Source: Adhaeribacter swui (GTDB lineage Bacteria > Bacteroidota > Bacteroidia > Cytophagales > Hymenobacteraceae). From it: a stretch of 64,000 bases of DNA. This document shows positions 1-64,000 of this stretch, in pieces. The position numbers and the translations under genes were made by a program. Below the pieces are notes generated by a model that made no database searches, was not told where the DNA came from, and saw only the letters and a list, made by a program, of their open reading frames with translations. The first letter of the stretch is position 1. Each line of letters opens with the position of its first letter. The stretch is from positions 2,548,585 to 2,612,584 of the forward strand of contig NZ_CP055156.1 of the NCBI RefSeq assembly GCF_014217805.1, read 5' to 3'.

Positions 1-1075
1 AACCATCATCGTCGGCGCCGTTGTATACTTTGCCATCCTGCACGCCTACGTGGTCGTAGTGCGCGGTTACCACTACAATTTCGTCTTTTTTATCGGTGCC
101 TTCTACCAGACCCAGTACGTTCTCGGTGGGCAGCGGCTCGCGCTTGCGGGCTAGTTTTACCTGGATGGTTTTAATCGGTTTAAATGGCGAAGCAATGGCC
201 TGGCTGGCTTTACTTACCTGACCATGGTAGGCCATTAAATTACGGGCCGTGGCGTTTAATAAGCGGCCACCCATTTCGGGGCCGATAAAAATACCGGGTA
301 CTTCGGGCGCTTCGGCTTGTTCTTTCGGAAACTTGACGGAGGCGTGTCCGGCTACGGCTTTAATGCGGGCTACGTATTGGTTAAATTCGTCCTGCGAGGT
401 ACGGCTACTGATTAAAACTACGGCTACCGCGCCTTTTTGCGCCGCTACGGTGCTTTTCTTTTTCCAATCTGTAGACCAGGCCGAAGGTTTGCTGGTTTGC
501 GTAATAATGGATTTACCCTGGCGGTTGGTAGGCTCGCCCACGAACATGAGGGCTACTTTGCCGGTTACATCTACATTGTTATAATCGGTATAGGCCGAGT
601 CTTCGATGCCGTAACCCACAAACACGGTTTCCAGGTTTTGCTCGGTGGCAAAAGTCGGGTCGCCCTGCACGTAAAAATCGTCCAGAAAAGTATAGCGTTT
701 CCCGTCGATGGTTACGTACCCTTCGTCCCAGGACGTTTTTTCGAGGTTAAAAGTTTGGTAATACGGGTTATCGCCGTCTTTTACCGGCCCAATTAAGCCA
801 TCTTCTTTAAATTGTTTCGAGATGTATTCGGCGGCCATTTTCTGGCCTTTTTCCCCGGTATCGCGGCCTTCGTATTCGTCGGAAGCAATAATGTTTAAGT
901 GTTTCGATAAGTCGGCCGCCGTAATGGTAGCGGCATAAGTAGGAGCAGCAGCCCGCAGTTTGGTTACGTCGGTAATGGCTTTCTCTTCGGTTGCGCTGCT
1001 GGTTGCCTTTGGCTTGGAACAACTTGCGGTAAATAAAGCTGCGGCTAAAGCAAGGGCATAAAAGTGTTTATTCAT
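1..1075 (-). CDS. M28 family metallopeptidase lipoprotein with PA domain (3' end outside window)
   Basis: Partial gene; the start is the ATG at 1073-1075 and the C-terminus lies beyond base 1. About 358 residues are visible. The N-terminus has a signal peptide ending in a lipobox (LFTASC, Cys19), so it is probably anchored in the envelope. A PA-type insert lies at about residues 110-230 (GYGIEDSAYTDYNNVDVTGK region). The visible end contains TAHYDHVG, whose His-Tyr-Asp-His is a zinc-ligand region of M28 peptidases, followed by NGADDDG, which is cut by the edge inside the GADDDGSG motif. The remaining zinc and catalytic residues cannot be checked. Such proteins are secreted aminopeptidases in this phylum. 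It is the last visible gene of a minus-strand group with ispF and pncB, but the gaps are wide and an operon is unlikely. Confidence 0.88.
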   Translation of the reverse strand, partial: MNKHFYALALAAALFTASCSKPKATSSATEEKAITDVTKLRAAAPTYAATITAADLSKHLNIIASDEYEGRDTGEKGQKMAAEYISKQFKEDGLIGPVKDGDNPYYQTFNLEKTSWDEGYVTIDGKRYTFLDDFYVQGDPTFATEQNLETVFVGYGIEDSAYTDYNNVDVTGKVALMFVGEPTNRQGKSIITQTSKPSAWSTDWKKKSTVAAQKGAVAVVLISSRTSQDEFNQYVARIKAVAGHASVKFPKEQAEAPEVPGIFIGPEMGGRLLNATARNLMAYHGQVSKASQAIASPFKPIKTIQVKLARKREPLPTENVLGLVEGTDKKDEIVVVTAHYDHVGVQDGKVYNGADDDG

Positions 1076-1236
1076 TGGGTTACTTTCTGGTGGACAATAA
1101 TAATGGGTACTCTAGAAATAAATTTTAACGGTGAGAAATAGAAAAATTTGAAAAATGGTACTCGGTTTAAAATGATTACTACCTGATTTACAGATTAGTT
1201 ATTTGCTTAAACGAAATAAGTAAGCTTTAGATTATA

Positions 1237-1716
1237 CTACGGTTTATAAATTAAAACGGTGGCATAAGCGGCCACTCCTTCTTTTTTACCCACAAAGCCC
1301 AGTTTTTCGGTGGTAGTGGCTTTAATCGAAATATCTTCTTCGGGCAGTTGCATTACTTCGGCCAGGCAAGTTTTCATGGCCGGAATATGCGGGTTTACTT
1401 TGGGTTCCTGCAAGCAAACGGTCGAGTCGATGTTGCTCACTTCGTAGCCGGCATTCCGGATTAATTTTAATACTTCGCGCAGTAAAATTTTGCTATCGAT
1501 GCCTTTGTACTGCGGGTCGGTGTCGGCAAAATGGTAGCCAATGTCGCGCATATTGGCGGCGCCCAGTAAGGCATCGCAGATTACGTGAATGAGTACATCG
1601 GCATCGGAGTGGCCCAACGCGCCATGCGTATGCGGGATTTTAATGCCTCCGAGCCAGAAATCGAGTCCTTCGCGTAACTGGTGCACATCGTAGCCGAAGC
1701 CGGTTCGTATTTTCAT
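1237..1716 (-). CDS. ispF: 2-C-methyl-D-erythritol 2,4-cyclodiphosphate synthase
   Basis: Cyclises CDP-methylerythritol 2-phosphate in the cytosolic MEP isoprenoid pathway, releasing CMP. The 159-residue length is normal for the family. Zinc ligands Asp10, His12 and His44 are in place (GYDVH and VLIH), with HSDAD at 36-40 and the late signature ATTTEKLGFVGKKEG that binds the CMP side. The ATG start gives the typical MKIRTGFGYDVH opening. On the minus strand a TAnnTTTG-like -7 element (TATTTTTG, 1743-1750) lies 27 bases upstream, without an obvious -33 partner. The product feeds isoprenoid synthesis, as does uppS at 33.8 kb, but the two genes are not adjacent. Identity is secure. Confidence 0.97.
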   Translation of the reverse strand: MKIRTGFGYDVHQLREGLDFWLGGIKIPHTHGALGHSDADVLIHVICDALLGAANMRDIGYHFADTDPQYKGIDSKILLREVLKLIRNAGYEVSNIDSTVCLQEPKVNPHIPAMKTCLAEVMQLPEEDISIKATTTEKLGFVGKKEGVAAYATVLIYKP

Positions 1717-1824
1717 GAAAATTTTAAAAATTTATTGAAAAGCAAAAATACGGATTGTTCCGGGGATGTATGGTAATATTTTACTAAATCTTGGTATAGT
1801 ATAGGAATATGTAATGTCAGGTTG

Positions 1825-2036
1825 TTCTTTGGAGCCGGTTCCCGTCTTCATGCTGCGGTGCTATCTTGTTTGAGCAGGCTGAGTTTGCCTCGTGGCCGGC
1901 GGGCCTCGTTTAGCCAGTTCGGACGGTTTAGCGAACCTTGGCTCGTTGCACTGCGCCATGCCTCCTGCGTCGGCACCGGAACGCTAAAAGGTCCTCATGG
2001 CTAAACTGGTGTCAGTCGTACTTAGCTACAGCTTTT
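1825..2036 (+). repeat. Repeat A copy 1 (solo arm, class II centre)
   Basis: A single, unpaired copy of the multi-hairpin repeat between ispF and pncB. In order it has a head hairpin (GGAGCCGG/CCGTCTTC, about 1831-1849), a GC-rich stretch (GCCTCGTGGCCGGCGGGCC), and a nested stem in which GTTTAGCCA pairs with TGGCTAAAC and GGAC-TTTAGCG pairs with CGCTAAA-GTCC. The tail ends CTTAGCTACAGCTTTT. Its centre matches copy 7 closely and differs from copies 2, 6 and 8. A 60-codon open frame (1822-2004) runs through it, but it follows nucleotide-level repeat conservation, so I do not call it a gene. Confidence 0.85.
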
Positions 2037-2112
2037 CTTTTAAAAGGAGTAAAATTTTAAAAATTTAAAAAATTGCCTGATACCACCAACTAACGTAAGT
2101 ATGAAACCACCT

Positions 2113-2174
2113 GGCGCAAGTGTTAAGCAAAGCGTCACTTGTGCCCAAAGACATCAGTCAGTCTCCCGACTGAC
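2113..2174. repeat. Hairpin repeat C, tandem pair of stems
   Basis: Two adjacent hairpins: GGCGCAAGTG (2113-2122) with CACTTGTGCC (2136-2145), and GTCAGTC (2157-2163) with GACTGAC (2168-2174). The same layout, with different stem sequences, recurs at 21732-21800. Conserved parts are the TGGCGC lead-in and the AGTC-tcc-GACT core of the second stem. The rest of 2037-2264 holds an A/T-rich palindromic spacer at about 2050-2073 and a low-complexity ACTACTTACT run before the pncB end. Confidence 0.65.
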
Positions 2175-2264
2175 GTTTTACAAATTACCAGTTAATACCT
2201 AACACCTACTACTTACTACTTACTACCTCTTGCTACCTAAAAGTAAGGCTGAACTGTACAAAAG

Positions 2265-3734
2265 TTATGCTTTTTCGCCTTGGCGTAATTTTAAAATGAT
2301 TTCTAATTTTTGATTGAATAAGTTGCTTTCCAGGCCGACCGGGTACACGTGCGGATTTAAGAAACGGCGAATGGTTTCGTGCAATTGCTGAACCTGATGG
2401 CGGGCATATTGCTGTATGCTGCGGAGATCGGGGTTTTGGTAAACCTGCTTGCCTTGTTTAAAAATAGGTACCAGTAAATCCTGAAAAATAGTATTATTCG
2501 CTAAAGTTTTGCGCCGGGTAACATCGTTCGGGTCGATGAGGGTACTGGAAGGTTCTGTTTCTTCGGAATAGATCATGTCGGCTAAAAAGCCTTGTTCGTT
2601 GTAAAACCGGCGTACCTGCTGAATGCCTGGCGTGGATATTTTAGCGAGTTGTTCCGATAGTTTTAATTTGTACTCCCATTGGCCGGTTGTTAAATTGCGC
2701 AGAGCCGCTAACTTGTAAACGCCACCCAGCGCCGGCTGGTCGTAGGCAGTAACCAGTTTGGTGCCAATGCCCCAGGTATCAATGCGGGCACCTTGCAGTT
2801 TTAAACTCTGGATCAGATATTCATCGAGGTCGTTGCTGGCCACAATCGAAACATTGCTTAAACCTGCTTCATCAAAAAGCCGGCGGCCTTCTTTACTTAA
2901 ATAAGCCAAGTCGCCGGAATCGAGCCGGATACCAACCAACTCATGGCCTTGTTCGCGCAATTTTTTTGCTACTTTTACCGCTTTTTTAATGCCGGCAATG
3001 GTATTGTACGTATCCACCAAAAATACCGAATCATCCGGAAAAACGTCGGCATAAGCAGCAAAGGCATCTTGTTCTTCATCAAAACTCATGACCCAACTGT
3101 GCGCGTGTGTTCCTTTTACCGGAATGTTAAAAATTTGACCGGCCAATAAGTTAGAGGTAGCTCCCACGCCTCCAATAAATGCTGCCCGGCTGGCCGACAA
3201 AGAACCATCTGGCCCTTGTGCCCGGCGCATGCCAAATTCCATTACGGGGTCGCCCTGCGCAGCTTCTACAATACGGGTAGCTTTGGTGGCTACCAAAGTC
3301 TGGAAATTTATAATATTCAGCAAAGGCGTTTCTACGAGTTGGCATTGCAAGATAGGTCCGGAAATGCGCAGCAAAGGTTCGTTTGGGAAAACCACGGTAC
3401 CTTCCGGAATGGCAGCCACGTCGCAGGTAAAGCGCATTTGTTCGAGATACGCTAAAAAACCGGCTTCGAACAAGGGCTGGTTTTTACTGCCGCGTAAACT
3501 GCCCAGGTAAGCCGTATCTTCTGGGGTAAATTGTAAATGCTGCAAAAAATCAATGGCATCGGCTAACCCCGCCGCCACCGTATAACCGCCATTAAACGGG
3601 TTCTTCCGGAAATACAGATGAAACACGGCTTCTTGTTCGGCCAGTTTTTTTTTCCAGTAGCCCTGCGCCATGGTGAGTTGATACAAATCGGTGAGAAGGG
3701 CTAAAGATGGACGAAAACGGTCGGAGATATGCAT
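2265..3734 (-). CDS. pncB: Nicotinate phosphoribosyltransferase
   Basis: Converts nicotinate and PRPP to nicotinate mononucleotide (Preiss-Handler NAD salvage) in the cytosol. It has 489 residues, the usual length for the longer clade. The N-terminal LLTDLYQLTMAQGYW is the nicotinate phosphoribosyltransferase signature; the central EFGMRRAQGPDG loop and GTHAHSWVMSF carry PRPP and catalytic contacts; IRLDSGDLAYLS and GIGTKLVTAYDQPALGGVYKL follow. The ATG start at 3732-3734 precedes the conserved HISDRFRPSLALLTDLYQ. A promoter-like pair lies just upstream (3773-3802). NAD kinase is also in this window (30.7 kb), so the same cofactor is served by two distant genes. Identity is secure. Confidence 0.96.
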   Translation of the reverse strand: MHISDRFRPSLALLTDLYQLTMAQGYWKKKLAEQEAVFHLYFRKNPFNGGYTVAAGLADAIDFLQHLQFTPEDTAYLGSLRGSKNQPLFEAGFLAYLEQMRFTCDVAAIPEGTVVFPNEPLLRISGPILQCQLVETPLLNIINFQTLVATKATRIVEAAQGDPVMEFGMRRAQGPDGSLSASRAAFIGGVGATSNLLAGQIFNIPVKGTHAHSWVMSFDEEQDAFAAYADVFPDDSVFLVDTYNTIAGIKKAVKVAKKLREQGHELVGIRLDSGDLAYLSKEGRRLFDEAGLSNVSIVASNDLDEYLIQSLKLQGARIDTWGIGTKLVTAYDQPALGGVYKLAALRNLTTGQWEYKLKLSEQLAKISTPGIQQVRRFYNEQGFLADMIYSEETEPSSTLIDPNDVTRRKTLANNTIFQDLLVPIFKQGKQVYQNPDLRSIQQYARHQVQQLHETIRRFLNPHVYPVGLESNLFNQKLEIILKLRQGEKA

Positions 3735-3772
3735 AAGATCGTTTGATTTTTTGTTGCAGGTTCGTACGGGGG

Positions 3773-3802
3773 TAAAGGTAGTTTGGTTAATGAATTCGTA
3801 AA
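3773..3802 (-). promoter_or_regulatory. Probable Bacteroidota-type promoter of pncB
   Basis: On the minus strand TTTA (3799-3802), 18 bases, then TACCTTTA (3773-3780). Compare the family consensus TTTG-N19-TAnnTTTG. The -7 element is 38 bases before the start codon. Sequence match only. Confidence 0.4.
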
Positions 3803-3998
3803 GTAGAGGGATTTCTTGTTTTTATTTTTAATCTATGGCGCGGATTTACCTCTGTTATTTATAAATTAAATTCGTTAGTATAACAGCGGTTATTGTTTGT
3901 ATTGCAAGTTAATTCTCGTTCGCATAGCTGCGGCTATTGCTTTAATTGCTTTGTGAAGTTGTTTCATTGCTGAGGTATTTATTCTTTTTGTCTATAAA

Positions 3999-4050
3999 TA
4001 CCCTTCCGCCTACGGCACCTTCCCTAAAAACAGGGAAGGAGATGCGGGTA
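3999..4050. repeat. Hairpin repeat B, free-standing copy
   Basis: Outer TACCC/GGGTA encloses a strong stem CCTTCCCT-aaaaac-AGGGAAGG (about 4018-4039) followed by AGATGCGGGTA. A second copy in the opposite orientation lies inside repeat A copy 3 (11256-11296), where the stem reads CCTCCCCT/AGGGGAGG: one pair changed from T-A to C-G with the loop AAAAAC unchanged. Confidence 0.7.
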
Positions 4051-4189
4051 TTCTGGAATACATGAAATATCCTAACGCTAAAAATTCGCTGAACAACGGA
4101 ACAGTTTAGCGTTAATGCTTGCACCAGGAACGGCTACTTGTTGCATTGCTGGCAAGTAAAATTTTAAAAATTTAAAATTCGATACCCTC

Positions 4190-4338
4190 GCTGGCGCGAG
4201 CGTCTCGCTCGTGTCTAAAATGTGGTAGGCCTCTGGCCGGGCGAACCGATAAGCAGTAGTTAAAATTCAATCAGCTACAAAACCCCAACCGGCTAGAGGC
4301 CGGACGATAAGCATCACGAGCGTGGACGCTCGCGATAG
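4190..4338. repeat. About 150-bp imperfect palindrome with nested stems
   Basis: The left arm CGCGAGCGTC..GCTCGTG (4195-4213) is repeated inverted as CACGAGCG..GACGCTCGCG (4316-4334). Inside, GGCCTCTGGCCGG (from about 4228) faces CCGGCTAGAGGCC (from about 4289). The left outer arm is itself a hairpin of repeat C type (TGGCGC-GAGCG-tct-CGCTC-GTG). Extrusion as one long cruciform or as several hairpins are both possible. Confidence 0.75.
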
Positions 4339-4364
4339 TATGTGATGGATTAAGAACATAAAAG

Positions 4365-4483
4365 TCCCCCTTTGGAGGGGGTAGGGGGAGGATTTATGCT
4401 CTCAAACATATTCTGACAAATTCTACCTGATAAATACTCTTTGGTAAATGTAAAAAAAGCTCCCCGCCTTGGCTAAGGAGGGG
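4365..4483. repeat. Two G/C-tract hairpins
   Basis: TCCCCC-tttgga-GGGGGT followed by AGGGGGAGG (4365-4391), and CTCCCCGCCTT-ggct-AAGGAGGGG (4460-4483) followed by TTGGGGGTGG. Both resemble small intergenic repeats seen between Bacteroidota genes. No T-tract on either strand makes them convincing terminators. Confidence 0.55.
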
Positions 4484-4662
4484 TTGGGGGTGGTTGATTC
4501 TTATACTAATCTACGCAATTAACTAATTAAAAATGAGAGCCTACGAGCAGGCGGGTTTGTTCTTAGATTTTTAAATTTTTGACGGGTAAATAGCGCTGGT
4601 TTTTTTAATTTAAGGCAGTGGTTTTTAATTGCTATCCTGCTTATGAATTTTTGACCAGTGTC

Positions 4663-5313
4663 ATGAAAACTAGAAAAATTATATACTGCTTCAGCCTGTT
4701 AATCTGGCTGTTTTACTGGGGTAAACCTGATGTATTTGCCCAAAATCCCAACGCCAATAAAAAAGATAAACAAACGTTTACCAGTTTATTCGATGGGCAC
4801 AGTTTACGGGGCTGGCACCAAATACCGGGCGGTAATTGGCAAGTGGTAAATGGCGCCATTGTGGGTACCAGCACCAAAGACGAAAAACGGCACGGTTTAC
4901 TCGTGAGCGACAAGGTTTACAAAGATTTCACGGTTAAGTTAAAATTTAGACCCATAACCGGTAACAGCGGCTTTTACTTTCGTTGCGAAGAAACTAATGA
5001 CGAGGTAGGGGTACATGGCTTTCAGGCCGAAATTGATCCGGAGAAAGATGCCGGGGGCTTGTACGAAACCGGCGGGCGCGAGTGGGTGGTGCAACCCAAA
5101 CCCGAAGACGTGAAACGCTGGCTCAAGCCTGGTTTATGGAACGATATGACCATTATTGCCCGCGGCGGCAACGTGGTAGTATTTATTAATGGCTATAAAA
5201 CTGCCGCGGTCAGTAATGATCCGGGGCGTACAGAGGGCCACCTGGCCTTGCAACTGCACGGCGGCCAGGATATGGACGTGCTGTTCAAGGATATCCAGAT
5301 TGCGGAAGAATAA
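4663..5313 (+). CDS. Secreted DUF1080 (3-keto-disaccharide hydrolase-like) protein
   Basis: A 216-residue protein with an N-terminal signal peptide (MKTRKIIYCFSLLIWLFYWG..VFAQ) and one DUF1080 domain, a concanavalin-like beta sandwich. Recognisable blocks are FTSLFDGHSLRGWHQIPGG, GNSGFYFRCEE, HGFQAEIDPEK, GGLYETGGREWV, WNDMTIIARGGNVVVFINGY and GHLALQLHGGQDMDVLFKDI. Some DUF1080 members hydrolyse 3-keto-glycosides; others have no known activity. I prefer the ATG at 4663 to the in-frame GTG at 4618 because it begins directly with the signal peptide. It converges with the next gene with only 24 bases between stops. The substrate is unknown; the Gfo/Idh oxidoreductase and sugar isomerase nearby fit 3-keto sugar metabolism but are not linked to it. 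Confidence 0.85.
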   Translation: MKTRKIIYCFSLLIWLFYWGKPDVFAQNPNANKKDKQTFTSLFDGHSLRGWHQIPGGNWQVVNGAIVGTSTKDEKRHGLLVSDKVYKDFTVKLKFRPITGNSGFYFRCEETNDEVGVHGFQAEIDPEKDAGGLYETGGREWVVQPKPEDVKRWLKPGLWNDMTIIARGGNVVVFINGYKTAAVSNDPGRTEGHLALQLHGGQDMDVLFKDIQIAEE

Positions 5314-5337
5314 GATTTTTAAAAAAAAAATTATTTT

Positions 5338-6405
5338 CTAAGCGTAAAAACCAGGTTCGGGTTTCCAGTTTAGGGTGGCGGTAGGACTGGGCAATTCAAA
5401 AGCCTGAGCCAGTAACTCGTAACTGCGCAGCCGATCGGCAAAATCGTGGGTTATGGTTACAACAATCAGCTCGTCTACGTTATAGGCCGCGGCCATATCG
5501 GTTAGTTTGGCTTTTACCTGCTCCGGCGTACCCACTACCATGCGCTGGCGGTTATATTGAATGCGGGCCAGTTCGGCTTCGGAGTATTGCTGGGCGGCGG
5601 CATCTTCGTAAGGCGGCACCCCGGCCCGGATTCCTTTTTCTATTCGTAACAGCATTAAGTCCATCACGGCTTGCAACTCCTGGGCTTTTTGGTCGGTGTC
5701 GGCGCATAACACAAAAACACTGGCATTGGCTTCGGGCGTCGGCATATTCTCCTGGGGCTGAAAATGCTTGCGGTACGCCTTTACCGTTTGTGGGCCTCCG
5801 ATGGGGTTAATAAAATGCGCAAACGAAAACCCAAAACCAAAATGAGCCGCAAAACTACCGCTTTGCCCACTCGAACTTAGTAACCAAACCGCCGGTACGG
5901 TTTCGGCATTAGGCGTAGCCCGGATATGCACTAAATCGGTGCCCGCTTCAAATGTATCGTTCAGGTAATGGTTCAGGTCAGTGAGTTGCTGGATGAAATC
6001 CTGTTCGTTAAACGTATTGTAAGGGTTTAAAGCATTTGCGGTAAGCCGGTCGCTGCCGGGTGCCCGGCCAATCCCTAAATCTATTCGGCCCGGAAAAAGG
6101 CTTTCGAGCAAGCGGAAATTTTCGGCTACTTTTAAAGCGCTGTAGTGCGGCAACATCACGCCCCCGGAACCCACCCGAATGTACTGGGTTTTACCGGCTA
6201 AATGGGCCACCAGCACTTCCGGCGACGAACCGGCCAAACCGCGGGTGTTGTGGTGCTCCGCTACCCAGAAACGATGAAAGCCTAACTTATCGGCAGTTTT
6301 GGCGAGTTGTACTGTTTCCAGCAGCGCCTGGCGGGCAGTGCCGCCTTTCCTTACCGGCGACTGGTCGAGCACACTCAAGCGAATTTTTGTCTCTTTCATG
6401 GTCAT
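5338..6405 (-). CDS. Luciferase-like (LLM class) flavin-dependent oxidoreductase
   Basis: A bacterial-luciferase-like TIM-barrel protein of about 355 residues that uses reduced FMN. The opening LSVLDQSPVRKGGTARQAL, then FHRFWVAEHHNTRGLAGSSPEVL, IRVGSGGVMLPHYSALKVAE and FPGRIDLGIGRAPGSD, are the hallmarks of the MsnO8/YhbW-like subgroup of single-component monooxygenases. The C-terminal part GTPEQVKAKLTDMAAAYNVDELIVV is typical too. Three possible starts are clustered: TTG 6408, ATG 6405 and ATG 6399; I use 6405. No partner reductase or substrate clue lies nearby; it converges with the DUF1080 gene and diverges from an acidic orphan. The family call is secure; the substrate is unknown. Confidence 0.92.
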   Translation of the reverse strand: MTMKETKIRLSVLDQSPVRKGGTARQALLETVQLAKTADKLGFHRFWVAEHHNTRGLAGSSPEVLVAHLAGKTQYIRVGSGGVMLPHYSALKVAENFRLLESLFPGRIDLGIGRAPGSDRLTANALNPYNTFNEQDFIQQLTDLNHYLNDTFEAGTDLVHIRATPNAETVPAVWLLSSSGQSGSFAAHFGFGFSFAHFINPIGGPQTVKAYRKHFQPQENMPTPEANASVFVLCADTDQKAQELQAVMDLMLLRIEKGIRAGVPPYEDAAAQQYSEAELARIQYNRQRMVVGTPEQVKAKLTDMAAAYNVDELIVVTITHDFADRLRSYELLAQAFELPSPTATLNWKPEPGFYA

Positions 6406-6714
6406 CAAACTTATTTAACGGACTAATGTTTTAGCCCCAATCAGATAAAGTAAAATGTTTTTAAGTAAGCTGCTGAATCCGAGAATATTATAGTCCTAAC
6501 GCCGAAAAGCCACTGGATTGCATACAGCGTAACTATTTTAAAATTTATTTTACCGCTTCTTTCTGTAAACCGCTAGTGGCTGCCAACTCTTTTTTTAATA
6601 AATCCGGTTTTATACGGAGCTAAATAAGTATATTCTTAAAAAAACAGTAAGCTATTTACTTCACCCTGATGTAATTATATGCGTAGAAGAAGTTAGAACT
6701 ACAGTAAATGCAGC
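6406..6714. other. 309-bp divergent intergenic region
   Basis: AT-rich spacer between the monooxygenase (minus) and the acidic orphan (plus). I see no clear promoter pair, repeat or RNA gene in it. Confidence 0.5.
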
Positions 6715-7134
6715 ATGGAAAGATTTAACAGTTTATCCGGTTGGGCCGGACAGAAAGATATACCGGGCATGGTAAGACAAAAGATAAATCCCGGCCGTTT
6801 GCCCACCGAGTATGATATTACTTTTAAAAACATGATGGCCGAAGTATTTGGCTGTTCGGGTTCGGTAATGGATGTAGCCGGCGAAGACAACCCGGAAGCC
6901 GATGATTCTAGCTGGCAAAACAACGAAGACCCCGAAGCCGCCGAACACAGCGAAGAAAATACCCAGACCGATTCGCCTACCGGCGATTCTGCCACCGACG
7001 ACCAGTTAGCCACCAACGGAGAAATCGGGGGGAACTTAGCCGCCGGCGCGGGTATTGCCGGAGGAACCGGCAGCAGCGAAATCGGCGGCACCACTACGGG
7101 CAGCAACACCGGCGTGGCCGGTATTCCGGGTTAA
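6715..7134 (+). CDS. Unrecognised acidic, low-complexity protein
   Basis: 139 residues, no family recognised. Residues 1-50 look ordered (MERFNSLSGWAGQKDIPGMV, then RQKINPGRLPTEYDITFKNM). Residues 52-100 are strongly acidic with many Asp, Glu, Ser and Thr. The last 40 are Gly/Ala/Thr-rich (GGNLAAGAGIAGGTGSSEIGG), probably disordered. There is no signal peptide or membrane segment. A 136-codon frame lies on the opposite strand over the same bases, but the plus frame has a better start, its own downstream terminator (7175-7201) and an amino-acid pattern unlike a shadow frame. It could be a regulatory or stress protein; I do not assign a function. Confidence 0.6.
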   Translation: MERFNSLSGWAGQKDIPGMVRQKINPGRLPTEYDITFKNMMAEVFGCSGSVMDVAGEDNPEADDSSWQNNEDPEAAEHSEENTQTDSPTGDSATDDQLATNGEIGGNLAAGAGIAGGTGSSEIGGTTTGSNTGVAGIPG

Positions 7135-7174
7135 AGCAGCTGTAAAATTTAAAAAATAAAAAAATGTCATAAGA

Positions 7175-7201
7175 AAGGCTGCCTTAAGGGTAGCCTTTTT
7201 T
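7175..7201 (+). terminator. Rho-independent terminator of the acidic orphan
   Basis: AAGGCTGCC pairs with GGTAGCCTT (one G-T pair) around a short TTAAG loop and is followed by a T run. Confidence 0.8.
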
Positions 7202-7554
7202 ATTGTTAGGTTTGTTTTTATATCAGCTTTGATTAATAACCTGCTATATCGTAGCTAAGTCGATTAGGAAGCGCTTACAGCGTTAGTTTTTTAACCTTTT
7301 TACGTCTCCAAAGAATAACATTAGTATTGTTTTGTATCTATACTAATACAAGTACATCAAATACTAATACAACTTTATCAAAAATAGCTGCGGAAATGCA
7401 CCAAAATAAATTTGTTCCTGATATTTGCACGTTAAGTTTTTAAAGCCCCAATATTTTCTTAAGAAATCTGATTAAATTACAAGCCCATTAGATGAACCCG
7501 GATTAACTTAAATCAGCTTTAAATCAGGGGAATATTTGTTAATTTATTTCTTAC
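7202..7554. other. 353-bp leader region of the sugar dehydrogenase gene
   Basis: Contains the direct repeats described next and a TAAATTTG element at about 7408-7415 that resembles a Bacteroidota -7 box without a clear -33. No gene or RNA seen. Confidence 0.5.
7340..7372. promoter_or_regulatory. Direct repeat ATACTAATACAA, possible operator
   Basis: Two exact copies of ATACTAATACAA start at 7340 and 7361, 21 bases apart (two helical turns), with an inverted half-match TTAGTATTG just upstream (7321-7329). The spacing suits a dimeric transcription factor. They lie about 180 bases before the sugar dehydrogenase start. No regulator is identified. Confidence 0.35.
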
Positions 7555-10500
7555 ATGTCAAACAAAATCACCTTACAAAAACAAATCTTAAAACGCTCCT
7601 GGTGGAGTTTATTGCTCCTGGCTTTTTACGCGTGTACCAACCTGGGGCACGAGAAAAAAGTACTGGTTTTTACACAGCCTAAAACCAGCCCCGAAGCAGC
7701 TACGGCTGGGATTACGGCACTGCAAAAATTAGCGCCTGATCACCAATTTAAAGTGGATACAGCGTTTTCCGCTTCCCGGATAACCGAAGATTCCTTGAAA
7801 AACTACGCGGCGGTGGTATTTTTAAATTCGAGCCCCGAAGCGCTGGGCCATAGTCAACAAATAGATTTAGAGCGGTTTGTACAGGCGGGCGGTAAAGTAA
7901 TTAAACCCGAGCCGGTAACTACTCCTGAAAAATTTAACGATGCGGCCTACCAGAAACAACTAGGTGCCAACATTGAAACTGAAATTGCGAAAACCGAAAA
8001 ACTCGATTACAGCAAAGCTACCGTTGCCCGCGTGCCCGAAGAAAGCCGTTTTGTGCAGCAAGTACTCGACCAAAACCTCGACGAACCCATGCAAATGACC
8101 GTGCTGGACGAAGGCAAAGTATTGTTTATCGAGCGTCGTGGTAACGTGAAACTGTATGACCCCGCAAAAAAAGCAACCCGGGTTATTTCTAAATTTAACG
8201 TGCACACCGAAGGTAATTACGAAGATGGCTTGCTGGGCGTAACCAAAGACCCGAATTTTTCAAAAAATCACTGGATTTACATTTACTACTCCCCGGAAGT
8301 AAAAGAATCTAAGCAAAACTTATCGCGGTTTACCATGATCGGCGACAGCCTGGACATGAAATCCGAAACCTTGATTATGGAGGTGCCGGTGCAACGCGAA
8401 ACCTGCTGCCACTCGGCGGGCGGTTTAGTATTTGGTCCGGAAGGTTATTTGTACATATCTACTGGCGATAACACCAGCTCTAAAGAATCCGACGGTTTCT
8501 CGCCGCTGGATGAGCGTCCGGGCCGTGGACCTTTCGATTCGCAGAAATCATCCGGTAACACCAACGATTTACGTGGTAAAATCTTACGCATCATCCCGAA
8601 AGCCGAAGGCGGTTACGATATTCCGGAAGGCAACTTGTTCCCGAAAGGCACCCCAAAAACCCGTCCCGAAATTTACGTAATGGGTACCCGCAACGCTTTC
8701 CGGTTCTCCATCGATGCTAAAACCAAATACTTGTACTGGGGCGACGTAGGCCCGGACGGTGGTAAAGACGGTCCGCAAGGCCCCCGCAGTTACGACGAGT
8801 GGAATCAGGCCCGCAAAGCCGGTAACCACGGCTGGCCGTATTTTGTGGGCGATAACAAACCGTACTCCGACTGGGATTTTGCCACTAACAAACCTGGTCC
8901 ATTGTTCGACCCGGCTCGCCCAGTAAACAAATCACCGAACAATACCGGTATGGAAGTATTACCCCCGGCGCAATTACCCATGATCTGGTACCCATACGAC
9001 GAATCGAAAGAGTTTCCGGAGTTAGGCAAAGGCTCGCGCAGCGCTATGGCCGGTCCGGTTTATTATTCCGAGATGTACGGCGATAGTAAAAAGAAATTCC
9101 CGGCGTATTACGACGGCAAATTGTTTATCTACGAATGGGCCCGCAGCTGGGTAAAAGTAGTAAGCTTCAACGAAGACGGTACTTTAAAGAAAATAGAACC
9201 GTTCCTGCCCAACACCGAAGTATTTAAACCCATTGACATGCAGTTTGGTCCGGACGGTGCCATGTATTTACTGCAATACGGCGCTAATTACTTTGCCCGT
9301 AACCCCGATGCCCGTTTGGTACGCATTGAGTATACCGAAGGTAACCGCGCTCCAGTGGCTACCATTGTAGCAGATAAACAAGTAGGAGCCGCACCGCTGC
9401 AGGTAAAACTATCGGCCAAAGAATCTTACGACTACGATAAAACTGATAAATTAACGTACGAGTGGCGCTTAACTTCTGGCGGCGAAGTAACTTCCCGCGA
9501 AGCCGAAGCTACCTTTACTTTGGATAAACCCGGGGTTTACAAGCCGGAATTGACCGTAAAAGACGACAAAGGCGAAACCACCACTACTCAAACTGAAATA
9601 AAAGTAGGTAACGAGCCGCCGCAGGTAGTAGTGGATATTACCGGCAACCGTTCGTTTTTCTTCGATAACAACACTTTTAACTATAATGTAAAGGTTAGCG
9701 ACAAAGAAGAAGGCAGCGTAGGCCAGGGAATAGATGCCAGCCAGGTATTATTGTCTTTTGATTATTTAGCGCAAGGTAAAGATTACGCGCTCATTTCGGC
9801 AGCTTCTAAGTCGGGGAATGTGGCTACCAAATTTTTAAAAGGCAAAGCCTTAATTGATGGCAGCGATTGTAAATCGTGCCACGACATCGAGAAAAAATCC
9901 ATTGGGCCGAGCTACAAAATGGTGGCGGATCGTTACGCTGCCGCCGGCGAAAATTCGGTAGGTTTTCTGGCCGATAAGATTATTAAAGGTGGTAACGGCA
10001 ACTGGGGGCATAGCTTAATGGCGGCGCACCCGCAGCACAGCAAAGCCGAAACTTCGGATATGGTTCGTTATATTTTATCGTTATCGGCTACCAACACTGC
10101 CGGAGGCAGCATGCCATTGCAAGGTAAATTTACCACCATAGAGCACATAGGTACCGGCGAAGAAGGTTCGTATATCATTACGGCCAGCTACCGCGATAAA
10201 GGCAGTGAGTTTACCGGCCCATTAACCGATCGTAAAACCTTAGTGTTGCGCCACCCCAAAGTACAAGCCGAAGATTACGACGGCTACCAGCAAATAAACA
10301 CGCAGCGTCCGCCTAATACGGGTGGTTTAGGTTACGTAGATAATATCCGGAACAATTCCTGGATTTCCTTCAAAAACATTGACCTGACGGGTATTGAAAG
10401 TTTAGTTTTCCGGGTTAATGCTAATGGTAATCGCTACCCCGGTGGTACTATTGAGGTGCACAGCGGCTCGGTAAATGGCCCGGTAGTGGCTACGGCGGTA

Positions 10501-10698
10501 ATTAAAAATACCAACGTAGAAGCTAAAGGCCAGTTAATGTCCAACGACCCTCGCTGGACTGAGGTAGCGGCTTCGGTTACCAACGCCGGTACTAAACCGC
10601 AAGATTTGTACGTGGTGTTCCAAAACAAAGAAGTTACTAACCGCGACTTGTTCTTACTGGATTGGATTAACTTTAACAAGAAAAATCCTCGGTCTTAG
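7555..10698 (+). CDS. Multidomain lipoprotein: PQQ-type sugar dehydrogenase, PKD, cytochrome c, CBM6-like
   Basis: 1047 residues. A signal peptide ends at a lipobox-like AFYAC (Cys27). Residues 33-115 resemble the first half of a ThuA domain (KKVLVFTQPK..SPEA..FVQAGGKVI), and then the sequence passes directly to a glucose/sorbosone dehydrogenase beta-propeller (about 170-590; CCHSAGGLVFGPEGYLYIST, NHGWPYFVGDNK, FGPDGAMYLLQYG). A PKD domain follows (597-688), then a cytochrome c with heme site CKSCH at 772-776 and probable axial Met822 in HSLMAAHP, and a carbohydrate-binding module from about 904 (QAEDYDGYQQ..DWINF). A periplasmic or surface sugar oxidase passing electrons to its own heme is likely. 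The ThuA part appears shortened compared with full ThuA domains of about 200 residues. The gene stands alone with its own terminator. Confidence 0.9.
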   Translation: MSNKITLQKQILKRSWWSLLLLAFYACTNLGHEKKVLVFTQPKTSPEAATAGITALQKLAPDHQFKVDTAFSASRITEDSLKNYAAVVFLNSSPEALGHSQQIDLERFVQAGGKVIKPEPVTTPEKFNDAAYQKQLGANIETEIAKTEKLDYSKATVARVPEESRFVQQVLDQNLDEPMQMTVLDEGKVLFIERRGNVKLYDPAKKATRVISKFNVHTEGNYEDGLLGVTKDPNFSKNHWIYIYYSPEVKESKQNLSRFTMIGDSLDMKSETLIMEVPVQRETCCHSAGGLVFGPEGYLYISTGDNTSSKESDGFSPLDERPGRGPFDSQKSSGNTNDLRGKILRIIPKAEGGYDIPEGNLFPKGTPKTRPEIYVMGTRNAFRFSIDAKTKYLYWGDVGPDGGKDGPQGPRSYDEWNQARKAGNHGWPYFVGDNKPYSDWDFATNKPGPLFDPARPVNKSPNNTGMEVLPPAQLPMIWYPYDESKEFPELGKGSRSAMAGPVYYSEMYGDSKKKFPAYYDGKLFIYEWARSWVKVVSFNEDGTLKKIEPFLPNTEVFKPIDMQFGPDGAMYLLQYGANYFARNPDARLVRIEYTEGNRAPVATIVADKQVGAAPLQVKLSAKESYDYDKTDKLTYEWRLTSGGEVTSREAEATFTLDKPGVYKPELTVKDDKGETTTTQTEIKVGNEPPQVVVDITGNRSFFFDNNTFNYNVKVSDKEEGSVGQGIDASQVLLSFDYLAQGKDYALISAASKSGNVATKFLKGKALIDGSDCKSCHDIEKKSIGPSYKMVADRYAAAGENSVGFLADKIIKGGNGNWGHSLMAAHPQHSKAETSDMVRYILSLSATNTAGGSMPLQGKFTTIEHIGTGEEGSYIITASYRDKGSEFTGPLTDRKTLVLRHPKVQAEDYDGYQQINTQRPPNTGGLGYVDNIRNNSWISFKNIDLTGIESLVFRVNANGNRYPGGTIEVHSGSVNGPVVATAVIKNTNVEAKGQLMSNDPRWTEVAASVTNAGTKPQDLYVVFQNKEVTNRDLFLLDWINFNKKNPRS

Positions 10699-10717
10699 AA
10701 AAATTAGTTTAAACAAC

Positions 10718-10755
10718 AAAAAGCCATTGTCTAATGTTAGGCAATGGCTTTTTGC
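10718..10755 (+). terminator. Rho-independent terminator of the sugar dehydrogenase gene
   Basis: AAAAAGCCATTG and CAATGGCTTTTT form a 12-bp stem, extended by CTAA/TTAG, ending in a T run. It closes the plus-strand gene before repeat A pair 1. Confidence 0.85.
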
Positions 10756-10822
10756 ATTTAGAAAAGTCTCAAATCAATTATTAAAAAACTATACTAAACG
10801 TTAGTTTCCTTAGCAGGACCAG

Positions 10823-11030
10823 TTCTTTGAAGCCTTTTCAAGCCTCCATGCTCTGGTGCTATCTAGTTTGAACAGTAACCCGTTTGCCTCCTGGCTGGCA
10901 GGCCCCGTTTGGCTCTTCCGGGCTGTCTAAGCTTGTTTTGTTCGTGCCTCACAATGCCTCGTGCCTCGGCACCACAACCTTAGAAGGTCCTCCACAGCCA
11001 AACTGATGTCGTATGCTTTTAGCTACTGTT
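10823..11030 (+). repeat. Repeat A copy 2 (left arm of pair 1, class I centre)
   Basis: Head TTCTTTGAAGCCTTTTCAAG, variable part CTCTGGTGCTATCTAGTTTG, module AACAGTAACCC, GC box CCTCCTGGCTGGCAGGCC, and nested stems GTTTGGCT/AGCCAAAC and CTAAG/CTTAG. The apex contains CGTGCCTCGGCACC. The tail is TTTAGCTACTGTTTTT. Its centre matches copies 6 and 8. Confidence 0.85.
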
Positions 11031-11067
11031 TTTCGAGCTCATACCGCATCTTGTGTAGAGTAGGAAA

Positions 11068-11103
11068 TTAATCATATTAGCTGCATCCAGCTAATATGAT
11101 TAA
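11068..11103. repeat. Perfect central hairpin of pair 1
   Basis: A 16-bp perfect stem (TTAATCATATTAGCTG and its complement) with loop CATC. The sequence is unrelated to the central hairpin of pair 2. No T-run follows as in a terminator. Confidence 0.85.
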
Positions 11104-11143
11104 CAGGATTTATATTGTTGATTTTGTTTCTGTCTTCTAAACC

Positions 11144-11390
11144 AAACGGTAGCTAAATGCAACTGACGCCAGTTTGGCTGTGGAGCACCTGCCAGGGTCT
11201 CGGTTCTGCACAGCAGAATTCCGCAGACGGAGTCGAGGAAAGGGAAAAAAGTAATTACCGCATCTCCTCCCCTGTTTTTAGGGGAGGTCCCGCAGGGGGA
11301 GGGGTAAACGAGGCCCGCCGGCCAGGAGGCAAAACTTGAAATCTCAAACTAGATAGCACCAGAGCCTGGAGGCTTGAAAAGGCTTCAAAT
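11144..11390 (-). repeat. Repeat A copy 3 (right arm of pair 1, class III centre, carries an insertion)
   Basis: Read on the minus strand: TTTGAAGCCTTTTCAAGCC, GGTGCTATCTAGTTTGA, module GATTTCAAG, then the GC box. The central stem is interrupted by a hairpin repeat B copy (11256-11296). The apex retains TTCTGC-tgt-GCAGAA, and the tail ends GCATTTAGCTACCGTTT. Because of the insertion it is about 35 bases longer than other arms. Confidence 0.82.
11256..11296 (-). repeat. Hairpin repeat B nested in repeat A copy 3
   Basis: On the minus strand TACCCCTCCCCCTGCGG, then CCTCCCCT-aaaaac-AGGGGAGG, then AGATGCGGTA. Same order, loop and flanks as the copy at 3999-4050. Compared with copy 9, it replaces the 5' half of the central stem of the host repeat. 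Confidence 0.72.
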
Positions 11391-11419
11391 ATCAGCCATA
11401 AAATTTTATTAAAAACAGC

Positions 11420-11456
11420 AAAAAGCCCACCTGATGCAAACAGATGGGCCTTTTTG
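11420..11456 (-). terminator. Bidirectional terminator at the sugar isomerase 3' end
   Basis: AAAAAGGCCCATCTG on the minus strand pairs with CAGGTGGGCTTTTT (one mismatch) around TTTGCAT and ends in T's; it also carries T's on the plus strand. It lies 33 bases after the minus-strand stop at 11489. Confidence 0.78.
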
Positions 11457-11488
11457 TAATTACAACTCTCTGAAAAAATTTAAAAAAT

Positions 11489-12331
11489 TCAGACCTTCAA
11501 CTTGTTCAAATACTCAATGTTATGTTTTACGCTATCCATAGGGTTGCCGGCGTATTCTTCCTGCTCTACAAAGTAGTATTTCAAACCCGATTTTTCGGCA
11601 TTCTGGAACAAGCGGGCAATGTTTAAGTTGCCTTTGCCAAACTCGGTACTAACCGGTTCTTCTTTCTTCATGTCTTTTAAATGCCACAACGGAAAACGGT
11701 TGGGGTAGCGGGTAAAATAATCGATGGGGTCGAAGCCGGACGCAACTACCCAGCCCAGGTCCAGTTCCCATTTTACCAGGTTCGGGTCCGTTTCGGCTAG
11801 TAATAAATCGTATAAAACTTTGCCTTCTACTTTCTCAAATTCATATTCGTGGTTGTGGTAACCAAATACTAACCCGGCTTTTTTACATTCTTCGCCGGCT
11901 TTGTTAAACTGTTCGGCTACTTTCTGGTAATTGCTAATGGTTTGTCCTGAACTTGGCAGCGAGGAGCACACCAAATATTGCTGACCGGTTTCGGCGGCAT
12001 CGGCTACGGTTTTCTGCCAGTCTTTATCGAGGTGTACGTGGCCGCTCCGCAGGTTCATGCCGAGGTCGTGCACCAATTTTTTAAAATCTTTGGGCGTATA
12101 GCCGTAGTAATTGCCCTTCGCGCTTCGCGCCGATTCGAGTTCTTTATAGCCTAAGGCGGCTAATTTTTTTAAAGTATTGGGCACACTAGCTTCCAGTTCT
12201 TTCCGGACGGTATATAACTGAATGCCCGCTGCTTTGGGTTTAGCAACAGTGGCGTGAGTTAAATAAGGCAGAGCAGCGGCGCCCAAAGTTAAAGCACCCG
12301 CTTGTTTTAAAAAGTTGCGACGATTTATCAT
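11489..12331 (-). CDS. Secreted sugar phosphate isomerase/epimerase-like TIM-barrel protein
   Basis: 280 residues from the ATG at 12329-12331, which directly begins a Tat-type signal (MINRRNFLKQAGALTLGAAA) with the twin arginines at 4-5; an upstream in-frame start at 12382 would only add 17 unstructured residues. The mature part is an AP-endonuclease-2/xylose-isomerase-like barrel: AAGIQLYTVRKELEAS, YKELESARSAKG, GHVHLDKDW, LVFGYHNHEYEFE, VKWELDLGWVVASGFDP and FPLWHLKDMKKEE, ending in YYFVEQEEY. The His and Glu residues in YHNHEYEF and ELDLGW are the usual metal ligands. Such periplasmic proteins often act on keto-sugars next to Gfo/Idh/MocA dehydrogenases, and one lies divergently at 13.9 kb. 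The exact substrate is unknown. Confidence 0.9.
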   Translation of the reverse strand: MINRRNFLKQAGALTLGAAALPYLTHATVAKPKAAGIQLYTVRKELEASVPNTLKKLAALGYKELESARSAKGNYYGYTPKDFKKLVHDLGMNLRSGHVHLDKDWQKTVADAAETGQQYLVCSSLPSSGQTISNYQKVAEQFNKAGEECKKAGLVFGYHNHEYEFEKVEGKVLYDLLLAETDPNLVKWELDLGWVVASGFDPIDYFTRYPNRFPLWHLKDMKKEEPVSTEFGKGNLNIARLFQNAEKSGLKYYFVEQEEYAGNPMDSVKHNIEYLNKLKV

Positions 12332-12754
12332 AAATAAAGTGTAAAGATTTTTTGATTTTTTAGTTACCAGCACTGGGTTCAATTATAACGATAAGTCCTA
12401 TCTAAGTATTTACTGTAAAAATAACGCGCGTATACGACCTAAATAGCTCCACCATTTTGCTCACCAAAGGCAATATACTAATAAAGCATCATTAAAAAGG
12501 AAAGCCACTGCTGACAGATTTGCCAGGTACGAAATAGGAGGCATTAAATGCGTAGGTACGCCGGATAGTTGCTGCAATATTACTAACAGAAAGTAATAGC
12601 TCATTGATTTTTGTTTAAAGGTTTAAGCAAAATATTCAAAATTTTAAAAATATTGTTTTAGTGCCAGTAATAACTGTTTAATTTACAATAAAAATAAAGT
12701 AACTTCGGTAGATTTTGTCAGCAACTGGCAGGTTCTACAAGACCTTAATTACCA
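12332..12754. other. 423-bp divergent intergenic region
   Basis: Promoter region for the sugar isomerase (minus) and the FGE-like gene (plus). The only signal I can point to is the promoter at 12677-12707. No repeat A or RNA gene is present. Confidence 0.5.
12677..12707 (+). promoter_or_regulatory. Probable Bacteroidota-type promoter of the FGE-like gene
   Basis: TTTA (12677-12680), 19 bases, then TAACTTCG (12700-12707), against the consensus TTTG-N19-TAnnTTTG. It is 47 bases before the ATG at 12755. Confidence 0.4.
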
Positions 12755-13792
12755 ATGAATTTAAACAAAATTATAGTATCTGGCGCGTTACTTTCTCTGT
12801 TTACTGCCGGATTTATCAACAAACCTCAACCAAATCATTCATCTGCATCTGCTCCTTTACAAGAAGAAAAGTTTGATGCTTATAAAGAAGTTATTCCGGG
12901 TACTAAAGTTTCTTTTGAGCTGGTACCCATAAAAGGTGGCGAGTTTATGATGGGCAGCCCGGCTACTGAAGCCAAACGTAAATCCGATGAAGGACCCCAA
13001 CACAAAGTGAAGATTGAACCTTTCTGGATGGGTAAGTACGAAGTTACCTGGGACGAATTTGAGATTTTCGTTTATAAAGAAATAGAAAAGCAATCCATGA
13101 ACGCTTCGTCGATGGCGGCCACTGGCCCTTCCGATGCCGTTTCGCGGCCTAGTCCGCCGTACCTGGATATGACTTTTGGCATGGGAAAAAGCAGTTTCCC
13201 GGCCATTAACATGACGCAGTTTGGCGCGCTTACCTATTGCAAGTGGCTTACTGCTAAAACCGGGCATTTTTACCGCTTGCCTACCGAGGCCGAGTGGGAA
13301 TACGCTTGCCGCGCCGGCGCCACCACCGCCTATTCTTTCGGCGATGACCCGGCTAAGCTGGACGAATATGGTTGGAACTACAACAACAGCAACGCCGGTA
13401 CTAAAAAAGTAGGCAGTAAAAAACCAAACGCTTGGGGCTTGTACGACATGCACGGCAACGTGGCCGAATGGACCCTGGACCAGTACGATCCTAACTTTTA
13501 CGCGCAGTTCGCTAAAAATACCGCTACCAACCCTTGGTTAAAACCCACTAAACTCTACGCCCACACTTTACGCGGCGGCTCCTGGGACGATGATCCGGAT
13601 GCTTTGCGCAGTGCCGCCCGCCAGTTTTCTAAACCAGTTTGGAAGCAGCGTGACCCGCAAATTCCGAAAAGCCAGTGGTGGTTTACCGATGCGCCTTTTA
13701 TTGGTTTCCGGGTGGTGCGGCCTTTAAAACAACCATCCGCCGAAGAAATTGCGAAATACTGGTCCGAGCCGATTAAAGATTATGGTTCTTGA
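12755..13792 (+). CDS. Formylglycine-generating-enzyme-like (SUMF1 domain) protein
   Basis: 345 residues with an N-terminal signal-like segment (LNKIIVSGALLSLFTAGF). Residues about 55-330 form one FGE-sulfatase fold: PIKGGEFMMGSPATEAKRKS, WMGKYEVTWDEFE, PAINMTQFGALTYCKWL, YRLPTEAEWEYACRAG, AWGLYDMHGNVAEWTLD, LRGGSWDDDPDALRSAAR and FIGFRVVRP. The two active-site cysteines near the C-terminus of true FGE are absent (GFRVVRP in place of GFRCA..), so sulfatase activation is unlikely; a structural or carbohydrate-related role is more probable. It is followed after 63 bases by the Gfo/Idh/MocA gene on the same strand, probably one transcript. Family certain, role not. Confidence 0.9.
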   Translation: MNLNKIIVSGALLSLFTAGFINKPQPNHSSASAPLQEEKFDAYKEVIPGTKVSFELVPIKGGEFMMGSPATEAKRKSDEGPQHKVKIEPFWMGKYEVTWDEFEIFVYKEIEKQSMNASSMAATGPSDAVSRPSPPYLDMTFGMGKSSFPAINMTQFGALTYCKWLTAKTGHFYRLPTEAEWEYACRAGATTAYSFGDDPAKLDEYGWNYNNSNAGTKKVGSKKPNAWGLYDMHGNVAEWTLDQYDPNFYAQFAKNTATNPWLKPTKLYAHTLRGGSWDDDPDALRSAARQFSKPVWKQRDPQIPKSQWWFTDAPFIGFRVVRPLKQPSAEEIAKYWSEPIKDYGS

Positions 13793-13855
13793 GGTCTCTG
13801 GTAAAGTAAAAATTTAAAAAATGTAAATAATTATTAACTCAAAATAGCTACCATC

Positions 13856-15205
13856 ATGAGCGAAGAAAAAGACAATCAAAGTTCATTTCCCCATCTGTCG
13901 CGGCGGGGTTTCTTTAAAGGTTCAGCGGCCCTTTTGGGAGGTGCCCTTATTAGCCAGATTCCGTTCGAAACCAATGCTTACGCCCGCTATGGCGCCGATG
14001 ATACCCTGAAAGTAGCTTTAATTGGTTGCGGTGGTCGGGGAACTGGGGCAGCTATTCAGGCACTAAGCACCCAGGGGAAAGTAAAGTTGGTAGCTATGGC
14101 TGATGCTTTCCGCGACCGGTTAGACGAAAGCGCTACGGCTATCGGTACTAAATTTCCGGATAAAAACCGGTTTGATGTACCAGAAAAAAACAAGTTTGTG
14201 GGCTTTGATGCTTATAAAAAAGCTATTCAATTAGCCGATGTCGTTATTTTGGCAACGCCTCCGGGTTTCCGCCCAATTCATTTTGAAGAAGCGGTTAATG
14301 CCGGTAAACACATCTTCGCTGAAAAGCCAATGGCTACCGATGCGCCCGGCGTACGCCGCGTGTTAGCTGCCGCCGAAGTAGCGAAAAAGAAAAACTTAAA
14401 AGTAGTAGTGGGTTTGCAACGCCGTTACCAGAACGCTTACCTGGAAACTTTAAAACGCGTAAACGATGGCTCTATTGGCGATATAGTAAGCGCGCAAGCC
14501 TACTGGCATAACGCTGGGGTGTGGGTTCGTCCGCGTAAACCCGGCCAAACTGAAATGGAATACCAGATGCGTAACTGGTATTACTTTAACTGGTTGTGCG
14601 GCGATCATATCCTGGAGCAGCACATTCATAACATCGACGTAATTAACTGGGCTAAGAATGCGTATCCGGTATCGGCGCAAGGCATGGGTGGCCGTCAGGT
14701 ACGTAATGGTAAAGACCACGGCGAAATTTACGACCATCACTACGTAGAATTTACCTACGCCGATGGTACGATCTTTAACAGCCAGTGCCGTCACCAGCCC
14801 GGCACCATGAACCGGGTAGAAGAAGTGCTGGTAGGTACCAAAGGCCGCGTAACGCTTTCCGGCGATGGCAAAGGTATTGTTACCGACTTAAAAGGTAACT
14901 CTATTTATAATCACCGCTCTAAAAACGATCCGGATCCGTATCAAACCGAACACGACCGCTTGTTTGCCGCTATTCGCAACAACACTCCGGTAAATGATGC
15001 GGAATACGGTGCCAAAAGCACCATGACCGCCATTCTGGGCCGCAACGCTACTTACTCGGGTCAGGTAATTAAATGGGATGATGCCCTGAATACCCAGTTA
15101 AGCATTATGCCGGAAAAATTTGCCTGGGATGCGCCAACCCCTACAAAACCCGATGCCAACGGATTTTACCCAATCCCGACGCCAGGCGTAACCCGCGTAA
15201 TTTAA
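13856..15205 (+). CDS. Tat-exported Gfo/Idh/MocA family oxidoreductase
   Basis: 449 residues. It begins with a Tat signal (SRRGFFKGSAALLGGALIS, Arg-Arg at about 17-18). The NAD(P)-binding Rossmann part follows: LKVALIGCGGRGTGAAIQAL (about 50-69), then VILATPPGFRPIHFEEAVN and GKHIFAEKPMATD with the family EKP motif (catalytic Lys). The C-terminal sheet domain contains NWLCGDHILEQHIHNIDVIN, which holds the His/Asp active site, and GEIYDHHYVEFTYADG. Periplasmic members oxidise or isomerise sugars through 3-keto intermediates, using tightly bound cofactor. The upstream FGE-like gene is 63 bases away; a strong terminator follows. The substrate cannot be told from sequence. Confidence 0.94.
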   Translation: MSEEKDNQSSFPHLSRRGFFKGSAALLGGALISQIPFETNAYARYGADDTLKVALIGCGGRGTGAAIQALSTQGKVKLVAMADAFRDRLDESATAIGTKFPDKNRFDVPEKNKFVGFDAYKKAIQLADVVILATPPGFRPIHFEEAVNAGKHIFAEKPMATDAPGVRRVLAAAEVAKKKNLKVVVGLQRRYQNAYLETLKRVNDGSIGDIVSAQAYWHNAGVWVRPRKPGQTEMEYQMRNWYYFNWLCGDHILEQHIHNIDVINWAKNAYPVSAQGMGGRQVRNGKDHGEIYDHHYVEFTYADGTIFNSQCRHQPGTMNRVEEVLVGTKGRVTLSGDGKGIVTDLKGNSIYNHRSKNDPDPYQTEHDRLFAAIRNNTPVNDAEYGAKSTMTAILGRNATYSGQVIKWDDALNTQLSIMPEKFAWDAPTPTKPDANGFYPIPTPGVTRVI

Positions 15206-15228
15206 TTCAGACTAATTTTTTAAAATAG

Positions 15229-15261
15229 AAAGGCCTTCCATTATCCGGAAGGCCTTTTTTA
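15229..15261 (+). terminator. Rho-independent terminator after the Gfo/Idh/MocA gene
   Basis: AAAGGCCTTCC and GGAAGGCCTTT form an 11-bp stem around ATTATCC, followed by a T run. Confidence 0.9.
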
Positions 15262-15299
15262 TTAACAGGAAGCCGGGTGAAAAGAACCTCGTATTGTTC

Positions 15300-15332
15300 A
15301 AACCCGGCAGGTTTTTAAAACCTGCCGGGTTT
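15300..15332. repeat. Perfect 33-bp palindrome
   Basis: AAACCCGGCAGGTTTT on the left is exactly complemented by AAAACCTGCCGGGTTT on the right around one central T. T's follow only briefly. The same type of palindrome is, to my recollection, a common intergenic repeat in this phylum. Confidence 0.8.
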
Positions 15333-15519
15333 ATACCGCTATTGTTTAACCTTAATTTTGGTAAGAACCTTTAAATACTCTTGGGTATAAGAAGCCAGGT
15401 AAAATTTGCTTCTTTTTAGCGCAGATTAGCATTTCCGGTTTATCAAAAGCTTAGATCAGGATAAAGCTTGTATATCAATTGGTTGCAACGCGAAACCTTG
15501 CCCAGATGTAGCTTTCCAG

Positions 15520-15776
15520 AAATTAAAAAATTTAAAAAATGTGAGTTCGAGATAAGTACTCAATTACATTTTCATTATGGCGCGGAAGTTACTTCCGTGA
15601 CTTGTATTTAGGGTCAGTTTTTTTCTTTCCATTTAAGTAATCCTGAAAGAATTCCAGAAGAATTTAACTAGTAGGTAGCCGATTAGATCCTTCTGGAATT
15701 CTTTGAATTTTGCAGGATGATGGAGATAAGGCTGAATGGCTAATCTCGAACTCACGTTTTTTAATTTAAAAAACAG
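15520..15776. repeat. Foldback element with 13-bp perfect terminal inverted repeats
   Basis: GTGAGTTCGAGAT (15541-15553) is repeated inverted at 15743-15755, and A/T tracts outside extend the symmetry on both sides. Inside are a repeat C hairpin (CGGAAGT-t-ACTTCCG, about 15582-15597) and a perfect 15-bp inverted repeat AAAGAATTCCAGAAG (15646-15660) / CTTCTGGAATTCTTT (15690-15704). It lies in a convergent junction, like the repeat A pairs, but has different sequence. Confidence 0.75.
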
Positions 15777-15818
15777 CAAAACCAACCGGCGCAACAACGA
15801 AAGAAGGATGAGCGTGGT

Positions 15819-16775
15819 TTAGTTTTTCAGGTACTTATCCAGGAAGTCAAAAACTTTGTTCAGGTTTTCCGGGGTTTCAAATTGGGGGCCACAATGGCCT
15901 ACTCCGGGGAGTAATTCCAGCGTTACCTTGTCTGGACCTAAAGTTTTTACCAGATCGGCGTAAAAGTTTTCTGATTGTTCAGTGGGTACCAGGTTATCGT
16001 GGGTACCGTGCTGAATAAAAAAAGGTGGATCCGCTTCCGAAATATAGGTGGCTGGGTTGGCGGCTTGTACTAAATCCGGAGCCTGAGTTATTTGTTTGCC
16101 GATTAATTCGGATTCCGGGGACTGGGCGGTATCATGGTCAGCTCGGCCTTTGTTGCTAAGCTTAAATTGCGAGTCCATTTGGTCGAACTGAATGGGGCCG
16201 TACCAATCTACTACGGCTTGTACCAGGCTGCTTTGGCCGGCATTAACTAAACCTGCTTCGTTAAATGCATCATCGTCGCCGGTGGTGCCGGCCATGGCTG
16301 CAAGATGTCCTCCTGCCGAATTTCCCCAGGTAGCTAATTTTTCCGGGTTAAGTTTGTACGTTTTAGCGTTGGCCCGCACCCAGCGAATGGCCGCTTTTAC
16401 ATCCTGAATTTGCGCCGGGAAAATAGCTTCGCTGCTCAGCCGGTAATTAATGCTAATGACGGCATAACCTCGTTCCAGGCCATTTAGGGCCGCGTTTACC
16501 TGCGGATCTGCTTTGTCGCCCATTTTAAAAGCACCCCCATGGATAGCCACAATAACCGGGAAAGGGGCATTGCTGGCATCGGGTAAATAAATATCTAGTT
16601 TCTGGGCCGGCGACTCGCTGGCATAAGCAATATTTAAAAATTTATTCTTAATGTTTTTGGTATTAACCGGTGGCATTTGTCGTCCGGTTAAACGCGTAGC
16701 TGGTGCTTGGGCAAACAAGGGATATCCCATCAAGCTAACTACAATCGAAAAAATAAAGCAATAAATAGAAGTCAT
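15819..16775 (-). CDS. Secreted alpha/beta hydrolase (BD-FAE/esterase-lipase type)
   Basis: 318 residues with a cleavable signal (IFSIVVSLMGYPLFAQ). The oxyanion-hole motif HGGAF is at 79-83 and the nucleophile elbow WGNSAGG places Ser153. The acid and base are probably in FIQHGTHDNLVP and PGVGHCGPQFE near the C-terminus. The DIYLPD..PFPVIVAIHGG opening is typical of carbohydrate or feruloyl ester hydrolases of the hormone-sensitive-lipase group. A CAAAnnTA element at 16852-16859 (a TAACTTTG -7 box on the minus strand) lies about 77 bases upstream. It is convergent with the Gfo/Idh/MocA gene. An acetyl or feruloyl esterase role is plausible but not shown. Confidence 0.9.
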   Translation of the reverse strand: MTSIYCFIFSIVVSLMGYPLFAQAPATRLTGRQMPPVNTKNIKNKFLNIAYASESPAQKLDIYLPDASNAPFPVIVAIHGGAFKMGDKADPQVNAALNGLERGYAVISINYRLSSEAIFPAQIQDVKAAIRWVRANAKTYKLNPEKLATWGNSAGGHLAAMAGTTGDDDAFNEAGLVNAGQSSLVQAVVDWYGPIQFDQMDSQFKLSNKGRADHDTAQSPESELIGKQITQAPDLVQAANPATYISEADPPFFIQHGTHDNLVPTEQSENFYADLVKTLGPDKVTLELLPGVGHCGPQFETPENLNKVFDFLDKYLKN

Positions 16776-17208
16776 GGGTTAAAATTTTAAAAATTGCCGA
16801 TAACAGAATAAGCTTTATCTATGATTCGAATGGAGTTTAAAAATAAGTCAGCAAAGTTAAACTTAAAAGTTTATTTTAATCAGACCTGAATTTTAGGCAA
16901 GTATGGTGGGTTTATGCGGCGCTTGCTGTTTAAATAAAGCTTAATGGTAGCCGCTCATTCCTTGGCTTAGATAACAACTCTCACACACACCACCAGGCAC
17001 AGCTACACCAATTCATGCGCGTAAGGGAAAGGTAAAAATTTAAAAATTTAAGGGCAGTTTGGCGAAGGTTAGTTAAGAATAAGCGACGCGCAAGTGAATT
17101 AAATCCACTTGCGCGCCGCTACGTTTTAAATTTAAGAAGGAATAGAGTCTAGCGTAATCCGGGCAAACTCCTGCCGAATAAACGATGTTAATCTAAGCCG
17201 TTAGGAAT
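16776..17208. other. 433-bp intergenic region with one strong hairpin
   Basis: Between two minus-strand genes. Apart from the hairpin at 17083-17119, an A/T palindromic spacer at about 17035-17050 and the upstream box of the esterase, I see nothing. Confidence 0.55.
17083..17119. repeat. GC-rich hairpin downstream of the ABC-F gene
   Basis: CGCGCAAGTG (17087-17096) pairs perfectly with CACTTGCGCG (17106-17115), extended by GCG/CGC after one mismatch. It lies about 90 bases after the ABC-F stop on the minus strand; without a T-run it is only a possible terminator. The GCGCAAGTG stem resembles hairpin repeat C. Confidence 0.6.
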
Positions 17209-18852
17209 TTACTTTTTCGCGGTGCGCTCTATTTCGCGCAGGTTTTCCATTTTTTTGTTGCGCAGGAAACCGTTAATGTCTTCGAAGTGCTCTCTAATGC
17301 GTTTGTTGCCAAATTCAAATACTTTGGTAGCCAGGCCATCCAGAAAATCGCGGTCGTGCGATACCAGAATCAGGGTGCCATCAAAAGCTTTAAGGGCGTC
17401 TTTCAGGATGTCTTTGGTTTTAATGTCCAGGTGGTTCGTCGGCTCATCCAGAATTAACAGGTTTACCGGTTGCAACAATAATTTAATCATGGCCAAACGG
17501 GTTTTCTCGCCGCCCGACAATACTTTTACCTTCTTCTCGATGGTATCGCCGCTGAACATAAAAGCGCCCAGAATATTTTTAATGTTGGTACGCACATCGC
17601 CCACGGCAATCTGGTCGATGGTTTGAAACACAGTTAATTCTACGTCGAGCAAGGCGGCCTGGTTCTGGGCAAAATAGCCAATCAACGAATTATGGCCCAG
17701 TTGCAAGGAGCCCTCATAATCTATTTCGCCCATAATGGCTTTTACCAGCGTAGATTTACCTTCGCCGTTTTTGCCCACAAAAGCTACTTTCTGGCCCCGC
17801 TCAATGGTAAGCGAAGCATCCTGAAACACGGTATGGTCGCCGTATTTTTTGGTTAAGTGGTCCACGATAACGGGGTAGTTGCCGGAACGCGGTGCAGGCG
17901 GAAATTTTAAATTTAAATGCGAAGTATCTACTTCATCCACCTCAATCAACTCAATCTTTTCCAGCATTTTTACCCGCGATTGCACCTGCAAGGTTTTAGA
18001 GTAAGTGCCTTTAAAGCGGTCGATAAAGCCCTGGATTTCGGCAATTTCTTTTTGCTGGTCTTCGTACTGGCGCTGTTGCTGCTCGCGGCGCTCCTGACGC
18101 AATTGCAGGTACTGGCTGTAATTTACTTTGTAATCGTAAATACGGCCCATGGTTACCTCAATGGTGCGGTTGGTAATGTTATCCACAAAGGTTTTATCGT
18201 GCGAAATAACAATAACAGCCTTGGCATTATTTACCAGAAATTCTTCGAGCCACTGAATCGATTCTATATCCAGGTGGTTGGTAGGCTCATCGAGCAAAAT
18301 TAAATCGGGTTGCTGCAAAAGTATTTTGGCCAGCTCAATGCGCATGCGCCAGCCCCCGCTAAACTCTTTAGTTGGCCGCGAAAAATCTTCCCGGGAAAAG
18401 CCTAAGCCTTTGAGCGTTTTCTCTACTTCGGCATCAAAATTAATTTCTTCGACGGAGTAGTATTTTTCGCTGAGCTCCGATACTTGTTCGATAATGGCGT
18501 AATATTCTTCGGATTCGTAATCGGTGCGGACTTCCAATTGGGCATTCAGTTCGTCCATTTGGGCTTTCATAGCCAGAATTTTACCGAAAGCCTTAGAAGT
18601 TTCTTCGAAAACGGTAGCGTTGTCTTCGGTGAGTAAATGCTGTGGTAAATAAGCAATAACGGCATCTTTGGGCGCCGATACTTTGCCCCGGCTAGGTTTG
18701 TTTACGCCGGCAATAATTTTAAGTAAGGTCGATTTTCCTGCCCCATTTTTACCCATTAAGGCTATGCGGTCGGTTTCGTTTATATTAAAACCAACATTGC
18801 TAAAAAGGGCCGCCCCGTTAAACTCTACACTAACCGAATCTACTGAAATCAT
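17209..18852 (-). CDS. ABC-F family ATP-binding protein (ribosome-associated)
   Basis: 547 residues with two ABC ATPase domains and no membrane segments, as in ABC-F translation factors. Domain 1 has Walker A GKNGAGKS, signature FSGGWRMR and Walker B ILLDEPTNHLD; domain 2 has GKNGEGKS, LSGGEKTR and LILDEPTNHLD. The Arg/Gln-rich linker of about 80 residues (RQERREQQQRQYEDQQKE) lies between. This pattern fits the Uup/YbiT/EttA group that acts in the ribosomal E site; I cannot tell which subclass, nor whether it gives antibiotic protection. A probable promoter is at 18873-18903. Confidence 0.93.
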   Translation of the reverse strand: MISVDSVSVEFNGAALFSNVGFNINETDRIALMGKNGAGKSTLLKIIAGVNKPSRGKVSAPKDAVIAYLPQHLLTEDNATVFEETSKAFGKILAMKAQMDELNAQLEVRTDYESEEYYAIIEQVSELSEKYYSVEEINFDAEVEKTLKGLGFSREDFSRPTKEFSGGWRMRIELAKILLQQPDLILLDEPTNHLDIESIQWLEEFLVNNAKAVIVISHDKTFVDNITNRTIEVTMGRIYDYKVNYSQYLQLRQERREQQQRQYEDQQKEIAEIQGFIDRFKGTYSKTLQVQSRVKMLEKIELIEVDEVDTSHLNLKFPPAPRSGNYPVIVDHLTKKYGDHTVFQDASLTIERGQKVAFVGKNGEGKSTLVKAIMGEIDYEGSLQLGHNSLIGYFAQNQAALLDVELTVFQTIDQIAVGDVRTNIKNILGAFMFSGDTIEKKVKVLSGGEKTRLAMIKLLLQPVNLLILDEPTNHLDIKTKDILKDALKAFDGTLILVSHDRDFLDGLATKVFEFGNKRIREHFEDINGFLRNKKMENLREIERTAKK

Positions 18853-18872
18853 AAAATTGCTATATAAGGCCG

Positions 18873-18903
18873 CAAAGATACGAAAGAAGGCAGGAAATTA
18901 AAA
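18873..18903 (-). promoter_or_regulatory. Probable Bacteroidota-type promoter of the ABC-F gene
   Basis: On the minus strand TTTT (18900-18903), 19 bases, then TATCTTTG (18873-18880), an exact TAnnTTTG match, 20 bases before the start codon. Confidence 0.45.
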
Positions 18904-18940
18904 TTTGCTTTATCGCGGGCTTCAGGTAATAATTTGGAAG

Positions 18941-19987
18941 TTATTCTTTTACGAAAGGTAATTTTAAAAAACGCCTGGATTGCTTTTGGTATAGTTGGTT
19001 ATTCTGGTTCCAGACGATATGCGCAGCTGCTTTGGGCGTGCGATTGATCAGCTTTAATCCTTGTTCCACGGGTAAAACGCTTGAAGCCGTCGAAAGCCAA
19101 TCGGCAGCGGTGCCGTTTTTGGCCACAATGGTTACCCGCCGCTGATCGGTAAGGCCTAAGCCGGTAAACGGATTAATAATGTGGGAGTAGCGCTGCCCGT
19201 TAATTTCGACGAACTGGTATAAATCGCCGGAGGTAGCTACGCCGGCATTTTGCAGGTAAATTTTTTGCCCGCCAATATGGTCGGTATCGTTGCTGGTGCT
19301 TAAATCAATTTCCCAACCTTGGGTGCCCGGTGGCGCCTGACTTACCCGAATATTACCTCCGCCATCTACCAAAGCTATTCTGATGTTTTTTTGTTGCAAT
19401 ACGCGCATGGCTTCGTCTACGGCATAACCTTTGCCAATGGCGCCTAAATCCAGTTGCATGCCGGGTACCCCTAGTGCGGCGGTTTTTTTAAATTTTTTTA
19501 AAATTATATGCTGATAACCGACTTTCGATTTGGCCTTAGCGAGCGCTTCCGGGGCAGGGAGTTGGTGTTGCCGGCGGGTGCGGCGCCAGAGTTGCACCAA
19601 GGGGCCAATGGTTATATCAAATGCGCCCTGCGTTTCACGGGAAACGGTTTGGGAAATTTTTAAAATTTTCCATAAATCCGGACTTAGCTTGATGGCTTTT
19701 CCAGTGCCCGCTGTAGCCGCCAATTGGTTTAATTCGCTATCGGGCACATAATCACTCATGATCTGATTTAATGTATCTATCCGGGCAAAAGCAGCGTTTG
19801 CGGCATCTTGGGCTTGTTCCGGGGAAATAGCGTAAAGCACTATCCGGAAAATAGTACCCATTTGCGGATGGCTGAATTCGTAGCGTTGCAGCTGGGTTTT
19901 AGTTGCTGCCGGGCTTGGTTGCGCGAAACCGTTAAAGGTAAAAAAGCAAAAATTTAAAAAAAGCAGGCCACGCAATAACAAAAGCAT
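18941..19987 (-). CDS. apbE: FAD:protein FMN transferase
   Basis: Attaches FMN covalently to a Thr of target flavoproteins such as NqrB/NqrC or RnfG, outside the cytoplasmic membrane. 348 residues, with a signal peptide (LLLLRGLLFLNFCFFTFNGF). ApbE motifs include HPQMGTIFRIVLYA, SDYVPDSELNQL, GAFDITIGPLVQLWR, DLGAIGKGYAVDEAM, IALVDGGGNIRVS and YSHIINPFTGLGL, with the magnesium/flavin-binding region around the last. A late AADWLSTASSVLPVEQGLKLI is also typical. The neighbouring RsmI-like gene ends 17 bases upstream, so both may share a transcript. No flavoprotein target is encoded in the window. The gene contains several A/T-palindromic stretches (AAATTTTTTTAAAATT-like, near 19488 and 19655). 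Confidence 0.95.
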   Translation of the reverse strand: MLLLLRGLLFLNFCFFTFNGFAQPSPAATKTQLQRYEFSHPQMGTIFRIVLYAISPEQAQDAANAAFARIDTLNQIMSDYVPDSELNQLAATAGTGKAIKLSPDLWKILKISQTVSRETQGAFDITIGPLVQLWRRTRRQHQLPAPEALAKAKSKVGYQHIILKKFKKTAALGVPGMQLDLGAIGKGYAVDEAMRVLQQKNIRIALVDGGGNIRVSQAPPGTQGWEIDLSTSNDTDHIGGQKIYLQNAGVATSGDLYQFVEINGQRYSHIINPFTGLGLTDQRRVTIVAKNGTAADWLSTASSVLPVEQGLKLINRTPKAAAHIVWNQNNQLYQKQSRRFLKLPFVKE

Positions 19988-20003
19988 AAAAAAACGATGC
20001 TAG

Positions 20004-20717
20004 CTAGGAGCGATAAATTAAAAAAACGGCGGGTTGTTTATGAATATCGGGTAATTTGCCTTGCCACTTGGCTACGGTAGTCGTTTTAATAAACTCGTTG
20101 GAACCAGAAATATTGGCGGCAATGCACAACTGCGTAGTAGGGTTTAGTTGCTGTAGCAAATCCGAGAGTAGTTGGTTGTTGCGGTAAGGCGTTTCCATAA
20201 AAATTTGCGTTTGGTCGCGCTGCAGCATGTCTTTTTCTAAATTGCGAATGGCTTGCACCCGGTCTTTTTTCTCGATGGGCAGATACCCGTGAAACGCAAA
20301 CGACTGGCCGTTAAAACCCGAACCCATCAACGCCAGGAGAATAGCCGATGGCCCCACCAAAGGAACCACTTTTACTCCGGCCCGATGGGCCCATTTTACT
20401 ACTTCGGCACCCGGATCGGCCACGCCGGGGCAACCGGCCTCCGAAATAATGCCGGCATTTTTCCCTTTTGTAACGGGTTCCAGGGCTTTTTTTACTTCCG
20501 CTTCCGACGAATTTTTATCAATTACTACAATTTGCAGGCTTTCAATTACTTTTTCGGGAGCCATGGTTTTAATGTAGCGGCGAGCCGTGCGGGCATTTTC
20601 CACGATAAAGTAATTTAACCCGGCAATGCATTGCGCTACCTGCGCCGGAATAACTGCTGGCGCTGTTTCTTCCGCGAGTACCGTCGGAATTAAATAAATA
20701 GTACCGGAATCGGGCAT
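20004..20717 (-). CDS. SAM-dependent methyltransferase, tetrapyrrole-methylase fold (RsmI-like)
   Basis: 237 residues with the bilobed methylase fold: GTIYLIPTVLAEE at the start, then NAGIISEAGCPGVADPGAEV and VKVVPLVGPSAILLALMGSG, which make the SAM/substrate cleft, and FAFHGYLPIEKKDR, IFMETPYRNNQL and CIAANISGSNEFIKT. These are RsmI motifs, and RsmI 2'-O-methylates C1402 of 16S rRNA. The protein is shorter than E. coli RsmI (about 285) because the C-terminal extension is missing; Bacteroidota often carry a short paralogue, so I leave the symbol empty. It sits tightly between an alpha/beta hydrolase (4 bases) and apbE (16 bases), probably one operon. Confidence 0.9.
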   Translation of the reverse strand: MPDSGTIYLIPTVLAEETAPAVIPAQVAQCIAGLNYFIVENARTARRYIKTMAPEKVIESLQIVVIDKNSSEAEVKKALEPVTKGKNAGIISEAGCPGVADPGAEVVKWAHRAGVKVVPLVGPSAILLALMGSGFNGQSFAFHGYLPIEKKDRVQAIRNLEKDMLQRDQTQIFMETPYRNNQLLSDLLQQLNPTTQLCIAANISGSNEFIKTTTVAKWQGKLPDIHKQPAVFLIYRS

Positions 20718-20721
20718 AAAA

Positions 20722-21483
20722 TTACTTTATAAAATCAACAACCAGTTGGTAAAACTTTTCGGGCGCTTCGGCGTGCACCCAGTGGCCGGCATTGGCTACG
20801 GTTTCTAGTTTAGCCTGCGGAAATAAGCGCTGGATAGAAGGCATATCTTTATCCTGAATGTACCGGGATTTCTCGCCTTTTATAAATAACGTAGGTTTGG
20901 TAAACGGCGTATCGGAGGTGGTTTCGCGGCCAACTTCTTCAATGTTTTTTTCGATAGTAGCCAGGTTCATGCGCCAGCCAAACGAATTATCTTCGCGGCG
21001 GTACAAGTTCTTCAGTAAAAATAAACGGGTTTCTGCTTCCGGAATATAAGGCGCTAAAGCGGCTTCGGCTTCGGTGCGGCTGGTCATCGTGGAAATATCA
21101 ATGGCGTTTAAACCATCAATAATATCCTGGTGGTGTACCGGGTAAGGCCGAGGCGCAATATCTGCCACAATAAGTTTACTTAGCTTTTCCGGGTGTTTTA
21201 AAGCAAAATTCATGGCTACTTTACCGCCCATGGAGTGGCCCATAATTACCGGGTTTTCCAGTTGATGCTCGGTTAAAAACTCCGCTAAGTCCTCCACCAT
21301 TAAATCGTAGTTAAAATCGGTGCTGTGCGGCGAGCGGCCGTGGTTGCGTAAATCTACCAGGTACACGTGGTAGTTTTGGCTCCAGTATTTCGCTAAAGTT
21401 TGCCAGTTATCCGAAAGGCCAAACAAGCCGTGAAGTATTACAAACGGGGTGCCCTGGCCTAAGTCGCGGTAGTGTAGTTTCAT
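20722..21483 (-). CDS. Alpha/beta hydrolase (YbfF-like esterase)
   Basis: 253 residues, cytosolic, no signal peptide. The pattern is that of small YbfF/ABHD11-type esterases: VILHGLFGLSDNWQTLAKYW for the oxyanion region, YLVDLRNHGRS, MGHSMGGKVAMNFA with nucleophile Ser84, IVADIAPRPYPVHHQD, LFIKGEKSRYI and NAGHWVHAEAPEKF for the catalytic His. It probably hydrolyses acyl-CoA or short esters. It is first in a tight minus-strand group with the RsmI-like gene and apbE. Start ATG at 21481-21483. Confidence 0.92.
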   Translation of the reverse strand: MKLHYRDLGQGTPFVILHGLFGLSDNWQTLAKYWSQNYHVYLVDLRNHGRSPHSTDFNYDLMVEDLAEFLTEHQLENPVIMGHSMGGKVAMNFALKHPEKLSKLIVADIAPRPYPVHHQDIIDGLNAIDISTMTSRTEAEAALAPYIPEAETRLFLLKNLYRREDNSFGWRMNLATIEKNIEEVGRETTSDTPFTKPTLFIKGEKSRYIQDKDMPSIQRLFPQAKLETVANAGHWVHAEAPEKFYQLVVDFIK

Positions 21484-21612
21484 AAGAGAATTTTAAATTT
21501 TTAAAAATCTTGTCCGGAAACAAGGGTAAAGGTAATAGCTTTTACTTACGTAATAGTACAATCAGGAGTAAGCAATGTTTATCTTTTCATAAGCTTAGGA
21601 TTACTACTCGTA

Positions 21613-21661
21613 TTATTTGGAGCCGGTTCCCGTCTCCATATTGCGGTGCTATCTGGTTTGT
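21613..21661 (+). repeat. Repeat A copy 4 (head fragment only)
   Basis: Only the first 49 or so bases of the repeat remain: TTATTTGGAGCCGG-ttc-CCGTCTCC (head hairpin) and TGCGGTGCTATCTGGTTTG. The body is missing; unrelated sequence and hairpin repeats follow. Confidence 0.72.
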
Positions 21662-21731
21662 AAATCATGAAACTGGCCTTCATATGGCCCTTCTCTGGCT
21701 CAAGTTTTTATCCACCCTTCCTCCATCATCT

Positions 21732-21800
21732 GGCGCAAGTTTTCAAACTTGGGCCTACTGACAAGGTAAAGTCTCCGACTTTACTCCGGCTTTAGCCGGA
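21732..21800. repeat. Hairpin repeat C array: three consecutive stems
   Basis: GGCGCAAGTTT/AAACTTGGGCC (21732-21754), GTAAAGTC-tcc-GACTTTAC (21766-21784) and TCCGGC-ttta-GCCGGA (21785-21800) follow one another almost without spacers. The first two have the same order as at 2113-2174 with changed stem sequences. Confidence 0.7.
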
Positions 21801-21863
21801 ACCTTGATCTGCTTTGCCAAGCTGCTAAAAAGAAAATTTTTAAAATTTAATATGTTTCCGTAC

Positions 21864-22063
21864 TTACTTGGAGTCTTTTCAAGCCTCCAGGCTTAGGTGC
21901 TATCTAGCTTGCTTGCTTCAAGTTTTGCCTCATGGCCGACGGGCCTCGTTTGGCTCTTTCGGGCGGTCTAAGCTTCCTTTACTCCTATTGTCGGAATTCT
22001 GCTGCGCAGAACCAGAACCTTAGAAGGCCCTCAACAGCCAAACTGGTGTCAGTTGCTTTTAGT
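21864..22063 (+). repeat. Repeat A copy 5 (solo arm, mixed centre)
   Basis: Head TTACTTGGAGTCTTTTCAAG, variable part TTAGGTGCTATCTAGCTTG, module TTGCTTCAAG, GC box CCTCATGGCCGACGGGCC. The lower central stem (GGGC..TCTAAG/CTTAGAAGGCCC) is class I, but its apex (TTCTGC-tgc-GCAGAA) is that of class III, so it is a mosaic. The tail is GTCAGTTGCTTTTAGTAG. Confidence 0.83.
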
Positions 22064-22176
22064 AGTGTCCGGTTGCTTTTTTGATGAAAGGGGTTTTTAT
22101 AGAAAAATTTTCTTTTCTAAGTCAAAGAAATACGGATTTTTAAAAGTACTAAAATGAAAATTATCATTTGCATTAT

Positions 22177-22764
22177 TTATAACCAGCAGATGGTTTTGGT
22201 TTGGGTCTGGATGGTTTTGGCAGGCAGAAATTTGGTGAGTTGGTTTAAAGGCAACAGGAGGGAGGTAACGGTCACTTTATCACCGTTGGTCATTTCGAAG
22301 GTGAGATACTCGTATTGACTCCAGAAGTATTGTCGCGATCGGCAGCGGGTATAGGTAGTCCGGATTATTTTTTCTTTGGGGTAAAAGTGTTTGTGCTGCA
22401 GATTGTAAATTTTAAAAGATTCGTTGCGTTTATCTACTTCTACTAACAGCGAGCGGCTTTGGCGCCAGTACTGGCTATGCAGAAAAAAAGTAGGTAACGA
22501 AAACGAGAGCAGCAGAGCCGAGGCGATAATCAGGAATATGGTTTCGATGGGTAAAAGGCTCGCGGCGGAGTTAATAAGCGCTCCTAAAAGCGGAATTAAA
22601 ACCAATACACACAAAATAGACCAGAACAGCAGCGAAAACTGCCGGTGAAAATCAAGAGTAAACGTACTGCGCCGGCGCGAAAAAAGCCCGATTAAAAACC
22701 GCAGGGCATATAAACCACCCACCAGCAAACCCAGCGTTTTAATCAGATTTAAGTATAACGACAT
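22177..22764 (-). CDS. Unrecognised membrane protein, probably with a PH-like tail
   Basis: 195 residues. Three probable membrane segments: residues about 5-28 (LIKTLGLLVGGLYALRFLIG), 43-68 (SLLFWSILCVLVLIPLLGAL) and 74-95 (IETIFLIIASALLLSFSLP). The remaining 100 residues (SLLVEVDKRNESFKIYNLQH..KIIRTTYTRCRSRQYF..YEYLTFEMTNGDKVTVTSLLL) read like a beta-rich bacterial PH-type domain. I recognise no family or motif. It stands alone, 50 bases downstream of selD on the same strand, and could be cotranscribed with it. It has typical codon and residue composition, so I accept it as a gene. Confidence 0.75.
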   Translation of the reverse strand: MSLYLNLIKTLGLLVGGLYALRFLIGLFSRRRSTFTLDFHRQFSLLFWSILCVLVLIPLLGALINSAASLLPIETIFLIIASALLLSFSLPTFFLHSQYWRQSRSLLVEVDKRNESFKIYNLQHKHFYPKEKIIRTTYTRCRSRQYFWSQYEYLTFEMTNGDKVTVTSLLLPLNQLTKFLPAKTIQTQTKTICWL

Positions 22765-22814
22765 GTAATTTTTGTTTGAACCAGCGCGTAAAGGAATGCA
22801 GTAATTTTAAAAAA

Positions 22815-23852
22815 TTAATTTACTGTAATTAAACTTTTCGTGCTATCCGGCTCTTGTAAAACCCCAAACGGCTTTAAAGTTAAATGAAACTCTTGAAAAA
22901 GCGATAATACTTCTTCCCGGCCGGTGGGGTCTACGGCTACTAACAAGCCGCCGCTTGTTTGCGGATCGCAGAGAATGGCGCGTTGGTAGTCGGTAAGTTC
23001 GCTGATTTTATGGCCGTAGCTATCCCAATTGCGGGTGGTGCCGCCGGGTATTGATTTTTGAGCCAGGTATTCATTCAGTTCGGGTAAGCGAGGAACGGCC
23101 GCAAAATCAATAACAGCTTGTAAATTGCTGCCTTCACACACTTCGGAAAGGTGGCCTAGTAAGCCGAAACCAGTTACATCGGTTAAGGCTTTTACGGCAG
23201 CCATTTTCCCTAACTCCGCGCCGATTTTATTTAACTGCATCATTTGCTGCGGAGCCAAGGCAGCATGTTCCATTTTTAAAATATTTTTTTTCTGGGCGGT
23301 GGTTAAGATGCCTACTCCTAACGGTTTGGTGAGGTATAATTCGCAGCCGGCAGTAGCGGTATTGTTTTGTTTTAAATGCGCAATGTTTACCAGACCGGTT
23401 ACCGCCAAACCAAATATCGGCTCCGGACTATCAATGCTGTGACCGCCCGCCAGCGGAATGCCCGCTTCGTGGCAAATAGCCCGACTTCCTTCAATTACCC
23501 GTTGCGCCACTTCGGCGGGTAAGGTATTTACGGGCCAGCCCAGCACGGCAATCGCCATTAAAGGTTTGCCGCCCATGGCGTACACATCGCTAATTGCATT
23601 GGCCGAGGCGATTTTCCCGAAATCAAAGGCATCGTCCACAATGGGCATAAAGAAATCGGTGGTACTGATTATGGCTGTCCCATCACCCAAGGCATACACG
23701 GCGGCATCGTCGCGGGAACTGTTGCCTACCAGTAAATTCTTGTCTTCGGGCGCTTTAAAGGTGGTATGCAAAATAGCATCCAGCACTTTCGGTGCAATCT
23801 TACATCCGCACCCGGCGCCGTGGCTGTATTGGGTAAGTTTATAGTCGGTCAT
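22815..23852 (-). CDS. selD: Selenide, water dikinase (selenophosphate synthase)
   Basis: Makes selenophosphate from selenide and ATP in the cytosol. 345 residues. The N-terminal [10 protein letters not shown] has Cys15 and Cys17, the pair needed for catalysis; both are Cys, so this is the non-selenocysteine version. Other motifs are [68 protein letters not shown] and [14 protein letters not shown], typical of AIR-synthase-related kinases. It is 167 bases from mnmH, which uses selenophosphate on tRNA, and no SelA or SelB gene is visible in the window. Confidence 0.97.
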
Positions 23853-24019
23853 GGTTTAGCAGATTTTTTAAATTTTTGTCGTTGCCGATTAGGTAACGGA
23901 AGAGTTAGATGCAGAAAGTAGAAGATTAAATTTAAAAACTACGGAGCTAAATAGATTTTGCTGGAATGACAAAATTTAAAAAATCAGTCGTAGTATAAAT
24001 ACCATGGTTTCTCTACGTC

Positions 24020-25066
24020 TTAATTAAGTATCAACTTTTTCTCATTTACCACTTCTAAAATTTTTCGCGCATTTTCCGGCGCATCTATGCTATTTAAGGA
24101 AATACTTATGATTTTATCTGCGGACTTGTTTGCTAATTGGTAGGTATAAGCTTTGTCGTAGTAAGCGAGTGCGAGTTCTACCATTTTTTCAATGTCATCG
24201 GTTTCAATAGCCTGCATAGCTTCTTTGTAAGCTAAACCACCTAAACGTTTCTTAATGCGTTCCACTGCTTTCTGCAACTTTCCTTTATCAGCGGTTTGGT
24301 ACTCTTGGGCTAATTTTTGGATTCGGATAGCTTTGGGTACTTCCAGTTTGATTAAGAAGGCTTGCTGCATTTGGTCGTAGAGTGGCTTGGGCAGATTAAT
24401 GCGGCCAATGGTAATGTTCTCGTCTTCGAGCCAAAGCGCTTGCAGCGGATTAATAGCTAGTAAAGCAGCGCCCAGGTTGTTTTCGAATTGCTCAATGGAA
24501 GGCTGCGGCTCTTTGCCGATTCCGCCGAAAGCTGATCCGCAGTGGTTGGCCAGGTGTTCCAGGTCGATGGCTTGTTCGCCGAGTTTTTGCAGTTCCAGCA
24601 GAATCTCGGTTTTACCGCTGCCCGACATGCCGCCCAGTACCAGCAATGGATAAGGTTGCTCAAAAGTTTGATGCACTAAGCGCCGGAAAGCCTTATAACC
24701 ATCTTGCAGTAGGTTTACTTTAAACCCAGCCAGGTCTAGGAGCCAGGCTACGCCGGAACTGCGCATACCGCCGCGCCAGCAATGCAGCATTACTTCTTTG
24801 CCCGGAGCCAGCTTTTCGGCTTCGCGTACCATCGCGGACATTTTAGGACCAAATAAGTCCAGCCCCAGTAACACTGCCTGGTCTTTACTAATTTGCTTGT
24901 AGGCCGTTCCTACTTGCCGGCGTTCGTCGTCGGTGAAAAGGGGCAAACTTTGCGCGCCCGGAATATGGCCTTCGGTAAATTCTTTGGGTGCCCGCACATC
25001 CAATACCGGAATACGGTGCTGCGCCAAATATTTTAAAAAATCATGAATTTCGAGCGGCTGAATCAA
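24020..25066 (-). CDS. mnmH: tRNA 2-selenouridine synthase
   Basis: Converts 2-thiouridine at the tRNA wobble base to 2-selenouridine through a geranylated intermediate, using selenophosphate from SelD. 348 residues: a rhodanese domain with active Cys96 (MLHCWRGGMRSSGVAW) followed by a P-loop at about 145-153 (GGMSGSGKT) and a helical C-terminal half. The start codon is TTG at 25064-25066; no in-frame ATG precedes the rhodanese domain (VLDVRAPKEFTEGHIPGA), which supports it. Its start is 10 bases after the pdxJ stop, so the two are cotranscribed, and selD follows downstream. Confidence 0.95.
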   Translation of the reverse strand: MIQPLEIHDFLKYLAQHRIPVLDVRAPKEFTEGHIPGAQSLPLFTDDERRQVGTAYKQISKDQAVLLGLDLFGPKMSAMVREAEKLAPGKEVMLHCWRGGMRSSGVAWLLDLAGFKVNLLQDGYKAFRRLVHQTFEQPYPLLVLGGMSGSGKTEILLELQKLGEQAIDLEHLANHCGSAFGGIGKEPQPSIEQFENNLGAALLAINPLQALWLEDENITIGRINLPKPLYDQMQQAFLIKLEVPKAIRIQKLAQEYQTADKGKLQKAVERIKKRLGGLAYKEAMQAIETDDIEKMVELALAYYDKAYTYQLANKSADKIISISLNSIDAPENARKILEVVNEKKLILN

Positions 25067-25076
25067 AGGGCCAAGT

Positions 25077-25790
25077 TTAAGAAAGCTGACGTAAATAAAG
25101 CTGAATGGTATTCTCCAAACCTAAATAAAGCGCGTCGCAGATAAGGGCGTGGCCAATAGATACTTCCAGCAAGCCAGGAATGTTTTGCTGCAGGTATTTT
25201 AAATTATCCAGATCCAGATCGTGCCCGGCATTAATACCCAAGCCTAAAGCTACGGCCCGTTCGGCGGCTTGCGCGTACGGGGCAATGGCTTGTTCGCGGT
25301 TTTGGTGGTAATGGCTGGCGTAAGCCTCGGTGTACAATTCAATGCGGTCGGTGCCGGTTTCAGCGGCGCCTTCTACCATTTCTATTACCGGGTCCACAAA
25401 AATCGACACCCGGGTACCAATACTTTTTAGGTCAGCAATAGTTTTTTTTAAAAAGTCCTGGTGGCGCAGGGTGTCCCAGCCGGCATTAGAGGTAATCGCG
25501 TCCGGCGCATCGGGTACCAGGGTTACTTGTTCCGGCACCACTTTTTTTACCAGCTCCAGAAATTCCGGCGTCGGGTTGCCTTCAATGTTAAACTCGGTGG
25601 TTACTACTTTTTTTAAATCCAGTACGTCCTGGTACCGAATGTGGCGCTCGTCAGGCCGGGGGTGTACCGTAATGCCTTGCGCCCCGAAACGCTCGCAATC
25701 TAAAGCGCTTTGTACCAGGTTGGGCCGGTTACCGCCCCGGGCATTCCGGAGCGTAGCAATCTTGTTTATATTTACGCTGAGTTTAGTCAT
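25077..25790 (-). CDS. pdxJ: Pyridoxine 5'-phosphate synthase
   Basis: Condenses 1-deoxyxylulose 5-phosphate with 3-amino-2-oxopropyl phosphate to form pyridoxine 5'-phosphate (DXP-dependent vitamin B6 pathway). 237 residues, the normal size. Motifs: [69 protein letters not shown] and [13 protein letters not shown]; the His and Glu active-site residues lie in these. The cysteine desulfurase of this window (49.4 kb) is a PLP enzyme that would use the product, but the genes are separate. It is the first gene of pdxJ-mnmH. Confidence 0.96.
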
Positions 25791-26052
25791 TCTTATAGCT
25801 GTTAGGTATTGGATGTTAGACGTTGGACTTTCTGGTAGAACTAATTTTGGCCATACTAATTCTACTTTTTCCTTCTGGCTTTTTACCGGTCTCTGGCCGC
25901 TGTTGCTGGTTGGCTTCGGCTAAATACAAATTTATTTAGTAATTTCAACCCTGCGGACAAGCACCAGTCAGATGATATTCATTAACCGGTCGAAATTGTT
26001 TGCCAGAAAGTCAAATATCTGTATTCATCCGAAAAACAAAAAATCTAAAACG
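25791..26052. other. 262-bp divergent intergenic region
   Basis: Between pdxJ (minus) and the YqeY gene (plus). A plus-strand frame crossing pdxJ extends into it but is a shadow. I see no repeat A or RNA gene. Confidence 0.45.
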
Positions 26053-26514
26053 ATGAGTTTAAAAGAAAAAATAGAAGCTGACATTAAAAAAGCCATGCTG
26101 GCTAAAAACAAAGTACGGTTAGATGCTTTACGCAGCATTAAATCGCAGATACTGTTGGCCGAAACCGAAAAAGGCGCTGCCCAAACCTTAACTACCGATG
26201 CAGAATTAAAATTATTAACCAAAGCGGCCAAGCAACGCCGGGAGTCAGCGGAGGTTTTTGCCAAACAAAACCGGACCGACCTGGAAGAAGTAGAGTTGGC
26301 CCAACTAGCAGTAATCGAGGAATTTTTACCCGCGCAGCTGGATGAAGGCGATTTACGGGCTCGCTTAGTAGAAATAATTCAGCGGGTAGGTGCAACCGGT
26401 CCGTCGGACTTAGGCAAAGTGATGGGCGTAGCAGCGCGCGAACTCAGCGGCCAGGCCGATGGTAAAGCGATTTCGGCAGCGGTAAGTCAGTTATTAAATA
26501 ACACCAACGCTTAA
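26053..26514 (+). CDS. GatB/YqeY domain-containing protein
   Basis: 153 residues from the ATG at 26053, which begins the conserved MSLKEKIEADIKKAMLAKNK; the longer in-frame start at 25972 would add a basic, non-conserved tail and is rejected. Helical blocks VRLDALRSIKSQI, RRESAEVFAKQNRTDLEEVE and FLPAQLDEGDLRARLVEI are YqeY hallmarks, ending in LGKVMGVAARELSGQADGK. The domain resembles the tRNA-binding tail of GatB, and its exact role is unknown. The next gene (cvpA) starts 9 bases downstream. Confidence 0.92.
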   Translation: MSLKEKIEADIKKAMLAKNKVRLDALRSIKSQILLAETEKGAAQTLTTDAELKLLTKAAKQRRESAEVFAKQNRTDLEEVELAQLAVIEEFLPAQLDEGDLRARLVEIIQRVGATGPSDLGKVMGVAARELSGQADGKAISAAVSQLLNNTNA

Positions 26515-26523
26515 TTTTTTGCT

Positions 26524-27042
26524 TTGACCACGTTTGATTTTTTCTTACTGGCACCTATTGCTTACGGTGCTTTTAGTGGTTTCCGTCAAGGACTGCTACT
26601 CGAAATAGTATCGCTGGTAGCGTGGGTTATTGCGGTAGTTTTTGGGTTGCAGTTCTTAAATGCCGCTATTCCGGTAATGCGGGGCGTAGTAGGCGAGGCT
26701 TTCGGCTTTTTACCTTTTATTACTTTTCTGGTGGTTTTTATGTTAATTATTGCTGCTGTAAGATTAGTAGGCACCGTAGCCAAAAAAGTAATTCATTTAA
26801 CGCCCCTGGGCATGCTCGATAGCTTAGGCGGCGGATTGCTCGGGGCACTTACCTGGTGTTTAGGCGTAAGTCTTTTTCTGTACGTATTAAATTTAACGGG
26901 TATTTCGTTCACGCATGAAGTCCTAAAGAAATCGGAGGTTTACCCGGTAATTGCCAAAGCAACCCCGTATGCCTTGCAGGTAGTAGGCTTTTTTCTGCCT
27001 TTTGCGAAGTATTTATTAAGTACCCTGAGAGGAATATTTTAA
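26524..27042 (+). CDS. cvpA: CvpA family membrane protein
   Basis: 172 residues with four probable membrane helices (about 6-22, 29-47, 62-80 and 103-124), matching the CvpA family (needed for colicin V production and envelope stress responses in Enterobacteria). Key parts are DFFLLAPIAYGAFSGFRQG at the start and TVAKKVIHLTPLGMLDSLGG in the loop before helix 4. The start is TTG at 26524-26526, 9 bases after the YqeY stop; the first ATG would remove helices 1 and 2. Its operon partners suggest housekeeping use. Confidence 0.88.
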   Translation: MTTFDFFLLAPIAYGAFSGFRQGLLLEIVSLVAWVIAVVFGLQFLNAAIPVMRGVVGEAFGFLPFITFLVVFMLIIAAVRLVGTVAKKVIHLTPLGMLDSLGGGLLGALTWCLGVSLFLYVLNLTGISFTHEVLKKSEVYPVIAKATPYALQVVGFFLPFAKYLLSTLRGIF

Positions 27043-27092
27043 AATTATTGCGAGTTGGTAACCCAGAGCAATTATAATTTATAGGTTAGGTT

Positions 27093-27662
27093 TTGATTTT
27101 GCTCTTAGATTCGTTTGATTCCTTTACGTATAACCTGCTCGATTATTTTGGGCAGTTAAGCGTATCGGCGCAGGTAGTCCGGAATAATGTTGCTTTAGCT
27201 GAGATCCAGGCCTTGGATTTTGAAGCCATAGTCTTGTCGCCGGGGCCTGGTAAACCGCGCGAAGCCGGGGTGCTGATGGAGGTAATTGCGTATTATCATG
27301 ATAAATTGCCGATCCTGGGGATTTGCCTGGGGCACCAGGCTTTGGGCGAGTTTTTTGGGGCTACCCTGGTAAAAGGCATTAAACCCATGCACGGCAAAGT
27401 TTCCGAAATTACCTGCGTACCCGACCCGGTTTTTGCCGGTTTACCAACAAAAATGCCGGTTGTCCGGTATCATTCGCTGGTATTGCAAGAACCCGGTAAA
27501 TACATGGTGCCCCTGGCTTATACGGCCGCTGGCGAGTTAATGGCTTTCCGGCACGAGTTGTTGCCTTTATACGCATTGCAGTTCCATCCGGAAGCGGCTT
27601 TAACTACTTACGGCTTGGATATCCTGCGTAATTGGCTTACTATTGCTGGTATCAGAAATTAA
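27093..27662 (+). CDS. pabA: Aminodeoxychorismate/anthranilate synthase glutaminase subunit
   Basis: Supplies ammonia from glutamine to chorismate-using partner enzymes of folate or tryptophan synthesis. 189 residues: LLLDSFDSFTYNLLDYF at the start, LSPGPGKPREAGV, the nucleophile Cys78 in GICLGHQALGEFFG, and His165/Glu167 in QFHPEAALT. The TTG start at 27093 is required because the family begins MILLLDSFDSFT. The PabB or TrpE partner is not in the window, so PabA versus TrpG cannot be decided; some organisms share one subunit. The next gene starts 32 bases later. Confidence 0.93.
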   Translation: MILLLDSFDSFTYNLLDYFGQLSVSAQVVRNNVALAEIQALDFEAIVLSPGPGKPREAGVLMEVIAYYHDKLPILGICLGHQALGEFFGATLVKGIKPMHGKVSEITCVPDPVFAGLPTKMPVVRYHSLVLQEPGKYMVPLAYTAAGELMAFRHELLPLYALQFHPEAALTTYGLDILRNWLTIAGIRN

Positions 27663-27694
27663 AAAATTTAAAAAATTAAGATTTATCCAAACGA

Positions 27695-28453
27695 ATGGAT
27701 TTTAATATTAAAGAAGAAGGGGATTTTAAGTATATTGACGAAGGCGAAGGCGAGGTTTTGCTGTTGCTGCATGGGTTGTTTGGAGCCCTGAGTAACTGGG
27801 CCGACGTGATTAATGGCTTTAAAGACCGGTACCGGATTGTAATTCCGTTAATGCCCATTTACGATTTGCCGTTGCGCGAAGCCGGAGTGCCTGGGCTTAC
27901 GGCTTACGTAGAAAAATTTGTGGCTTTAAAACAACTGAATAACTTTACGTTGTTGGGCAACTCGCTGGGCGGGCACATTGCTTTGGTGTATACCCTCAAC
28001 AATATTTCGCGGGTAAAAAGGTTAGTACTAACGGGTAGCTCGGGTTTGTTCGAAGATTCTATGGGCAGCACTTTCCCGAAACGCGGGAATTATGCCTACA
28101 TTAAAGAACGGGTAGAGTTTACTTTTTATCAACCCGAAACGGCCACCAAGGAGTTGGTAGACGAGGTTTTCTCGATTACCAACAGTAATTCTAAAGTGCT
28201 CCGGATTATTGCCATGGCCAAATCGGCGCAGCGCCATAACATGACCAAAGATATTACCCGCATAACGGTGCCTACGTGTTTAATTTGGGGATTAAACGAT
28301 ACCATTACCCCACCGCACGTAGCGCACGAGTTTAACCGGTTAATTAAAGGTTCGGTTTTGCATTTTGTTGATAAATGCTCGCACGCGCCCATGATGGAGC
28401 AGCCCGAAGTTTTTAATAAATATTTAAATAAATTTCTGGAGTTAAATCCCTGA
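27695..28453 (+). CDS. Alpha/beta hydrolase
   Basis: 252 residues, cytosolic. Motifs: LLLLHGLFGALSNWADVI, VIPLMPIYDLPLREAG, TLLGNSLGGHIALVYTL with nucleophile Ser90, LVLTGSSGLFEDSMGSTFP, TCLIWGLNDTITPP (acid) and VDKCSHAPMMEQPEVF with the catalytic His. This resembles the meta-cleavage/haloalkane-dehalogenase-like hydrolase branch. The substrate is unknown. It follows pabA and precedes the CBS gene in a mostly uninterrupted plus-strand block; a hairpin separates it from the CBS gene. Confidence 0.9.
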   Translation: MDFNIKEEGDFKYIDEGEGEVLLLLHGLFGALSNWADVINGFKDRYRIVIPLMPIYDLPLREAGVPGLTAYVEKFVALKQLNNFTLLGNSLGGHIALVYTLNNISRVKRLVLTGSSGLFEDSMGSTFPKRGNYAYIKERVEFTFYQPETATKELVDEVFSITNSNSKVLRIIAMAKSAQRHNMTKDITRITVPTCLIWGLNDTITPPHVAHEFNRLIKGSVLHFVDKCSHAPMMEQPEVFNKYLNKFLELNP

Positions 28454-28488
28454 TAGCTGCAGAATACGTAAGTGAATCTAATATAATT

Positions 28489-28526
28489 GTTTTCCGTTTT
28501 ACCTGAGAAAGACGGAAAACCGGAGG
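28489..28526 (+). promoter_or_regulatory. 5' leader hairpin next to an unusually strong ribosome-binding site
   Basis: GTTTTCCGTTTT (28489-28500) can pair with AAGACGGAAAAC (28509-28520), 12 bp with one G-T, immediately before GGAGG (28522-28526), which lies 6 bases before the CBS ATG. Most genes here have no Shine-Dalgarno sequence, so this leader stands out. It could control translation of the CBS gene or mark the end of the upstream message; without a T-run it is not a classical terminator. Confidence 0.5.
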
Positions 28527-28532
28527 TACCCC

Positions 28533-29198
28533 ATGATTGCAGAAGAACTAATAAATCAAATGATTCCACCTTTAAAGCTGTCGGACACGCCCGCTAAGGC
28601 TGTTCGCTGGATGGAAGAATTCCGGGTAAATCAATTACCGGTAGTAAAGCTGCGTCAGTATTTGGGTTTAATTACTGAAGAAGATATTCTGGAAGCTAAA
28701 GTAGCGCACGAATCTTTGCAAACCGTACCATTTGGTTACGAAGATGTTTTTGTGTTGTATAACCAGCATTTTTACAATGTAATGGAAACCGCCATTAAAA
28801 ATAAAATTCAGGTAGTGCCAGTGCTCGATGAGCAACGCGAGTTTTTAGGAGTTATTACGGTAAACGATACCATTTCGGCCTTTGGGCAAATGTCGGCTTT
28901 GCAGGGACAGGGCGGTATTTTGGTACTAAGCATGAACGAGCGCGATTATTCGCTTACCGAAATCAGCCGGTTAGTAGAAAGCAATAATGCCAAGATTTTA
29001 AGCGCCTACGTGTCGCCGGACGAAGCCGATCCCTATAAAATAAGATTAACCCTTAAAATGAATACCAGCGACCTGAAGCGCATTATTGCTACTTTCGAGC
29101 GTTTTGATTACCGCATTACCGCGCAATTCCAGGATGCAACGGACGAGAAAGATGATCAGGACCGTTTAGATTTGCTGCTGCGGTATATTAATATTTAG
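28533..29198 (+). CDS. Tandem CBS-domain protein
   Basis: 221 residues. Two CBS domains span about 1-125 (IPPLKLSDTPAKAVRWMEEF..LPVVKLRQYLGLITEEDI and QVVPVLDEQREFLGVITVND), followed by a second half (GGILVLSMNERDYSLTEISR, then ITAQFQDATDE) of about 95 residues resembling an ACT-like domain. Such proteins sense adenine nucleotides. In this phylum the gene is commonly found before NAD kinase and UppS/BamA genes. The next gene's GTG starts 3 bases after its stop, so they are translationally close. Confidence 0.88.
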   Translation: MIAEELINQMIPPLKLSDTPAKAVRWMEEFRVNQLPVVKLRQYLGLITEEDILEAKVAHESLQTVPFGYEDVFVLYNQHFYNVMETAIKNKIQVVPVLDEQREFLGVITVNDTISAFGQMSALQGQGGILVLSMNERDYSLTEISRLVESNNAKILSAYVSPDEADPYKIRLTLKMNTSDLKRIIATFERFDYRITAQFQDATDEKDDQDRLDLLLRYINI

Positions 29199-29201
29199 CG
29201 G

Positions 29202-30647
29202 GTGCGGAGCTTTCCGTTTTTTTTAATTTTTTTCTTTTTTATCTGGCTTTCTGGTTCTGCGCAAACTACTTCGGAGCCCGTAACCGGTATTTCTGTAGAT
29301 TCGGCGCAAAATATTTTGAGCTGTCCCACCGATTCCGGCCAGGTTTTTATCCGTAGCATTCAGTTCGAAGGCAATAAAATTACCCAGGAAAAAATATTAC
29401 GGGCAGAGCTTAACTTAAAAGAAGGTGACCGGGTAAACGCGGCAGATTTGCGCCAACGCCTGGCCGAAAACCAATTGCAGTTGTATAACCTCCAGCTTTT
29501 TCATTGGGTGCGCTACATAGCGCTCTGCGATAACGGTGAATTAAATCTTATTTTTTCGGTGCAGGAACGTTGGTATATTTGGCCGGTTCCTATCTTTTCG
29601 CTCGCCGACCGCAATTTTAATGCCTGGCTGCAGCACAACGATTGGCGCCGCATTGATTACGGTTTGCACCTGGACGTTAAAAATTTCCGGGGTTTAAACG
29701 AAACGTTGCGGGCTAATGTGCAGCACGGCTACAACCGCAAATTAGAAGTGTTTTACCGCAAACCCAATGTGGGCCGTTCCAAAATGGGGGCTACGCTGGC
29801 AGTTTCGCTATACCGGAGCCACGCCTTAGATTATACCATTGAAGATAACCGCTTACTTACTTTGCACCAAAATAATGATTTTGCAGTGCAACGGGTTTAC
29901 GTGTCGCCGGGATTGCTCTACCGGGCCGATGTACAACGCCAAACGGCGCTTACTTTTACCTATAATTGGCAGCGCCTCTCCAATGCGGCGTTTTCTTTAA
30001 ATCCAGCGTATTTTCTAGGCCGGCAAAAACGCCAGTTCGCGGAATTAAACCTAGTGCATACCCGTAATTTCCGGAATACATTTTCTTATCCTTTATCGGG
30101 GAGTTATTTTCAGGTAGCCTTTGCGCAGCGTTTGTACAGCAACAACAGCGGCAATGCCAGTACCTCGTTACGCGCCAAATACAGCCGGTATGTGCCTTTA
30201 GCGGCCAAATGGTTTTACAGTTTTGGCCTGGAAGGGAAATCCATGCTGTCGCAGCGACTCGCCTTTGCCGATAACCAGGTGTTGGGCTACGGCACCGTAT
30301 TGGTTCGCGGCTACCAATTGTATGTAGTAAACGGGGAGCAGTTTGGTTTATTTAAACAAGGCTTATCGCGCAATATTTTGCCGCAACGCGAGATTGTACT
30401 AAGTTTTTTAAAAAGCCCAAAATTTAATAGAATACCTCTAAGTATGTACCTGAATGGGTTTACCGATGCGGGTTATGCGCACGATAAATATTATTCGGCC
30501 GAAAACAGTTTTGCTAATCGCTTGTTGCTATCTGCAGGAATCGGCTTGCACCTTGTTACGTATTACGATAAAGTTGTTACTTTGGAGTATACTTTAACCA
30601 ATACCGGACAAGCCGGATTTTTTGTAAACACGGGCATTCCATTTTAA
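29202..30647 (+). CDS. POTRA/beta-barrel outer-membrane protein (BamA/TamA-like)
   Basis: 481 residues. The signal peptide is RSFPFFLIFFFFIWLSGSAQ; the start is GTG at 29202, since no ATG precedes it and the first internal Met is well inside the barrel. One POTRA-like domain is at about 45-120 (VFIRSIQFEGNKITQEKILR..LAENQLQLYNLQLF). A 16-strand-like barrel follows with alternating aromatic residues (LSVYRSHALDYTI-type strands, ending GQAGFFVNTGIPF). It is much smaller than BamA (827) and resembles the short surface-antigen family of Bacteroidota. Its cargo is unknown. It lies directly between the CBS gene and nadK. Confidence 0.85.
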   Translation: MRSFPFFLIFFFFIWLSGSAQTTSEPVTGISVDSAQNILSCPTDSGQVFIRSIQFEGNKITQEKILRAELNLKEGDRVNAADLRQRLAENQLQLYNLQLFHWVRYIALCDNGELNLIFSVQERWYIWPVPIFSLADRNFNAWLQHNDWRRIDYGLHLDVKNFRGLNETLRANVQHGYNRKLEVFYRKPNVGRSKMGATLAVSLYRSHALDYTIEDNRLLTLHQNNDFAVQRVYVSPGLLYRADVQRQTALTFTYNWQRLSNAAFSLNPAYFLGRQKRQFAELNLVHTRNFRNTFSYPLSGSYFQVAFAQRLYSNNSGNASTSLRAKYSRYVPLAAKWFYSFGLEGKSMLSQRLAFADNQVLGYGTVLVRGYQLYVVNGEQFGLFKQGLSRNILPQREIVLSFLKSPKFNRIPLSMYLNGFTDAGYAHDKYYSAENSFANRLLLSAGIGLHLVTYYDKVVTLEYTLTNTGQAGFFVNTGIPF

Positions 30648-30655
30648 AATTTTAC

Positions 30656-31537
30656 ATGAAAGTAGCCATCCTCGGGAAGCCTTTTACGGAAGCGCTGTTG
30701 CCTTATATTCAAAAACTTTTTGACGAATTAGCTGCGCGCCACACCCAAATTACCATTGTAGAATATTTTAAAATTTATCTGCAAAACCACATTCAGCTAC
30801 CAAGCGGCGTAGAAACTTTCCGGCGCGGCGACCCTTTGCTGGGAGTAGATTTTGTGCTGAGTATTGGCGGTGATGGTACGCTGCTTGATACCATTACCTA
30901 TGTGGGGGCAAAACAAATTCCGATTATGGGCATTAACACCGGTCGTTTGGGTTTTTTAGCCACCGTGCCTTTTGAGCAAACCAGCCAGGCCATCGAAGCG
31001 CTTTACCAAGGCCAGTATACCCTGGATGAACGGTCGCTGATCCGGGCCGAAACCGATTCCGAGATATTTGATGGAATAAATTTTGGCTTAAATGAGTTTT
31101 CTATTTTAAAAACCGATACCTCCACCATGATTGTGGTGCATACCTACATTGATGGGGAATACCTGAACTCGTATTGGGCCGACGGCTTAATTGTTGCTAC
31201 GCCAACCGGCTCTACGGGTTATTCTTTAAGTTGTGGCGGACCCGTAGTTTTACCCCAAACTAACAATTTTGTTATTTCTCCCGTATGTCCGCATAATCTA
31301 AATGTTCGGCCGTTAATTGTATCGGATAAGAGTGTTTTATCGTTTGAGATTGAAGGGCGGAGTAACAATTTTTTAGTTTCGCTCGATTCCAGGTCTAAAC
31401 CAGTAGATGCTACCATAAAAATTGCCGTAAAACGAGAAAGCTTTAACGCCCGGTTAGTAAAAATTGCCGGGGTAAATTTCTTAAATACGCTGCGGACTAA
31501 GCTAAATTGGGGGTTTGATAAACGAAATGACCTATAA
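30656..31537 (+). CDS. nadK: NAD kinase
   Basis: Phosphorylates NAD to NADP in the cytosol. 293 residues. The diagnostic GGDGT is at about 71-75 (VLSIGGDGTLLDTI), followed by IPIMGINTGRLGFLATV, INFGLNEFSILKTD, the NAD-binding TPTGSTGYSLSCGGPVV and ISPVCPHNLNVRPLIV, all standard. The ATG at 30656 is 8 bases after the upstream stop. Genes upstream and downstream are envelope genes, so it is likely cotranscribed with unrelated housekeeping genes. Confidence 0.96.
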   Translation: MKVAILGKPFTEALLPYIQKLFDELAARHTQITIVEYFKIYLQNHIQLPSGVETFRRGDPLLGVDFVLSIGGDGTLLDTITYVGAKQIPIMGINTGRLGFLATVPFEQTSQAIEALYQGQYTLDERSLIRAETDSEIFDGINFGLNEFSILKTDTSTMIVVHTYIDGEYLNSYWADGLIVATPTGSTGYSLSCGGPVVLPQTNNFVISPVCPHNLNVRPLIVSDKSVLSFEIEGRSNNFLVSLDSRSKPVDATIKIAVKRESFNARLVKIAGVNFLNTLRTKLNWGFDKRNDL

Positions 31538-31657
31538 AGAATAAGGGTAATAGATTAAAAATGTTTTTTAATCTATATTAAATTTCTAATTTTGGACAGG
31601 TTACCGCAATACACATATTCAGCAAAGTAACGTTCTCTACAGCATAGTATACTTGTG

Positions 31658-32698
31658 ATGGAATTGAAACTAAGAAATGCTAGTTCTTCGGTTGTTATTT
31701 TAATTATTTTGTTAGCCTTAACAGTTGATAACGCTTACAGTCAGAGTTGGGCAAAGCAAAGGCGTTACCGAAAAACAGGTATTAACTTGCACGTATACGA
31801 TGCTTACGGCCAGCGCTGGATGAAAAAGCGGCGTTACGCCACAGTAGGTATTAACCTGAATGCCATCAACTATTTTGGCGAAATGGCTCCGGATGCCAAT
31901 ATTGCCAGTTTTCGGTTTTTATCTACCCGGTTAAACGTAGGCGCTAATTATACTTATAAATTTACGCCCCGCATTTCGGCACGCGGTAATTTATCGTGGG
32001 GGCGTTTATACGGCGATGATAAAAAGAGCGCTTCTGAAAACGAACTCGATAACATGCCGCGGTTTCAACGGAATTTAAATTTTCGGAATGATATTGTAGA
32101 ATTTAACGGAGTGGCCGTTTACGAAATTTACGAAAACCGCTTTCCGTACCGTCGCCGGCCTGATTTTATGCCTTATGTTTTTGCCGGTATTGGTGTTTTT
32201 CATCATAATCCCAAAGCGTATTTTGATGGCGAAGGCATGGCAAAAGGTTGGTATGCTTTACAACCATTAGGCACCGAGGGCCAGTATGTGCCGGACCGGG
32301 AAAGCAAAAATTACCCGAAGCCTTACCGCAAAATTCAATTGGCTATACCGGTGGGTATTGGGGCTAAATATAAACTCGACGCTAACTTTGACATAGGCTT
32401 TGAAATTTGCTGGCGCAAAACCTTTACCGATTACCTGGACGATGTAAGCAGTAATTACGCCGATAAAGGGGAATTGGCCGCGGCTTCCGGCACCCGGGCG
32501 GCGTTGCTGTCCGATCGTAGCGGCGATTCTGGTTTTACCCCGGTGTTAACCGATCCGTATGGCTACAAGCACATTAATGGCTTTGGCTTGAAGGGCGACC
32601 AGCGGGGCGATGTGAGTGATAAAGATTGGTACATTACTACTGGTATTTCTTTGTACTATATTTTGCCTAAACAAGTGAAAAACCCTAAAATAAAGTAA
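31658..32698 (+). CDS. DUF6089-type outer-membrane beta-barrel protein with N-terminal duplication
   Basis: 346 residues from the ATG at 31658 (GTG one codon upstream). A signal peptide (VVILIILLALTVDNAYSQ) precedes two consecutive copies of a short unit: SWAKQRRYRKTGINLHVYDA and RWMKKRRYATVGINLNAINY. Only the second continues into the barrel, so the first looks like an added repeat. The barrel contains GANYTYKFTPRISARGNLSW and MPYVFAGIGVFHHNPKAYF, and ends in ITTGISLYYILPKQ. Proteins of this kind are probable cell-envelope structural or sensor barrels. The next gene is a shorter paralogue, 43 bases later. Confidence 0.82.
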   Translation: MELKLRNASSSVVILIILLALTVDNAYSQSWAKQRRYRKTGINLHVYDAYGQRWMKKRRYATVGINLNAINYFGEMAPDANIASFRFLSTRLNVGANYTYKFTPRISARGNLSWGRLYGDDKKSASENELDNMPRFQRNLNFRNDIVEFNGVAVYEIYENRFPYRRRPDFMPYVFAGIGVFHHNPKAYFDGEGMAKGWYALQPLGTEGQYVPDRESKNYPKPYRKIQLAIPVGIGAKYKLDANFDIGFEICWRKTFTDYLDDVSSNYADKGELAAASGTRAALLSDRSGDSGFTPVLTDPYGYKHINGFGLKGDQRGDVSDKDWYITTGISLYYILPKQVKNPKIK

Positions 32699-32741
32699 CC
32701 TTATGAAGTAAATTTTTACTTTAAATTATTTAGTTTATTAC

Positions 32742-33479
32742 ATGTTTAAAACCAGTGTACGCCTTACACTCCTTATAACCCTATGGGCCGTAAGGAGTCT
32801 TTTTTTTGGTAATGAATTATTTGCGCAAAATACCAGTGAAATAGGCGGAGGAATAGGCGGCTTAGTTTACAAAGGCGAAGTAGCGCCTAATTACCGGTTT
32901 TTAAATAATCGTCCGGGAGCTGTTATTTTTTATAAAAAAGATATTTCCAAACCGGTTACTTTAAAAGCTAATTTAATGGCCGGCTTTTTACGGGCCAATG
33001 ATGAAAATGCCGAACTTCCCGTTAATAGTTTCCGGCAGGCCATTGTCAAAACCAATCTGGTAGAATTATCGGCCGGATTAGAATACAATTTCCTGGACTA
33101 CTACAATCAGCGGCGGCGTACCCGCTGGACTCCTTATTACTTCATTAGTTTTGCGGCGGCCAGCTTTCGCAACAAAGCCGAATTACAAGGACATGAAAAA
33201 CCAGCAGAAAGTGGCATTGTGCTTTCTATACCAACCGGCATTGGTTTTAAGTACGCCTTATCTTATCACTGGAACTTAGGCCTTGAAGTTGGTGCCCGCA
33301 AAACCTTTGCTAAAAACGGCGACCGGTTAGACTACCTGCAAACCCAGGATTACGCCCAACTGCCTTACCGCGAACTGCCGCATACCGACCCTTACGATAA
33401 AGATTGGTATTTTTATAACGGACTAAGTATTTCCTATACTTTCTATAAGCTGCTTTGCCCGCCCGCATCATACAAATAA
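32742..33479 (+). CDS. DUF6089 family outer-membrane protein
   Basis: 245 residues with signal peptide (RLTLLITLWAVRSLFFGNELFAQ). SEIGGGIGGLVYKGEVAP is the start of the barrel, then ITLKANLMAGFLRAND-type strands, AGLEYNFLDYY, FISFAAASFRN, PTGIGFKYALSYHWNLGLEV and a terminal DWYFYNGLSISYTFYKLL. It is a compact barrel paralogous to the preceding gene and in the same operon. I know no experimental role for the family. Together the two fill the position before uppS that is typical of many Cytophagales genomes. Confidence 0.87.
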   Translation: MFKTSVRLTLLITLWAVRSLFFGNELFAQNTSEIGGGIGGLVYKGEVAPNYRFLNNRPGAVIFYKKDISKPVTLKANLMAGFLRANDENAELPVNSFRQAIVKTNLVELSAGLEYNFLDYYNQRRRTRWTPYYFISFAAASFRNKAELQGHEKPAESGIVLSIPTGIGFKYALSYHWNLGLEVGARKTFAKNGDRLDYLQTQDYAQLPYRELPHTDPYDKDWYFYNGLSISYTFYKLLCPPASYK

Positions 33480-33758
33480 TTTAAAAATTTTATTTTCAGG
33501 CAACCTACCCAACCTGTTTTGCATCTAAAAAATACCAGGCCAGCATACTATAACCAATCAGGTATTGCCAGCGTGTTTCTTTATAAAATGATTGGCACAG
33601 CCATCAGAAATTGTAGCTTTAGTTAATAATAAGCCCTGAAAATCAATATTTTTTAAATTTTTATAATTTACTTAAATGCACAGGAAATATTTGTTTATTG
33701 CGGATTCATAACGCATAATTGTCAGGGTTTTTGTAACTTGCGCGGAAATTTGGGTTGA
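33480..33758. other. 279-bp spacer before uppS
   Basis: AT-rich region with A/T palindromic spacers at about 33480-33492 and 33650-33666. It probably holds the uppS promoter, but I cannot point to a good -33/-7 pair. Confidence 0.4.
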
Positions 33759-34514
33759 ATGAATCTTCAGGAAAAAATTGATTTAAACAATTTGCCAAAA
33801 CACGTGGCCGTTATTATGGACGGAAACGGACGTTGGGCAAAGCAAAAAGGGGGTGTCCGTATATTCGGGCATCAGAATGCTATTGCAGCCGTACGGGATA
33901 CGGTAGAAGGAGCCGCAGAGTTGGGTATTGCGTATTTAACCTTATATGCTTTTTCCACTGAAAATTGGTCGCGTCCGCAATACGAAGTAAATGCATTAAT
34001 GGAGTTACTGGTTTCTACTATCCGGAAAGAAACCGCTACTTTAAATAAAAATAATATTCGGTTACAAACCATTGGCGATACCGATAGCTTACCAAGTACC
34101 TGCCGCCGGGAATTACTGGAAGCCATGGAGATAACGGCCCATAACACCCGCATGACCTTAAATGTAGCTTTGAGCTACAGTGGTCGTTGGGATTTAACCC
34201 AGGCGATGCGCCAGATTGCCGGCTTGGTAGCGGCAGGCGAATTGCAACCAAACGATGTAAATGAACAACTTATTTCGGAACATATAGCCACCACCGGAAT
34301 GCCTGACCCGGAACTGCTTATCCGGACGAGCGGCGAAATGCGCATCAGTAATTTCTTGCTTTGGCAACTAGCTTATACCGAAATTTATATTACTAATTTG
34401 CTCTGGCCGGATTTTAGAAAACAGCATTTACACGAAGCTATTTTATCTTATCAGAGCCGCGAACGTCGGTTTGGCAAAACCAGTGAACAATTAACGAATA
34501 AAAGTATTACTTAA
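33759..34514 (+). CDS. uppS: Isoprenyl transferase (undecaprenyl diphosphate synthase)
   Basis: Adds isopentenyl units in cis to farnesyl diphosphate, giving the lipid carrier for peptidoglycan. 251 residues. HVAVIMDGNGRWAKQKG holds the catalytic Asp21 and a diphosphate-binding Arg; YLTLYAFSTENWSRPQYEV, LNVALSYSGRWDLTQAMRQ and DPELLIRTSGEMRISNFLLWQ complete the active site. The TAA stop overlaps the bamA ATG by one base (34514), evidence of translational coupling. Linked genes bamA and ompH put it in an envelope operon. Confidence 0.97.
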   Translation: MNLQEKIDLNNLPKHVAVIMDGNGRWAKQKGGVRIFGHQNAIAAVRDTVEGAAELGIAYLTLYAFSTENWSRPQYEVNALMELLVSTIRKETATLNKNNIRLQTIGDTDSLPSTCRRELLEAMEITAHNTRMTLNVALSYSGRWDLTQAMRQIAGLVAAGELQPNDVNEQLISEHIATTGMPDPELLIRTSGEMRISNFLLWQLAYTEIYITNLLWPDFRKQHLHEAILSYQSRERRFGKTSEQLTNKSIT

Positions 34515-36997
34515 TGATTAAATATTTCTGGTTGTTTTTGTTTGTTTTTATAACAACCGCTGCATCTGCACAAGTAAATCTAGGTAACCAAAGTACCATC
34601 GGGGAACTGGATTACAACAATCCCAAAGAATACCGTATTGGCGCCGTTACCGTAAGTGGTGCTAAATTTCTAGACCCTAACACGCTTATCTCTATAACAG
34701 GTTTACGGGTAGGCGACCGCATTAAACTCCCCGGCGAAGACCTGGGTAAAGCCATTCACAAATTGTGGGAGCAAGGAATTTTGGGTAACGTAGAAGTTTC
34801 TATTACTAAAATCGAAGGTGACCAGGTATTTCTGGATTTCTTTTTAACTGAGCGCCCCCGTTTATCGCGGTTTGATTTTTCGGGCATCAAAAAAGGTCAG
34901 GCCGATGCTTTGCGGGATAAAATAAAACTGATTCGGGGTAAAGTAGTTACAGATGCTTTATTAAGCACTACTAAAAACACTGTCCGGAATTATTATTTAG
35001 AGAAAGGATACATGAACGCTAAAGTAAATGTATTTCAAAAACCGGATTCTGTTTTACCCAACAGCGTAGTTTTAAATATTGCGGTAGATAAAGGCAATAA
35101 AGTTAAAATTGAAGAAATAGCTTTTGAAGGAAACGAAGCTATTTCGGATAAGAAGCTGCGCCGTAAAATGAAAAAAACAAAAGAAAAACGGCCTTACAAG
35201 TTGTTTACCGCTTCTAAATTTAACCGTCCTCTTTACGAAACCGATAAAAACAGCGTAATTGAATACTACAATTCGCAAGGGTACCGCGACGCTACTATTG
35301 TTTCCGATTCAGTGTACATGCGCCCCAACGGCAAGTTAGCCATTCAGATTACAGTAGACGAAGGCCGTAAATATTTCTTCCGGGATATTACCTGGACTGG
35401 TAATTACATTTATGATGCCAAGCAGTTAGGAAGTGTTCTAGGTCTGAAAAAAGGCGATGTTTATAATAAAGAAGAATTAAATAAACGCTTGCAATACAAC
35501 CCGAATGGCAGCGACGTGTCATCACTGTACATGGATGATGGTTATTTGTTCTTCCAGATAGACCCCGTAGAAGTATTGGTAGAAGGCGATTCTATTGATA
35601 TTGAAATGCGGGTGCGGGAAGGTGCCCAGGCCCGGATTAAAGAAGTAACTGTTTCTGGTAATACTAAAACCAGCGACCACGTAATTTTACGGGAACTGTA
35701 TACGATTCCTGGTCAGAAATTTAGCCGCTCGGATCTGATCCGGTCGCAGCGTGAAATTGCTACGTTGGGTTATTTCGACCCGGAACAAATTGGCATGAAC
35801 CCTATTCCGAATCAGGAAGATGGTACCGTGGATATTAAGTACACCGTAACCGAAAAACCAAGCGACCAGATTACCTTATCCGGTGGTTGGGGTGGTCCGT
35901 ATGGTATAGTAGGAACTGTAGGTTTGGTGCTTAATAACTTCTCTCTCCGAAAAGCTGGTGATTTGCGTAACTGGCGGCCTATTCCGGGTGGCGATGGGCA
36001 ACGATTAGCGTTAAATATTCAGGCTAACGGCTTACGTTATCAATCTTACTCTTTATCGTTTACCGAGCCTTGGCTAGGTGGCCGTAAGCGGAACTCCTTT
36101 AGTGTAGGTATTAACCGTACCGTTTCCCGGATTATCAGTAATGGCGAAGAAACCCAGGGAATTCGGATAAATGGTGGTTCGGTGAGTTTAGGCCGTCGTT
36201 TAAGCTGGCCGGATAACTACTTTAGTTTATCGCACTCGTTATCATACAACCAGTATATATCCAAAAATTATCCGATTTTCGGAAGCTATCAGGATGGTAC
36301 ATTTAATAGTATTTCATTTATTAACACCTTATCGCGGAGCAGTATTGATCAGTTAACTTTCCCGAGAAGTGGTTCTACTTTAAGCTTAAGCGTAAACTTA
36401 ACGCCACCATATTCTTTATTTGATGCAAACCGGGATGCTCAAAGGTGGATCGAGTTTAATAAATGGATGTTTGATGCCTCATTCTTTACTGCTCTTTCCC
36501 GGAAAGGCAAATTAGTATTAAACACCCGCGCGCACTTTGGTTTCCTGGGTAGTTACCGGAGAGATCAACCCGTAGGACCAGTAGAACGCTTTAAACTGGG
36601 TGGTTCCGGTTTAGGTGGCGGTAATATCCTAGTGGGTACGGAGTATATTGGTTTACGTGGTTACGAAGACGAATCAGTTAGCCCATCGCCACAGGGTGGG
36701 GTAGCTTATAACAAGTTTGTAACAGAGCTACGTTACTTGGTATCGCCTAACCCGCAAGCAACGGTTTTTGTGTTAGGTTTTGCTGAGGCAGGTAACAACG
36801 TGGGATCTTATCAACAATACAATCCGTTTAAATTGTACCGCTCCGCGGGGGTAGGTGCCCGTATTTTTATGGCGGCATTTGGTTTGCTGGGCTTTGACTA
36901 TGGTTGGGGCTTCGATAAAGTACCGGCGGTGCCTAATGTGCCAAGTACGAAGCCAGGCGGTATGTTCCACTTTATTATCGGTCAGCAGATTCGTTAA
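34514..36997 (+). CDS. bamA: Outer membrane protein assembly factor BamA
   Basis: 827 residues. Inserts beta-barrel proteins in the outer membrane. The signal peptide is WLFLFVFITTAASAQ; about five POTRA repeats occupy residues 40-440 (YRIGAVTVSGAKFLDPNTLI, VKIEEIAFEGNEAISDKKLR, ARIKEVTVSGNTKTSDHVIL); the barrel follows with LSGGWGGPYGIVGTVGLVL and the loop-6 region FKLGGSGLGGG and YIGLRGYED. The last residues are FHFIIGQQIR, ending in Arg rather than the aromatic residue common at the end of outer-membrane barrels. Overlapping start with uppS. Confidence 0.95.
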   Translation: MIKYFWLFLFVFITTAASAQVNLGNQSTIGELDYNNPKEYRIGAVTVSGAKFLDPNTLISITGLRVGDRIKLPGEDLGKAIHKLWEQGILGNVEVSITKIEGDQVFLDFFLTERPRLSRFDFSGIKKGQADALRDKIKLIRGKVVTDALLSTTKNTVRNYYLEKGYMNAKVNVFQKPDSVLPNSVVLNIAVDKGNKVKIEEIAFEGNEAISDKKLRRKMKKTKEKRPYKLFTASKFNRPLYETDKNSVIEYYNSQGYRDATIVSDSVYMRPNGKLAIQITVDEGRKYFFRDITWTGNYIYDAKQLGSVLGLKKGDVYNKEELNKRLQYNPNGSDVSSLYMDDGYLFFQIDPVEVLVEGDSIDIEMRVREGAQARIKEVTVSGNTKTSDHVILRELYTIPGQKFSRSDLIRSQREIATLGYFDPEQIGMNPIPNQEDGTVDIKYTVTEKPSDQITLSGGWGGPYGIVGTVGLVLNNFSLRKAGDLRNWRPIPGGDGQRLALNIQANGLRYQSYSLSFTEPWLGGRKRNSFSVGINRTVSRIISNGEETQGIRINGGSVSLGRRLSWPDNYFSLSHSLSYNQYISKNYPIFGSYQDGTFNSISFINTLSRSSIDQLTFPRSGSTLSLSVNLTPPYSLFDANRDAQRWIEFNKWMFDASFFTALSRKGKLVLNTRAHFGFLGSYRRDQPVGPVERFKLGGSGLGGGNILVGTEYIGLRGYEDESVSPSPQGGVAYNKFVTELRYLVSPNPQATVFVLGFAEAGNNVGSYQQYNPFKLYRSAGVGARIFMAAFGLLGFDYGWGFDKVPAVPNVPSTKPGGMFHFIIGQQIR

Positions 36998-37130
36998 GCC
37001 ACTCAGAATAAAATTTTTGTGGCACGAAATTTAAAGTGTATAATGTGTGTTTTATCTCAGGAAAACGTGTTAATTAATCAAGTTTATAAATTGAACCAGA
37101 TTAAAGTTATGCGAATAAAATAATTAAAAG

Positions 37131-37835
37131 ATGAAAAAATATTGGTTTTTCGTTATCTTACTCCTTCTTTTAACTAATGCTTCATTCGCGCAGAAGTTTG
37201 GTTACGTAGACTCGGAGTTTATATTAAGCAAAGTTCCGGCTTATAATAATGCCCAAAAAGAAATTGATAAGCTGTCGGCTAATTGGCAGAAAGACATTGA
37301 AGGCATGTATCAAAACATAGATAAGATGTACAAATCTTATCAGGCCGAAGAAGTTCTGCTCACCGAAGAGATGAAAAAGAAGCGGCAGGATGAGATTGTA
37401 GAGAAGGAAAAAGAAGTAAAAGAGTACCAGAAGAAAATTTTTGGTTTTGAAGGTGCTGTTTTTAAAAAGCGTCAGGAACTGATTAAGCCCGTACAGGACG
37501 ATGTATATGATGCTATCGAGAAGGTAGCTAAAAAACGTCAGTTACAAATTGTTTTTGATAAATCGAGCGATTTAGTAATGTTATATACGAATCCGGTACA
37601 TGATTATACCGAGTATGTTTTGGAAGAGTTAGGTTTGGCTTCGCCCGAAAAGAATACTCCTGGAGCAAGACCAACCAATGCAAATGTAGAAACTCCCGGC
37701 AACCAGGTACAATCTCAGGAGGATGAGGTGGGCGCTTCAGAAGAACCTGCAACTACCACTAAGCAGACTCCTGCTGCCCGTAAACCAACTAGCAGTAAAA
37801 CTCCAGTAAAAAAATCTCAAGCAAAGAAAAAGTAA
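37131..37835 (+). CDS. OmpH/Skp family periplasmic chaperone (long, with Lys/Thr tail)
   Basis: 234 residues; signal peptide FVILLLLLTNASFAQ. The mature part starts KFGYVDSEFILSKVPAYNNA, then forms a long charged coiled coil (IEGMYQNIDKMYKSYQAEEV..QDEIVEKEKEVKEYQKKIF) and a return strand QIVFDKSSDLVMLYTNP, as in Skp. Skp holds unfolded outer-membrane proteins on their way to BamA, so the position after bamA is apt. Unlike the next paralogue, the C-terminus from about 185 is a low-complexity tail rich in Thr, Pro, Ala and Lys. The gap from bamA is 133 bases, enough for its own promoter. Confidence 0.92.
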   Translation: MKKYWFFVILLLLLTNASFAQKFGYVDSEFILSKVPAYNNAQKEIDKLSANWQKDIEGMYQNIDKMYKSYQAEEVLLTEEMKKKRQDEIVEKEKEVKEYQKKIFGFEGAVFKKRQELIKPVQDDVYDAIEKVAKKRQLQIVFDKSSDLVMLYTNPVHDYTEYVLEELGLASPEKNTPGARPTNANVETPGNQVQSQEDEVGASEEPATTTKQTPAARKPTSSKTPVKKSQAKKK

Positions 37836-37861
37836 ACAAGTAAACCAATTAATTGATTAAA

Positions 37862-38500
37862 ATGAATAAAATTAAAATTTTTGTTGCCACTGCTTTATTA
37901 ATTGTAACTGCGCAAATTTCCACTCAGGCGCAGACTGCTACTCCTAAAATTGGCTATACAAATGTTGATTATGTATTAAGCTTAATGCCAGAGAGTAAAC
38001 AAATTGAATCAGATTTAAAAACATATAGTACTCAGTTAGAAACTCAGTTGCAAACAAAAGTAAAAGAGTTTGAAACCAAAGGCGAAGCTTACCAAAAAGG
38101 CGCTACTACCATGACGGACGTTATCCGTAAAGACAAAGAAAAAGAGCTTATGAACTTGCGTTCTTCTATCGAGGAGTTTCAACGTAATGCTGAAATTTCT
38201 TTACAGAAAAAGCAGCAATCTTTATTAGAGCCGGCTTACAAAAAAATGCAGAAAGCCATTGATGATGTAGCTAAAAGTAACGGTTATACTTATGTATTTA
38301 ACTCTGATGCCGGCGCTGGTACTGCCGCTATTTTGTTACACGCTCCGGAAGATGGTAATATTTCTGATTTAGTTTTAAAGCAAATGGGTATTACACCTCC
38401 AGCTAAAGGTGCTCCGGCTCCAGCTGTACAAGCTCCCGCAGCGAGCAATACTACTCCGGTTAAAGCTACTACTCCTGCTACTGGTAAGAAAAATAAGTAA
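37862..38500 (+). CDS. OmpH/Skp family periplasmic chaperone
   Basis: 212 residues from the ATG at 37862 (a TTG three codons earlier is possible). Signal peptide KIFVATALLIVTAQISTQAQ, then KIGYTNVDYVLSLMPESKQI, a coiled coil (LKTYSTQLETQLQTKVKEFE..KDKEKELMNLRSSIEEFQRN) and YVFNSDAGAGTAAILLHAP. A Pro/Ala/Thr-rich tail completes it. It is a paralogue of the preceding gene; both may form hetero- or homotrimers. It ends the uppS-bamA-ompH-ompH set with a clear terminator (38518-38550). Confidence 0.92.
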   Translation: MNKIKIFVATALLIVTAQISTQAQTATPKIGYTNVDYVLSLMPESKQIESDLKTYSTQLETQLQTKVKEFETKGEAYQKGATTMTDVIRKDKEKELMNLRSSIEEFQRNAEISLQKKQQSLLEPAYKKMQKAIDDVAKSNGYTYVFNSDAGAGTAAILLHAPEDGNISDLVLKQMGITPPAKGAPAPAVQAPAASNTTPVKATTPATGKKNK

Positions 38501-38517
38501 TTTAAATACCTTCATGA

Positions 38518-38550
38518 AAGAGCCGGTGTAGCAATATACCGGCTTTTTTA
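38518..38550 (+). terminator. Rho-independent terminator of the envelope operon
   Basis: AGCCGGTGTA and TATACCGGCT form a 10-bp stem (one G-T) with loop GCAA and six T's. Confidence 0.88.
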
Positions 38551-38673
38551 TTTTCCTTTTCTGTTGTTTAATTAAAATTAGAGGATTAATAAAGCTGTGA
38601 TAGCAGAAACCTATTTTGGGGATTATTGCTGTGAATGATACTCCTAAATTTTAAAATTTATCTATTATCAAAA

Positions 38674-39711
38674 ATGTTATTGGAAGATCAACTGCCCGAA
38701 GAAGCACTTACCGACCTCGATGATTTGTATGAGCATGTCCGGATTGTAGCGGATAAAGGGCAAGCATTGTTGCGGTTAGATAAGTTTTTAATGGACCGGT
38801 TACCCAACGTTACCCGTAACAAACTGCAGAACGCAATCCGGGCCGAATCTATACGGGTGAACAATGAGCCGGCTAAAGTAAGTTACAAAGTAAAACCTGG
38901 CGATGTTATTACGGTTACCTTACCTGATCCGCCACGAGACACTGATATTGTTGCGGAAGACATTCCGTTAACTATAATTTACGAAGATGATGATTTATTA
39001 CTGGTAAATAAAGAACCCGGTATGGTGGTGCATCCGGCTTATAGTAATTGGACCGGCACCTTAGTAAACGCGCTTACTTACCATTTGCAAAATTTGCCAA
39101 CCGGTAAAAACGGCGAAGGCCGGCCAGGTTTGGTTCACCGCATAGATAAAGATACTTCGGGTTTACTTGTTATTGCTAAAACCGAGTATGCAATGTCTTA
39201 TTTAGCCCGGCAGTTTTTCGATCATTCTATTGAGCGGACATATTACGCGTTAATTTGGGGTATTCTTAAAGAGGCAACTGGAACCATCCGGGGACATATC
39301 GGGCGAAGCCTGAAAGATCGTAAGATTATGGCTGTTTATCCGAACGGTGAGCAAGGAAAACCCGCTGTTACCCATTACCAGGTTTTACAAACATTTCAAT
39401 ACGTTAGTCTGGTAAAGTGTAATCTAGAAACGGGACGTACGCATCAAATCAGAGCACATTTTAAGCACATAGGTCATCCTCTTTTTGGTGATGCTACTTA
39501 CGGTGGCGATAAGCAAGTTTACGGGCAAAGAACCGGAACTTTAAAAGCTTTTATAGAAAATGCTCTGGAGTTAATGCCCCGGCAAGCCCTGCACGCTAAA
39601 TCACTCGGGTTCCGCCATCCTTCCTCTAAACAATTGATGCAGTTTGATTCGGATTTACCCTTGGATTTTAAAAATTTACTAGAGAAATGGGAGAGATTTA
39701 AAAGCGAATGA
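38674..39711 (+). CDS. rluD: RluD-type ribosomal large subunit pseudouridine synthase
   Basis: 345 residues from ATG 38674; an in-frame ATG at 38635 would add 13 residues without family similarity. An N-terminal S4 domain (LRLDKFLMDRLPNVTRNKLQ..GDVITVTLP) is followed by the catalytic domain: IIYEDDDLLLVNKEPGMVVH, GRPGLVHRIDKDTSGLLVIA with catalytic Asp158, ALIWGILKEATGTIRGHIGR and VKCNLETGRTHQIRAHFKHI. RluD modifies 23S rRNA helix 69; RluC-like specificity cannot be excluded. It stands alone between two terminators. Confidence 0.95.
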   Translation: MLLEDQLPEEALTDLDDLYEHVRIVADKGQALLRLDKFLMDRLPNVTRNKLQNAIRAESIRVNNEPAKVSYKVKPGDVITVTLPDPPRDTDIVAEDIPLTIIYEDDDLLLVNKEPGMVVHPAYSNWTGTLVNALTYHLQNLPTGKNGEGRPGLVHRIDKDTSGLLVIAKTEYAMSYLARQFFDHSIERTYYALIWGILKEATGTIRGHIGRSLKDRKIMAVYPNGEQGKPAVTHYQVLQTFQYVSLVKCNLETGRTHQIRAHFKHIGHPLFGDATYGGDKQVYGQRTGTLKAFIENALELMPRQALHAKSLGFRHPSSKQLMQFDSDLPLDFKNLLEKWERFKSE

Positions 39712-40048
39712 AAAGCATAAGTTTATTATAAGTATTAGCTTGTCTGTAACTATAATGCTCGATTTTAATAAACTTGAATAACCTGAGTTGGAGATAAGAG
39801 GAGCGTACGGCTTTATTCCACTCCAAGTACATGATTCTGCAGAATTAATAGAATTTCAGAAGATATCCAATGGGTTACCTACTGGTTAGATTCCTAGGAA
39901 TGACTGGAATGGATTACAAGTTTGTACTTTAGGTTCTTATAGGTTTGTGTAGAATTCGCGTTAAGCAATAAGGAATTTGTTTTTGAGTATGGCTAGGGCA
40001 AAAAAAACCTGCTTAAGGAAGCAGGTTTTTTTTGTATGTTAAAATCAA
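39712..40048. other. 337-bp convergent intergenic region
   Basis: No gene, repeat A or RNA is seen; only the terminator at 40001-40033. Confidence 0.5.
40001..40033 (-). terminator. Bidirectional terminator between rluD and the TPR gene
   Basis: AAAAACCTGCTT/AAGCAGGTTTTT stem with loop AAGG and T-runs on both strands; it lies 16 bases after the TPR stop. Confidence 0.88.
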
Positions 40049-41677
40049 TTAAGATTTTCTTTTTGTTGTAGCAGCAGGTCTTTTCTGCGCAGCTTCAATG
40101 TTCTTTAAAGCTACTTCTACATCTTTGTTAGATGGATCTAAGCTTTTAGCGGCAGTCCAGTAAGTTTTTGCTGTGGCAAAATCTTTGGCTTTGTAAGCTT
40201 GGAAGCCTAAGTAATAGTTAGCAACAAATAAACCTTGTTTATTAGAAGCAGCTTTCGAAGGATCCTGATTAGCTACTTTAATGTATTCTTCATAAGCGGT
40301 TTTAGCAGCTCCGGTTTGTCCTTTATCTTTGGCTTCAGCTACCTGAGCCCGGCGTAAATAAGCTGTAGCATACTCTGGTCTGGCTTGAATAATTCCAGCA
40401 TATAAAGAATCAGCGGAATCAAACTTTTCTGCTGCTAAATAAACGTCAGCTAATTTAAAATTATCAACTAAACTTGGTTTGGCGGCAATTTTAGTTTTGT
40501 ACATGGTAATTGCTTTATCATACTGCTTAGCTTTTACATAAGCAGCAGCAGCTTCATTTTGTACATCTAGGTTGTTAGGGTCCATTGCTAAAGCTTTTTC
40601 TAAATTAGCGGTAGCTTCAGCTCCTTTACCAGTGTCAGCTAACATCCGACCATAATAAGCATAATCAGACGCAATTATTTTAGTTGGATCTGCTTGGGCT
40701 AATTGAAAGTATTTTTCCATGGCTTGTAAAGCTTCCGGAACTTTATTGGTTTTATAAAGTGAGTAAGCCATTAAGCGGTTCATCACTAAATTATTGGGAT
40801 CTTGCTGCAAAACTTGTTGCGCTTCAGCTAATGTACCTGCATAATCTTCGGTTAAGAATAAGAAAGATGCATATTTAATTTGAGTATCAATGGAGTTCTC
40901 CGCCATCGAACGGTATTTTTTAAAATTTTCTACCGCTCTGTCGTATTTACCCACAAAATAATTCATCTCGCCTAATTCCCGGTATGCTGGGGCATAATTC
41001 GGGTTTAAAGCAATTACTTTCTCAAAAGCTGCTTGGGCTTCGTTGTAGTTTTTAGATCTTACGAATAACTGTCCTTTTTTCATGAAAGCAGTTGCATTGT
41101 TTGGATCAATTTGTATAGCCCGGTCATAAGCGTTCATGGCATCGCCACCACCATTCGGGTTTTTTTGGTGAATATCACCCAAGATAATGTAAGCCATGGC
41201 ATCATTATTCTTCGTGATTTTATTAGCTTCACCAATATAGCTCAACGCCTTTGTAATATCTTTTACATCAGCGTCAGCGTAGGCGCGGCCGATTTGTTTA
41301 AAGATGTTGGCGTCTTTTCCTTTGGTGCGTTTTACTGCGGCATCAAACTGACGTTCTGCTTCGGCTGTATTGCCTTTCATTAAAGCTACTTTGCCTAAAC
41401 CAATCATGCTAAGAGCCGATTTGTCGTCTTTAGCTAATGCCTGACTAAATATAACATTGGCAGAGTCCAGTTTACCTTCCTTTAAATAAACATCGCCTAA
41501 GTAATAGCTAACTTCTTCGTTTGGATTTGATGTATTTAGGCGACGTAAAGTTGATTTGGCTTCGGTGTAACGTTCTACATTAATCAATTGCTGCACATCT
41601 TGCACCGATTGGGCAAAGCTGGTAGTAGCAACAAATGAAGCAGAAAACGCTAGAATATACTTCCAGTTCTTGATCAT
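40049..41677 (-). CDS. Periplasmic tetratricopeptide-repeat protein
   Basis: 542 residues with a signal peptide (YILAFSASFVATTSFAQ). About 12 TPR-like units follow; examples are YYLGDVYLKEGKLDSANVIF, AYDRAIQIDPNNATAFMKKG, EKVIALNPNYAPAYRELGEM and NLEKALAMDPNNLDVQNEAA. The C-terminus is a short basic stretch (KRPAATTKRKS). It is last in a minus-strand cluster headed by the ExbB-TonB genes and the PstS-like lipoprotein. TPR proteins act as scaffolds; I infer but cannot show a link to the transport genes. Confidence 0.9.
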   Translation of the reverse strand: MIKNWKYILAFSASFVATTSFAQSVQDVQQLINVERYTEAKSTLRRLNTSNPNEEVSYYLGDVYLKEGKLDSANVIFSQALAKDDKSALSMIGLGKVALMKGNTAEAERQFDAAVKRTKGKDANIFKQIGRAYADADVKDITKALSYIGEANKITKNNDAMAYIILGDIHQKNPNGGGDAMNAYDRAIQIDPNNATAFMKKGQLFVRSKNYNEAQAAFEKVIALNPNYAPAYRELGEMNYFVGKYDRAVENFKKYRSMAENSIDTQIKYASFLFLTEDYAGTLAEAQQVLQQDPNNLVMNRLMAYSLYKTNKVPEALQAMEKYFQLAQADPTKIIASDYAYYGRMLADTGKGAEATANLEKALAMDPNNLDVQNEAAAAYVKAKQYDKAITMYKTKIAAKPSLVDNFKLADVYLAAEKFDSADSLYAGIIQARPEYATAYLRRAQVAEAKDKGQTGAAKTAYEEYIKVANQDPSKAASNKQGLFVANYYLGFQAYKAKDFATAKTYWTAAKSLDPSNKDVEVALKNIEAAQKRPAATTKRKS

Positions 41678-41724
41678 GGTTAAAAAGGTTAATTAAAATT
41701 AAAAAATTGGTAGTTGGTTAAAGT

Positions 41725-42681
41725 TTATTCTTTAATAGATACTATACGTACTGGCATAGTGGCAGGTACCAATCCAGATTTAAGTATTATGCGCTGGCCT
41801 TTATCACCAGCTACAAAAGATGCAAAACCTGTGCCAAGCCCTGCCCGAGCCTCCCGGCTGACAATATACACATTTCTGCGTAAAGGATAAGACTCTTGCG
41901 CCAAATATCCCTGAAACGGTTGAACGTACGAATCAGTTACTGTTTTATCCGGATTATTACTTACCGCTGCTACTTTTATCTTACGTAAAAAACTAATGGC
42001 CGTAGTATCATCAAAATCACTAATCCAGTTTACGCCAATAACACCCAGTGCATTGGGCGTTTGAGCCACATAATCTATAAGTGCTTTGTTTGTTTTGGCA
42101 GCAAAAGTGTTTTTAGGCAAAGGCTGTTTATTAGTTACCGAATCGGTAATGTAACGGGCCGTGCTAGAGCCTGTATTATCAAAAACAATAGTTATATCGG
42201 ACAATTTAGAGGCAGGGTTTAATTGTTTCCAGGAGTTGGTTTTGCCAGTAAATATGTCTTTTAGCTCATCCATAGAAAAAGTGGTATCGGTATTACTCGG
42301 ATGTGTAATAAGCGCAACCCCGTCAATCGCAATTTTAGTTACCCGGGGCGTTATTTTTTGTTGCACAAATACTTCTTTCTCTTCATTGGTAAGCGGTCGC
42401 GAAATAACTACTAAACGGGCGCTATCCTGTAACAAGTCTTTCACTGTTTCGGCTTCCGATTTGTAGGAGGGGTTTACTTTGGCATATTTATACAATTTTT
42501 GAAAAGCATAAACATGAGAATCAATAATTGGCTCAAATGCTTCGTCGACACTAATTTTAATTGTACCGGAAGTAGGAGTGTCCTCGATTTTACCTTCGCG
42601 GTTACAAGCAATTAAAAAGCTGGTACCTAAAACCAAGTAGAGCCATAATCTTTGGTATAGAAATAATATTTTACTTTTCAT
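41725..42681 (-). CDS. PstS-like substrate-binding lipoprotein
   Basis: 318 residues. Lipobox TSFLIAC places Cys26, so it is lipid-anchored. The mature part is a PBP-like-2 domain: GTIKISVDEAFEPIIDSHVY, ARLVVISRPLTNEEKEVF, ALITHPSNTDTTFSMDELKD with FTGKTNSWKQL, IVFDNTGSSTARYITDSV, NALGVIGVNWISDFDD and YPLRRNVYIVSREA. These fit phosphate-binding PstS relatives, but no ABC transporter subunits are nearby. In this phylum such proteins lie with TPR and TonB genes, as here; whether they bind phosphate is unknown. Confidence 0.88.
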   Translation of the reverse strand: MKSKILFLYQRLWLYLVLGTSFLIACNREGKIEDTPTSGTIKISVDEAFEPIIDSHVYAFQKLYKYAKVNPSYKSEAETVKDLLQDSARLVVISRPLTNEEKEVFVQQKITPRVTKIAIDGVALITHPSNTDTTFSMDELKDIFTGKTNSWKQLNPASKLSDITIVFDNTGSSTARYITDSVTNKQPLPKNTFAAKTNKALIDYVAQTPNALGVIGVNWISDFDDTTAISFLRKIKVAAVSNNPDKTVTDSYVQPFQGYLAQESYPLRRNVYIVSREARAGLGTGFASFVAGDKGQRIILKSGLVPATMPVRIVSIKE

Positions 42682-42800
42682 ATTTAATAAAACTGATTTT
42701 ATGCAATATTCAGAGTTAGATAATATCTTGATTATAATTACCGCGCTAAATTTTTAAAAATTTGATTTAAATAGAAGTTTTTACCTAACGGTTTTATACT

Positions 42801-43046
42801 TTATCTATTTTCATCCGGATAATCTTTTGGAAAATATTTTTTGTATGCCCGGTAAAATCGAAGGGCTCCGTAAGCCATAAGCATAATACCCAAGATGGTC
42901 TTATAGTTTTGCGGTAATGCTATCTGAGTTTCATCCGAAAGCATGATAAACAAACCCAGCATGGGATATACCAAACACATAAATAAAGTAAAATACTTTA
43001 AATATTTTTCGGGGTTACTTCCGGAGCGGTTTGTATTAGGCTGCAT
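42801..43046 (-). CDS. Small two-helix membrane protein
   Basis: 81 residues. Two probable membrane segments (about 15-33, YFTLFMCLVYPMLGLFIML, and 44-63, YKTILGIMLMAYGALRFYRA) are flanked by polar ends. I recognise no family. It follows the tonB terminator, which suggests its own promoter, and precedes the PstS-like gene by 119 bases. The intact short frame, ATG start and membrane pattern make it a likely real gene. Confidence 0.7.
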   Translation of the reverse strand: MQPNTNRSGSNPEKYLKYFTLFMCLVYPMLGLFIMLSDETQIALPQNYKTILGIMLMAYGALRFYRAYKKYFPKDYPDENR

Positions 43047-43130
43047 GATAAATAATTTTAAATTTTTGAATTTTAAGTTATTTGTTCTTCTGAATTATAA
43101 AAACAAATAATCCCTTACTATTATATAGAA

Positions 43131-43171
43131 TAAAAAAACTCTGGATTCCATAAAGAATCCAGAGTTTTTTT
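43131..43171 (-). terminator. Rho-independent terminator of the exbB-exbD-exbD-tonB operon
   Basis: CTCTGGATTC and GAATCCAGAG form a perfect 10-bp stem, extended by A/T pairs, loop CATAAA; T-run on the minus strand, 20 bases after the tonB stop. Confidence 0.9.
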
Positions 43172-43190
43172 ATTCTATACTACTCGTATT

Positions 43191-44003
43191 TTATTGCAAT
43201 TTAAACCGAACTGGTAAAGTATAACGAACGTTTACCGGACGACCATTTTGCTTACCTGGAGTCCAGTTAGGCATGGTTTTAACTACCCGGATCGCTTCTT
43301 CGTCGGTACCTCCACCCAGTGATTTTACAACGGTAATATCAGAGATAGCGCCTTCTTTGTTTACCACAAACTGTAAGATTACGTTACCTTCTAAACCGTT
43401 ACGGGATGCAACTGCCGGATATTTAATGTTTTTACCCAAGTATTTGTACATCGCCTCTAAACCACCCGGGAAAGTTGGGTTCTGCTCTACGAAAGTAAAA
43501 ATCTCTTCCGATACAACTTCACCTACTTCCGAAGGAGCTTCCACTTCGGTTAAAATTTCCTGGTTGGTGTTACCCACTACAGTTTCAGTAGCGATAACCA
43601 CATCTTCCAGTTCCTTCTGATCCGGAATTTCTTCCTCTTCCCGTACTTCTTCGTCTTTTTTAATTACCGGAGGAGTAAATTTAACCGTTGATACCACTGG
43701 TGGTGGCGGTGGCGGTAAATCTGGTGGGGGTGGTGGTGGTTTATTCTCTAATGATGGTGGTTCAGCCAGTTCTACTACTTTCTCTATTTTAACCACTTTA
43801 TTTGATTCGTCTTCGCCGCCAATTAATTTAGCAATTAGCGGGGCACTTAGAAACAAAATAAAAAGGGCAATAGCAATAATAGTAGCAATGGTAACGTGCT
43901 TATTATAAATCTTACGAAGGAAAAATGCTCCGTAAGCTTTATTGCGGTACTCGAAAACAATGTCGTCGAGCGACGCGGTTGAATAATTCAGTTGTTTTTC
44001 CAT
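43191..44003 (-). CDS. tonB: TonB family energy transducer
   Basis: 270 residues. A membrane helix at about 34-57 (VTIATIIAIALFILFLSAPL) anchors it in the inner membrane. A Pro-rich stretch (PPPPPPDLPPPPPPVV) follows, then an acidic linker and the C-terminal TonB domain from about 185 (NPTFPGGLEAMYKYLGKNI, KYPAVASRNGLEGNVILQFV, VKSLGGGTDEEAIRVVKTMP). It transmits the proton gradient used by ExbB-ExbD to outer-membrane receptors. It starts 13 bases after the upstream exbD stop. Confidence 0.95.
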   Translation of the reverse strand: MEKQLNYSTASLDDIVFEYRNKAYGAFFLRKIYNKHVTIATIIAIALFILFLSAPLIAKLIGGEDESNKVVKIEKVVELAEPPSLENKPPPPPPDLPPPPPPVVSTVKFTPPVIKKDEEVREEEEIPDQKELEDVVIATETVVGNTNQEILTEVEAPSEVGEVVSEEIFTFVEQNPTFPGGLEAMYKYLGKNIKYPAVASRNGLEGNVILQFVVNKEGAISDITVVKSLGGGTDEEAIRVVKTMPNWTPGKQNGRPVNVRYTLPVRFKLQ

Positions 44004-44016
44004 TTTCTACTACAAT

Positions 44017-44541
44017 TTATTTAGCTTTCGCTTCCGTTATCATTTTTGTATCCCGGGGGTCCACATCAACAATCGCGTATTTCCGGATGCCTGTGATATT
44101 CATTTCATCCAGCATATCTACCATGTTTTTGTAACGCGATTTATCAGTTTGCTTTAACAAAACGGTTAAGTTTGGGTTAGAGCGTTTTTCCAGTAATATC
44201 TTACGGAGGCCATTAGCAGAATAATCGGTTAATTGCATACCAGGAGCAGTAGGAGCATCAGGTAAGCCAGCGTACCAGAATAACTGATCATTTTCGTCAG
44301 CAATTAAGGTTAACGCATTAGAAGCCTTTAACGCTTGTTGTTCCTCCTCCTTGTCTGGTTTTACCGGCATGTTAATTTCCATCGTCTGCGGTTTGGCGAA
44401 GGTAGTTGTGAGAATAAAGAACGTTAACAAAAGGAAACCAAGGTCCACCATGGGGGTCATGTCAATCTTGGTAGATTGCTTCTTGGATCTTTTCTTACCG
44501 CCTTTCCCGCCTCCGCCGCCTTTCTCTTGTATTTCAGCCAT
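44017..44541 (-). CDS. exbD: ExbD/TolR family biopolymer transport protein (second copy)
   Basis: 174 residues. A Gly/Lys-rich N-terminus (KGGGGGKGGKKRSKKQ) precedes DMTPMVDLGFLLLTFFILT, the single membrane helix with the proton-conducting Asp33. The periplasmic part (TVLLKQTDKSRYKNMVDMLD, then YAIVDVDPRD) is a standard ExbD domain. Two different ExbD proteins in one operon are typical of Bacteroidota. Spacing from the first exbD is 12 bases. Confidence 0.94.
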   Translation of the reverse strand: MAEIQEKGGGGGKGGKKRSKKQSTKIDMTPMVDLGFLLLTFFILTTTFAKPQTMEINMPVKPDKEEEQQALKASNALTLIADENDQLFWYAGLPDAPTAPGMQLTDYSANGLRKILLEKRSNPNLTVLLKQTDKSRYKNMVDMLDEMNITGIRKYAIVDVDPRDTKMITEAKAK

Positions 44542-44553
44542 TTCTGTTTTTGC

Positions 44554-45159
44554 TTAGAGGTTTCTAGGTTTAACTTCCATATCGGTGATCAGGTTAAAAC
44601 GGTTTACCTTTCTGTCTTGCAGGGTTTTAATTACTCCTTTAATAGCCGGTACATCCGCGTCATTATCACCTTTAATCGCAATCTTTACCTTCGGGTTAGA
44701 ATAACGGGTTTGCATAATCCAGTCACCTAATTGATTATTTACAGAATCGTAAGGTACACCGGGTTGTTGCGCTCTTTTCCGTTCTTCCGGACTCAGGTCA
44801 AGTAAAGATTGTAATTGTTCGATTGGCACGCCAAAGCTCTCCATTGTGGCGAATTGTTGTTTCTGCGCCGCAGTAAAGTTTAATTTGTATTTGGCTGCCA
44901 TTTTATCTAATAGTGCTAGTCTGGTTTGCTGGCCGCCTACCGCGTAAAAAGCTCGTCCGGTTTTATCTACCGTAATCGTGATAATATCCGATTCGGGTAG
45001 TTTAATGTCCGAGGTTGATGACGGGGTATCTACAACCACTACTTCTTCCGGTGCAAATTTAGAAATCAGCATGAAGAAGGTAACCAGCAAGAAGGCCAAG
45101 TCCACCATGGGCGTCATGTCCAGGGAGGGTCGAGCTCTATGAGGTTTTACTTTTGGCAT
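44554..45159 (-). CDS. exbD: ExbD/TolR family biopolymer transport protein (first copy)
   Basis: 201 residues. LDMTPMVDLAFLLVTFFMLI is the membrane helix with the proton-path Asp20. The periplasmic domain is longer than in the neighbouring copy, containing IKLPESDIITITVDKTGRAF and a region EQLQSLLDLSPEERKRAQQP, then KVKIAIKGDNDADVPAIKGV. It starts 20 bases after the exbB stop and runs on to the second exbD. Confidence 0.94.
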   Translation of the reverse strand: MPKVKPHRARPSLDMTPMVDLAFLLVTFFMLISKFAPEEVVVVDTPSSTSDIKLPESDIITITVDKTGRAFYAVGGQQTRLALLDKMAAKYKLNFTAAQKQQFATMESFGVPIEQLQSLLDLSPEERKRAQQPGVPYDSVNNQLGDWIMQTRYSNPKVKIAIKGDNDADVPAIKGVIKTLQDRKVNRFNLITDMEVKPRNL

Positions 45160-45179
45160 AGTATTTTAAGTACTAATTA

Positions 45180-46097
45180 TTAAATGTTAACAGATGAATG
45201 TGTTGTTGGCGCAGTGCTAGTTTGGCCAGCGTTATCGTGCTGTGCAGCAAACGTTTGGATGATACTAAAGCCAGCTTCGTCGATGCTGTAAGTAAGCGCA
45301 TCAATTTTGCTTGTGAAAAAGTTGTAAGCAATAATGGCGATAGTAGAACCAATAATACCTAAGGCAGTATTAATCAAAGCCTCAGAGATACCGTTTGCGA
45401 GGGCTACTGCATCCGGGCTACCCGCAGTTGCAAGAGCCGAGAACGCTTTAATCATACCCAATACTGTTCCGATCAAACCTACCAGGGTAGAGATAGAAGC
45501 AATTGTTGAGATAATTACTAAGTTTTTCTCTAACATCGGTAATTCCAAAGCGGTAGATTCTTCGATCTCTTTTTGAATAGCTAAGATTTTTTGATCTTTC
45601 GCTAAAGTGCGATCAGTTTCCATTTCTTTGTATTTGCCTAATCCAGCTTTTACCACGTTAGCTACTGAACCTTTTTGTGAATCGCAGGCTGCCATGGCAC
45701 CGTTAATGTCATTAACGTTTAATCTTTGACGGATAGTTCTTACAAACTGCTCAATTCCCTTGCTACCTCTTGCTTTGTTAATGGTTAAGAAACGCTCAAT
45801 GGCAAAAGTTAAAATCATTAAGTTTAAGGAAATCAACATAGGCACAATAATGCCACCTTTGTAAACTACGCCAAGGTAATTACCTGGTAGTGGGTGATTT
45901 TCCGGATTTCCACCTTCAAAGTTTGCCGGGTTACCCAGGATAAACATATATATCAGGACTGAAACCACAATTGCTACAGGGATAACGATGCTGGCAAAAA
46001 TAGAACCGGCGGCGCCTCCTTCTTGTTTGGCGGTAGCTGCTGGTTTTGAAGTTGCTGGTTTTGGCGCATTCGTACTTACGGCATTCTTTTTTTCCAT
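45180..46097 (-). CDS. exbB: MotA/TolQ/ExbB proton channel protein
   Basis: 305 residues, the first gene of the operon. Membrane helices: about 30-55 (IFASIVIPVAIVVSVLIYMF), 80-104 (IIVPMLISLNLMILTFAIER), 188-215 (LVIISTIASISTLVGLIGTV) and 240-262 (EALINTALGIIGSTIAIIAY). The family core LVGLIGTVLGMIKAFSAL and the long cytoplasmic loop (RQRLNVNDINGAMAACDSQK) are present. An N-terminal Ala/Lys-rich extension (30 residues) is longer than in Proteobacteria. The operon probably powers outer-membrane transporters. Confidence 0.95.
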   Translation of the reverse strand: MEKKNAVSTNAPKPATSKPAATAKQEGGAAGSIFASIVIPVAIVVSVLIYMFILGNPANFEGGNPENHPLPGNYLGVVYKGGIIVPMLISLNLMILTFAIERFLTINKARGSKGIEQFVRTIRQRLNVNDINGAMAACDSQKGSVANVVKAGLGKYKEMETDRTLAKDQKILAIQKEIEESTALELPMLEKNLVIISTIASISTLVGLIGTVLGMIKAFSALATAGSPDAVALANGISEALINTALGIIGSTIAIIAYNFFTSKIDALTYSIDEAGFSIIQTFAAQHDNAGQTSTAPTTHSSVNI

Positions 46098-46711
46098 TGT
46101 TGTTAAGATTTAAAAGTTTAGTTTTTTGGGTTGGGTTAAAAAATAATTTTTTGTTGTTTTTGTTTTTAAGGCTTATTCCTGAAATAAACGGTCCAGCCTT
46201 TTAAAAGGAACCGCATAAGTTAAAATTCATTTAAAACTAAGTTTACCAGTATTCCAGAACAACTTTGTTTTTTTTATGAGCTACCTTATTTAAGGATGTA
46301 AATAAGAGGAATTTTCCATAAAATTCTAGCAACATTTATTACAAACCTAAATAAAATTAACCCTTATCGCAAAATTTAGATATTTATTACCTTATTAATT
46401 TTATTGTAATCTATAGCTTATTTTAAGAATTTAATAAATTAACTGCTTTATCGATTAAATATGTAAAGAAGACAATTAATTTTTTTTAAAATATTTAATT
46501 TATCAAACCTAAAAATTTACAATATTTTAATCTTAGATTTTTTTTTTTTTTTAACTAGGTTAACGGCAAGTGTATATGTGTATCATATTCTTGCTATATA
46601 TCTAAAGTTGACCTAATGTAGTGATAAAAGCCCGTTTAATTCTAGTTTAGAACAAAAAAAATTAAAAAAATGTAAATTTTTGATTGCCGTGGCTCCGGAA
46701 TGCGATAGAAA
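46098..46711. other. 614-bp very AT-rich region before exbB, with a 15-T run
   Basis: The region separates mazG and exbB, both on the minus strand, and should hold the exb promoter. It is markedly AT-rich. A run of 15 T's (46538-46552) is present on the plus strand, about 440 bases before the exbB start. I see no gene, hairpin or clear promoter pair. Confidence 0.55.
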
Positions 46712-47515
46712 CTAGATGTCTTTTTTAGCTTGCTCCCAGTATACATCCATCTCAGCCAGTGACATTTGAGCTAGTGATTTTCCGGCCTTGCCGGCTTCTT
46801 TTTCGAGGTATTTAAAACGTTTAATAAATTTTAAATTTGTTTTCTCCAGCGCTTCTTCGGGGTTTACATCTATAAAACGCGCAAAGTTGATGAGCGAAAA
46901 CAGTAAATCGCCAAATTCTGCCGTGGCTTTTTCCTGATTTATTTCCTGATTGTCTGTTAACTGGTATTCTGCTTTAAATTCTCCTAACTCTTCTTCTACT
47001 TTATCCCAAACTTGGGCTTTGTTTTCCCAGTCAAATCCTGCTCCGCGGGCCTTTTCTTGGATGCGCATGGCTTTTACTAAAGCTGGCAATGAAACAGGAA
47101 CGCCCCCTAGCACCGATTTATTGCCTTCTTTAATCTTTAGCTGTTCCCAATTTTTTTTCACGTCTTCTTCGGTATTGGCCTCGGTGTTGCCATAAATGTG
47201 CGGGTGCCGGAAAATTAACTTATCGCATAAGGTATTTAAAACATCGGCTAAATCAAAGGTGTTGGTTTCGGAAGCAATTTTGGCGTAAAACACCAGATGC
47301 AGCATTAAATCGCCAATTTCTTTTTTTACTTCATTTAAATCGTTGCGCAAAATAGCATCCGATAGTTCGTAGGTTTCTTCAATAGTTAAGTGGCGCAGGC
47401 TGGCTATGGTTTGTTTCCGGTCCCAGGGGCATTTTTCCCGCAGTTCATCCATTATATCTAAGAGACGGTTAAAAGCCTGTAACTGATTTTGCCGGTTTTC
47501 TTCTTTATTCATCAT
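46712..47515 (-). CDS. mazG: Nucleoside triphosphate pyrophosphohydrolase MazG
   Basis: 267 residues. Hydrolyses (d)NTPs to monophosphates, removing non-canonical ones. It has two MazG domains: EKCPWDRKQTIASLRHLTIE with the metal motif EETYELSDAI and KKEIGDLMLHLVFYAKI, then a second EEELGEFKAEY and ATAEFGDLLFSLINFARF. The length and order match E. coli MazG. It diverges from glmM. Confidence 0.95.
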   Translation of the reverse strand: MMNKEENRQNQLQAFNRLLDIMDELREKCPWDRKQTIASLRHLTIEETYELSDAILRNDLNEVKKEIGDLMLHLVFYAKIASETNTFDLADVLNTLCDKLIFRHPHIYGNTEANTEEDVKKNWEQLKIKEGNKSVLGGVPVSLPALVKAMRIQEKARGAGFDWENKAQVWDKVEEELGEFKAEYQLTDNQEINQEKATAEFGDLLFSLINFARFIDVNPEEALEKTNLKFIKRFKYLEKEAGKAGKSLAQMSLAEMDVYWEQAKKDI

Positions 47516-47809
47516 TTAGGTTTCTACAAGTATTAGAGTTAAGTTACTCTTATAAAACAACTACCAAGAGTTTTATAGAATTTTTTATACAAAATACAGA
47601 ATTAATATTCGTATTTCTACCCGAAATAGTTTCTTCAGGGTGACTTATGTTGGTTAATGGTTGGTAATACGTGCAACTGTATTGTATATTGCACCGAAAA
47701 TGCCATTAAATTTTAAAAATATTAGCATCTGGCAATATTTTGGTTGATTAACTATTTGTTAATAAACAGTACAACCAATATTATTTTAAAAAATCATAAC
47801 ACAATACAC
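47516..47809. other. 294-bp divergent promoter region of mazG and glmM
   Basis: AT-rich, with an A/T palindromic spacer at about 47710-47726. I see no structured element. A plus-strand frame extending upstream of glmM to 47744 is not needed for the protein. Confidence 0.45.
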
Positions 47810-49201
47810 GTGGCTTTAATAAAATCTATTTCTGGAATCCGGGGAACCATTGGGGGAAAAGCAGGTGAGGCCTTAACGCCTCTGGACGTAGTAAAGTTTA
47901 CCGCTGCCTTTGGCGACTGGGTATTACAAACTACGCAGAACAATACCATTGTAGTTGGCCGGGATGCGCGTTTGTCCGGCGATATGGTAAATAAGTTAGT
48001 AGCTGCTACCTTACAGGGCATGGGAATTAATGTAATTGACGTAGGTTTATCTACTACGCCCACCGTTGAAATGGCCGTGCCCGCTAAAAAAGCCGGCGGC
48101 GGTATTATTTTAACGGCCAGCCATAACCCAAAACAATGGAACGCTTTAAAATTACTGAACGATAAAGGAGAGTTTATTTCGGATAAAGAAGGGCAGCTAG
48201 TATTAGAGCTGGCCGAAAAAGAAGCTTTTGAATTTGCCCAGGTTACGAAACTCGGCAAATACATTCAGAGCGATACGGCTTTGCGCAAGCACATAAAAGC
48301 CATTGTGGATTTACCTTTGGTAGATGTAGAAGCTATTAAGGCTAAAAATTTCCGGGTAGTAGTGGATGCGGTAAATTCCAGCGGCGGCTTTGCGGTACCA
48401 ATGTTACTGGAAGCTTTGGGCGTAACACAAATTGAAAAACTGTACTGCGAGCCTGATGGCAATTTTGCGCACAACCCGGAACCACTGCCCGAGAACTTAC
48501 GAGAAATTTCGAAAGTTTTAGAAAAAGGCAATTTTGATTTAGGCATTGTAGTGGACCCGGACGTAGACCGGCTGGCTTTAGTAAACGAAGATGGCAGCAT
48601 GTTTGGCGAGGAATACACTTTGGTTGCCGTTGCCGATTACGTATTGCAACATACCAAAGGCAATACAGTTTCAAACCTATCATCGACCCGGGCTTTACGC
48701 GATGTAACCGAGAAAGCTGGAGGTGAGTATTTTGCTTCGGCGGTAGGCGAGGTAAACGTAGTTAACCTGATGAAGGAGCAAAACGCCGTAATTGGCGGTG
48801 AAGGTAACGGCGGTATTATTTACCCGGAGCTGCACTACGGTCGTGATGCATTGGTAGGTATTGCTTTGTTTTTAAGTCATTTAGCCAAGAGTGGTTTGCG
48901 CATGTCGCGTTTACGGGCTGCTTACCCCAACTATTACATTTCAAAAAATAAAATTGAATTAACGCCGGACATTGATGTGGGCGATGTGTTGGTGCAAATG
49001 CAGAAACGTTACGCCAAACAACCGGTAAATACCATTGATGGGGTAAAAATCGAGTTTAACAAAGAATGGGTACACCTTCGGCGCTCGAACACCGAACCAA
49101 TTATCCGGATTTACGCTGAATCTGAAACCAACGCGACTGCTGAACATCTGGCCAACAAAATAATTGCCGATATCAAAGAAATTATTACGGTAAAAGCCTG
49201 A
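47810..49201 (+). CDS. glmM: Phosphoglucosamine mutase
   Basis: Converts glucosamine 6-phosphate to glucosamine 1-phosphate for peptidoglycan and LPS. 463 residues with a GTG start at 47810-47812, which gives MALIKSISGIRGTIGG; a longer frame from 47744 would add 22 unconserved residues. The active-site Ser104 is in ILTASHNPKQWN; VVDPDVDRLALV is the metal-binding loop, GGEGNGGIIYPELHYGRDA the sugar-binding loop, and RRSNTEPIIRIYAES the phosphate-binding loop. A terminator follows 33 bases after the stop. Confidence 0.95.
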   Translation: MALIKSISGIRGTIGGKAGEALTPLDVVKFTAAFGDWVLQTTQNNTIVVGRDARLSGDMVNKLVAATLQGMGINVIDVGLSTTPTVEMAVPAKKAGGGIILTASHNPKQWNALKLLNDKGEFISDKEGQLVLELAEKEAFEFAQVTKLGKYIQSDTALRKHIKAIVDLPLVDVEAIKAKNFRVVVDAVNSSGGFAVPMLLEALGVTQIEKLYCEPDGNFAHNPEPLPENLREISKVLEKGNFDLGIVVDPDVDRLALVNEDGSMFGEEYTLVAVADYVLQHTKGNTVSNLSSTRALRDVTEKAGGEYFASAVGEVNVVNLMKEQNAVIGGEGNGGIIYPELHYGRDALVGIALFLSHLAKSGLRMSRLRAAYPNYYISKNKIELTPDIDVGDVLVQMQKRYAKQPVNTIDGVKIEFNKEWVHLRRSNTEPIIRIYAESETNATAEHLANKIIADIKEIITVKA

Positions 49202-49233
49202 AATTAAATCAGCTAAAAAAATAAAAAATTAGC

Positions 49234-49278
49234 AATGGATGGAAAGTTTAGCTTTTAAACTTTCCATCCATTTTTTTA
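49234..49278 (+). terminator. Rho-independent terminator of glmM
   Basis: AATGGATGGAAAGTTTA and TAAACTTTCCATCCATT form a 17-bp perfect stem with loop GCTTT, followed by T's. Confidence 0.92.
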
Positions 49279-49354
49279 TGTTCTATTTTTGCTCATTGAG
49301 TTTTGCGGGAATTAGGGTAATTTCTAATTCATAATTTTTTAATTAATAATTACA

Positions 49355-50497
49355 ATGATAGTCTATCTGGATAATGCTGCCACTACGCCTTTGGATAAAG
49401 AAGTTTTTGATGCCATGGCGCCCTATATGTTAGAATATTTTGGCAATCCATCTTCTATTCACGCGCACGGGCGGCAGGTACGAGCGGCCATCGAAAAATC
49501 CCGGAAAACCATTGCGACTTTATTAAATGTAGCTCCCGCCGAAATATTTTTTACCTCGGGCGGCACCGAGGCCGATAATATGGCGATTTGTTCTACCATC
49601 CAGGCACTGGGTTTAAAACACGCGATTACGTCTAAACTAGAGCATCACGCAGTACTGCATACGCTGGAGGCGCTGGAAAAATCCGGAGAAATTCAGTTGA
49701 GTTACGTGGGGCACGACGAACGCGGTAACCTGGATTTAAATCATCTGGAAGAATTATTGGCTACGCACGAGCAAACGTTGGTTTCCATCATGCACGCCAA
49801 TAACGAAATTGGTAACTTAAACGATATCCAAACCATTAGCGAGATTTGCGCTAAATACAATGCCATTCAGCACTCCGATACGGTGCAGACTATGGGGCAT
49901 TACCGCCACGATCTGCAAAAACTTAAAGCCCACTTTATTGTGGGTTCCGCGCACAAGTTTCATGGGCCGAAAGGGGTGGGCTTTATTTATACTAATGGCG
50001 CCGTAAAAATTCCACCACTTATTCACGGTGGTTCGCAGGAGCGGAATATGCGCGGTGGAACGGAGAACGTGTACGGCATTATTGGTTTAGCTAAAGCTTT
50101 AGAAATAGCTTACCGCGACATGGATGCGCACCAGCAGCACATTCAAAATTTAAAAAATCGCATGATTGCCCGTTTAACCGAGCAAATACCAGGCGTGGAA
50201 TTTAACGGAAATTCGGCCATGGCGGATAAAAGCTTGTATACCGTGTTAAACGTGAGCTTGCCGCCTTCCGAGATTACTGAGATGTTGTTGTTTAATTTGG
50301 ATATCAATAAAATCTCGGCATCGGGCGGCAGTGCCTGTACCAGTGGTGCTAATGCTGGTTCGCACGTGTTAAATGCCTTAAACTGCGATCCCGATCGGGG
50401 TGCCATCCGGTTTTCGTTTAGTAAATACAATACCGCAGACGAAATAGATTACGTAGCCGAAAAGCTGGCTGGGTTATACGCCAAAGTACCGGCCTAA
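49355..50497 (+). CDS. Cysteine desulfurase (NifS/IscS-like aminotransferase class V)
   Basis: Removes sulfur from cysteine using PLP, for Fe-S clusters or tRNA thiolation. 380 residues. VYLDNAATTPLDKEVFDAM at the start; IFFTSGGTEADNMAI; HADTVQTMG-type loop (HSDTVQTMGHY); GSAHKFHGPKGVGFIY with the PLP Lys201; and catalytic Cys328 in SGGSACTSGAN. The short Cys loop resembles NifS/IscS rather than SufS. No IscU or SufE gene is linked. It lies alone between two hairpins. Confidence 0.94.
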   Translation: MIVYLDNAATTPLDKEVFDAMAPYMLEYFGNPSSIHAHGRQVRAAIEKSRKTIATLLNVAPAEIFFTSGGTEADNMAICSTIQALGLKHAITSKLEHHAVLHTLEALEKSGEIQLSYVGHDERGNLDLNHLEELLATHEQTLVSIMHANNEIGNLNDIQTISEICAKYNAIQHSDTVQTMGHYRHDLQKLKAHFIVGSAHKFHGPKGVGFIYTNGAVKIPPLIHGGSQERNMRGGTENVYGIIGLAKALEIAYRDMDAHQQHIQNLKNRMIARLTEQIPGVEFNGNSAMADKSLYTVLNVSLPPSEITEMLLFNLDINKISASGGSACTSGANAGSHVLNALNCDPDRGAIRFSFSKYNTADEIDYVAEKLAGLYAKVPA

Positions 50498-50519
50498 AAA
50501 TTGAATTTTTTAAAATTTT

Positions 50520-50557
50520 ACCACAAGAGCTGCTAACCTATTAGCAGCTCTTGTGGT
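50520..50557 (+). terminator. Strong hairpin after the cysteine desulfurase gene
   Basis: ACCACAAGAGCTGCTAA and its exact complement form a 17-bp stem with loop CCTA. The T-tract after it is weak (TTTA), so termination is probable but not assured. Confidence 0.7.
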
Positions 50558-50650
50558 TTATACGGATGGATGATATATGTTACTAAAGTTGCTTTGGTGA
50601 TTCAAAAACAAAAGAATTACTTTACCTTTGCGGCTGAATTTTAAAAGATT

Positions 50651-51607
50651 ATGGCAATAATAGGAACGGATGTAGGGCAAGCAGCCACTCTATTGCGTAC
50701 CGGTAAATTAGTAGCAATCCCCACCGAAACCGTTTATGGTTTGGCCGCCAACGCTTTTCAGGAACCAGCGGTAATTTCCATTTTTGAAGCGAAACAACGG
50801 CCGGCTTTTGATCCGTTAATTGTGCATACGCACAGTATTAACCAGTTCGAGCAAATTGCGGTAAACATTCCGGACCTGGCTTATAAATTGGCCGAAGCTT
50901 TTATGCCGGGACCGATGACCTTAATTTTACCCCGGAATCCGCGGGTTCCGTTACTGGTAACTTCGGGCAATGAATCGGTGGGTGTGCGTATTCCAGATCA
51001 TCCGCTTACGTTAAATTTGTTGCAACAACTCGATTTTCCTTTGGCGGCTCCCAGCGCCAACCCGTTTGGTTACGTAAGCCCTACTACAGCCCAGCACGTA
51101 GATCAACAACTCGGCGAGCGTATTCCGTACATTCTGGATGGCGGCCCTTGCCAGGTAGGCATTGAGTCTACCATTATTCAGGTAATTAACGAAGAGGTGG
51201 AAATATTGCGGTTGGGTGGTTTAGCCTTGGATCAAATAGAGACGGTTATCAACAAACCCATCAATTATATTAGAACCAGCAGTTCTAACCCCAAAGCCCC
51301 GGGTATGCTGAGCAGCCATTACGCACCACGCAAAAAAGTTGTATTGGGTAACATCAGCGAAAATTTAAAAAAATACGATCCGCAAAGCGTAGGCATCTTG
51401 TCTTTTCAAAATAACTACGAATTGGTGCCGCCTACGCAGCAGTTTGTTTTATCGCCCACCGGAGATACCAGTGAAGCTGCGCGTCAGTTGTTTTTGGCGT
51501 TGCGGTACTTAGATGCGCTGCCCATTGAGGTAATATTAGCGGAAGCCGTACCGGAAACCGGATTGGGTAAAGCCATTAATGATCGCCTGACCCGGGCGTC
51601 TTTTTAA
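50651..51607 (+). CDS. tsaC: L-threonylcarbamoyladenylate synthase
   Basis: Makes threonylcarbamoyl-AMP for the tRNA t6A modification. 318 residues: the YrdC domain (LVAIPTETVYGLAANAFQEP, FEAKQRPAFDPLIVH, MPGPMTLILPRNPRVPLLV, GVRIPDHPLTLNLLQQLDFP, AAPSANPFGYVSPTTAQHV) covers residues 1-205, followed by a Sua5-type C-terminal domain (PGMLSSHYAPRKKVVLGNIS..SVGILSFQNNYE). This is the long Sua5 form. It begins 153 bases after the desulfurase; the LOG-family gene follows 21 bases later. Confidence 0.95.
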   Translation: MAIIGTDVGQAATLLRTGKLVAIPTETVYGLAANAFQEPAVISIFEAKQRPAFDPLIVHTHSINQFEQIAVNIPDLAYKLAEAFMPGPMTLILPRNPRVPLLVTSGNESVGVRIPDHPLTLNLLQQLDFPLAAPSANPFGYVSPTTAQHVDQQLGERIPYILDGGPCQVGIESTIIQVINEEVEILRLGGLALDQIETVINKPINYIRTSSSNPKAPGMLSSHYAPRKKVVLGNISENLKKYDPQSVGILSFQNNYELVPPTQQFVLSPTGDTSEAARQLFLALRYLDALPIEVILAEAVPETGLGKAINDRLTRASF

Positions 51608-51628
51608 AAAATTTAAAAATTTTAAAAA

Positions 51629-52210
51629 ATGAAAAGTGTAGCTGTTTTTTGCGGCGCCAATTTTGGCAATAATCCCATTTATACTTCCAAGGCGCAAGAA
51701 TTAGGGAAATTATTAGCCGAACAAAACATGCAACTGGTTTTTGGCGGGGGTAGAGTGGGGTTGATGGGTGCTATCGCCGATAGTGTACTGCAACACGGCG
51801 GAAAAGCGGTTGGAGTGATTCCGCAGAGTTTAGTAGATCGTGAAGTAGCGCATGCTACCCTCACGGAATTGCACGTGGTTCAAACCATGCACGAGCGCAA
51901 AGCTTTAATGGCCAGTTTAGCGGATGCATTTATTGCCATGCCCGGCGGCTTTGGCACCCTAGACGAAGTTTGCGAAATTATTACCTGGAACCAGTTAAGC
52001 ATCATAACCAAACCCGTAGCCTTTTACAATGTAAATAATTATTTCGAAAGGTTTTTACAGTTCATTGATGAAGGAGTAGCCGAAGGGTTTATCCGGGAAG
52101 AACACCGTACGAACCTGGTTATAGAAGAGGAGCCGGAAAAGTTACTGCAAAAGCTACAAGGGTATACCCCAGTAAGTGTTAGTAAATGGATAGATTTGAA
52201 TAAAATTTAA
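51629..52210 (+). CDS. LOG family protein (nucleotide 5'-monophosphate phosphoribohydrolase-like)
   Basis: 193 residues. VAVFCGANFGNNPIYTSKA, LVFGGGRVGLMGAIADSVLQ and AFIAMPGGFGTLDEVCEII contain the Rossmann-like GGGxxGLMG and PGGxGTxxE motifs of the LONELY GUY family, which release free bases (including cytokinins) from nucleoside monophosphates. Whether this member makes cytokinin-like bases or simply recycles nucleotides cannot be decided. It shares a transcript with tsaC and ends in the terminator at 52212-52244. Confidence 0.92.
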   Translation: MKSVAVFCGANFGNNPIYTSKAQELGKLLAEQNMQLVFGGGRVGLMGAIADSVLQHGGKAVGVIPQSLVDREVAHATLTELHVVQTMHERKALMASLADAFIAMPGGFGTLDEVCEIITWNQLSIITKPVAFYNVNNYFERFLQFIDEGVAEGFIREEHRTNLVIEEEPEKLLQKLQGYTPVSVSKWIDLNKI

Positions 52211-52211
52211 A

Positions 52212-52244
52212 AAAGAAGACAGCTTTACGGGCTGTCTTCTTTTT
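52212..52244 (+). terminator. Rho-independent terminator between the LOG gene and hemH
   Basis: AAGAAGACAGC and GCTGTCTTCTT pair perfectly around TTTACGG, followed by T's; it can also serve hemH on the minus strand. Confidence 0.88.
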
Positions 52245-52264
52245 AATATCTATTTTTTAATTTT

Positions 52265-53293
52265 TTAATTACGTAAAACCATCTGCTTCACGGCTTCTAC
52301 CCACAATGGGCTGGAGTTTAAACTTTCTACTAATTGCCAGTGTTCGCCGCCGGCTTTTTCAAACATTTCCTTAAACTCGCTGCCAACCTCAATGGTAGTT
52401 TCGAGGCAATCAGCTACGAAAGCTGGACTAAACGCCAGTACCCGTTTTTTACCCTGGGCCGGTAAGTCTTGCAGTAGCATATCGGTATAGGGTTTCAGCC
52501 ATGGGTCTTTGCCCAGCCGCGATTGAAACGTAACGCTGTATTGGTCTTCGGTTAAGTTTAATTCTTTGGCCAGCAACCGCGAGGTTGAAAAACACTGCGC
52601 CCGGTAGCAGTAACGGTTCATTTTATGGTAAGTATCGCAGCAGGAACCTAGTTTACAATAATTGTTTACGCTGCCTTTTAAAACGTGTCGTTCCGGAATA
52701 CCGTGGTAACTAAATACGACGTGGTCGTATGGTTCTTTCTCTAAATATTTGCGGCCCAAAACGGCAAAAGCCTGGATAAACAAAGGATCGTCGCAGAACG
52801 AACTGATAAAAGTAATATCCGGTACAATCCACCAATCCTTTACAATTTCCATTACTTTATCCTGCACCGATCCGGTAGAGGCCGAAGCATACTGCGGAAA
52901 CAAAGGCAATACAATAATCCGGTCTACAAATTTATTACGCAGTTCTTCCAAAGCACCCTGAATGCTGGGGCTTTGGTAACGCATGCCCAAAGCCACATGG
53001 TATTTAGAACCCAGTTGTTCCTGCAGCTTATTTTTTAAATCTACGCTGTGGTACAACAAGGGTGAGCCGCGTTCTTCCCAAAGTTCTTTATATACTTTCG
53101 CCGATTTCGGGGCCCGAAAAGGCGCGATAATGCCATTAATTAAAACAAATCGTTGCGGAGCCGGAATATCAATTACCCGCTTATCCATTAAAAATTCCCG
53201 CAAGTACTTCCGCACATCACCGGTTTCGGGTGTATCGGGCGTACCTAAATTTACTAATAAAACCCCGGTTTTCCGGTTATTGGTGTCACTCAT
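52265..53293 (-). CDS. hemH: Ferrochelatase
   Basis: Inserts iron in protoporphyrin IX, the last step of protoheme synthesis. 342 residues. KTGVLLVNLGTPDTPETGDV at the start, ILPLFPQYASASTGSVQD, VVFSYHGIPERHVLKG with the active-site His, and SPAFVADCLETTIEVGSE with the catalytic Glu. Several Cys in GSCCDTYHKMNRYCYRAQC could bind a metal cluster, as in some bacterial ferrochelatases. It supplies heme to the cytochrome c of the sugar dehydrogenase protein and others. Confidence 0.95.
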   Translation of the reverse strand: MSDTNNRKTGVLLVNLGTPDTPETGDVRKYLREFLMDKRVIDIPAPQRFVLINGIIAPFRAPKSAKVYKELWEERGSPLLYHSVDLKNKLQEQLGSKYHVALGMRYQSPSIQGALEELRNKFVDRIIVLPLFPQYASASTGSVQDKVMEIVKDWWIVPDITFISSFCDDPLFIQAFAVLGRKYLEKEPYDHVVFSYHGIPERHVLKGSVNNYCKLGSCCDTYHKMNRYCYRAQCFSTSRLLAKELNLTEDQYSVTFQSRLGKDPWLKPYTDMLLQDLPAQGKKRVLAFSPAFVADCLETTIEVGSEFKEMFEKAGGEHWQLVESLNSSPLWVEAVKQMVLRN

Positions 53294-53660
53294 CTTTAAA
53301 GTTACAGGTTACAGGTTGCAAGTTACAGGTTTTAATTTGTCGGTTAAAAAATTGAAAGGTTAGAAAGTTGAAAAGTTAACATAACGCAATGGTGCTTTGT
53401 TCTAAAATTTGTTGGGCAACGGGCTTATATAAAGAGTTATAACGAAAAATCAAGAAAAAGCCGTAAATTTGCGCCCTCGTTGCCAAAGTTGATCGGGATA
53501 AACGAAAATTTTTAAAAAATTAAACAATAGCCAATTACCGGAAGTAAAACATAGTAGTAAAAAATGCTATTCACTTTTTCCGGAGATTGAAACTGTTAAC
53601 CTTCTAACCTTTCAACTTTCCAACTTTCCAACTTTTTAACCTTCAAACCTGCAACCAAAA
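53294..53660. other. 367-bp divergent region between hemH and era with simple repeats
   Basis: Near hemH a tandem unit GTTACAGGTT is repeated with variation (53301-53331). TTGAAAGGTTAGAA (53352-53365) recurs inverted at 53602-53615, in a CAACTTTCC-rich low-complexity stretch before era. A TAAATTTG element (53464-53471) matches the -7 box but has no good -33. No gene seen. Confidence 0.6.
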
Positions 53661-54551
53661 ATGAGCGAAAAACCACATAAAGCCGGCTTTGTCAGTATTA
53701 TTGGCAAACCTAACGTAGGCAAATCTACGCTCATGAACGTAATGGTTGGCGAGCGGTTATCTATTATTACTTCTAAAGCGCAAACCACGCGTCACCGGAT
53801 AATGGGCATTCTCAACGGCGACGATTTCCAGATCGTGTACTCCGATACGCCCGGCATTATTCAACCCAAGTACGAGTTGCACCAATCTATGATGCGGTTT
53901 GTGAGTGCTTCTCTGGAAGATGCCGACGTTATTTTATTTATGACGGACATTTACGAAAAGCACGACGAAGAAGAAATTATCAAGCGTTTACAAAATGTAG
54001 ATGCTAAAATTCTATTGCTGATTAATAAGATAGACCAGTCTACGGAGCCGGAAGTGGAAGAAAAAGTAGCTTACTGGCAAGATAAAATTAAAGCCGATCG
54101 GATCTTACCAATATCGGCACTGGAAAAGTTTAATACCGACCAGGTTTTTAATTTTATTCTGGAATATTTACCGGTGCATCCGCCGTATTACGACAAAGAT
54201 GAACTAACCGACAAGCCGGAACGTTTCTTTGCGGCTGAGATCATCCGCGAGAAGATTTTTTTAAATTATAAAAAAGAGATTCCGTACAGTTGCGAAGTGG
54301 TAATAGAGGCGTTTAAAGAAGACGATACTATTATCCGGATGCGGGCTGAAATTATGGTGGAACGCAAAAGCCAAAAAGGCATTGTGATTGGCCACGAAGG
54401 TAAAATGCTGAAAAAAGTAGGCACCCAGGCCCGGCAGGAAATGGAACAATTTTTTGCCAAACAAGTGCATTTAGAGTTGTACGTGCGCGTGCAGGAAGAT
54501 TGGCGCTCGAACCCCAAAGCGCTTAATAAATTTGGGTATAACGATTTATAG
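53661..54551 (+). CDS. era: GTPase Era
   Basis: Binds 16S rRNA and assists 30S assembly. 296 residues. The G domain has GKPNVGKSTLMN (P-loop), SDTPGIIQPKYELHQSM (switch/DTPG) and LLINKIDQS (NKxD). The C-terminal KH domain contains EIMVERKSQKGIVIGHEGKM, the RNA-binding GxxG-like loop. The length is typical. The gene precedes der, another ribosome-assembly GTPase, with a short hairpin region between. Confidence 0.97.
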   Translation: MSEKPHKAGFVSIIGKPNVGKSTLMNVMVGERLSIITSKAQTTRHRIMGILNGDDFQIVYSDTPGIIQPKYELHQSMMRFVSASLEDADVILFMTDIYEKHDEEEIIKRLQNVDAKILLLINKIDQSTEPEVEEKVAYWQDKIKADRILPISALEKFNTDQVFNFILEYLPVHPPYYDKDELTDKPERFFAAEIIREKIFLNYKKEIPYSCEVVIEAFKEDDTIIRMRAEIMVERKSQKGIVIGHEGKMLKKVGTQARQEMEQFFAKQVHLELYVRVQEDWRSNPKALNKFGYNDL

Positions 54552-54576
54552 TTGATAGACGATAGCCGATGGTCCA

Positions 54577-54636
54577 TAGACCACAGTCCATAGTCCACGG
54601 AAATTTTTACATTTTTCTATGGTCTGTGGACCATCG
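54577..54636. repeat. Inverted repeat between era and der
   Basis: CGATGGTCCATAGACCACAG (54577-54596) faces CTATGGTCTGTGGACCATCG (54617-54636), 18 of 20 pairs. Further GGTCCATCGAC words follow. It is a low-complexity palindrome without T-run; either a weak terminator or a simple repeat. Confidence 0.6.
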
Positions 54637-54725
54637 ACTATGGTCCATCGACTAATATTTTTTTCTAAATCGGTTTCGGTTACCCGTCCGCTCCGGCTCG
54701 GGCTGAAACCACAAAACAAAGACTG

Positions 54726-56036
54726 ATGTCAAATATTGTTGCAATTGTGGGACGCCCCAACGTGGGCAAATCCACCCTTTTTAACCGCCTGGTAGGCGAG
54801 CGTAAAGCCATTATGGATAACCAAAGCGGCGTTACCCGCGACCGTCATTACGGCTACGGCGAATGGATCGGTAAAAACTTTACCGTGATTGATACCGGCG
54901 GTTACGTGCACGGCTCCGCCGATATATTCGAAGGCGAAATCCGGAAGCAAGTAGAACTGGCTATTAAAGAAGCTACCGTTATTTTGTTTATGGTGGATGT
55001 AGAAGAAGGCGTGCACAGCCTCGACGAAGAATTTGCCAACGTGCTGCGCCGCTCCGATAAGCCCATTTACATTGTGGCCAATAAAGCCGATACCAACTTA
55101 AAAGCGCAGTTTATCGGTGATTTTTATGCTTTAGGTTTAGGCGAAGAAATATTTCCGGTATCATCGGCGAGTGGTTCCGGCACTGGCGATTTGCTCGACG
55201 AAGTAGTAAAACATTTTCAAACGGAAGATGCTGAGAATCCTGATGAAGGTATTCCCCGGTTAGCGGTGGTAGGCCGGCCTAACGTAGGTAAATCGTCGTT
55301 CGTAAACTTGCTGCTCGGCGAAGAGCGCAACATTGTTACCGATATTGCCGGCACTACCCGCGATTCCATTAACTCGCGCTACAATTCCTTCGGAATGGAG
55401 TTTATTATCACCGATACTGCCGGGTTGCGCCGTAAAACTAAAGTGCACGAAGATGTTGAGTTTTACTCGGTGCTGCGGTCCATTAAAGCCATCGAAGAAT
55501 CGGATGTGTGCATTGTAATTCTGGATGCTACCCGCGGCCTGGAAGCTCAGGACATGAACATTATTAGCCTCGCCGATAAAAACCGCAAAGGCATTGTAAT
55601 ACTGGTAAACAAATGGGACTTGGTAGAAAAAGAGACCAACACCATGAAAGAATACGAAGAACAGCTCCGCGAAAAACTGGCGCCGCTCACGTACATGCCC
55701 ATCATTTTTACTTCGGTAATAACCAAACAACGGGTACACAAAGCCATTGAAACGGCTTACCAGGTGTATAAAAACAAAACACAGAAAATATCTACTTCCA
55801 AGCTCAACGACGTGATGCTAAAAGAAATTGAAGCCTATCCGCCGCCGGCCATTAAAGGTAAATTCGTGAAAATTAAATACGTGACGCAATTACCTACCCA
55901 TAACCCCACGTTTGCGTTTTTCTGTAATTTGCCGCAGTACATCAAAGAAAGCTATACCCGTTTCCTGGAAAATAAACTCCGCAAGAATTTTGGTTTTGAA
56001 GGGGTACCGATTAATCTGGTGTTCCGGAAAAAGTAA
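54726..56036 (+). CDS. der: GTPase Der (EngA)
   Basis: Double GTPase for 50S subunit assembly. 436 residues. The first G domain: VAIVGRPNVGKSTLFNRLVG, VIDTGGYVHGS, YIVANKADTN; the second: LAVVGRPNVGKSSFVNLLLG, ITDTAGLRRKTKVHEDVEFY, VILVNKWDLVEK; and a KH-like C-terminus (YPPPAIKGKFVKIKYVTQLP, TFAFFCNLPQYIKESYTRFL). All standard. A terminator follows at 56107-56148. Confidence 0.97.
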   Translation: MSNIVAIVGRPNVGKSTLFNRLVGERKAIMDNQSGVTRDRHYGYGEWIGKNFTVIDTGGYVHGSADIFEGEIRKQVELAIKEATVILFMVDVEEGVHSLDEEFANVLRRSDKPIYIVANKADTNLKAQFIGDFYALGLGEEIFPVSSASGSGTGDLLDEVVKHFQTEDAENPDEGIPRLAVVGRPNVGKSSFVNLLLGEERNIVTDIAGTTRDSINSRYNSFGMEFIITDTAGLRRKTKVHEDVEFYSVLRSIKAIEESDVCIVILDATRGLEAQDMNIISLADKNRKGIVILVNKWDLVEKETNTMKEYEEQLREKLAPLTYMPIIFTSVITKQRVHKAIETAYQVYKNKTQKISTSKLNDVMLKEIEAYPPPAIKGKFVKIKYVTQLPTHNPTFAFFCNLPQYIKESYTRFLENKLRKNFGFEGVPINLVFRKK

Positions 56037-56106
56037 AAATTTTAAAATACTGGAATTGCAGCGGAGTTAGCCGCGTTTTAAATAAAGTTTGTTGATTCTG
56101 GAGGCT

Positions 56107-56148
56107 AAAGAGCAGTTACAATTGAGATTAGTTGTAACTGCTCTTTTT
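56107..56148 (+). terminator. Rho-independent terminator of der
   Basis: AAAGAGCAGTTACAA and TTGTAACTGCTCTTT form a 15-bp perfect stem followed by T's. Confidence 0.9.
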
Positions 56149-56227
56149 TATGTTTTAAATTTTGTTAATAGCATTTAATAGATCTCTTAAACCTGCTAAC
56201 GAAAAAAACTAATTGCTTTAATGGTAG

Positions 56228-56440
56228 TTCTTTGGAGCCGGGGACCGGCTCCATTTACTGGTGCTATCTAATTTGATGAGTAACCCGTTTGCCTCATGGC
56301 CGGCAGGCCCCGTTTGGCTCTTCCGGGCTGGTCTAAGCTTGTTTTGTTCGTGCCTCACAATGCCTCGTGCCTCGGCACCACAACCTTAGAAGGCCCTTCA
56401 CAGCCAAACTGATGTCGTTTACTTGTAGCTCCTACTACGG
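56228..56440 (+). repeat. Repeat A copy 6 (left arm of pair 2, class I centre)
   Basis: Head hairpin GGAGCCGG-gga-CCGGCTCC is perfect here. Then ACTGGTGCTATCTAATTTGA, module TGAGTAACCC, GC box CATGGCCGGCAGGCCCC and the class I centre (GGTCTAAGCTTG..CAACCTTAGAAGGCCC) with P1 GTTTGGCT/AGCCAAAC. Confidence 0.85.
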
Positions 56441-56486
56441 CTTTTCTGATTTATTTAGTTTGAGAATATAAATAGATTGTAAAAAA

Positions 56487-56529
56487 TATCATGTAGTAGG
56501 CTACAAGTATTGTAGCCTACTACATGATA
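56487..56529. repeat. Perfect central hairpin of pair 2
   Basis: A 20-bp perfect stem beginning TATCATGTAGTAGGCTACAA, loop GTA. The sequence differs completely from the central hairpin of pair 1. Confidence 0.88.
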
Positions 56530-56563
56530 CTATACTTCCTAATTCTGTGTTCTCTTTCCGATT

Positions 56564-56773
56564 AAACCGGAGCCAAGCGCAACTGATACCAGTTTGGCTC
56601 TAGAGGACCTTTTAGCGTTCCGGTGCCGACGCAGGAGGCATGGCGCAGTGTAACGAGCCAAGGTTCGCTAAACAGTCCGAAAGAGCCAAACGAGGCCCGC
56701 CGGCCACGAGGCAAACTCAGCCTGTTCAAATAAGATGGAACCTGTGAATGGAGACTTAAAAAGGCTCCAAAGA
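56564..56773 (-). repeat. Repeat A copy 7 (right arm of pair 2, class II centre)
   Basis: On the minus strand: head TTCTTTGGAGCCTTTTTAAG, variable part CACAGGTTCCATCTTATTTG, module ACAGGCTGAG, GC box CGTGGCCGGCGGGCC, P1 GTTTGGCTCT/AGAGCCAAAC, and the class II centre with TTTAGCG/CGCTAAA as in copy 1. A 71-codon minus-strand frame (56562-56777) through it resembles the frame in copy 1, because the DNA is repeated. Confidence 0.85.
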
Positions 56774-56818
56774 ACAACCTTATGTATCTGATAAAATTGT
56801 TTTTTATTTCCTAAAAGC

Positions 56819-57352
56819 TTATTTTATAAAATAATCCACTACTTCCTGCCAATTATTCAACCGAGTATACCCTTCCACGTGCGCATTATGCGGCGCGGTA
56901 AAAAGCAAACCGGTGCCGCTAAACGTTTTTAAATTTCGTTCCAGGTCATCGATTAAGTAATCCGCGTGAATAATGCTTTTGTCGCCGCAAAAAACAATGT
57001 TTTTCCAGGTGATAAAGGGCAGGTGCTGTTTAATCCAGTTGTATTTGGGCGTAAACGAGTGTTCAAATTCCTGAGCGGCGGTGGTAATAAAAACTTCGTG
57101 GTGTTGGTGCAATTGCTCTACGGCTTGCAGGGCACCGTCAATCGCGGCTAAATCTTTAAAAAAATCCGGCCGGTGCGGCCACGATTTTACCGTAGCCAAA
57201 CGCTCTGACGGCACTACTTTTTCTAAATTATTACCGGGCTGCCGGATAGCCGAAAGATCCTCGTTAAATTCCTGTTGATATATTTCAATAAATCGACCAA
57301 TGGAATCGGTCATGACTTCGTCCATATCAATGGCAATGCGTTTTTTATTCAT
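56819..57352 (-). CDS. 5'(3')-deoxyribonucleotidase-like HAD protein
   Basis: 177 residues of the NT5C family, which dephosphorylates deoxyribonucleoside monophosphates. RIAIDMDEVMTDSIGRFIEI gives the nucleophile Asp (9) and partner Asp (11). Later blocks are VFITTAAQEFEHSFTPKYNW (motif II region), IVFCGDKSIIHADYLIDDLE (Asp pair) and GLLFTAPHNA. It is small and intact. On the minus strand a TACCTTTA element at 57397-57404 lies about 45 bases upstream. The gene diverges from the nucleotidyltransferase gene. Confidence 0.92.
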   Translation of the reverse strand: MNKKRIAIDMDEVMTDSIGRFIEIYQQEFNEDLSAIRQPGNNLEKVVPSERLATVKSWPHRPDFFKDLAAIDGALQAVEQLHQHHEVFITTAAQEFEHSFTPKYNWIKQHLPFITWKNIVFCGDKSIIHADYLIDDLERNLKTFSGTGLLFTAPHNAHVEGYTRLNNWQEVVDYFIK

Positions 57353-57651
57353 AGGGCAAAAAGCAGGATAAGTAAGGTGTACTTAGTGTAATGTGGTAAA
57401 GGTATTTAAACTTAGCAAAAGCGAATAAGTTAAATTTTTAAACTTAATAAGGTAAAATTTTCCTGCCGACCAAAGATAAATACAAAAAAGATGGTTTCGG
57501 AAGCCTATCCGGATAACAAATCTTTCGGAAATAAGTAAACGTACTACTTTGCCACAGTATACCGCAAAAAAGCTGTTTTAACGAGCTGGCAAAGAATTGC
57601 AAAAAGCCCGTTTAAGGCAAATCTGTTTACGTTTAAGCGAACACAACTTAC
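57353..57651. other. 299-bp divergent intergenic region
   Basis: Holds the -7-like element of the 5'-nucleotidase gene and an A/T spacer near 57432-57443. No repeat or RNA gene seen. Confidence 0.4.
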
Positions 57652-58392
57652 ATGATACAAGAAGACGAATTACAGACGGCGGCGCACAATTTTTTCGCCG
57701 ATGCGTTACGCTTACTCTCCGAAAGTGAGATTCCATTTTTAGTGGGCGGGGGCTTGGCCTTACGCCAATACACCGGTATTATCCGCGATTTAAAAGACCT
57801 GGATTTGTTTTGTAAAGCCGGCGATTATCCCAAAATTTTAAAATTTTTCTCGGATCAGGGCTTTGCCACTGAACTAACCGATGTGCGCTGGCTGGCCAAA
57901 GTTTTTAAAAATAATTATTACATCGATATTATTTTTAATACGGTTAACAACATTTGCACTGTAGATGAGTCGTGGTTTGAGAACGCGGTAGTGGGCGAAG
58001 CGTACGGCGTACCCGTTAAATTTATTCCGGCCGAAGAACTGTTATGGTGTAAAGTTTACGTGCAAAACCGCGAACGTTACGATGGCGCCGATGTAAACCA
58101 CATTATCGTAAAATACGGTCACCGACTGGACTGGAACCGCATTTGGACCCGTTTGGAGCAACACTGGCATTTACTGCTGGCGCAGGTGTTACTTTTTCAG
58201 TTTGTGTACCCCACCGAACGCGATTTAATTCCGCGTTGGCTGTTCGATACCTTAATAGATAGAGCTAAGGTGCAGTACGATATGCCCTTGCCCGTCGAAA
58301 AAGTTTGCCTGGGGCCCATCATCGACCAGACCCAATACCGAACCGATATTGTGGATGCCGAGTATAAGGTAGTTACCATCAAAACTGTTTAA
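57652..58392 (+). CDS. Nucleotidyltransferase-fold protein
   Basis: 246 residues. FLVGGGLALRQYTG (GGG at 32-34) followed by RDLKDLDLF (Asp49 and Asp51) is the minimal nucleotidyltransferase core; the rest (FATELTDVRWLAKVFKNNYY, IDIIFNTVNNICTVDE) keeps the fold. It is most like the AbiEii/MNT-type and lincosamide-transferase-like group, but its substrate is unknown. The downstream phosphoesterase starts 2 bases after its stop, indicating a tight functional pair; both precede xdhC and mocA. There is no cognate AbiEi-like antitoxin. Confidence 0.8.
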   Translation: MIQEDELQTAAHNFFADALRLLSESEIPFLVGGGLALRQYTGIIRDLKDLDLFCKAGDYPKILKFFSDQGFATELTDVRWLAKVFKNNYYIDIIFNTVNNICTVDESWFENAVVGEAYGVPVKFIPAEELLWCKVYVQNRERYDGADVNHIIVKYGHRLDWNRIWTRLEQHWHLLLAQVLLFQFVYPTERDLIPRWLFDTLIDRAKVQYDMPLPVEKVCLGPIIDQTQYRTDIVDAEYKVVTIKTV

Positions 58393-58394
58393 CC

Positions 58395-59183
58395 ATGGAA
58401 GATAACAAACAGCGCAGCGCCGTCCGGATTGCCGCCGTGGGCGATATTCACGTGAAAGAAACGGACCAGGGAAAGTGGGTAGAGTATTTTCGAACGATTT
58501 CGGCCCAAGCCGATATTTTACTGATTTGCGGCGACCTGACAGATACCGGCCACCTGGCCGAAGCCGAAGTATTGGCTCAGGAATTAAAAGCTTGCACCAT
58601 TCCCATTGTAGCCGTACTGGGCAACCACGATTACGAGCGCGACCAGCAGAAAACCATAAAAAAAATGCTGGAAAACGATAACGTACATATTCTGGACGGG
58701 CAATCGATAGTATTACAAGGCATTGGCTTTGCCGGGGTAAAAGGCTTTGGCGGTGGTTTCGATAAGTACATGCTATCGATGTTTGGCGAACCCATGATCA
58801 AAAGCTTTGTGCAGGAAGCCGTGGATGATGCCTTGCGCCTGGATCGGGCCTTAGCCCACCTGGACGTAGATTATACCGATGATTTACCAAAAATTGTGGT
58901 GCTGCATTTTTCACCCATCAAAGAAACCGTAGTGGGCGAACCCCCCGAAATTTTTCCATTCTTGGGCTGCTCGCGCCTGGTAGAACCTATTAACCGACGC
59001 CGGGTTTTGGCAGCATTTCACGGGCACGCCCACGTAGGTACCCTGGAAGGCCAAACCTCGGCGGGGGTACCGGTATTTAATGTAGCCAAACCCATTTTAC
59101 AGCGCGAAGGCTACGAAGTGCCTTTTTACCTCTATGAAGTACAACCAAAAGCGGTAACGGAAGCCCAGGAAGTGGAAGGATAA
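58395..59183 (+). CDS. Metallophosphoesterase
   Basis: 262 residues of the calcineurin-like fold with the dinuclear metal site: Asp17 and His19 (AVGDIHV), Asp47 (ICGDLTDTG), Asn78/His79 (VLGNHDYE) and HFSPIKE and FHGHAHVGT near the end. Substrates may be cyclic nucleotides or phosphodiesters. It starts 2 bases after the nucleotidyltransferase stop, which suggests the two act on the same nucleotide bond. A strong terminator follows at 59204-59245, before xdhC. Confidence 0.92.
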   Translation: MEDNKQRSAVRIAAVGDIHVKETDQGKWVEYFRTISAQADILLICGDLTDTGHLAEAEVLAQELKACTIPIVAVLGNHDYERDQQKTIKKMLENDNVHILDGQSIVLQGIGFAGVKGFGGGFDKYMLSMFGEPMIKSFVQEAVDDALRLDRALAHLDVDYTDDLPKIVVLHFSPIKETVVGEPPEIFPFLGCSRLVEPINRRRVLAAFHGHAHVGTLEGQTSAGVPVFNVAKPILQREGYEVPFYLYEVQPKAVTEAQEVEG

Positions 59184-59203
59184 GAAATTTTTTAAATTTT
59201 AAC

Positions 59204-59245
59204 AAAACAGCAAAGGCAAGTTACTTCACTTGCCTTTGCTGTTTT
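59204..59245 (+). terminator. Terminator after the phosphoesterase gene
   Basis: AAAACAGCAAAGGCAAGT and its exact complement form an 18-bp stem with loop TACTTC and T's. It separates the nucleotidyltransferase pair from xdhC and mocA. Confidence 0.85.
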
Positions 59246-59370
59246 ACCAGGAACTAAATTACCGCGTACGTACTCAAAACAATCAACTAAATGCGGTTGT
59301 TTTTCTCTTGTTTAAATATTGGTGCTTGCCTTATACCGGGGTATTCGCTTATATTTAAGTATAATTTACC

Positions 59371-60555
59371 ATGAAAGAAATACAAGATATAGTACGGGCT
59401 TATGGGGTAGCCTGTCAGCAAAACAAGCGTACTGCCCTGGCTACGGTGGTGCAGGTAGAAGGATCGGCGTACCGGCGGCCCGGTGCCCGCATGTTGGTAA
59501 CCGAAGACGGCGAATTAACGGGCGCTATTAGTGGCGGCTGCCTGGAAGGCGATGCCCTTCGCAAAGCCCGGTTGGTTATGGCCCAGCAAAAAGCCATGTT
59601 AGTTACCTACGATACCACCGACGACGATGATTCTAAGCTGGGTGTGGGTTTGGGTTGCAACGGGGTTATTCAGATTTTAATTGAGCCCATCGTGGCCGAA
59701 AACCCGGCTAATCCGATTGCTTTGCTCAGCGCAGTTTTAAGTCAGCGCCAACAAGCCGTGGTAGTTACTTTGTTTTCGCTGCAAAACCGCAAGGGCGTGC
59801 AGCCCGGCACGTGCTTGCTGCTCCCCGAAAAAGCCGAAGCACAAGGTAATGTGCAACCGGCCGCATTACAAGAGTTATTGGCCCAGGAGGCCGTACAGGT
59901 TTTAAAAAATCAAAAATCGGTTATCCGCAATTACCAACTGGAAGATAAGGTTATCAGCGCTTTTGTGGAGTATTTGCACCCGCCGGTTTCGGTAGTGGTT
60001 CTGGGCGCCGGCAACGATATTCAGCCACTAGTGCAAATGGCTAGTATTCTGGGTTGGTTAGTTACCGTAATCGATGGCCGCACCAATTACGCGGTAAAAT
60101 CCCGTTTCCCGTTGGCTAACCAAGTTATTTTGGCTAAACCGCCGCAGGTTCTGGATTTAATTTCGGTAGATGGGCAAACCGTTTTCCTGCTCATGACGCA
60201 TAATTACAATTACGACATCGCCATGCTGCGCCAGTTAATTCCGCTCGCAGTGCCGTACGTGGGCGTGTTGGGTCCGAAAAAGAAATTAAACCAAATGCTA
60301 TCGGAGTTACAAGAAGAAGGCCTGGCATTTACCCCCGACCAGATGCAGAAAGTGTACGGACCTTTAGGTCTAGATATCGGTGCCGAAACCCCCGAAGAAA
60401 TTGCTTTATCGGTAATCTCTGAAATTAAGGCCGTATTAACGAATAAACCCGGAACCTCGCTGCGCCACAAACCCGAAGCCATTCACGACCGCACGACCAT
60501 TGATACGCCGGTGCGGGTTACCACGCCGCAACCCGTTTCGGATGCCGTAGCGTAA
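59371..60555 (+). CDS. xdhC: XdhC/CoxI family molybdenum-enzyme maturation protein
   Basis: 394 residues. The N-terminal XdhC domain has ALATVVQVEGSAYRRPGARM and ISGGCLEGDALRKARLVM, the SGGCxE motif whose Cys is the likely cofactor-binding residue. The C-terminal Rossmann part begins VVVLGAGNDIQPLVQMASI. XdhC binds molybdenum cofactor, helps sulfurate it and delivers it to xanthine dehydrogenase-type enzymes. The following mocA starts 14 bases after its stop. The hydroxylase subunits are not in the window. Confidence 0.94.
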   Translation: MKEIQDIVRAYGVACQQNKRTALATVVQVEGSAYRRPGARMLVTEDGELTGAISGGCLEGDALRKARLVMAQQKAMLVTYDTTDDDDSKLGVGLGCNGVIQILIEPIVAENPANPIALLSAVLSQRQQAVVVTLFSLQNRKGVQPGTCLLLPEKAEAQGNVQPAALQELLAQEAVQVLKNQKSVIRNYQLEDKVISAFVEYLHPPVSVVVLGAGNDIQPLVQMASILGWLVTVIDGRTNYAVKSRFPLANQVILAKPPQVLDLISVDGQTVFLLMTHNYNYDIAMLRQLIPLAVPYVGVLGPKKKLNQMLSELQEEGLAFTPDQMQKVYGPLGLDIGAETPEEIALSVISEIKAVLTNKPGTSLRHKPEAIHDRTTIDTPVRVTTPQPVSDAVA

Positions 60556-60568
60556 ATTTTTAAATTTT

Positions 60569-61198
60569 ATGGAAAAAACCGGCTTGGTATTATTAGCAGC
60601 GGGTGCGTCGGTGCGTTTGGGTAGCCCTAAACAAAACTTAGCATTTCAAGGGCAAACCTTACTGCAGCACGCTGTACAGGCCGCCCGCCAATCCGGTTGT
60701 TCCCCGGTTGTGGTGGTACTGGGCGCGAACGCCGAGGCATTACTCCCGCAGTTAAACTTTCCGGAAATTAAAATTTTTAAAAATCCGGATTGGGAAGAAG
60801 GAATGGGAGCCTCCGTGCGTAACGGAGTACAGAACTTACTGCAATCCGCGCCCGATCTGGAAAGTATATTGCTCATGACCTGCGACCAACCTTTTGTTTC
60901 GGGTAAATTATTGCAGCAATTAATCGCGGAAAAACAGAAAAATTTAAAAAAAATAATTGCTTGCGCTTACCAGGATACCCTTGGCACGCCCGTGCTGTTC
61001 GATAAGCAATTCTTCCCGGACTTACTGAATCTGCAAGGCGCACATGGCGCGAAAAAGTTACTTTTTAAATATCCCGAGCAAGTGGGTAGCATTCCGTTTG
61101 AGTTAGGCGGTTTTGATATCGATACTCCCACGGATTACCAAACGCTGCAGCATTATGTAGCTAAACTGGCGGATGATTCTACTAAGAACCAGGAGTAG
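60569..61198 (+). CDS. mocA: MocA-like molybdenum cofactor nucleotidyltransferase
   Basis: 209 residues with the GT-A-like nucleotidyltransferase core: GLVLLAAGASVRLGSPKQNL (nucleotide loop and Lys), NPDWEEGMGASVRNGVQNLL, LLMTCDQPFVSGKLLQQLI (DQP metal motif), and GTPVLFDKQFFPDLLNLQGA with GFDIDTPTDY. It adds CMP to molybdopterin, giving the MCD form used by xanthine dehydrogenase-type enzymes (MocA), though a GTP-using relative cannot be excluded. It directly follows xdhC. Confidence 0.93.
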   Translation: MEKTGLVLLAAGASVRLGSPKQNLAFQGQTLLQHAVQAARQSGCSPVVVVLGANAEALLPQLNFPEIKIFKNPDWEEGMGASVRNGVQNLLQSAPDLESILLMTCDQPFVSGKLLQQLIAEKQKNLKKIIACAYQDTLGTPVLFDKQFFPDLLNLQGAHGAKKLLFKYPEQVGSIPFELGGFDIDTPTDYQTLQHYVAKLADDSTKNQE

Positions 61199-61266
61199 TT
61201 AAACCAGAACAACTTCCGGTAGTTTTATAGAGTACCTGAAAATAGTAGTATTCTGTGTAGGAGCTA

Positions 61267-61480
61267 TTCTTTGGAGTCTTTGCAAGCCTCCATGCCATGG
61301 TTCCATCGCGTTTGAACGGGCTGAGTTTGCCTCCTGGCCGGCGGGCCCCGTTTGGCTCTTCCGGGCTGGTCTAAGCTTGTTTTGTTCGTGCCTCACAATG
61401 CCCTCGTACCTCGGCACCACAACCTTAGAAGGCCCTTCACAGCCAAACTGATGTCAGCTTTTCTTAGCCGCGGCTTTTCT
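61267..61480 (+). repeat. Repeat A copy 8 (left arm of pair 3, class I centre)
   Basis: Head TTCTTTGGAGTCTTTGCAAG, then the pair-specific block, module ACGGGCTGAG (as in copies 1 and 7), GC box CCTCCTGGCCGGCGGGCC, and the class I centre. It combines a module from one class with a centre from another. The tail has CTTAGCCGCGGCTTTTCTG, matching copy 6. Confidence 0.85.
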
Positions 61481-61538
61481 GACTCGTATAGTTTAGATGG
61501 GGAAATGTAGAAATTATATTTACTATCTTCATTAAATA

Positions 61539-61566
61539 CTAGAAGCAACGAGAATGAGCTTTCTAG
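61539..61566. repeat. Central hairpin of pair 3 (imperfect)
   Basis: CTAGAAGC (61539-61546) with GCTTTCTAG (61558-61566), one base bulged. It is weaker than the central hairpins of pairs 1 and 2. A further imperfect stem GCACTAC/GTAGTAGC is near 61619-61644. Confidence 0.6.
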
Positions 61567-61640
61567 TTCTGTTTTCTTCGCAATAAATGTTAATGAAAGT
61601 TAGCTAAAACAATTGAGTAGCACTACTCCAAAAGTGGTAG

Positions 61641-61851
61641 TAGCAATAGCTAAGCGTAACTGGCATCAGTTTGGCTGTGGAGCACCTGCTAGGGTTCCGG
61701 TTTTGCGCAGCAAAATTCCGCAGACGCAGTCGAGGAAAGAGAGTCTAGCAAGTGCGGCAGAGCCAAACGGGGCTCGCCGGCCAGGAGGCAAAACTTGAAA
61801 TATCAAACGCGATGGAACCATGGCATGGAGACTTGAAAAGGCTCCAAAGAA
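61641..61851 (-). repeat. Repeat A copy 9 (right arm of pair 3, class III centre)
   Basis: On the minus strand: TTCTTTGGAGCCTTTTCAAG, pair-specific block, module TATTTCAAG, GC box CCTCCTGGCCGGCGAGCC, P1 GTTTGGCT/AGCCAAAC, P2 GCACTTGCTAG/CTAGCAGGTGC and apex TTTTGC-tgc-GCAAAA. This is the intact class III centre against which the insertion in copy 3 can be seen. Confidence 0.85.
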
Positions 61852-61888
61852 CAACTCCTGCAAAGGAAACTAACATTTACTATTCGGT

Positions 61889-62191
61889 TTAACTACCCGC
61901 CAGCTTTTCTTCGCGTTTCAGGCTTTTGTCAAAAATAAATGTGCCGAATGGTACCAGCGAAGCCAGGAAAGCCAACAAAGCCCGCCCGAAACTCCAGCGC
62001 CGGTTAACCCACACGTGCAGCAAAGCCAGCCCAAATAACACAAAAAGCACGCCGTGCGCCCAACCTACAACTTTTACCATTTCCGGAATACCCGCTAAAT
62101 ATTTTAAAGGCATGGCAATGCCCAACAAAATTAAATACGAAATGCCTTCTATAATACCTATTATTCGAAACCGCTTCAGTGGTGTTTGCAT
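61889..62191 (-). CDS. DUF3817 family small membrane protein
   Basis: 100 residues with three probable membrane helices (about 11-30, RIIGIIEGISYLILLGIAMP; 43-62, VVGWAHGVLFVLFGLALLHV; 72-90, LLAFLASLVPFGTFIFDK). GIIEGISYLILLG and GWAHGVLFVLF are DUF3817 signatures. Function unknown in the family. It converges with mocA across repeat A pair 3, and diverges from the GH16 gene. Confidence 0.9.
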   Translation of the reverse strand: MQTPLKRFRIIGIIEGISYLILLGIAMPLKYLAGIPEMVKVVGWAHGVLFVLFGLALLHVWVNRRWSFGRALLAFLASLVPFGTFIFDKSLKREEKLAGS

Positions 62192-62287
62192 ATTTTAAAA
62201 AATTATTACCGTTACAAAGGTAGGCACGGTTAACCAAAAGAAAAATTCCGCCAAAAGTCTTACTTTTAAAGTTCACGCGCTGTTGTT

Positions 62288-63169
62288 ATGAAACTATCCT
62301 GGATTTTTATCTTATCGCTTATTGGCTTATTCGTGCCCGAACAATTGCGGGCACAACAACAACCCTATCTGGTTGCTAAAACGAAAAAATTTAAAAAAAC
62401 AGATAAATGGCAACTCCTTTGGGCCGATGAATTTAATACGTCCGGTAAGCCTAACCCGAAAAACTGGACTTTCGAGAAAGGTTTTGTCCGGAACCACGAA
62501 GCGCAATGGTACCAACCCGAAAATGCCCGCTGCGAAAACGGTTTTTTAATTATCGAAGGCCGGCCCGAACAAAAAGCCAACTCCAACTACCAACCCAACA
62601 GCCCGGATTGGCGCCGGAACCGCCAGACAGCCGCTTATACGTCGGCGAGTTTAACCACCCAGGGCTTACACCAATGGCAGTACGGCCGTTGGGAAATGCG
62701 CGGTAAAATAAACATCAGCCCCGGCATGTGGCCCGCTTTCTGGACTTTAGGCACAGCGGGAGAGTGGCCAAAAAACGGCGAAATAGACATTATGGAATAT
62801 TACCGCGATTCGTTGCTGGCCAACGTGGCCTGGGGTACGGCTAAACAATACCAGGCCAAATGGAGCACCACCAAAAAAGCCATTACATCTTTCCGGGATC
62901 CTAACTGGGCTAGCAAGTTCCACGTGTGGCGCATGGACTGGGACGAAAAATATATTCGCCTGTACGTGGATGGATTGTTATTAAACCAGGTAGATCTTTC
63001 CAAAACCATTAACCAGGACGGTACTAACATAAACCCATTTCACCAACCGCATTATATGTTGCTGAACTTAGCTATTGGCGGAGAAAACGGTGGAGATCCT
63101 GCAAAAACTACTTTTCCCACGCGGTTCGAAGTAGACTACGTGCGGGTATACCAGAAGGTAAAACCGTAA
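62288..63169 (+). CDS. Secreted glycoside hydrolase family 16 beta-glucanase
   Basis: 293 residues with signal peptide (LSWIFILSLIGLFVPEQLRAQ). The active site is NGEIDIMEYYRD: Glu165 (nucleophile), Asp167 and Glu170 (acid/base). Other GH16 blocks are WQLLWADEFNTSG, QWYQPENARCENGFLIIEG, SASLTTQGLHQWQYGRWEMR, GMWPAFWTLG, FHVWRMDWDEKYIRLYVDG and QPHYMLLNLAIGGENGGDP. Family members cut laminarin, lichenan or agar-type chains; EIDIMEY suggests the beta-1,3(4)-glucanase (laminarinase) group, specificity not proven. A Tyr after the second catalytic Glu (EYY) is common there. Confidence 0.94.
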   Translation: MKLSWIFILSLIGLFVPEQLRAQQQPYLVAKTKKFKKTDKWQLLWADEFNTSGKPNPKNWTFEKGFVRNHEAQWYQPENARCENGFLIIEGRPEQKANSNYQPNSPDWRRNRQTAAYTSASLTTQGLHQWQYGRWEMRGKINISPGMWPAFWTLGTAGEWPKNGEIDIMEYYRDSLLANVAWGTAKQYQAKWSTTKKAITSFRDPNWASKFHVWRMDWDEKYIRLYVDGLLLNQVDLSKTINQDGTNINPFHQPHYMLLNLAIGGENGGDPAKTTFPTRFEVDYVRVYQKVKP

Positions 63170-63189
63170 AAATTTTAAAAATTATTTAA

Positions 63190-63273
63190 ATGGATAGTTT
63201 AACAACGGAGTTGCCCGAATTAAAAGATAATGAGCCAGCCGTAATTGGTTCGTCTCTTATTACCCGGACATAG
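63190..63273 (+). other. 27-codon open frame, doubtful
   Basis: An ATG frame of 27 codons (MDSLTTELPELKDNEPAVIG..) begins 20 bases after the GH16 stop and then ends. Its residues look protein-like, so it may be the truncated start of a lost gene. I see no homologue and no Shine-Dalgarno. It is recorded only because the codon pattern is better than chance might give. Confidence 0.2.
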
Positions 63274-63383
63274 CAGTTGGTATTATCGGTTTTATTAACC
63301 AAGAAGATTGGCGGCAGCGACAAATTTTAAAAATTTGCCTAATCAATCCTTTTAACGTTTGAGCGTATAATTTTTAAATTTCT

Positions 63384-64000
63384 CTATTCTCCGTCGGGCA
63401 AAACCAACTGCTGCACAAAGGTTACCATGCGCTCGTAGTGCGAACCTTTCCAGAATACCCGTAGACAACTCTGGCACTGATGAAATTCTTGAAAGTACAA
63501 TTTAGTTTTGGGCGGCAATTGCGCCAGTACAACTTCTTTCGGTACGGTTTGTAATAAACCATTGCACACCAAACAACGGGTAAACGGTTGCAGGTGAGGT
63601 AATAAGTTATAATAAGCCAATACTTCGGCGAGTTGCTTTTCGGAGTTTTGCGAACGCAACCAATACCCCCATTGCACGGTTTTTAACTTGAGCAGTCCTA
63701 AGTCGCGGGTAAGAATAACGCGGTTTTCAGCGGCGGCCCTGTCGGCAATGGTTTGGTCATCGTAGTTATTTTCGTAAATCGTATCGAAGCCCAGTAAACG
63801 CAAACTTTTAGCTAATTTGCCCAGGTGAACATCCAGGATAAATCGAATTGGTTCGGGCAAAGCTTTTCGTAATTCGGGCGCGTATGGCCAGTTTTTTAAA
63901 TTTTCTTGCGGATAAATCACTACCTCATCTGCAGCTTGCAACAAGTAATTAAAAGCTACAGGTTGCTCGTTTACCAGAATAACCGCCACTTCGGGGTGAG
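63384..64000 (-). CDS. Mut7-C RNase-domain protein with ubiquitin-like N-terminus (5' end outside window)
   Basis: At least 205 codons; the frame is open to the right edge (HPEVAVILVNEQPVAF), so the GTG at 63989 is internal, not the start. Residues up to about YPQEN form the end of a ThiS/ubiquitin-like fold. The Mut7-C domain follows: FILDVHLGKLAKSLRLLGFD, ADRAAAENRVILTRDLGLLK (PIN-like Asp residues), and a Cys4 zinc ribbon CLVCNGLL..CQSCLRVFWKG. Such two-domain proteins are predicted RNases. Whether the missing part is a complete ubiquitin-like domain cannot be seen. Confidence 0.88.
   Translation of the reverse strand, partial: HPEVAVILVNEQPVAFNYLLQAADEVVIYPQENLKNWPYAPELRKALPEPIRFILDVHLGKLAKSLRLLGFDTIYENNYDDQTIADRAAAENRVILTRDLGLLKLKTVQWGYWLRSQNSEKQLAEVLAYYNLLPHLQPFTRCLVCNGLLQTVPKEVVLAQLPPKTKLYFQEFHQCQSCLRVFWKGSHYERMVTFVQQLVLPDGE

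What the first reader, a model, noticed from the sequence alone, without database searches (positions are those of the whole stretch)
1825..61851. A dense family of about 210-bp multi-hairpin repeats (repeat A) with nine members in 64 kb
Copies: 1825-2036, 10823-11030, 11144-11390 (minus), 21613-21661 (fragment), 21864-22063, 56228-56440, 56564-56773 (minus), 61267-61480, 61641-61851 (minus). All share head TTCTTTGGAG.C, a GGTGCTATC or GGTTCCATC block, GC box CCTGGCCGGCGGGCC, a nested central stem and a TTAGCTAC tail. None has coding capacity or a nearby transposase. I do not recognise it as a named element. Seen directly: repetition and shared order. Inferred: mobility or RNA role.
Basis: partly seen in the sequence, partly recalled or inferred. 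Interest (0 to 1): 0.75.

Follow-up and report, generated by a model that had tools for sequence, protein, structure and literature searches.

The report
Folded-DNA repeat family in Adhaeribacter
The window carries copies of a scattered, non-coding repeat found between genes, whose nested hairpins appear to be preserved as folded DNA rather than as RNA, which points to a mobile or structural DNA element read by a still unknown enzyme.

Summary
In detail: eight full copies and one head fragment, at five loci. The genome (an unnamed Adhaeribacter) has at least about 117 copies, none inside a called gene. The core recurs in 69 of 150 sampled genomes of the bacterial family (four of six genera); in a class sample it is in 3 of 395, the own genome and two from other families. 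No Rfam family matches.

The three window pairs are head-out units of 551-589 bp. Such units recur, spacer included, at unrelated sites. In a relative, 4 of 6 orthologous spacers lack the repeat.

The hairpins are strongly supported by covariation (33 of 40 pairs change on both sides; 35 of 40 across genera), yet G-U pairs are almost absent (1.2-1.5%, against 12.8% in RNase P from the same bacterial family) and rarer than A-C. The fold therefore looks kept as DNA, not RNA.

Best reading: a REP/BIME-like mosaic, non-autonomous mobile DNA repeat, unusually large and multi-hairpin. The mobilising enzyme is unknown: the repeat neither tracks nor lies beside the REP-associated tyrosine transposase in the loci tested, and no target duplications were found. 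New variant of a known kind.

The parts
1823..2037 (+). solo copy of repeat A
   Evidence: cmsearch 219.9 bits; the orthologous site in relative G006 also holds a copy
10821..11394 (.). head-out pair unit: arm 10821-11034 (+), spacer, arm 11141-11394 (-), between convergent genes 7555-10698(+) and 11489-12373(-)
   Evidence: the spacer holds an inverted repeat with 16-bp arms
11253..11306 (.). module C hairpin embedded in the minus-strand arm, also found at 3999-4052
21612..21668 (+). head-only fragment of repeat A
   Evidence: nhmmer model positions 2-58
21730..21861 (+). module B (REP-like hairpins) and AT-rich palindrome directly upstream of the next head
   Evidence: read
21862..22074 (+). 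solo copy of repeat A in a B-A composite
   Evidence: cmsearch 205.9 bits
56226..56776 (.). head-out pair unit: arm 56226-56440 (+), spacer, arm 56561-56776 (-), between convergent genes 54726-56036(+) and 56819-57352(-)
   Evidence: a pair is also present at the orthologous site in G006
56487..56529 (.). palindrome in the spacer of the pair (20-bp arms, 3-nt loop)
61265..61853 (.). head-out pair unit: arm 61265-61479 (+), spacer, arm 61638-61853 (-)
   Evidence: aligns over 585 nt (79%) to the unit at G000:C3:715477, spacers included, without flank homology

Best explanation
Repeat A is the core module of a REP/BIME-like mosaic family: a non-autonomous, intergenic, dispersed DNA repeat whose nested hairpins are conserved as Watson-Crick DNA structure. 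Shown: copies exist solo, as head-out (tail-to-tail) pairs with a spacer, and as composites with other hairpin modules (B, C, E); some pair units recur with their spacer at unrelated sites; stems covary in a DNA-like way; the same site can carry different stem versions in two species. Inferred: a structure-reading enzyme acts in trans on the folded single strand (for example on the lagging-strand template) to copy or insert the units, and recombination between copies swaps arms and stem modules. Convergent gene spacers are favoured and divergent (promoter) spacers avoided because insertions are least and most harmful there. The enzyme is not identified.
For: Covariation: 33 of 40 pairs change on both sides in 109 own-genome rows and 35 of 40 in 52 matches from four genera, 0 of 500 shuffles as high, and far above slid controls. 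DNA rather than RNA: G-U 1.2% and A-C 2.0% of paired cells (94 of 109 own-genome rows), G-U 1.5% and A-C 2.5% across genera, against G-U 12.8% and A-C 0.7% in RNase P of 21 genomes of the same bacterial family. A pyrimidine-pyrimidine mismatch is kept inside the own-genome head hairpin in 91 of the 107 rows with letters at both positions. Dispersal: 18 of 378 spacer pairs are linked, 8 of these over 100 nt or more, involving 8 of 28 spacers; 7 of the 18 linked units align in one piece of 530-590 nt that ends near the heads; 4 of 6 alignable orthologous spacers in G006 lack the repeat. Intergenic: none inside a called gene at the 83 of 85 sites with both neighbours called (60-nt tolerance, own ORF caller); convergent 35 of 83 against 121 of 686 spacers (p 1.7e-6), divergent 4 of 83 against 152 of 686 (p 6.6e-5). 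Orientation: of 30 multi-copy sites with both neighbours, 28 hold a head-out pair, the other 2 a head fragment ahead of a full copy; 13 of 13 close pairs in the printed match lists of three relatives are head-out. Stem versions differ at one orthologous site. IS attraction, a habit of REPs: 13 of 13 fetched contig ends of A. rhizoryzae lie inside an IS4-family element next to an A-E-C composite.
Against: No target duplications (longest shared flank word 5.95 against 5.84 shuffled for 41 singles, 5.24 against 5.22 for 25 pairs). No enzyme: the REP-associated tyrosine transposase query matches 94 of 150 family genomes, in all six genera including the two without repeat A, and is not found in G008, G021 and G064, which do have the repeat; 0 of 30 fetched transposase loci, some in genera without the repeat, carry the core within 1.5 kb. 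Arms of one pair are no more alike (0.674, 27 pairs) than arms of different pairs (0.674). The head mismatch is own-lineage only: heads of G001, G002, G004 and G007 form a stem without it and heads in other genera are not alike. Module C disrupts the main stem in 15 of 109 rows, which I left out of the 94-row count. Most spacers (20 of 28) have no long match to another. Intergenic flanks were too diverged to read an exact empty site.
Confidence: 0.6

Rival explanations
1. The palindromic structure is kept by mutation, not by recognition: template switching between hairpin arms and gene conversion between copies perfects the arms together, so two-sided changes arise without intermediates, and the copies are passive.
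For: Two-sided changes outnumber one-sided ones (452 to 39 own genome, 485 to 19 across genera, against 355 to 71 in RNase P); stem versions differ at the same orthologous site; arms of a pair are as different as unrelated arms.
Against: A pyrimidine-pyrimidine mismatch is kept in the own-genome head hairpin (91 of 107 rows), which arm-copying would remove, though related species lack it. Some junction bases are conserved across genera while stems vary. Orientation and context are non-random.
Confidence: 0.2
2. It is an RNA element: a 3'-UTR or intercistronic structure, or a small RNA, transcribed from either strand.
For: Conserved multi-hairpin fold. 26 of 33 co-directional solo copies are antisense to the genes, so an mRNA would mostly carry one strand. 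The tail carries a short T-run.
Against: G-U pairs 1.2-1.5% on the element strand; read on the other strand (A-C here) 2.0-2.5%; against 12.8% in RNase P. Little conservation beyond about 6 nt upstream of the head. In the window, terminator-like hairpins lie between the genes and two of the three pairs (read by eye). No Rfam match.
Confidence: 0.1
3. The paired copies are long terminal inverted repeats of a foldback MITE of a classical (DDE) transposon, and solo copies are its remnants.
For: 28 of 30 multi-copy sites are head-out pairs; several whole units are homologous between sites.
Against: No target duplication; arms within a pair not more alike than between pairs; own-genome spacers of 87-399 nt are too short for a transposase. 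The IS4-family element in A. rhizoryzae sits in module C of a composite; its flanking pieces are 77-93% identical between copies while the IS looks nearly identical by eye, so it is read as a guest.
Confidence: 0.1

Closest known systems
REP / BIME (repetitive extragenic palindromes and bacterial interspersed mosaic elements; PMC2817692 passages, PMC3733652 abstract and passages)
   Same: Extragenic, of the order of 100 copies, imperfect palindromes, solo and inverted dimers with spacers, mosaics of several modules, targets for insertion sequences (PMC1525189 abstract; here).
   Different: REPs are described as 20-40 bp. Here the unit is ~210 bp with eight helices in the own-genome model (nine in the cross-genus one), with a core fold of about 125 nt conserved between genera while stems vary. 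I noticed no conserved GT[AG]G foot but ran no test for it.
Atypical REP-like structures flanking subclass 2.6 TnpA-REP genes of Bacteroidetes (PMC6006769, section 25 and passages)
   Same: Bacteroidetes; atypical structures repeated elsewhere in the genome. The own genome has a REP-associated tyrosine transposase with the YIHQNP motif.
   Different: That gene's flanks carry another hairpin repeat, and 0 of 30 such loci carry the core of repeat A.
Integron attC sites (recalled)
   Same: A folded single DNA strand with variable stem sequence and conserved architecture is what the enzyme reads.
   Different: Repeat A is dispersed singly or in pairs, larger, with several hairpins; no integrase was sought.

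Membership tests
REP/BIME | Extragenic, high-copy, palindromic repeats | tested here: met
   117 copies in the sampled regions, none inside a called gene at 83 of 85 sites; covariation
REP/BIME | Unit of 20-40 bp with one hairpin | tested here: not met
   ~210 bp, 40 pairs in 8 helices
REP/BIME | Occurs as inverted dimers and mosaics with other modules | tested here: met
   28 of 30 multi-copy sites are head-out pairs; B and C modules
RAYT-associated REP | Copies flank the REP-associated tyrosine transposase gene | tested here: not met
   0 of 30 fetched loci within 1.5 kb; nearest copies about 7 kb from the own gene
RAYT-associated REP | Presence tracks the transposase | tested here: not met
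   Transposase in all six genera, repeat in four; G008, G021 and G064 have the repeat and no transposase match at E<=1e-8
Rfam RNA family | Match to a curated covariance model | tested here: not met
   No match at gathering score in the window and nine loci nor at E<=10 for one copy
Structured RNA | G-U pairs tolerated in covarying stems | tested here: not met
   1.2-1.5% against 12.8% in RNase P
MITE / classical transposon derivative | Target site duplication | tested here: not met
   No signal in 41 singles and 25 pairs
Integron attC | Cassette array and IntI integrase | not tested
   No integrase search made
HUH-type mobilised element | Single-strand cleavage at the hairpin by an HUH enzyme | not testable with these tools
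   Needs biochemistry

The most novel reading that the evidence does not exclude
A folded DNA domain of 125-210 nt, conserved between bacterial genera the way structured RNAs are (fixed architecture and some fixed junction bases, freely changing Watson-Crick stems), read by an unknown structure-specific DNA-processing enzyme distinct from the known REP transposases.
Probability: 0.35. Interest if true: 0.8.

Novelty: new variant of a known kind. Interest (0 to 1): 0.6.

Why it matters
Large covarying folds are usually taken as evidence of functional RNA. This family covaries as strongly but nearly without G-U pairs, so it suggests a sequence-only way to tell DNA folds from RNA folds, and warns that some RNA-looking intergenic repeats may be DNA elements. 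If an enzyme reads this fold, it would be a new single-strand DNA processing system with up to around a hundred natural substrates per genome in environmental bacteria.

Tried and rejected
RNA motif: Rfam searches were empty, and the folding energies of two single copies are not special.

RAYT mobilisation: rejected as the simple answer.

Target duplications and inverted flank matches: none. Spacer of pairs as a universal palindrome: only a few of 28 spacers have a strong one. Solo copies as broken pairs: 16 of 55 show spacer-like words downstream against 5 upstream, but many look like other short repeats, so undecided. Autonomous version with a transposase between two arms: suspected from contig ends of A. 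rhizoryzae, dropped after reading uninterrupted composites. Replication-strand bias: 35 of 54 solo copies by a coarse GC-skew proxy, p 0.04, weak, not used. Named-genome distribution: pattern scan empty (the tool says near relatives may be left out); a protein scan named the genus, but 63 of its loci searched with R1 gave one chance-level match (E 0.066) and 52 searched with R2 gave none. Flanks of two outlying Cytophagales copies hold what look like ordinary metabolic genes (judged by eye).

Literature: searches listed no report of this family that I recognised. Only open-licence PMC papers are held and only the top rows were seen, so absence is not proof.
Full report
What is there. The nine listed places are real: eight full copies (cmsearch E 3.7e-62 to 1.3e-33) and one head fragment. 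A reversed-sequence control gives no hit at E<=10. They form five loci: a solo copy (1823-2037), three head-out pairs (10821-11394, 56226-56776, 61265-61853), and a head fragment plus solo copy with a second repeat module between them (21612-22074). In the genome (6.23 Mb, three contigs) one search lists 128 matches, all on contig C3, 9 of them covering only the central hairpins, with 150 of 1,469 candidates scored. nhmmer counts 117 copies, 102 full, in 1.415 Mb taken around those matches. Both are lower bounds.

Host and range. All 8 genomes of the genus in the sample (own included) match. With a core model (R2), 69 of 150 genomes of the bacterial family match, in 4 of 6 genera, with at most 23 candidates scored per genome. 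In a class sample 3 of 395 match: the own genome and two from other families, with 8 candidates scored per genome. With deeper scoring those two hold 1 and 5 matches and ten other genomes none. The two outlying loci first found show, by eye, a similar order of stems, and both lie antisense to their flanking genes; the four further loci were not read.

Anatomy. Head hairpin; a GGTGCTATC or GGTTCCATC block; a GGCC hairpin; a long nested stem ending in two terminal hairpins; a TTAGCTAC tail with a short T-run. Modules: C replaces part of the main stem in some copies (27 hits, 17 inside copies). B, a set of REP-like hairpins, lies within 380 nt upstream of the head in 23 of 48 solo but only 3 of 55 paired copies. 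In some G001 and G002 copies an A-E-C composite continues past the tail.

Fold. On 109 own-genome rows 94.5% of cells pair, 33 of 40 pairs show two-sided change and the covariation score is 0.308 against 0.115 shuffled, 0 of 500 as high. On 52 matches from other genomes of four genera (a few are partial, opposite-strand matches) the figures are 94.2%, 35 of 40 and 0.541 against 0.145. These alignments are fitted to the model, and related sequences can beat such shuffles; a free MAFFT alignment of 49 copies still gives 21 of 40 two-sided. The key test is. RNase P from 21 genomes of the same bacterial family (21 of 30 loci fetched; RNAalifold structure) has G-U in 12.8% and A-C in 0.7% of paired cells. 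Repeat A has 1.2% and 2.0% (94 of 109 rows, after leaving out 15 with module C), 1.5% and 2.5% across genera, and 0.8% and 1.2% in the free alignment. Neither strand looks like RNA. In well-conserved pairs 24 single-sided changes make G-T and 43 make A-C (p 0.027), while loops show 65 and 82 of the matching kinds, so the small A-C excess may only be mutation bias. The own-genome head hairpin keeps a pyrimidine-pyrimidine mismatch in 91 of 107 rows and a Watson-Crick pair in 16; heads of G001, G002, G004 and G007 lack it, and heads of other genera are not alike.

Context. By my own ORF caller, 83 of 85 sites have both neighbours called, and none lies inside a gene (60-nt tolerance): 35 convergent, 44 co-directional, 4 divergent, against 121, 413 and 152 spacers of 100 nt or more in the same DNA. 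Among spacers of 400 nt or more, 32 of 53 convergent, 43 of 139 co-directional and 4 of 63 divergent ones are occupied. Solo copies in co-directional spacers are antisense to the genes in 26 of 33 (p 0.0013). Of 30 multi-copy sites, 28 hold a head-out pair and 2 a head fragment ahead of a full copy in the same direction. All 13 close pairs in the printed match lists of three relatives (40, 40 and 30 matches) are head-out.

Dispersal and turnover. Among 28 spacers, 18 of 378 pairs are linked at E<1e-2, 8 of them over 100 nt or more (8 spacers in three groups); the other links are short. Seven of the 18 linked units align in one piece of 530-590 nt, for example 79% over 585 nt between the window unit at 61265 and C3:715477, with no flank homology. 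In G006, six own-genome sites have alignable flanks on both sides: two hold a copy and four do not. Where both species hold copies, the stems differ in blocks, which suggests exchange between copies. Arms of a pair are as different as arms of different pairs (0.674 and 0.674). No target duplications appear, and the flanks are too diverged to read an exact empty site.

Candidate enzyme. The own genome has a REP-associated tyrosine transposase (NCBIfam NF047646) with other hairpins in its flank. Its sequence matches 94 of 150 family genomes at E<=1e-8, in all six genera (two matches in the own genome, one listed). G008 has 71 repeat matches and no such gene by either search. None of 30 fetched loci, some in genera without the repeat, carries the core within 1.5 kb. 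PMC6006769 (section 25 and passages) describes atypical repeated structures beside subclass 2.6 genes of Bacteroidetes; repeat A is not shown to be these.

Guest insertion sequence. In A. rhizoryzae (G002) 13 of 13 contig ends that I fetched because a copy lay near them end inside an IS4-family element (NF033590, E 2.1e-37, 129 bits against a cut-off of 160 for this partial protein) inserted in module C. Aligned flanking pieces are 77-93% identical between copies while the IS looks nearly identical by eye. REPs are known IS targets (PMC1525189, abstract).

Verdict. A REP/BIME-like mosaic family with an unusually large DNA fold. Dispersal, intergenic bias and DNA-type covariation are shown; a structure-reading enzyme and single-strand mobilisation are inferred.

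Noticed in passing
window 21730-21861 and 26 places upstream of heads in the own genome: Module B: hairpins whose base (GGCGC...GTGCC) resembles, by eye, the hairpins beside the own REP-associated tyrosine transposase; possibly a separate REP family joined to repeat A.
   Followed up: partly
window 3999-4052, 11253-11306; 27 hits in the 1.415 Mb fetched: Module C, a palindrome found alone and inside repeat A copies; insertion place of an IS4-family element in A. rhizoryzae.
   Followed up: partly
own genome, 120 hits in the 1.415 Mb fetched: AT palindrome CTAAATTTTTAAAAATTTAG: no hit inside a called gene, 28 of 120 within 400 nt of a repeat A copy.
   Followed up: no
L248:873-1249 (G002): Three tandem head blocks, the last continuing into a full copy.
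   Followed up: no
own genome copies 1998791, 2537412, 3498563, 3657122 and G006 5897479: A small hairpin (GATTCGCAGAATC or like) inserted at about the same place in the 3' arm of several copies.
   Followed up: no
G106 and G120 copies, L300-L319: In another genus the core lies in a longer mosaic that often has TTGTCATTTCGAAC...GAGAAATC and GGGACAGGT...ACCTGTCC repeats.
   Followed up: no
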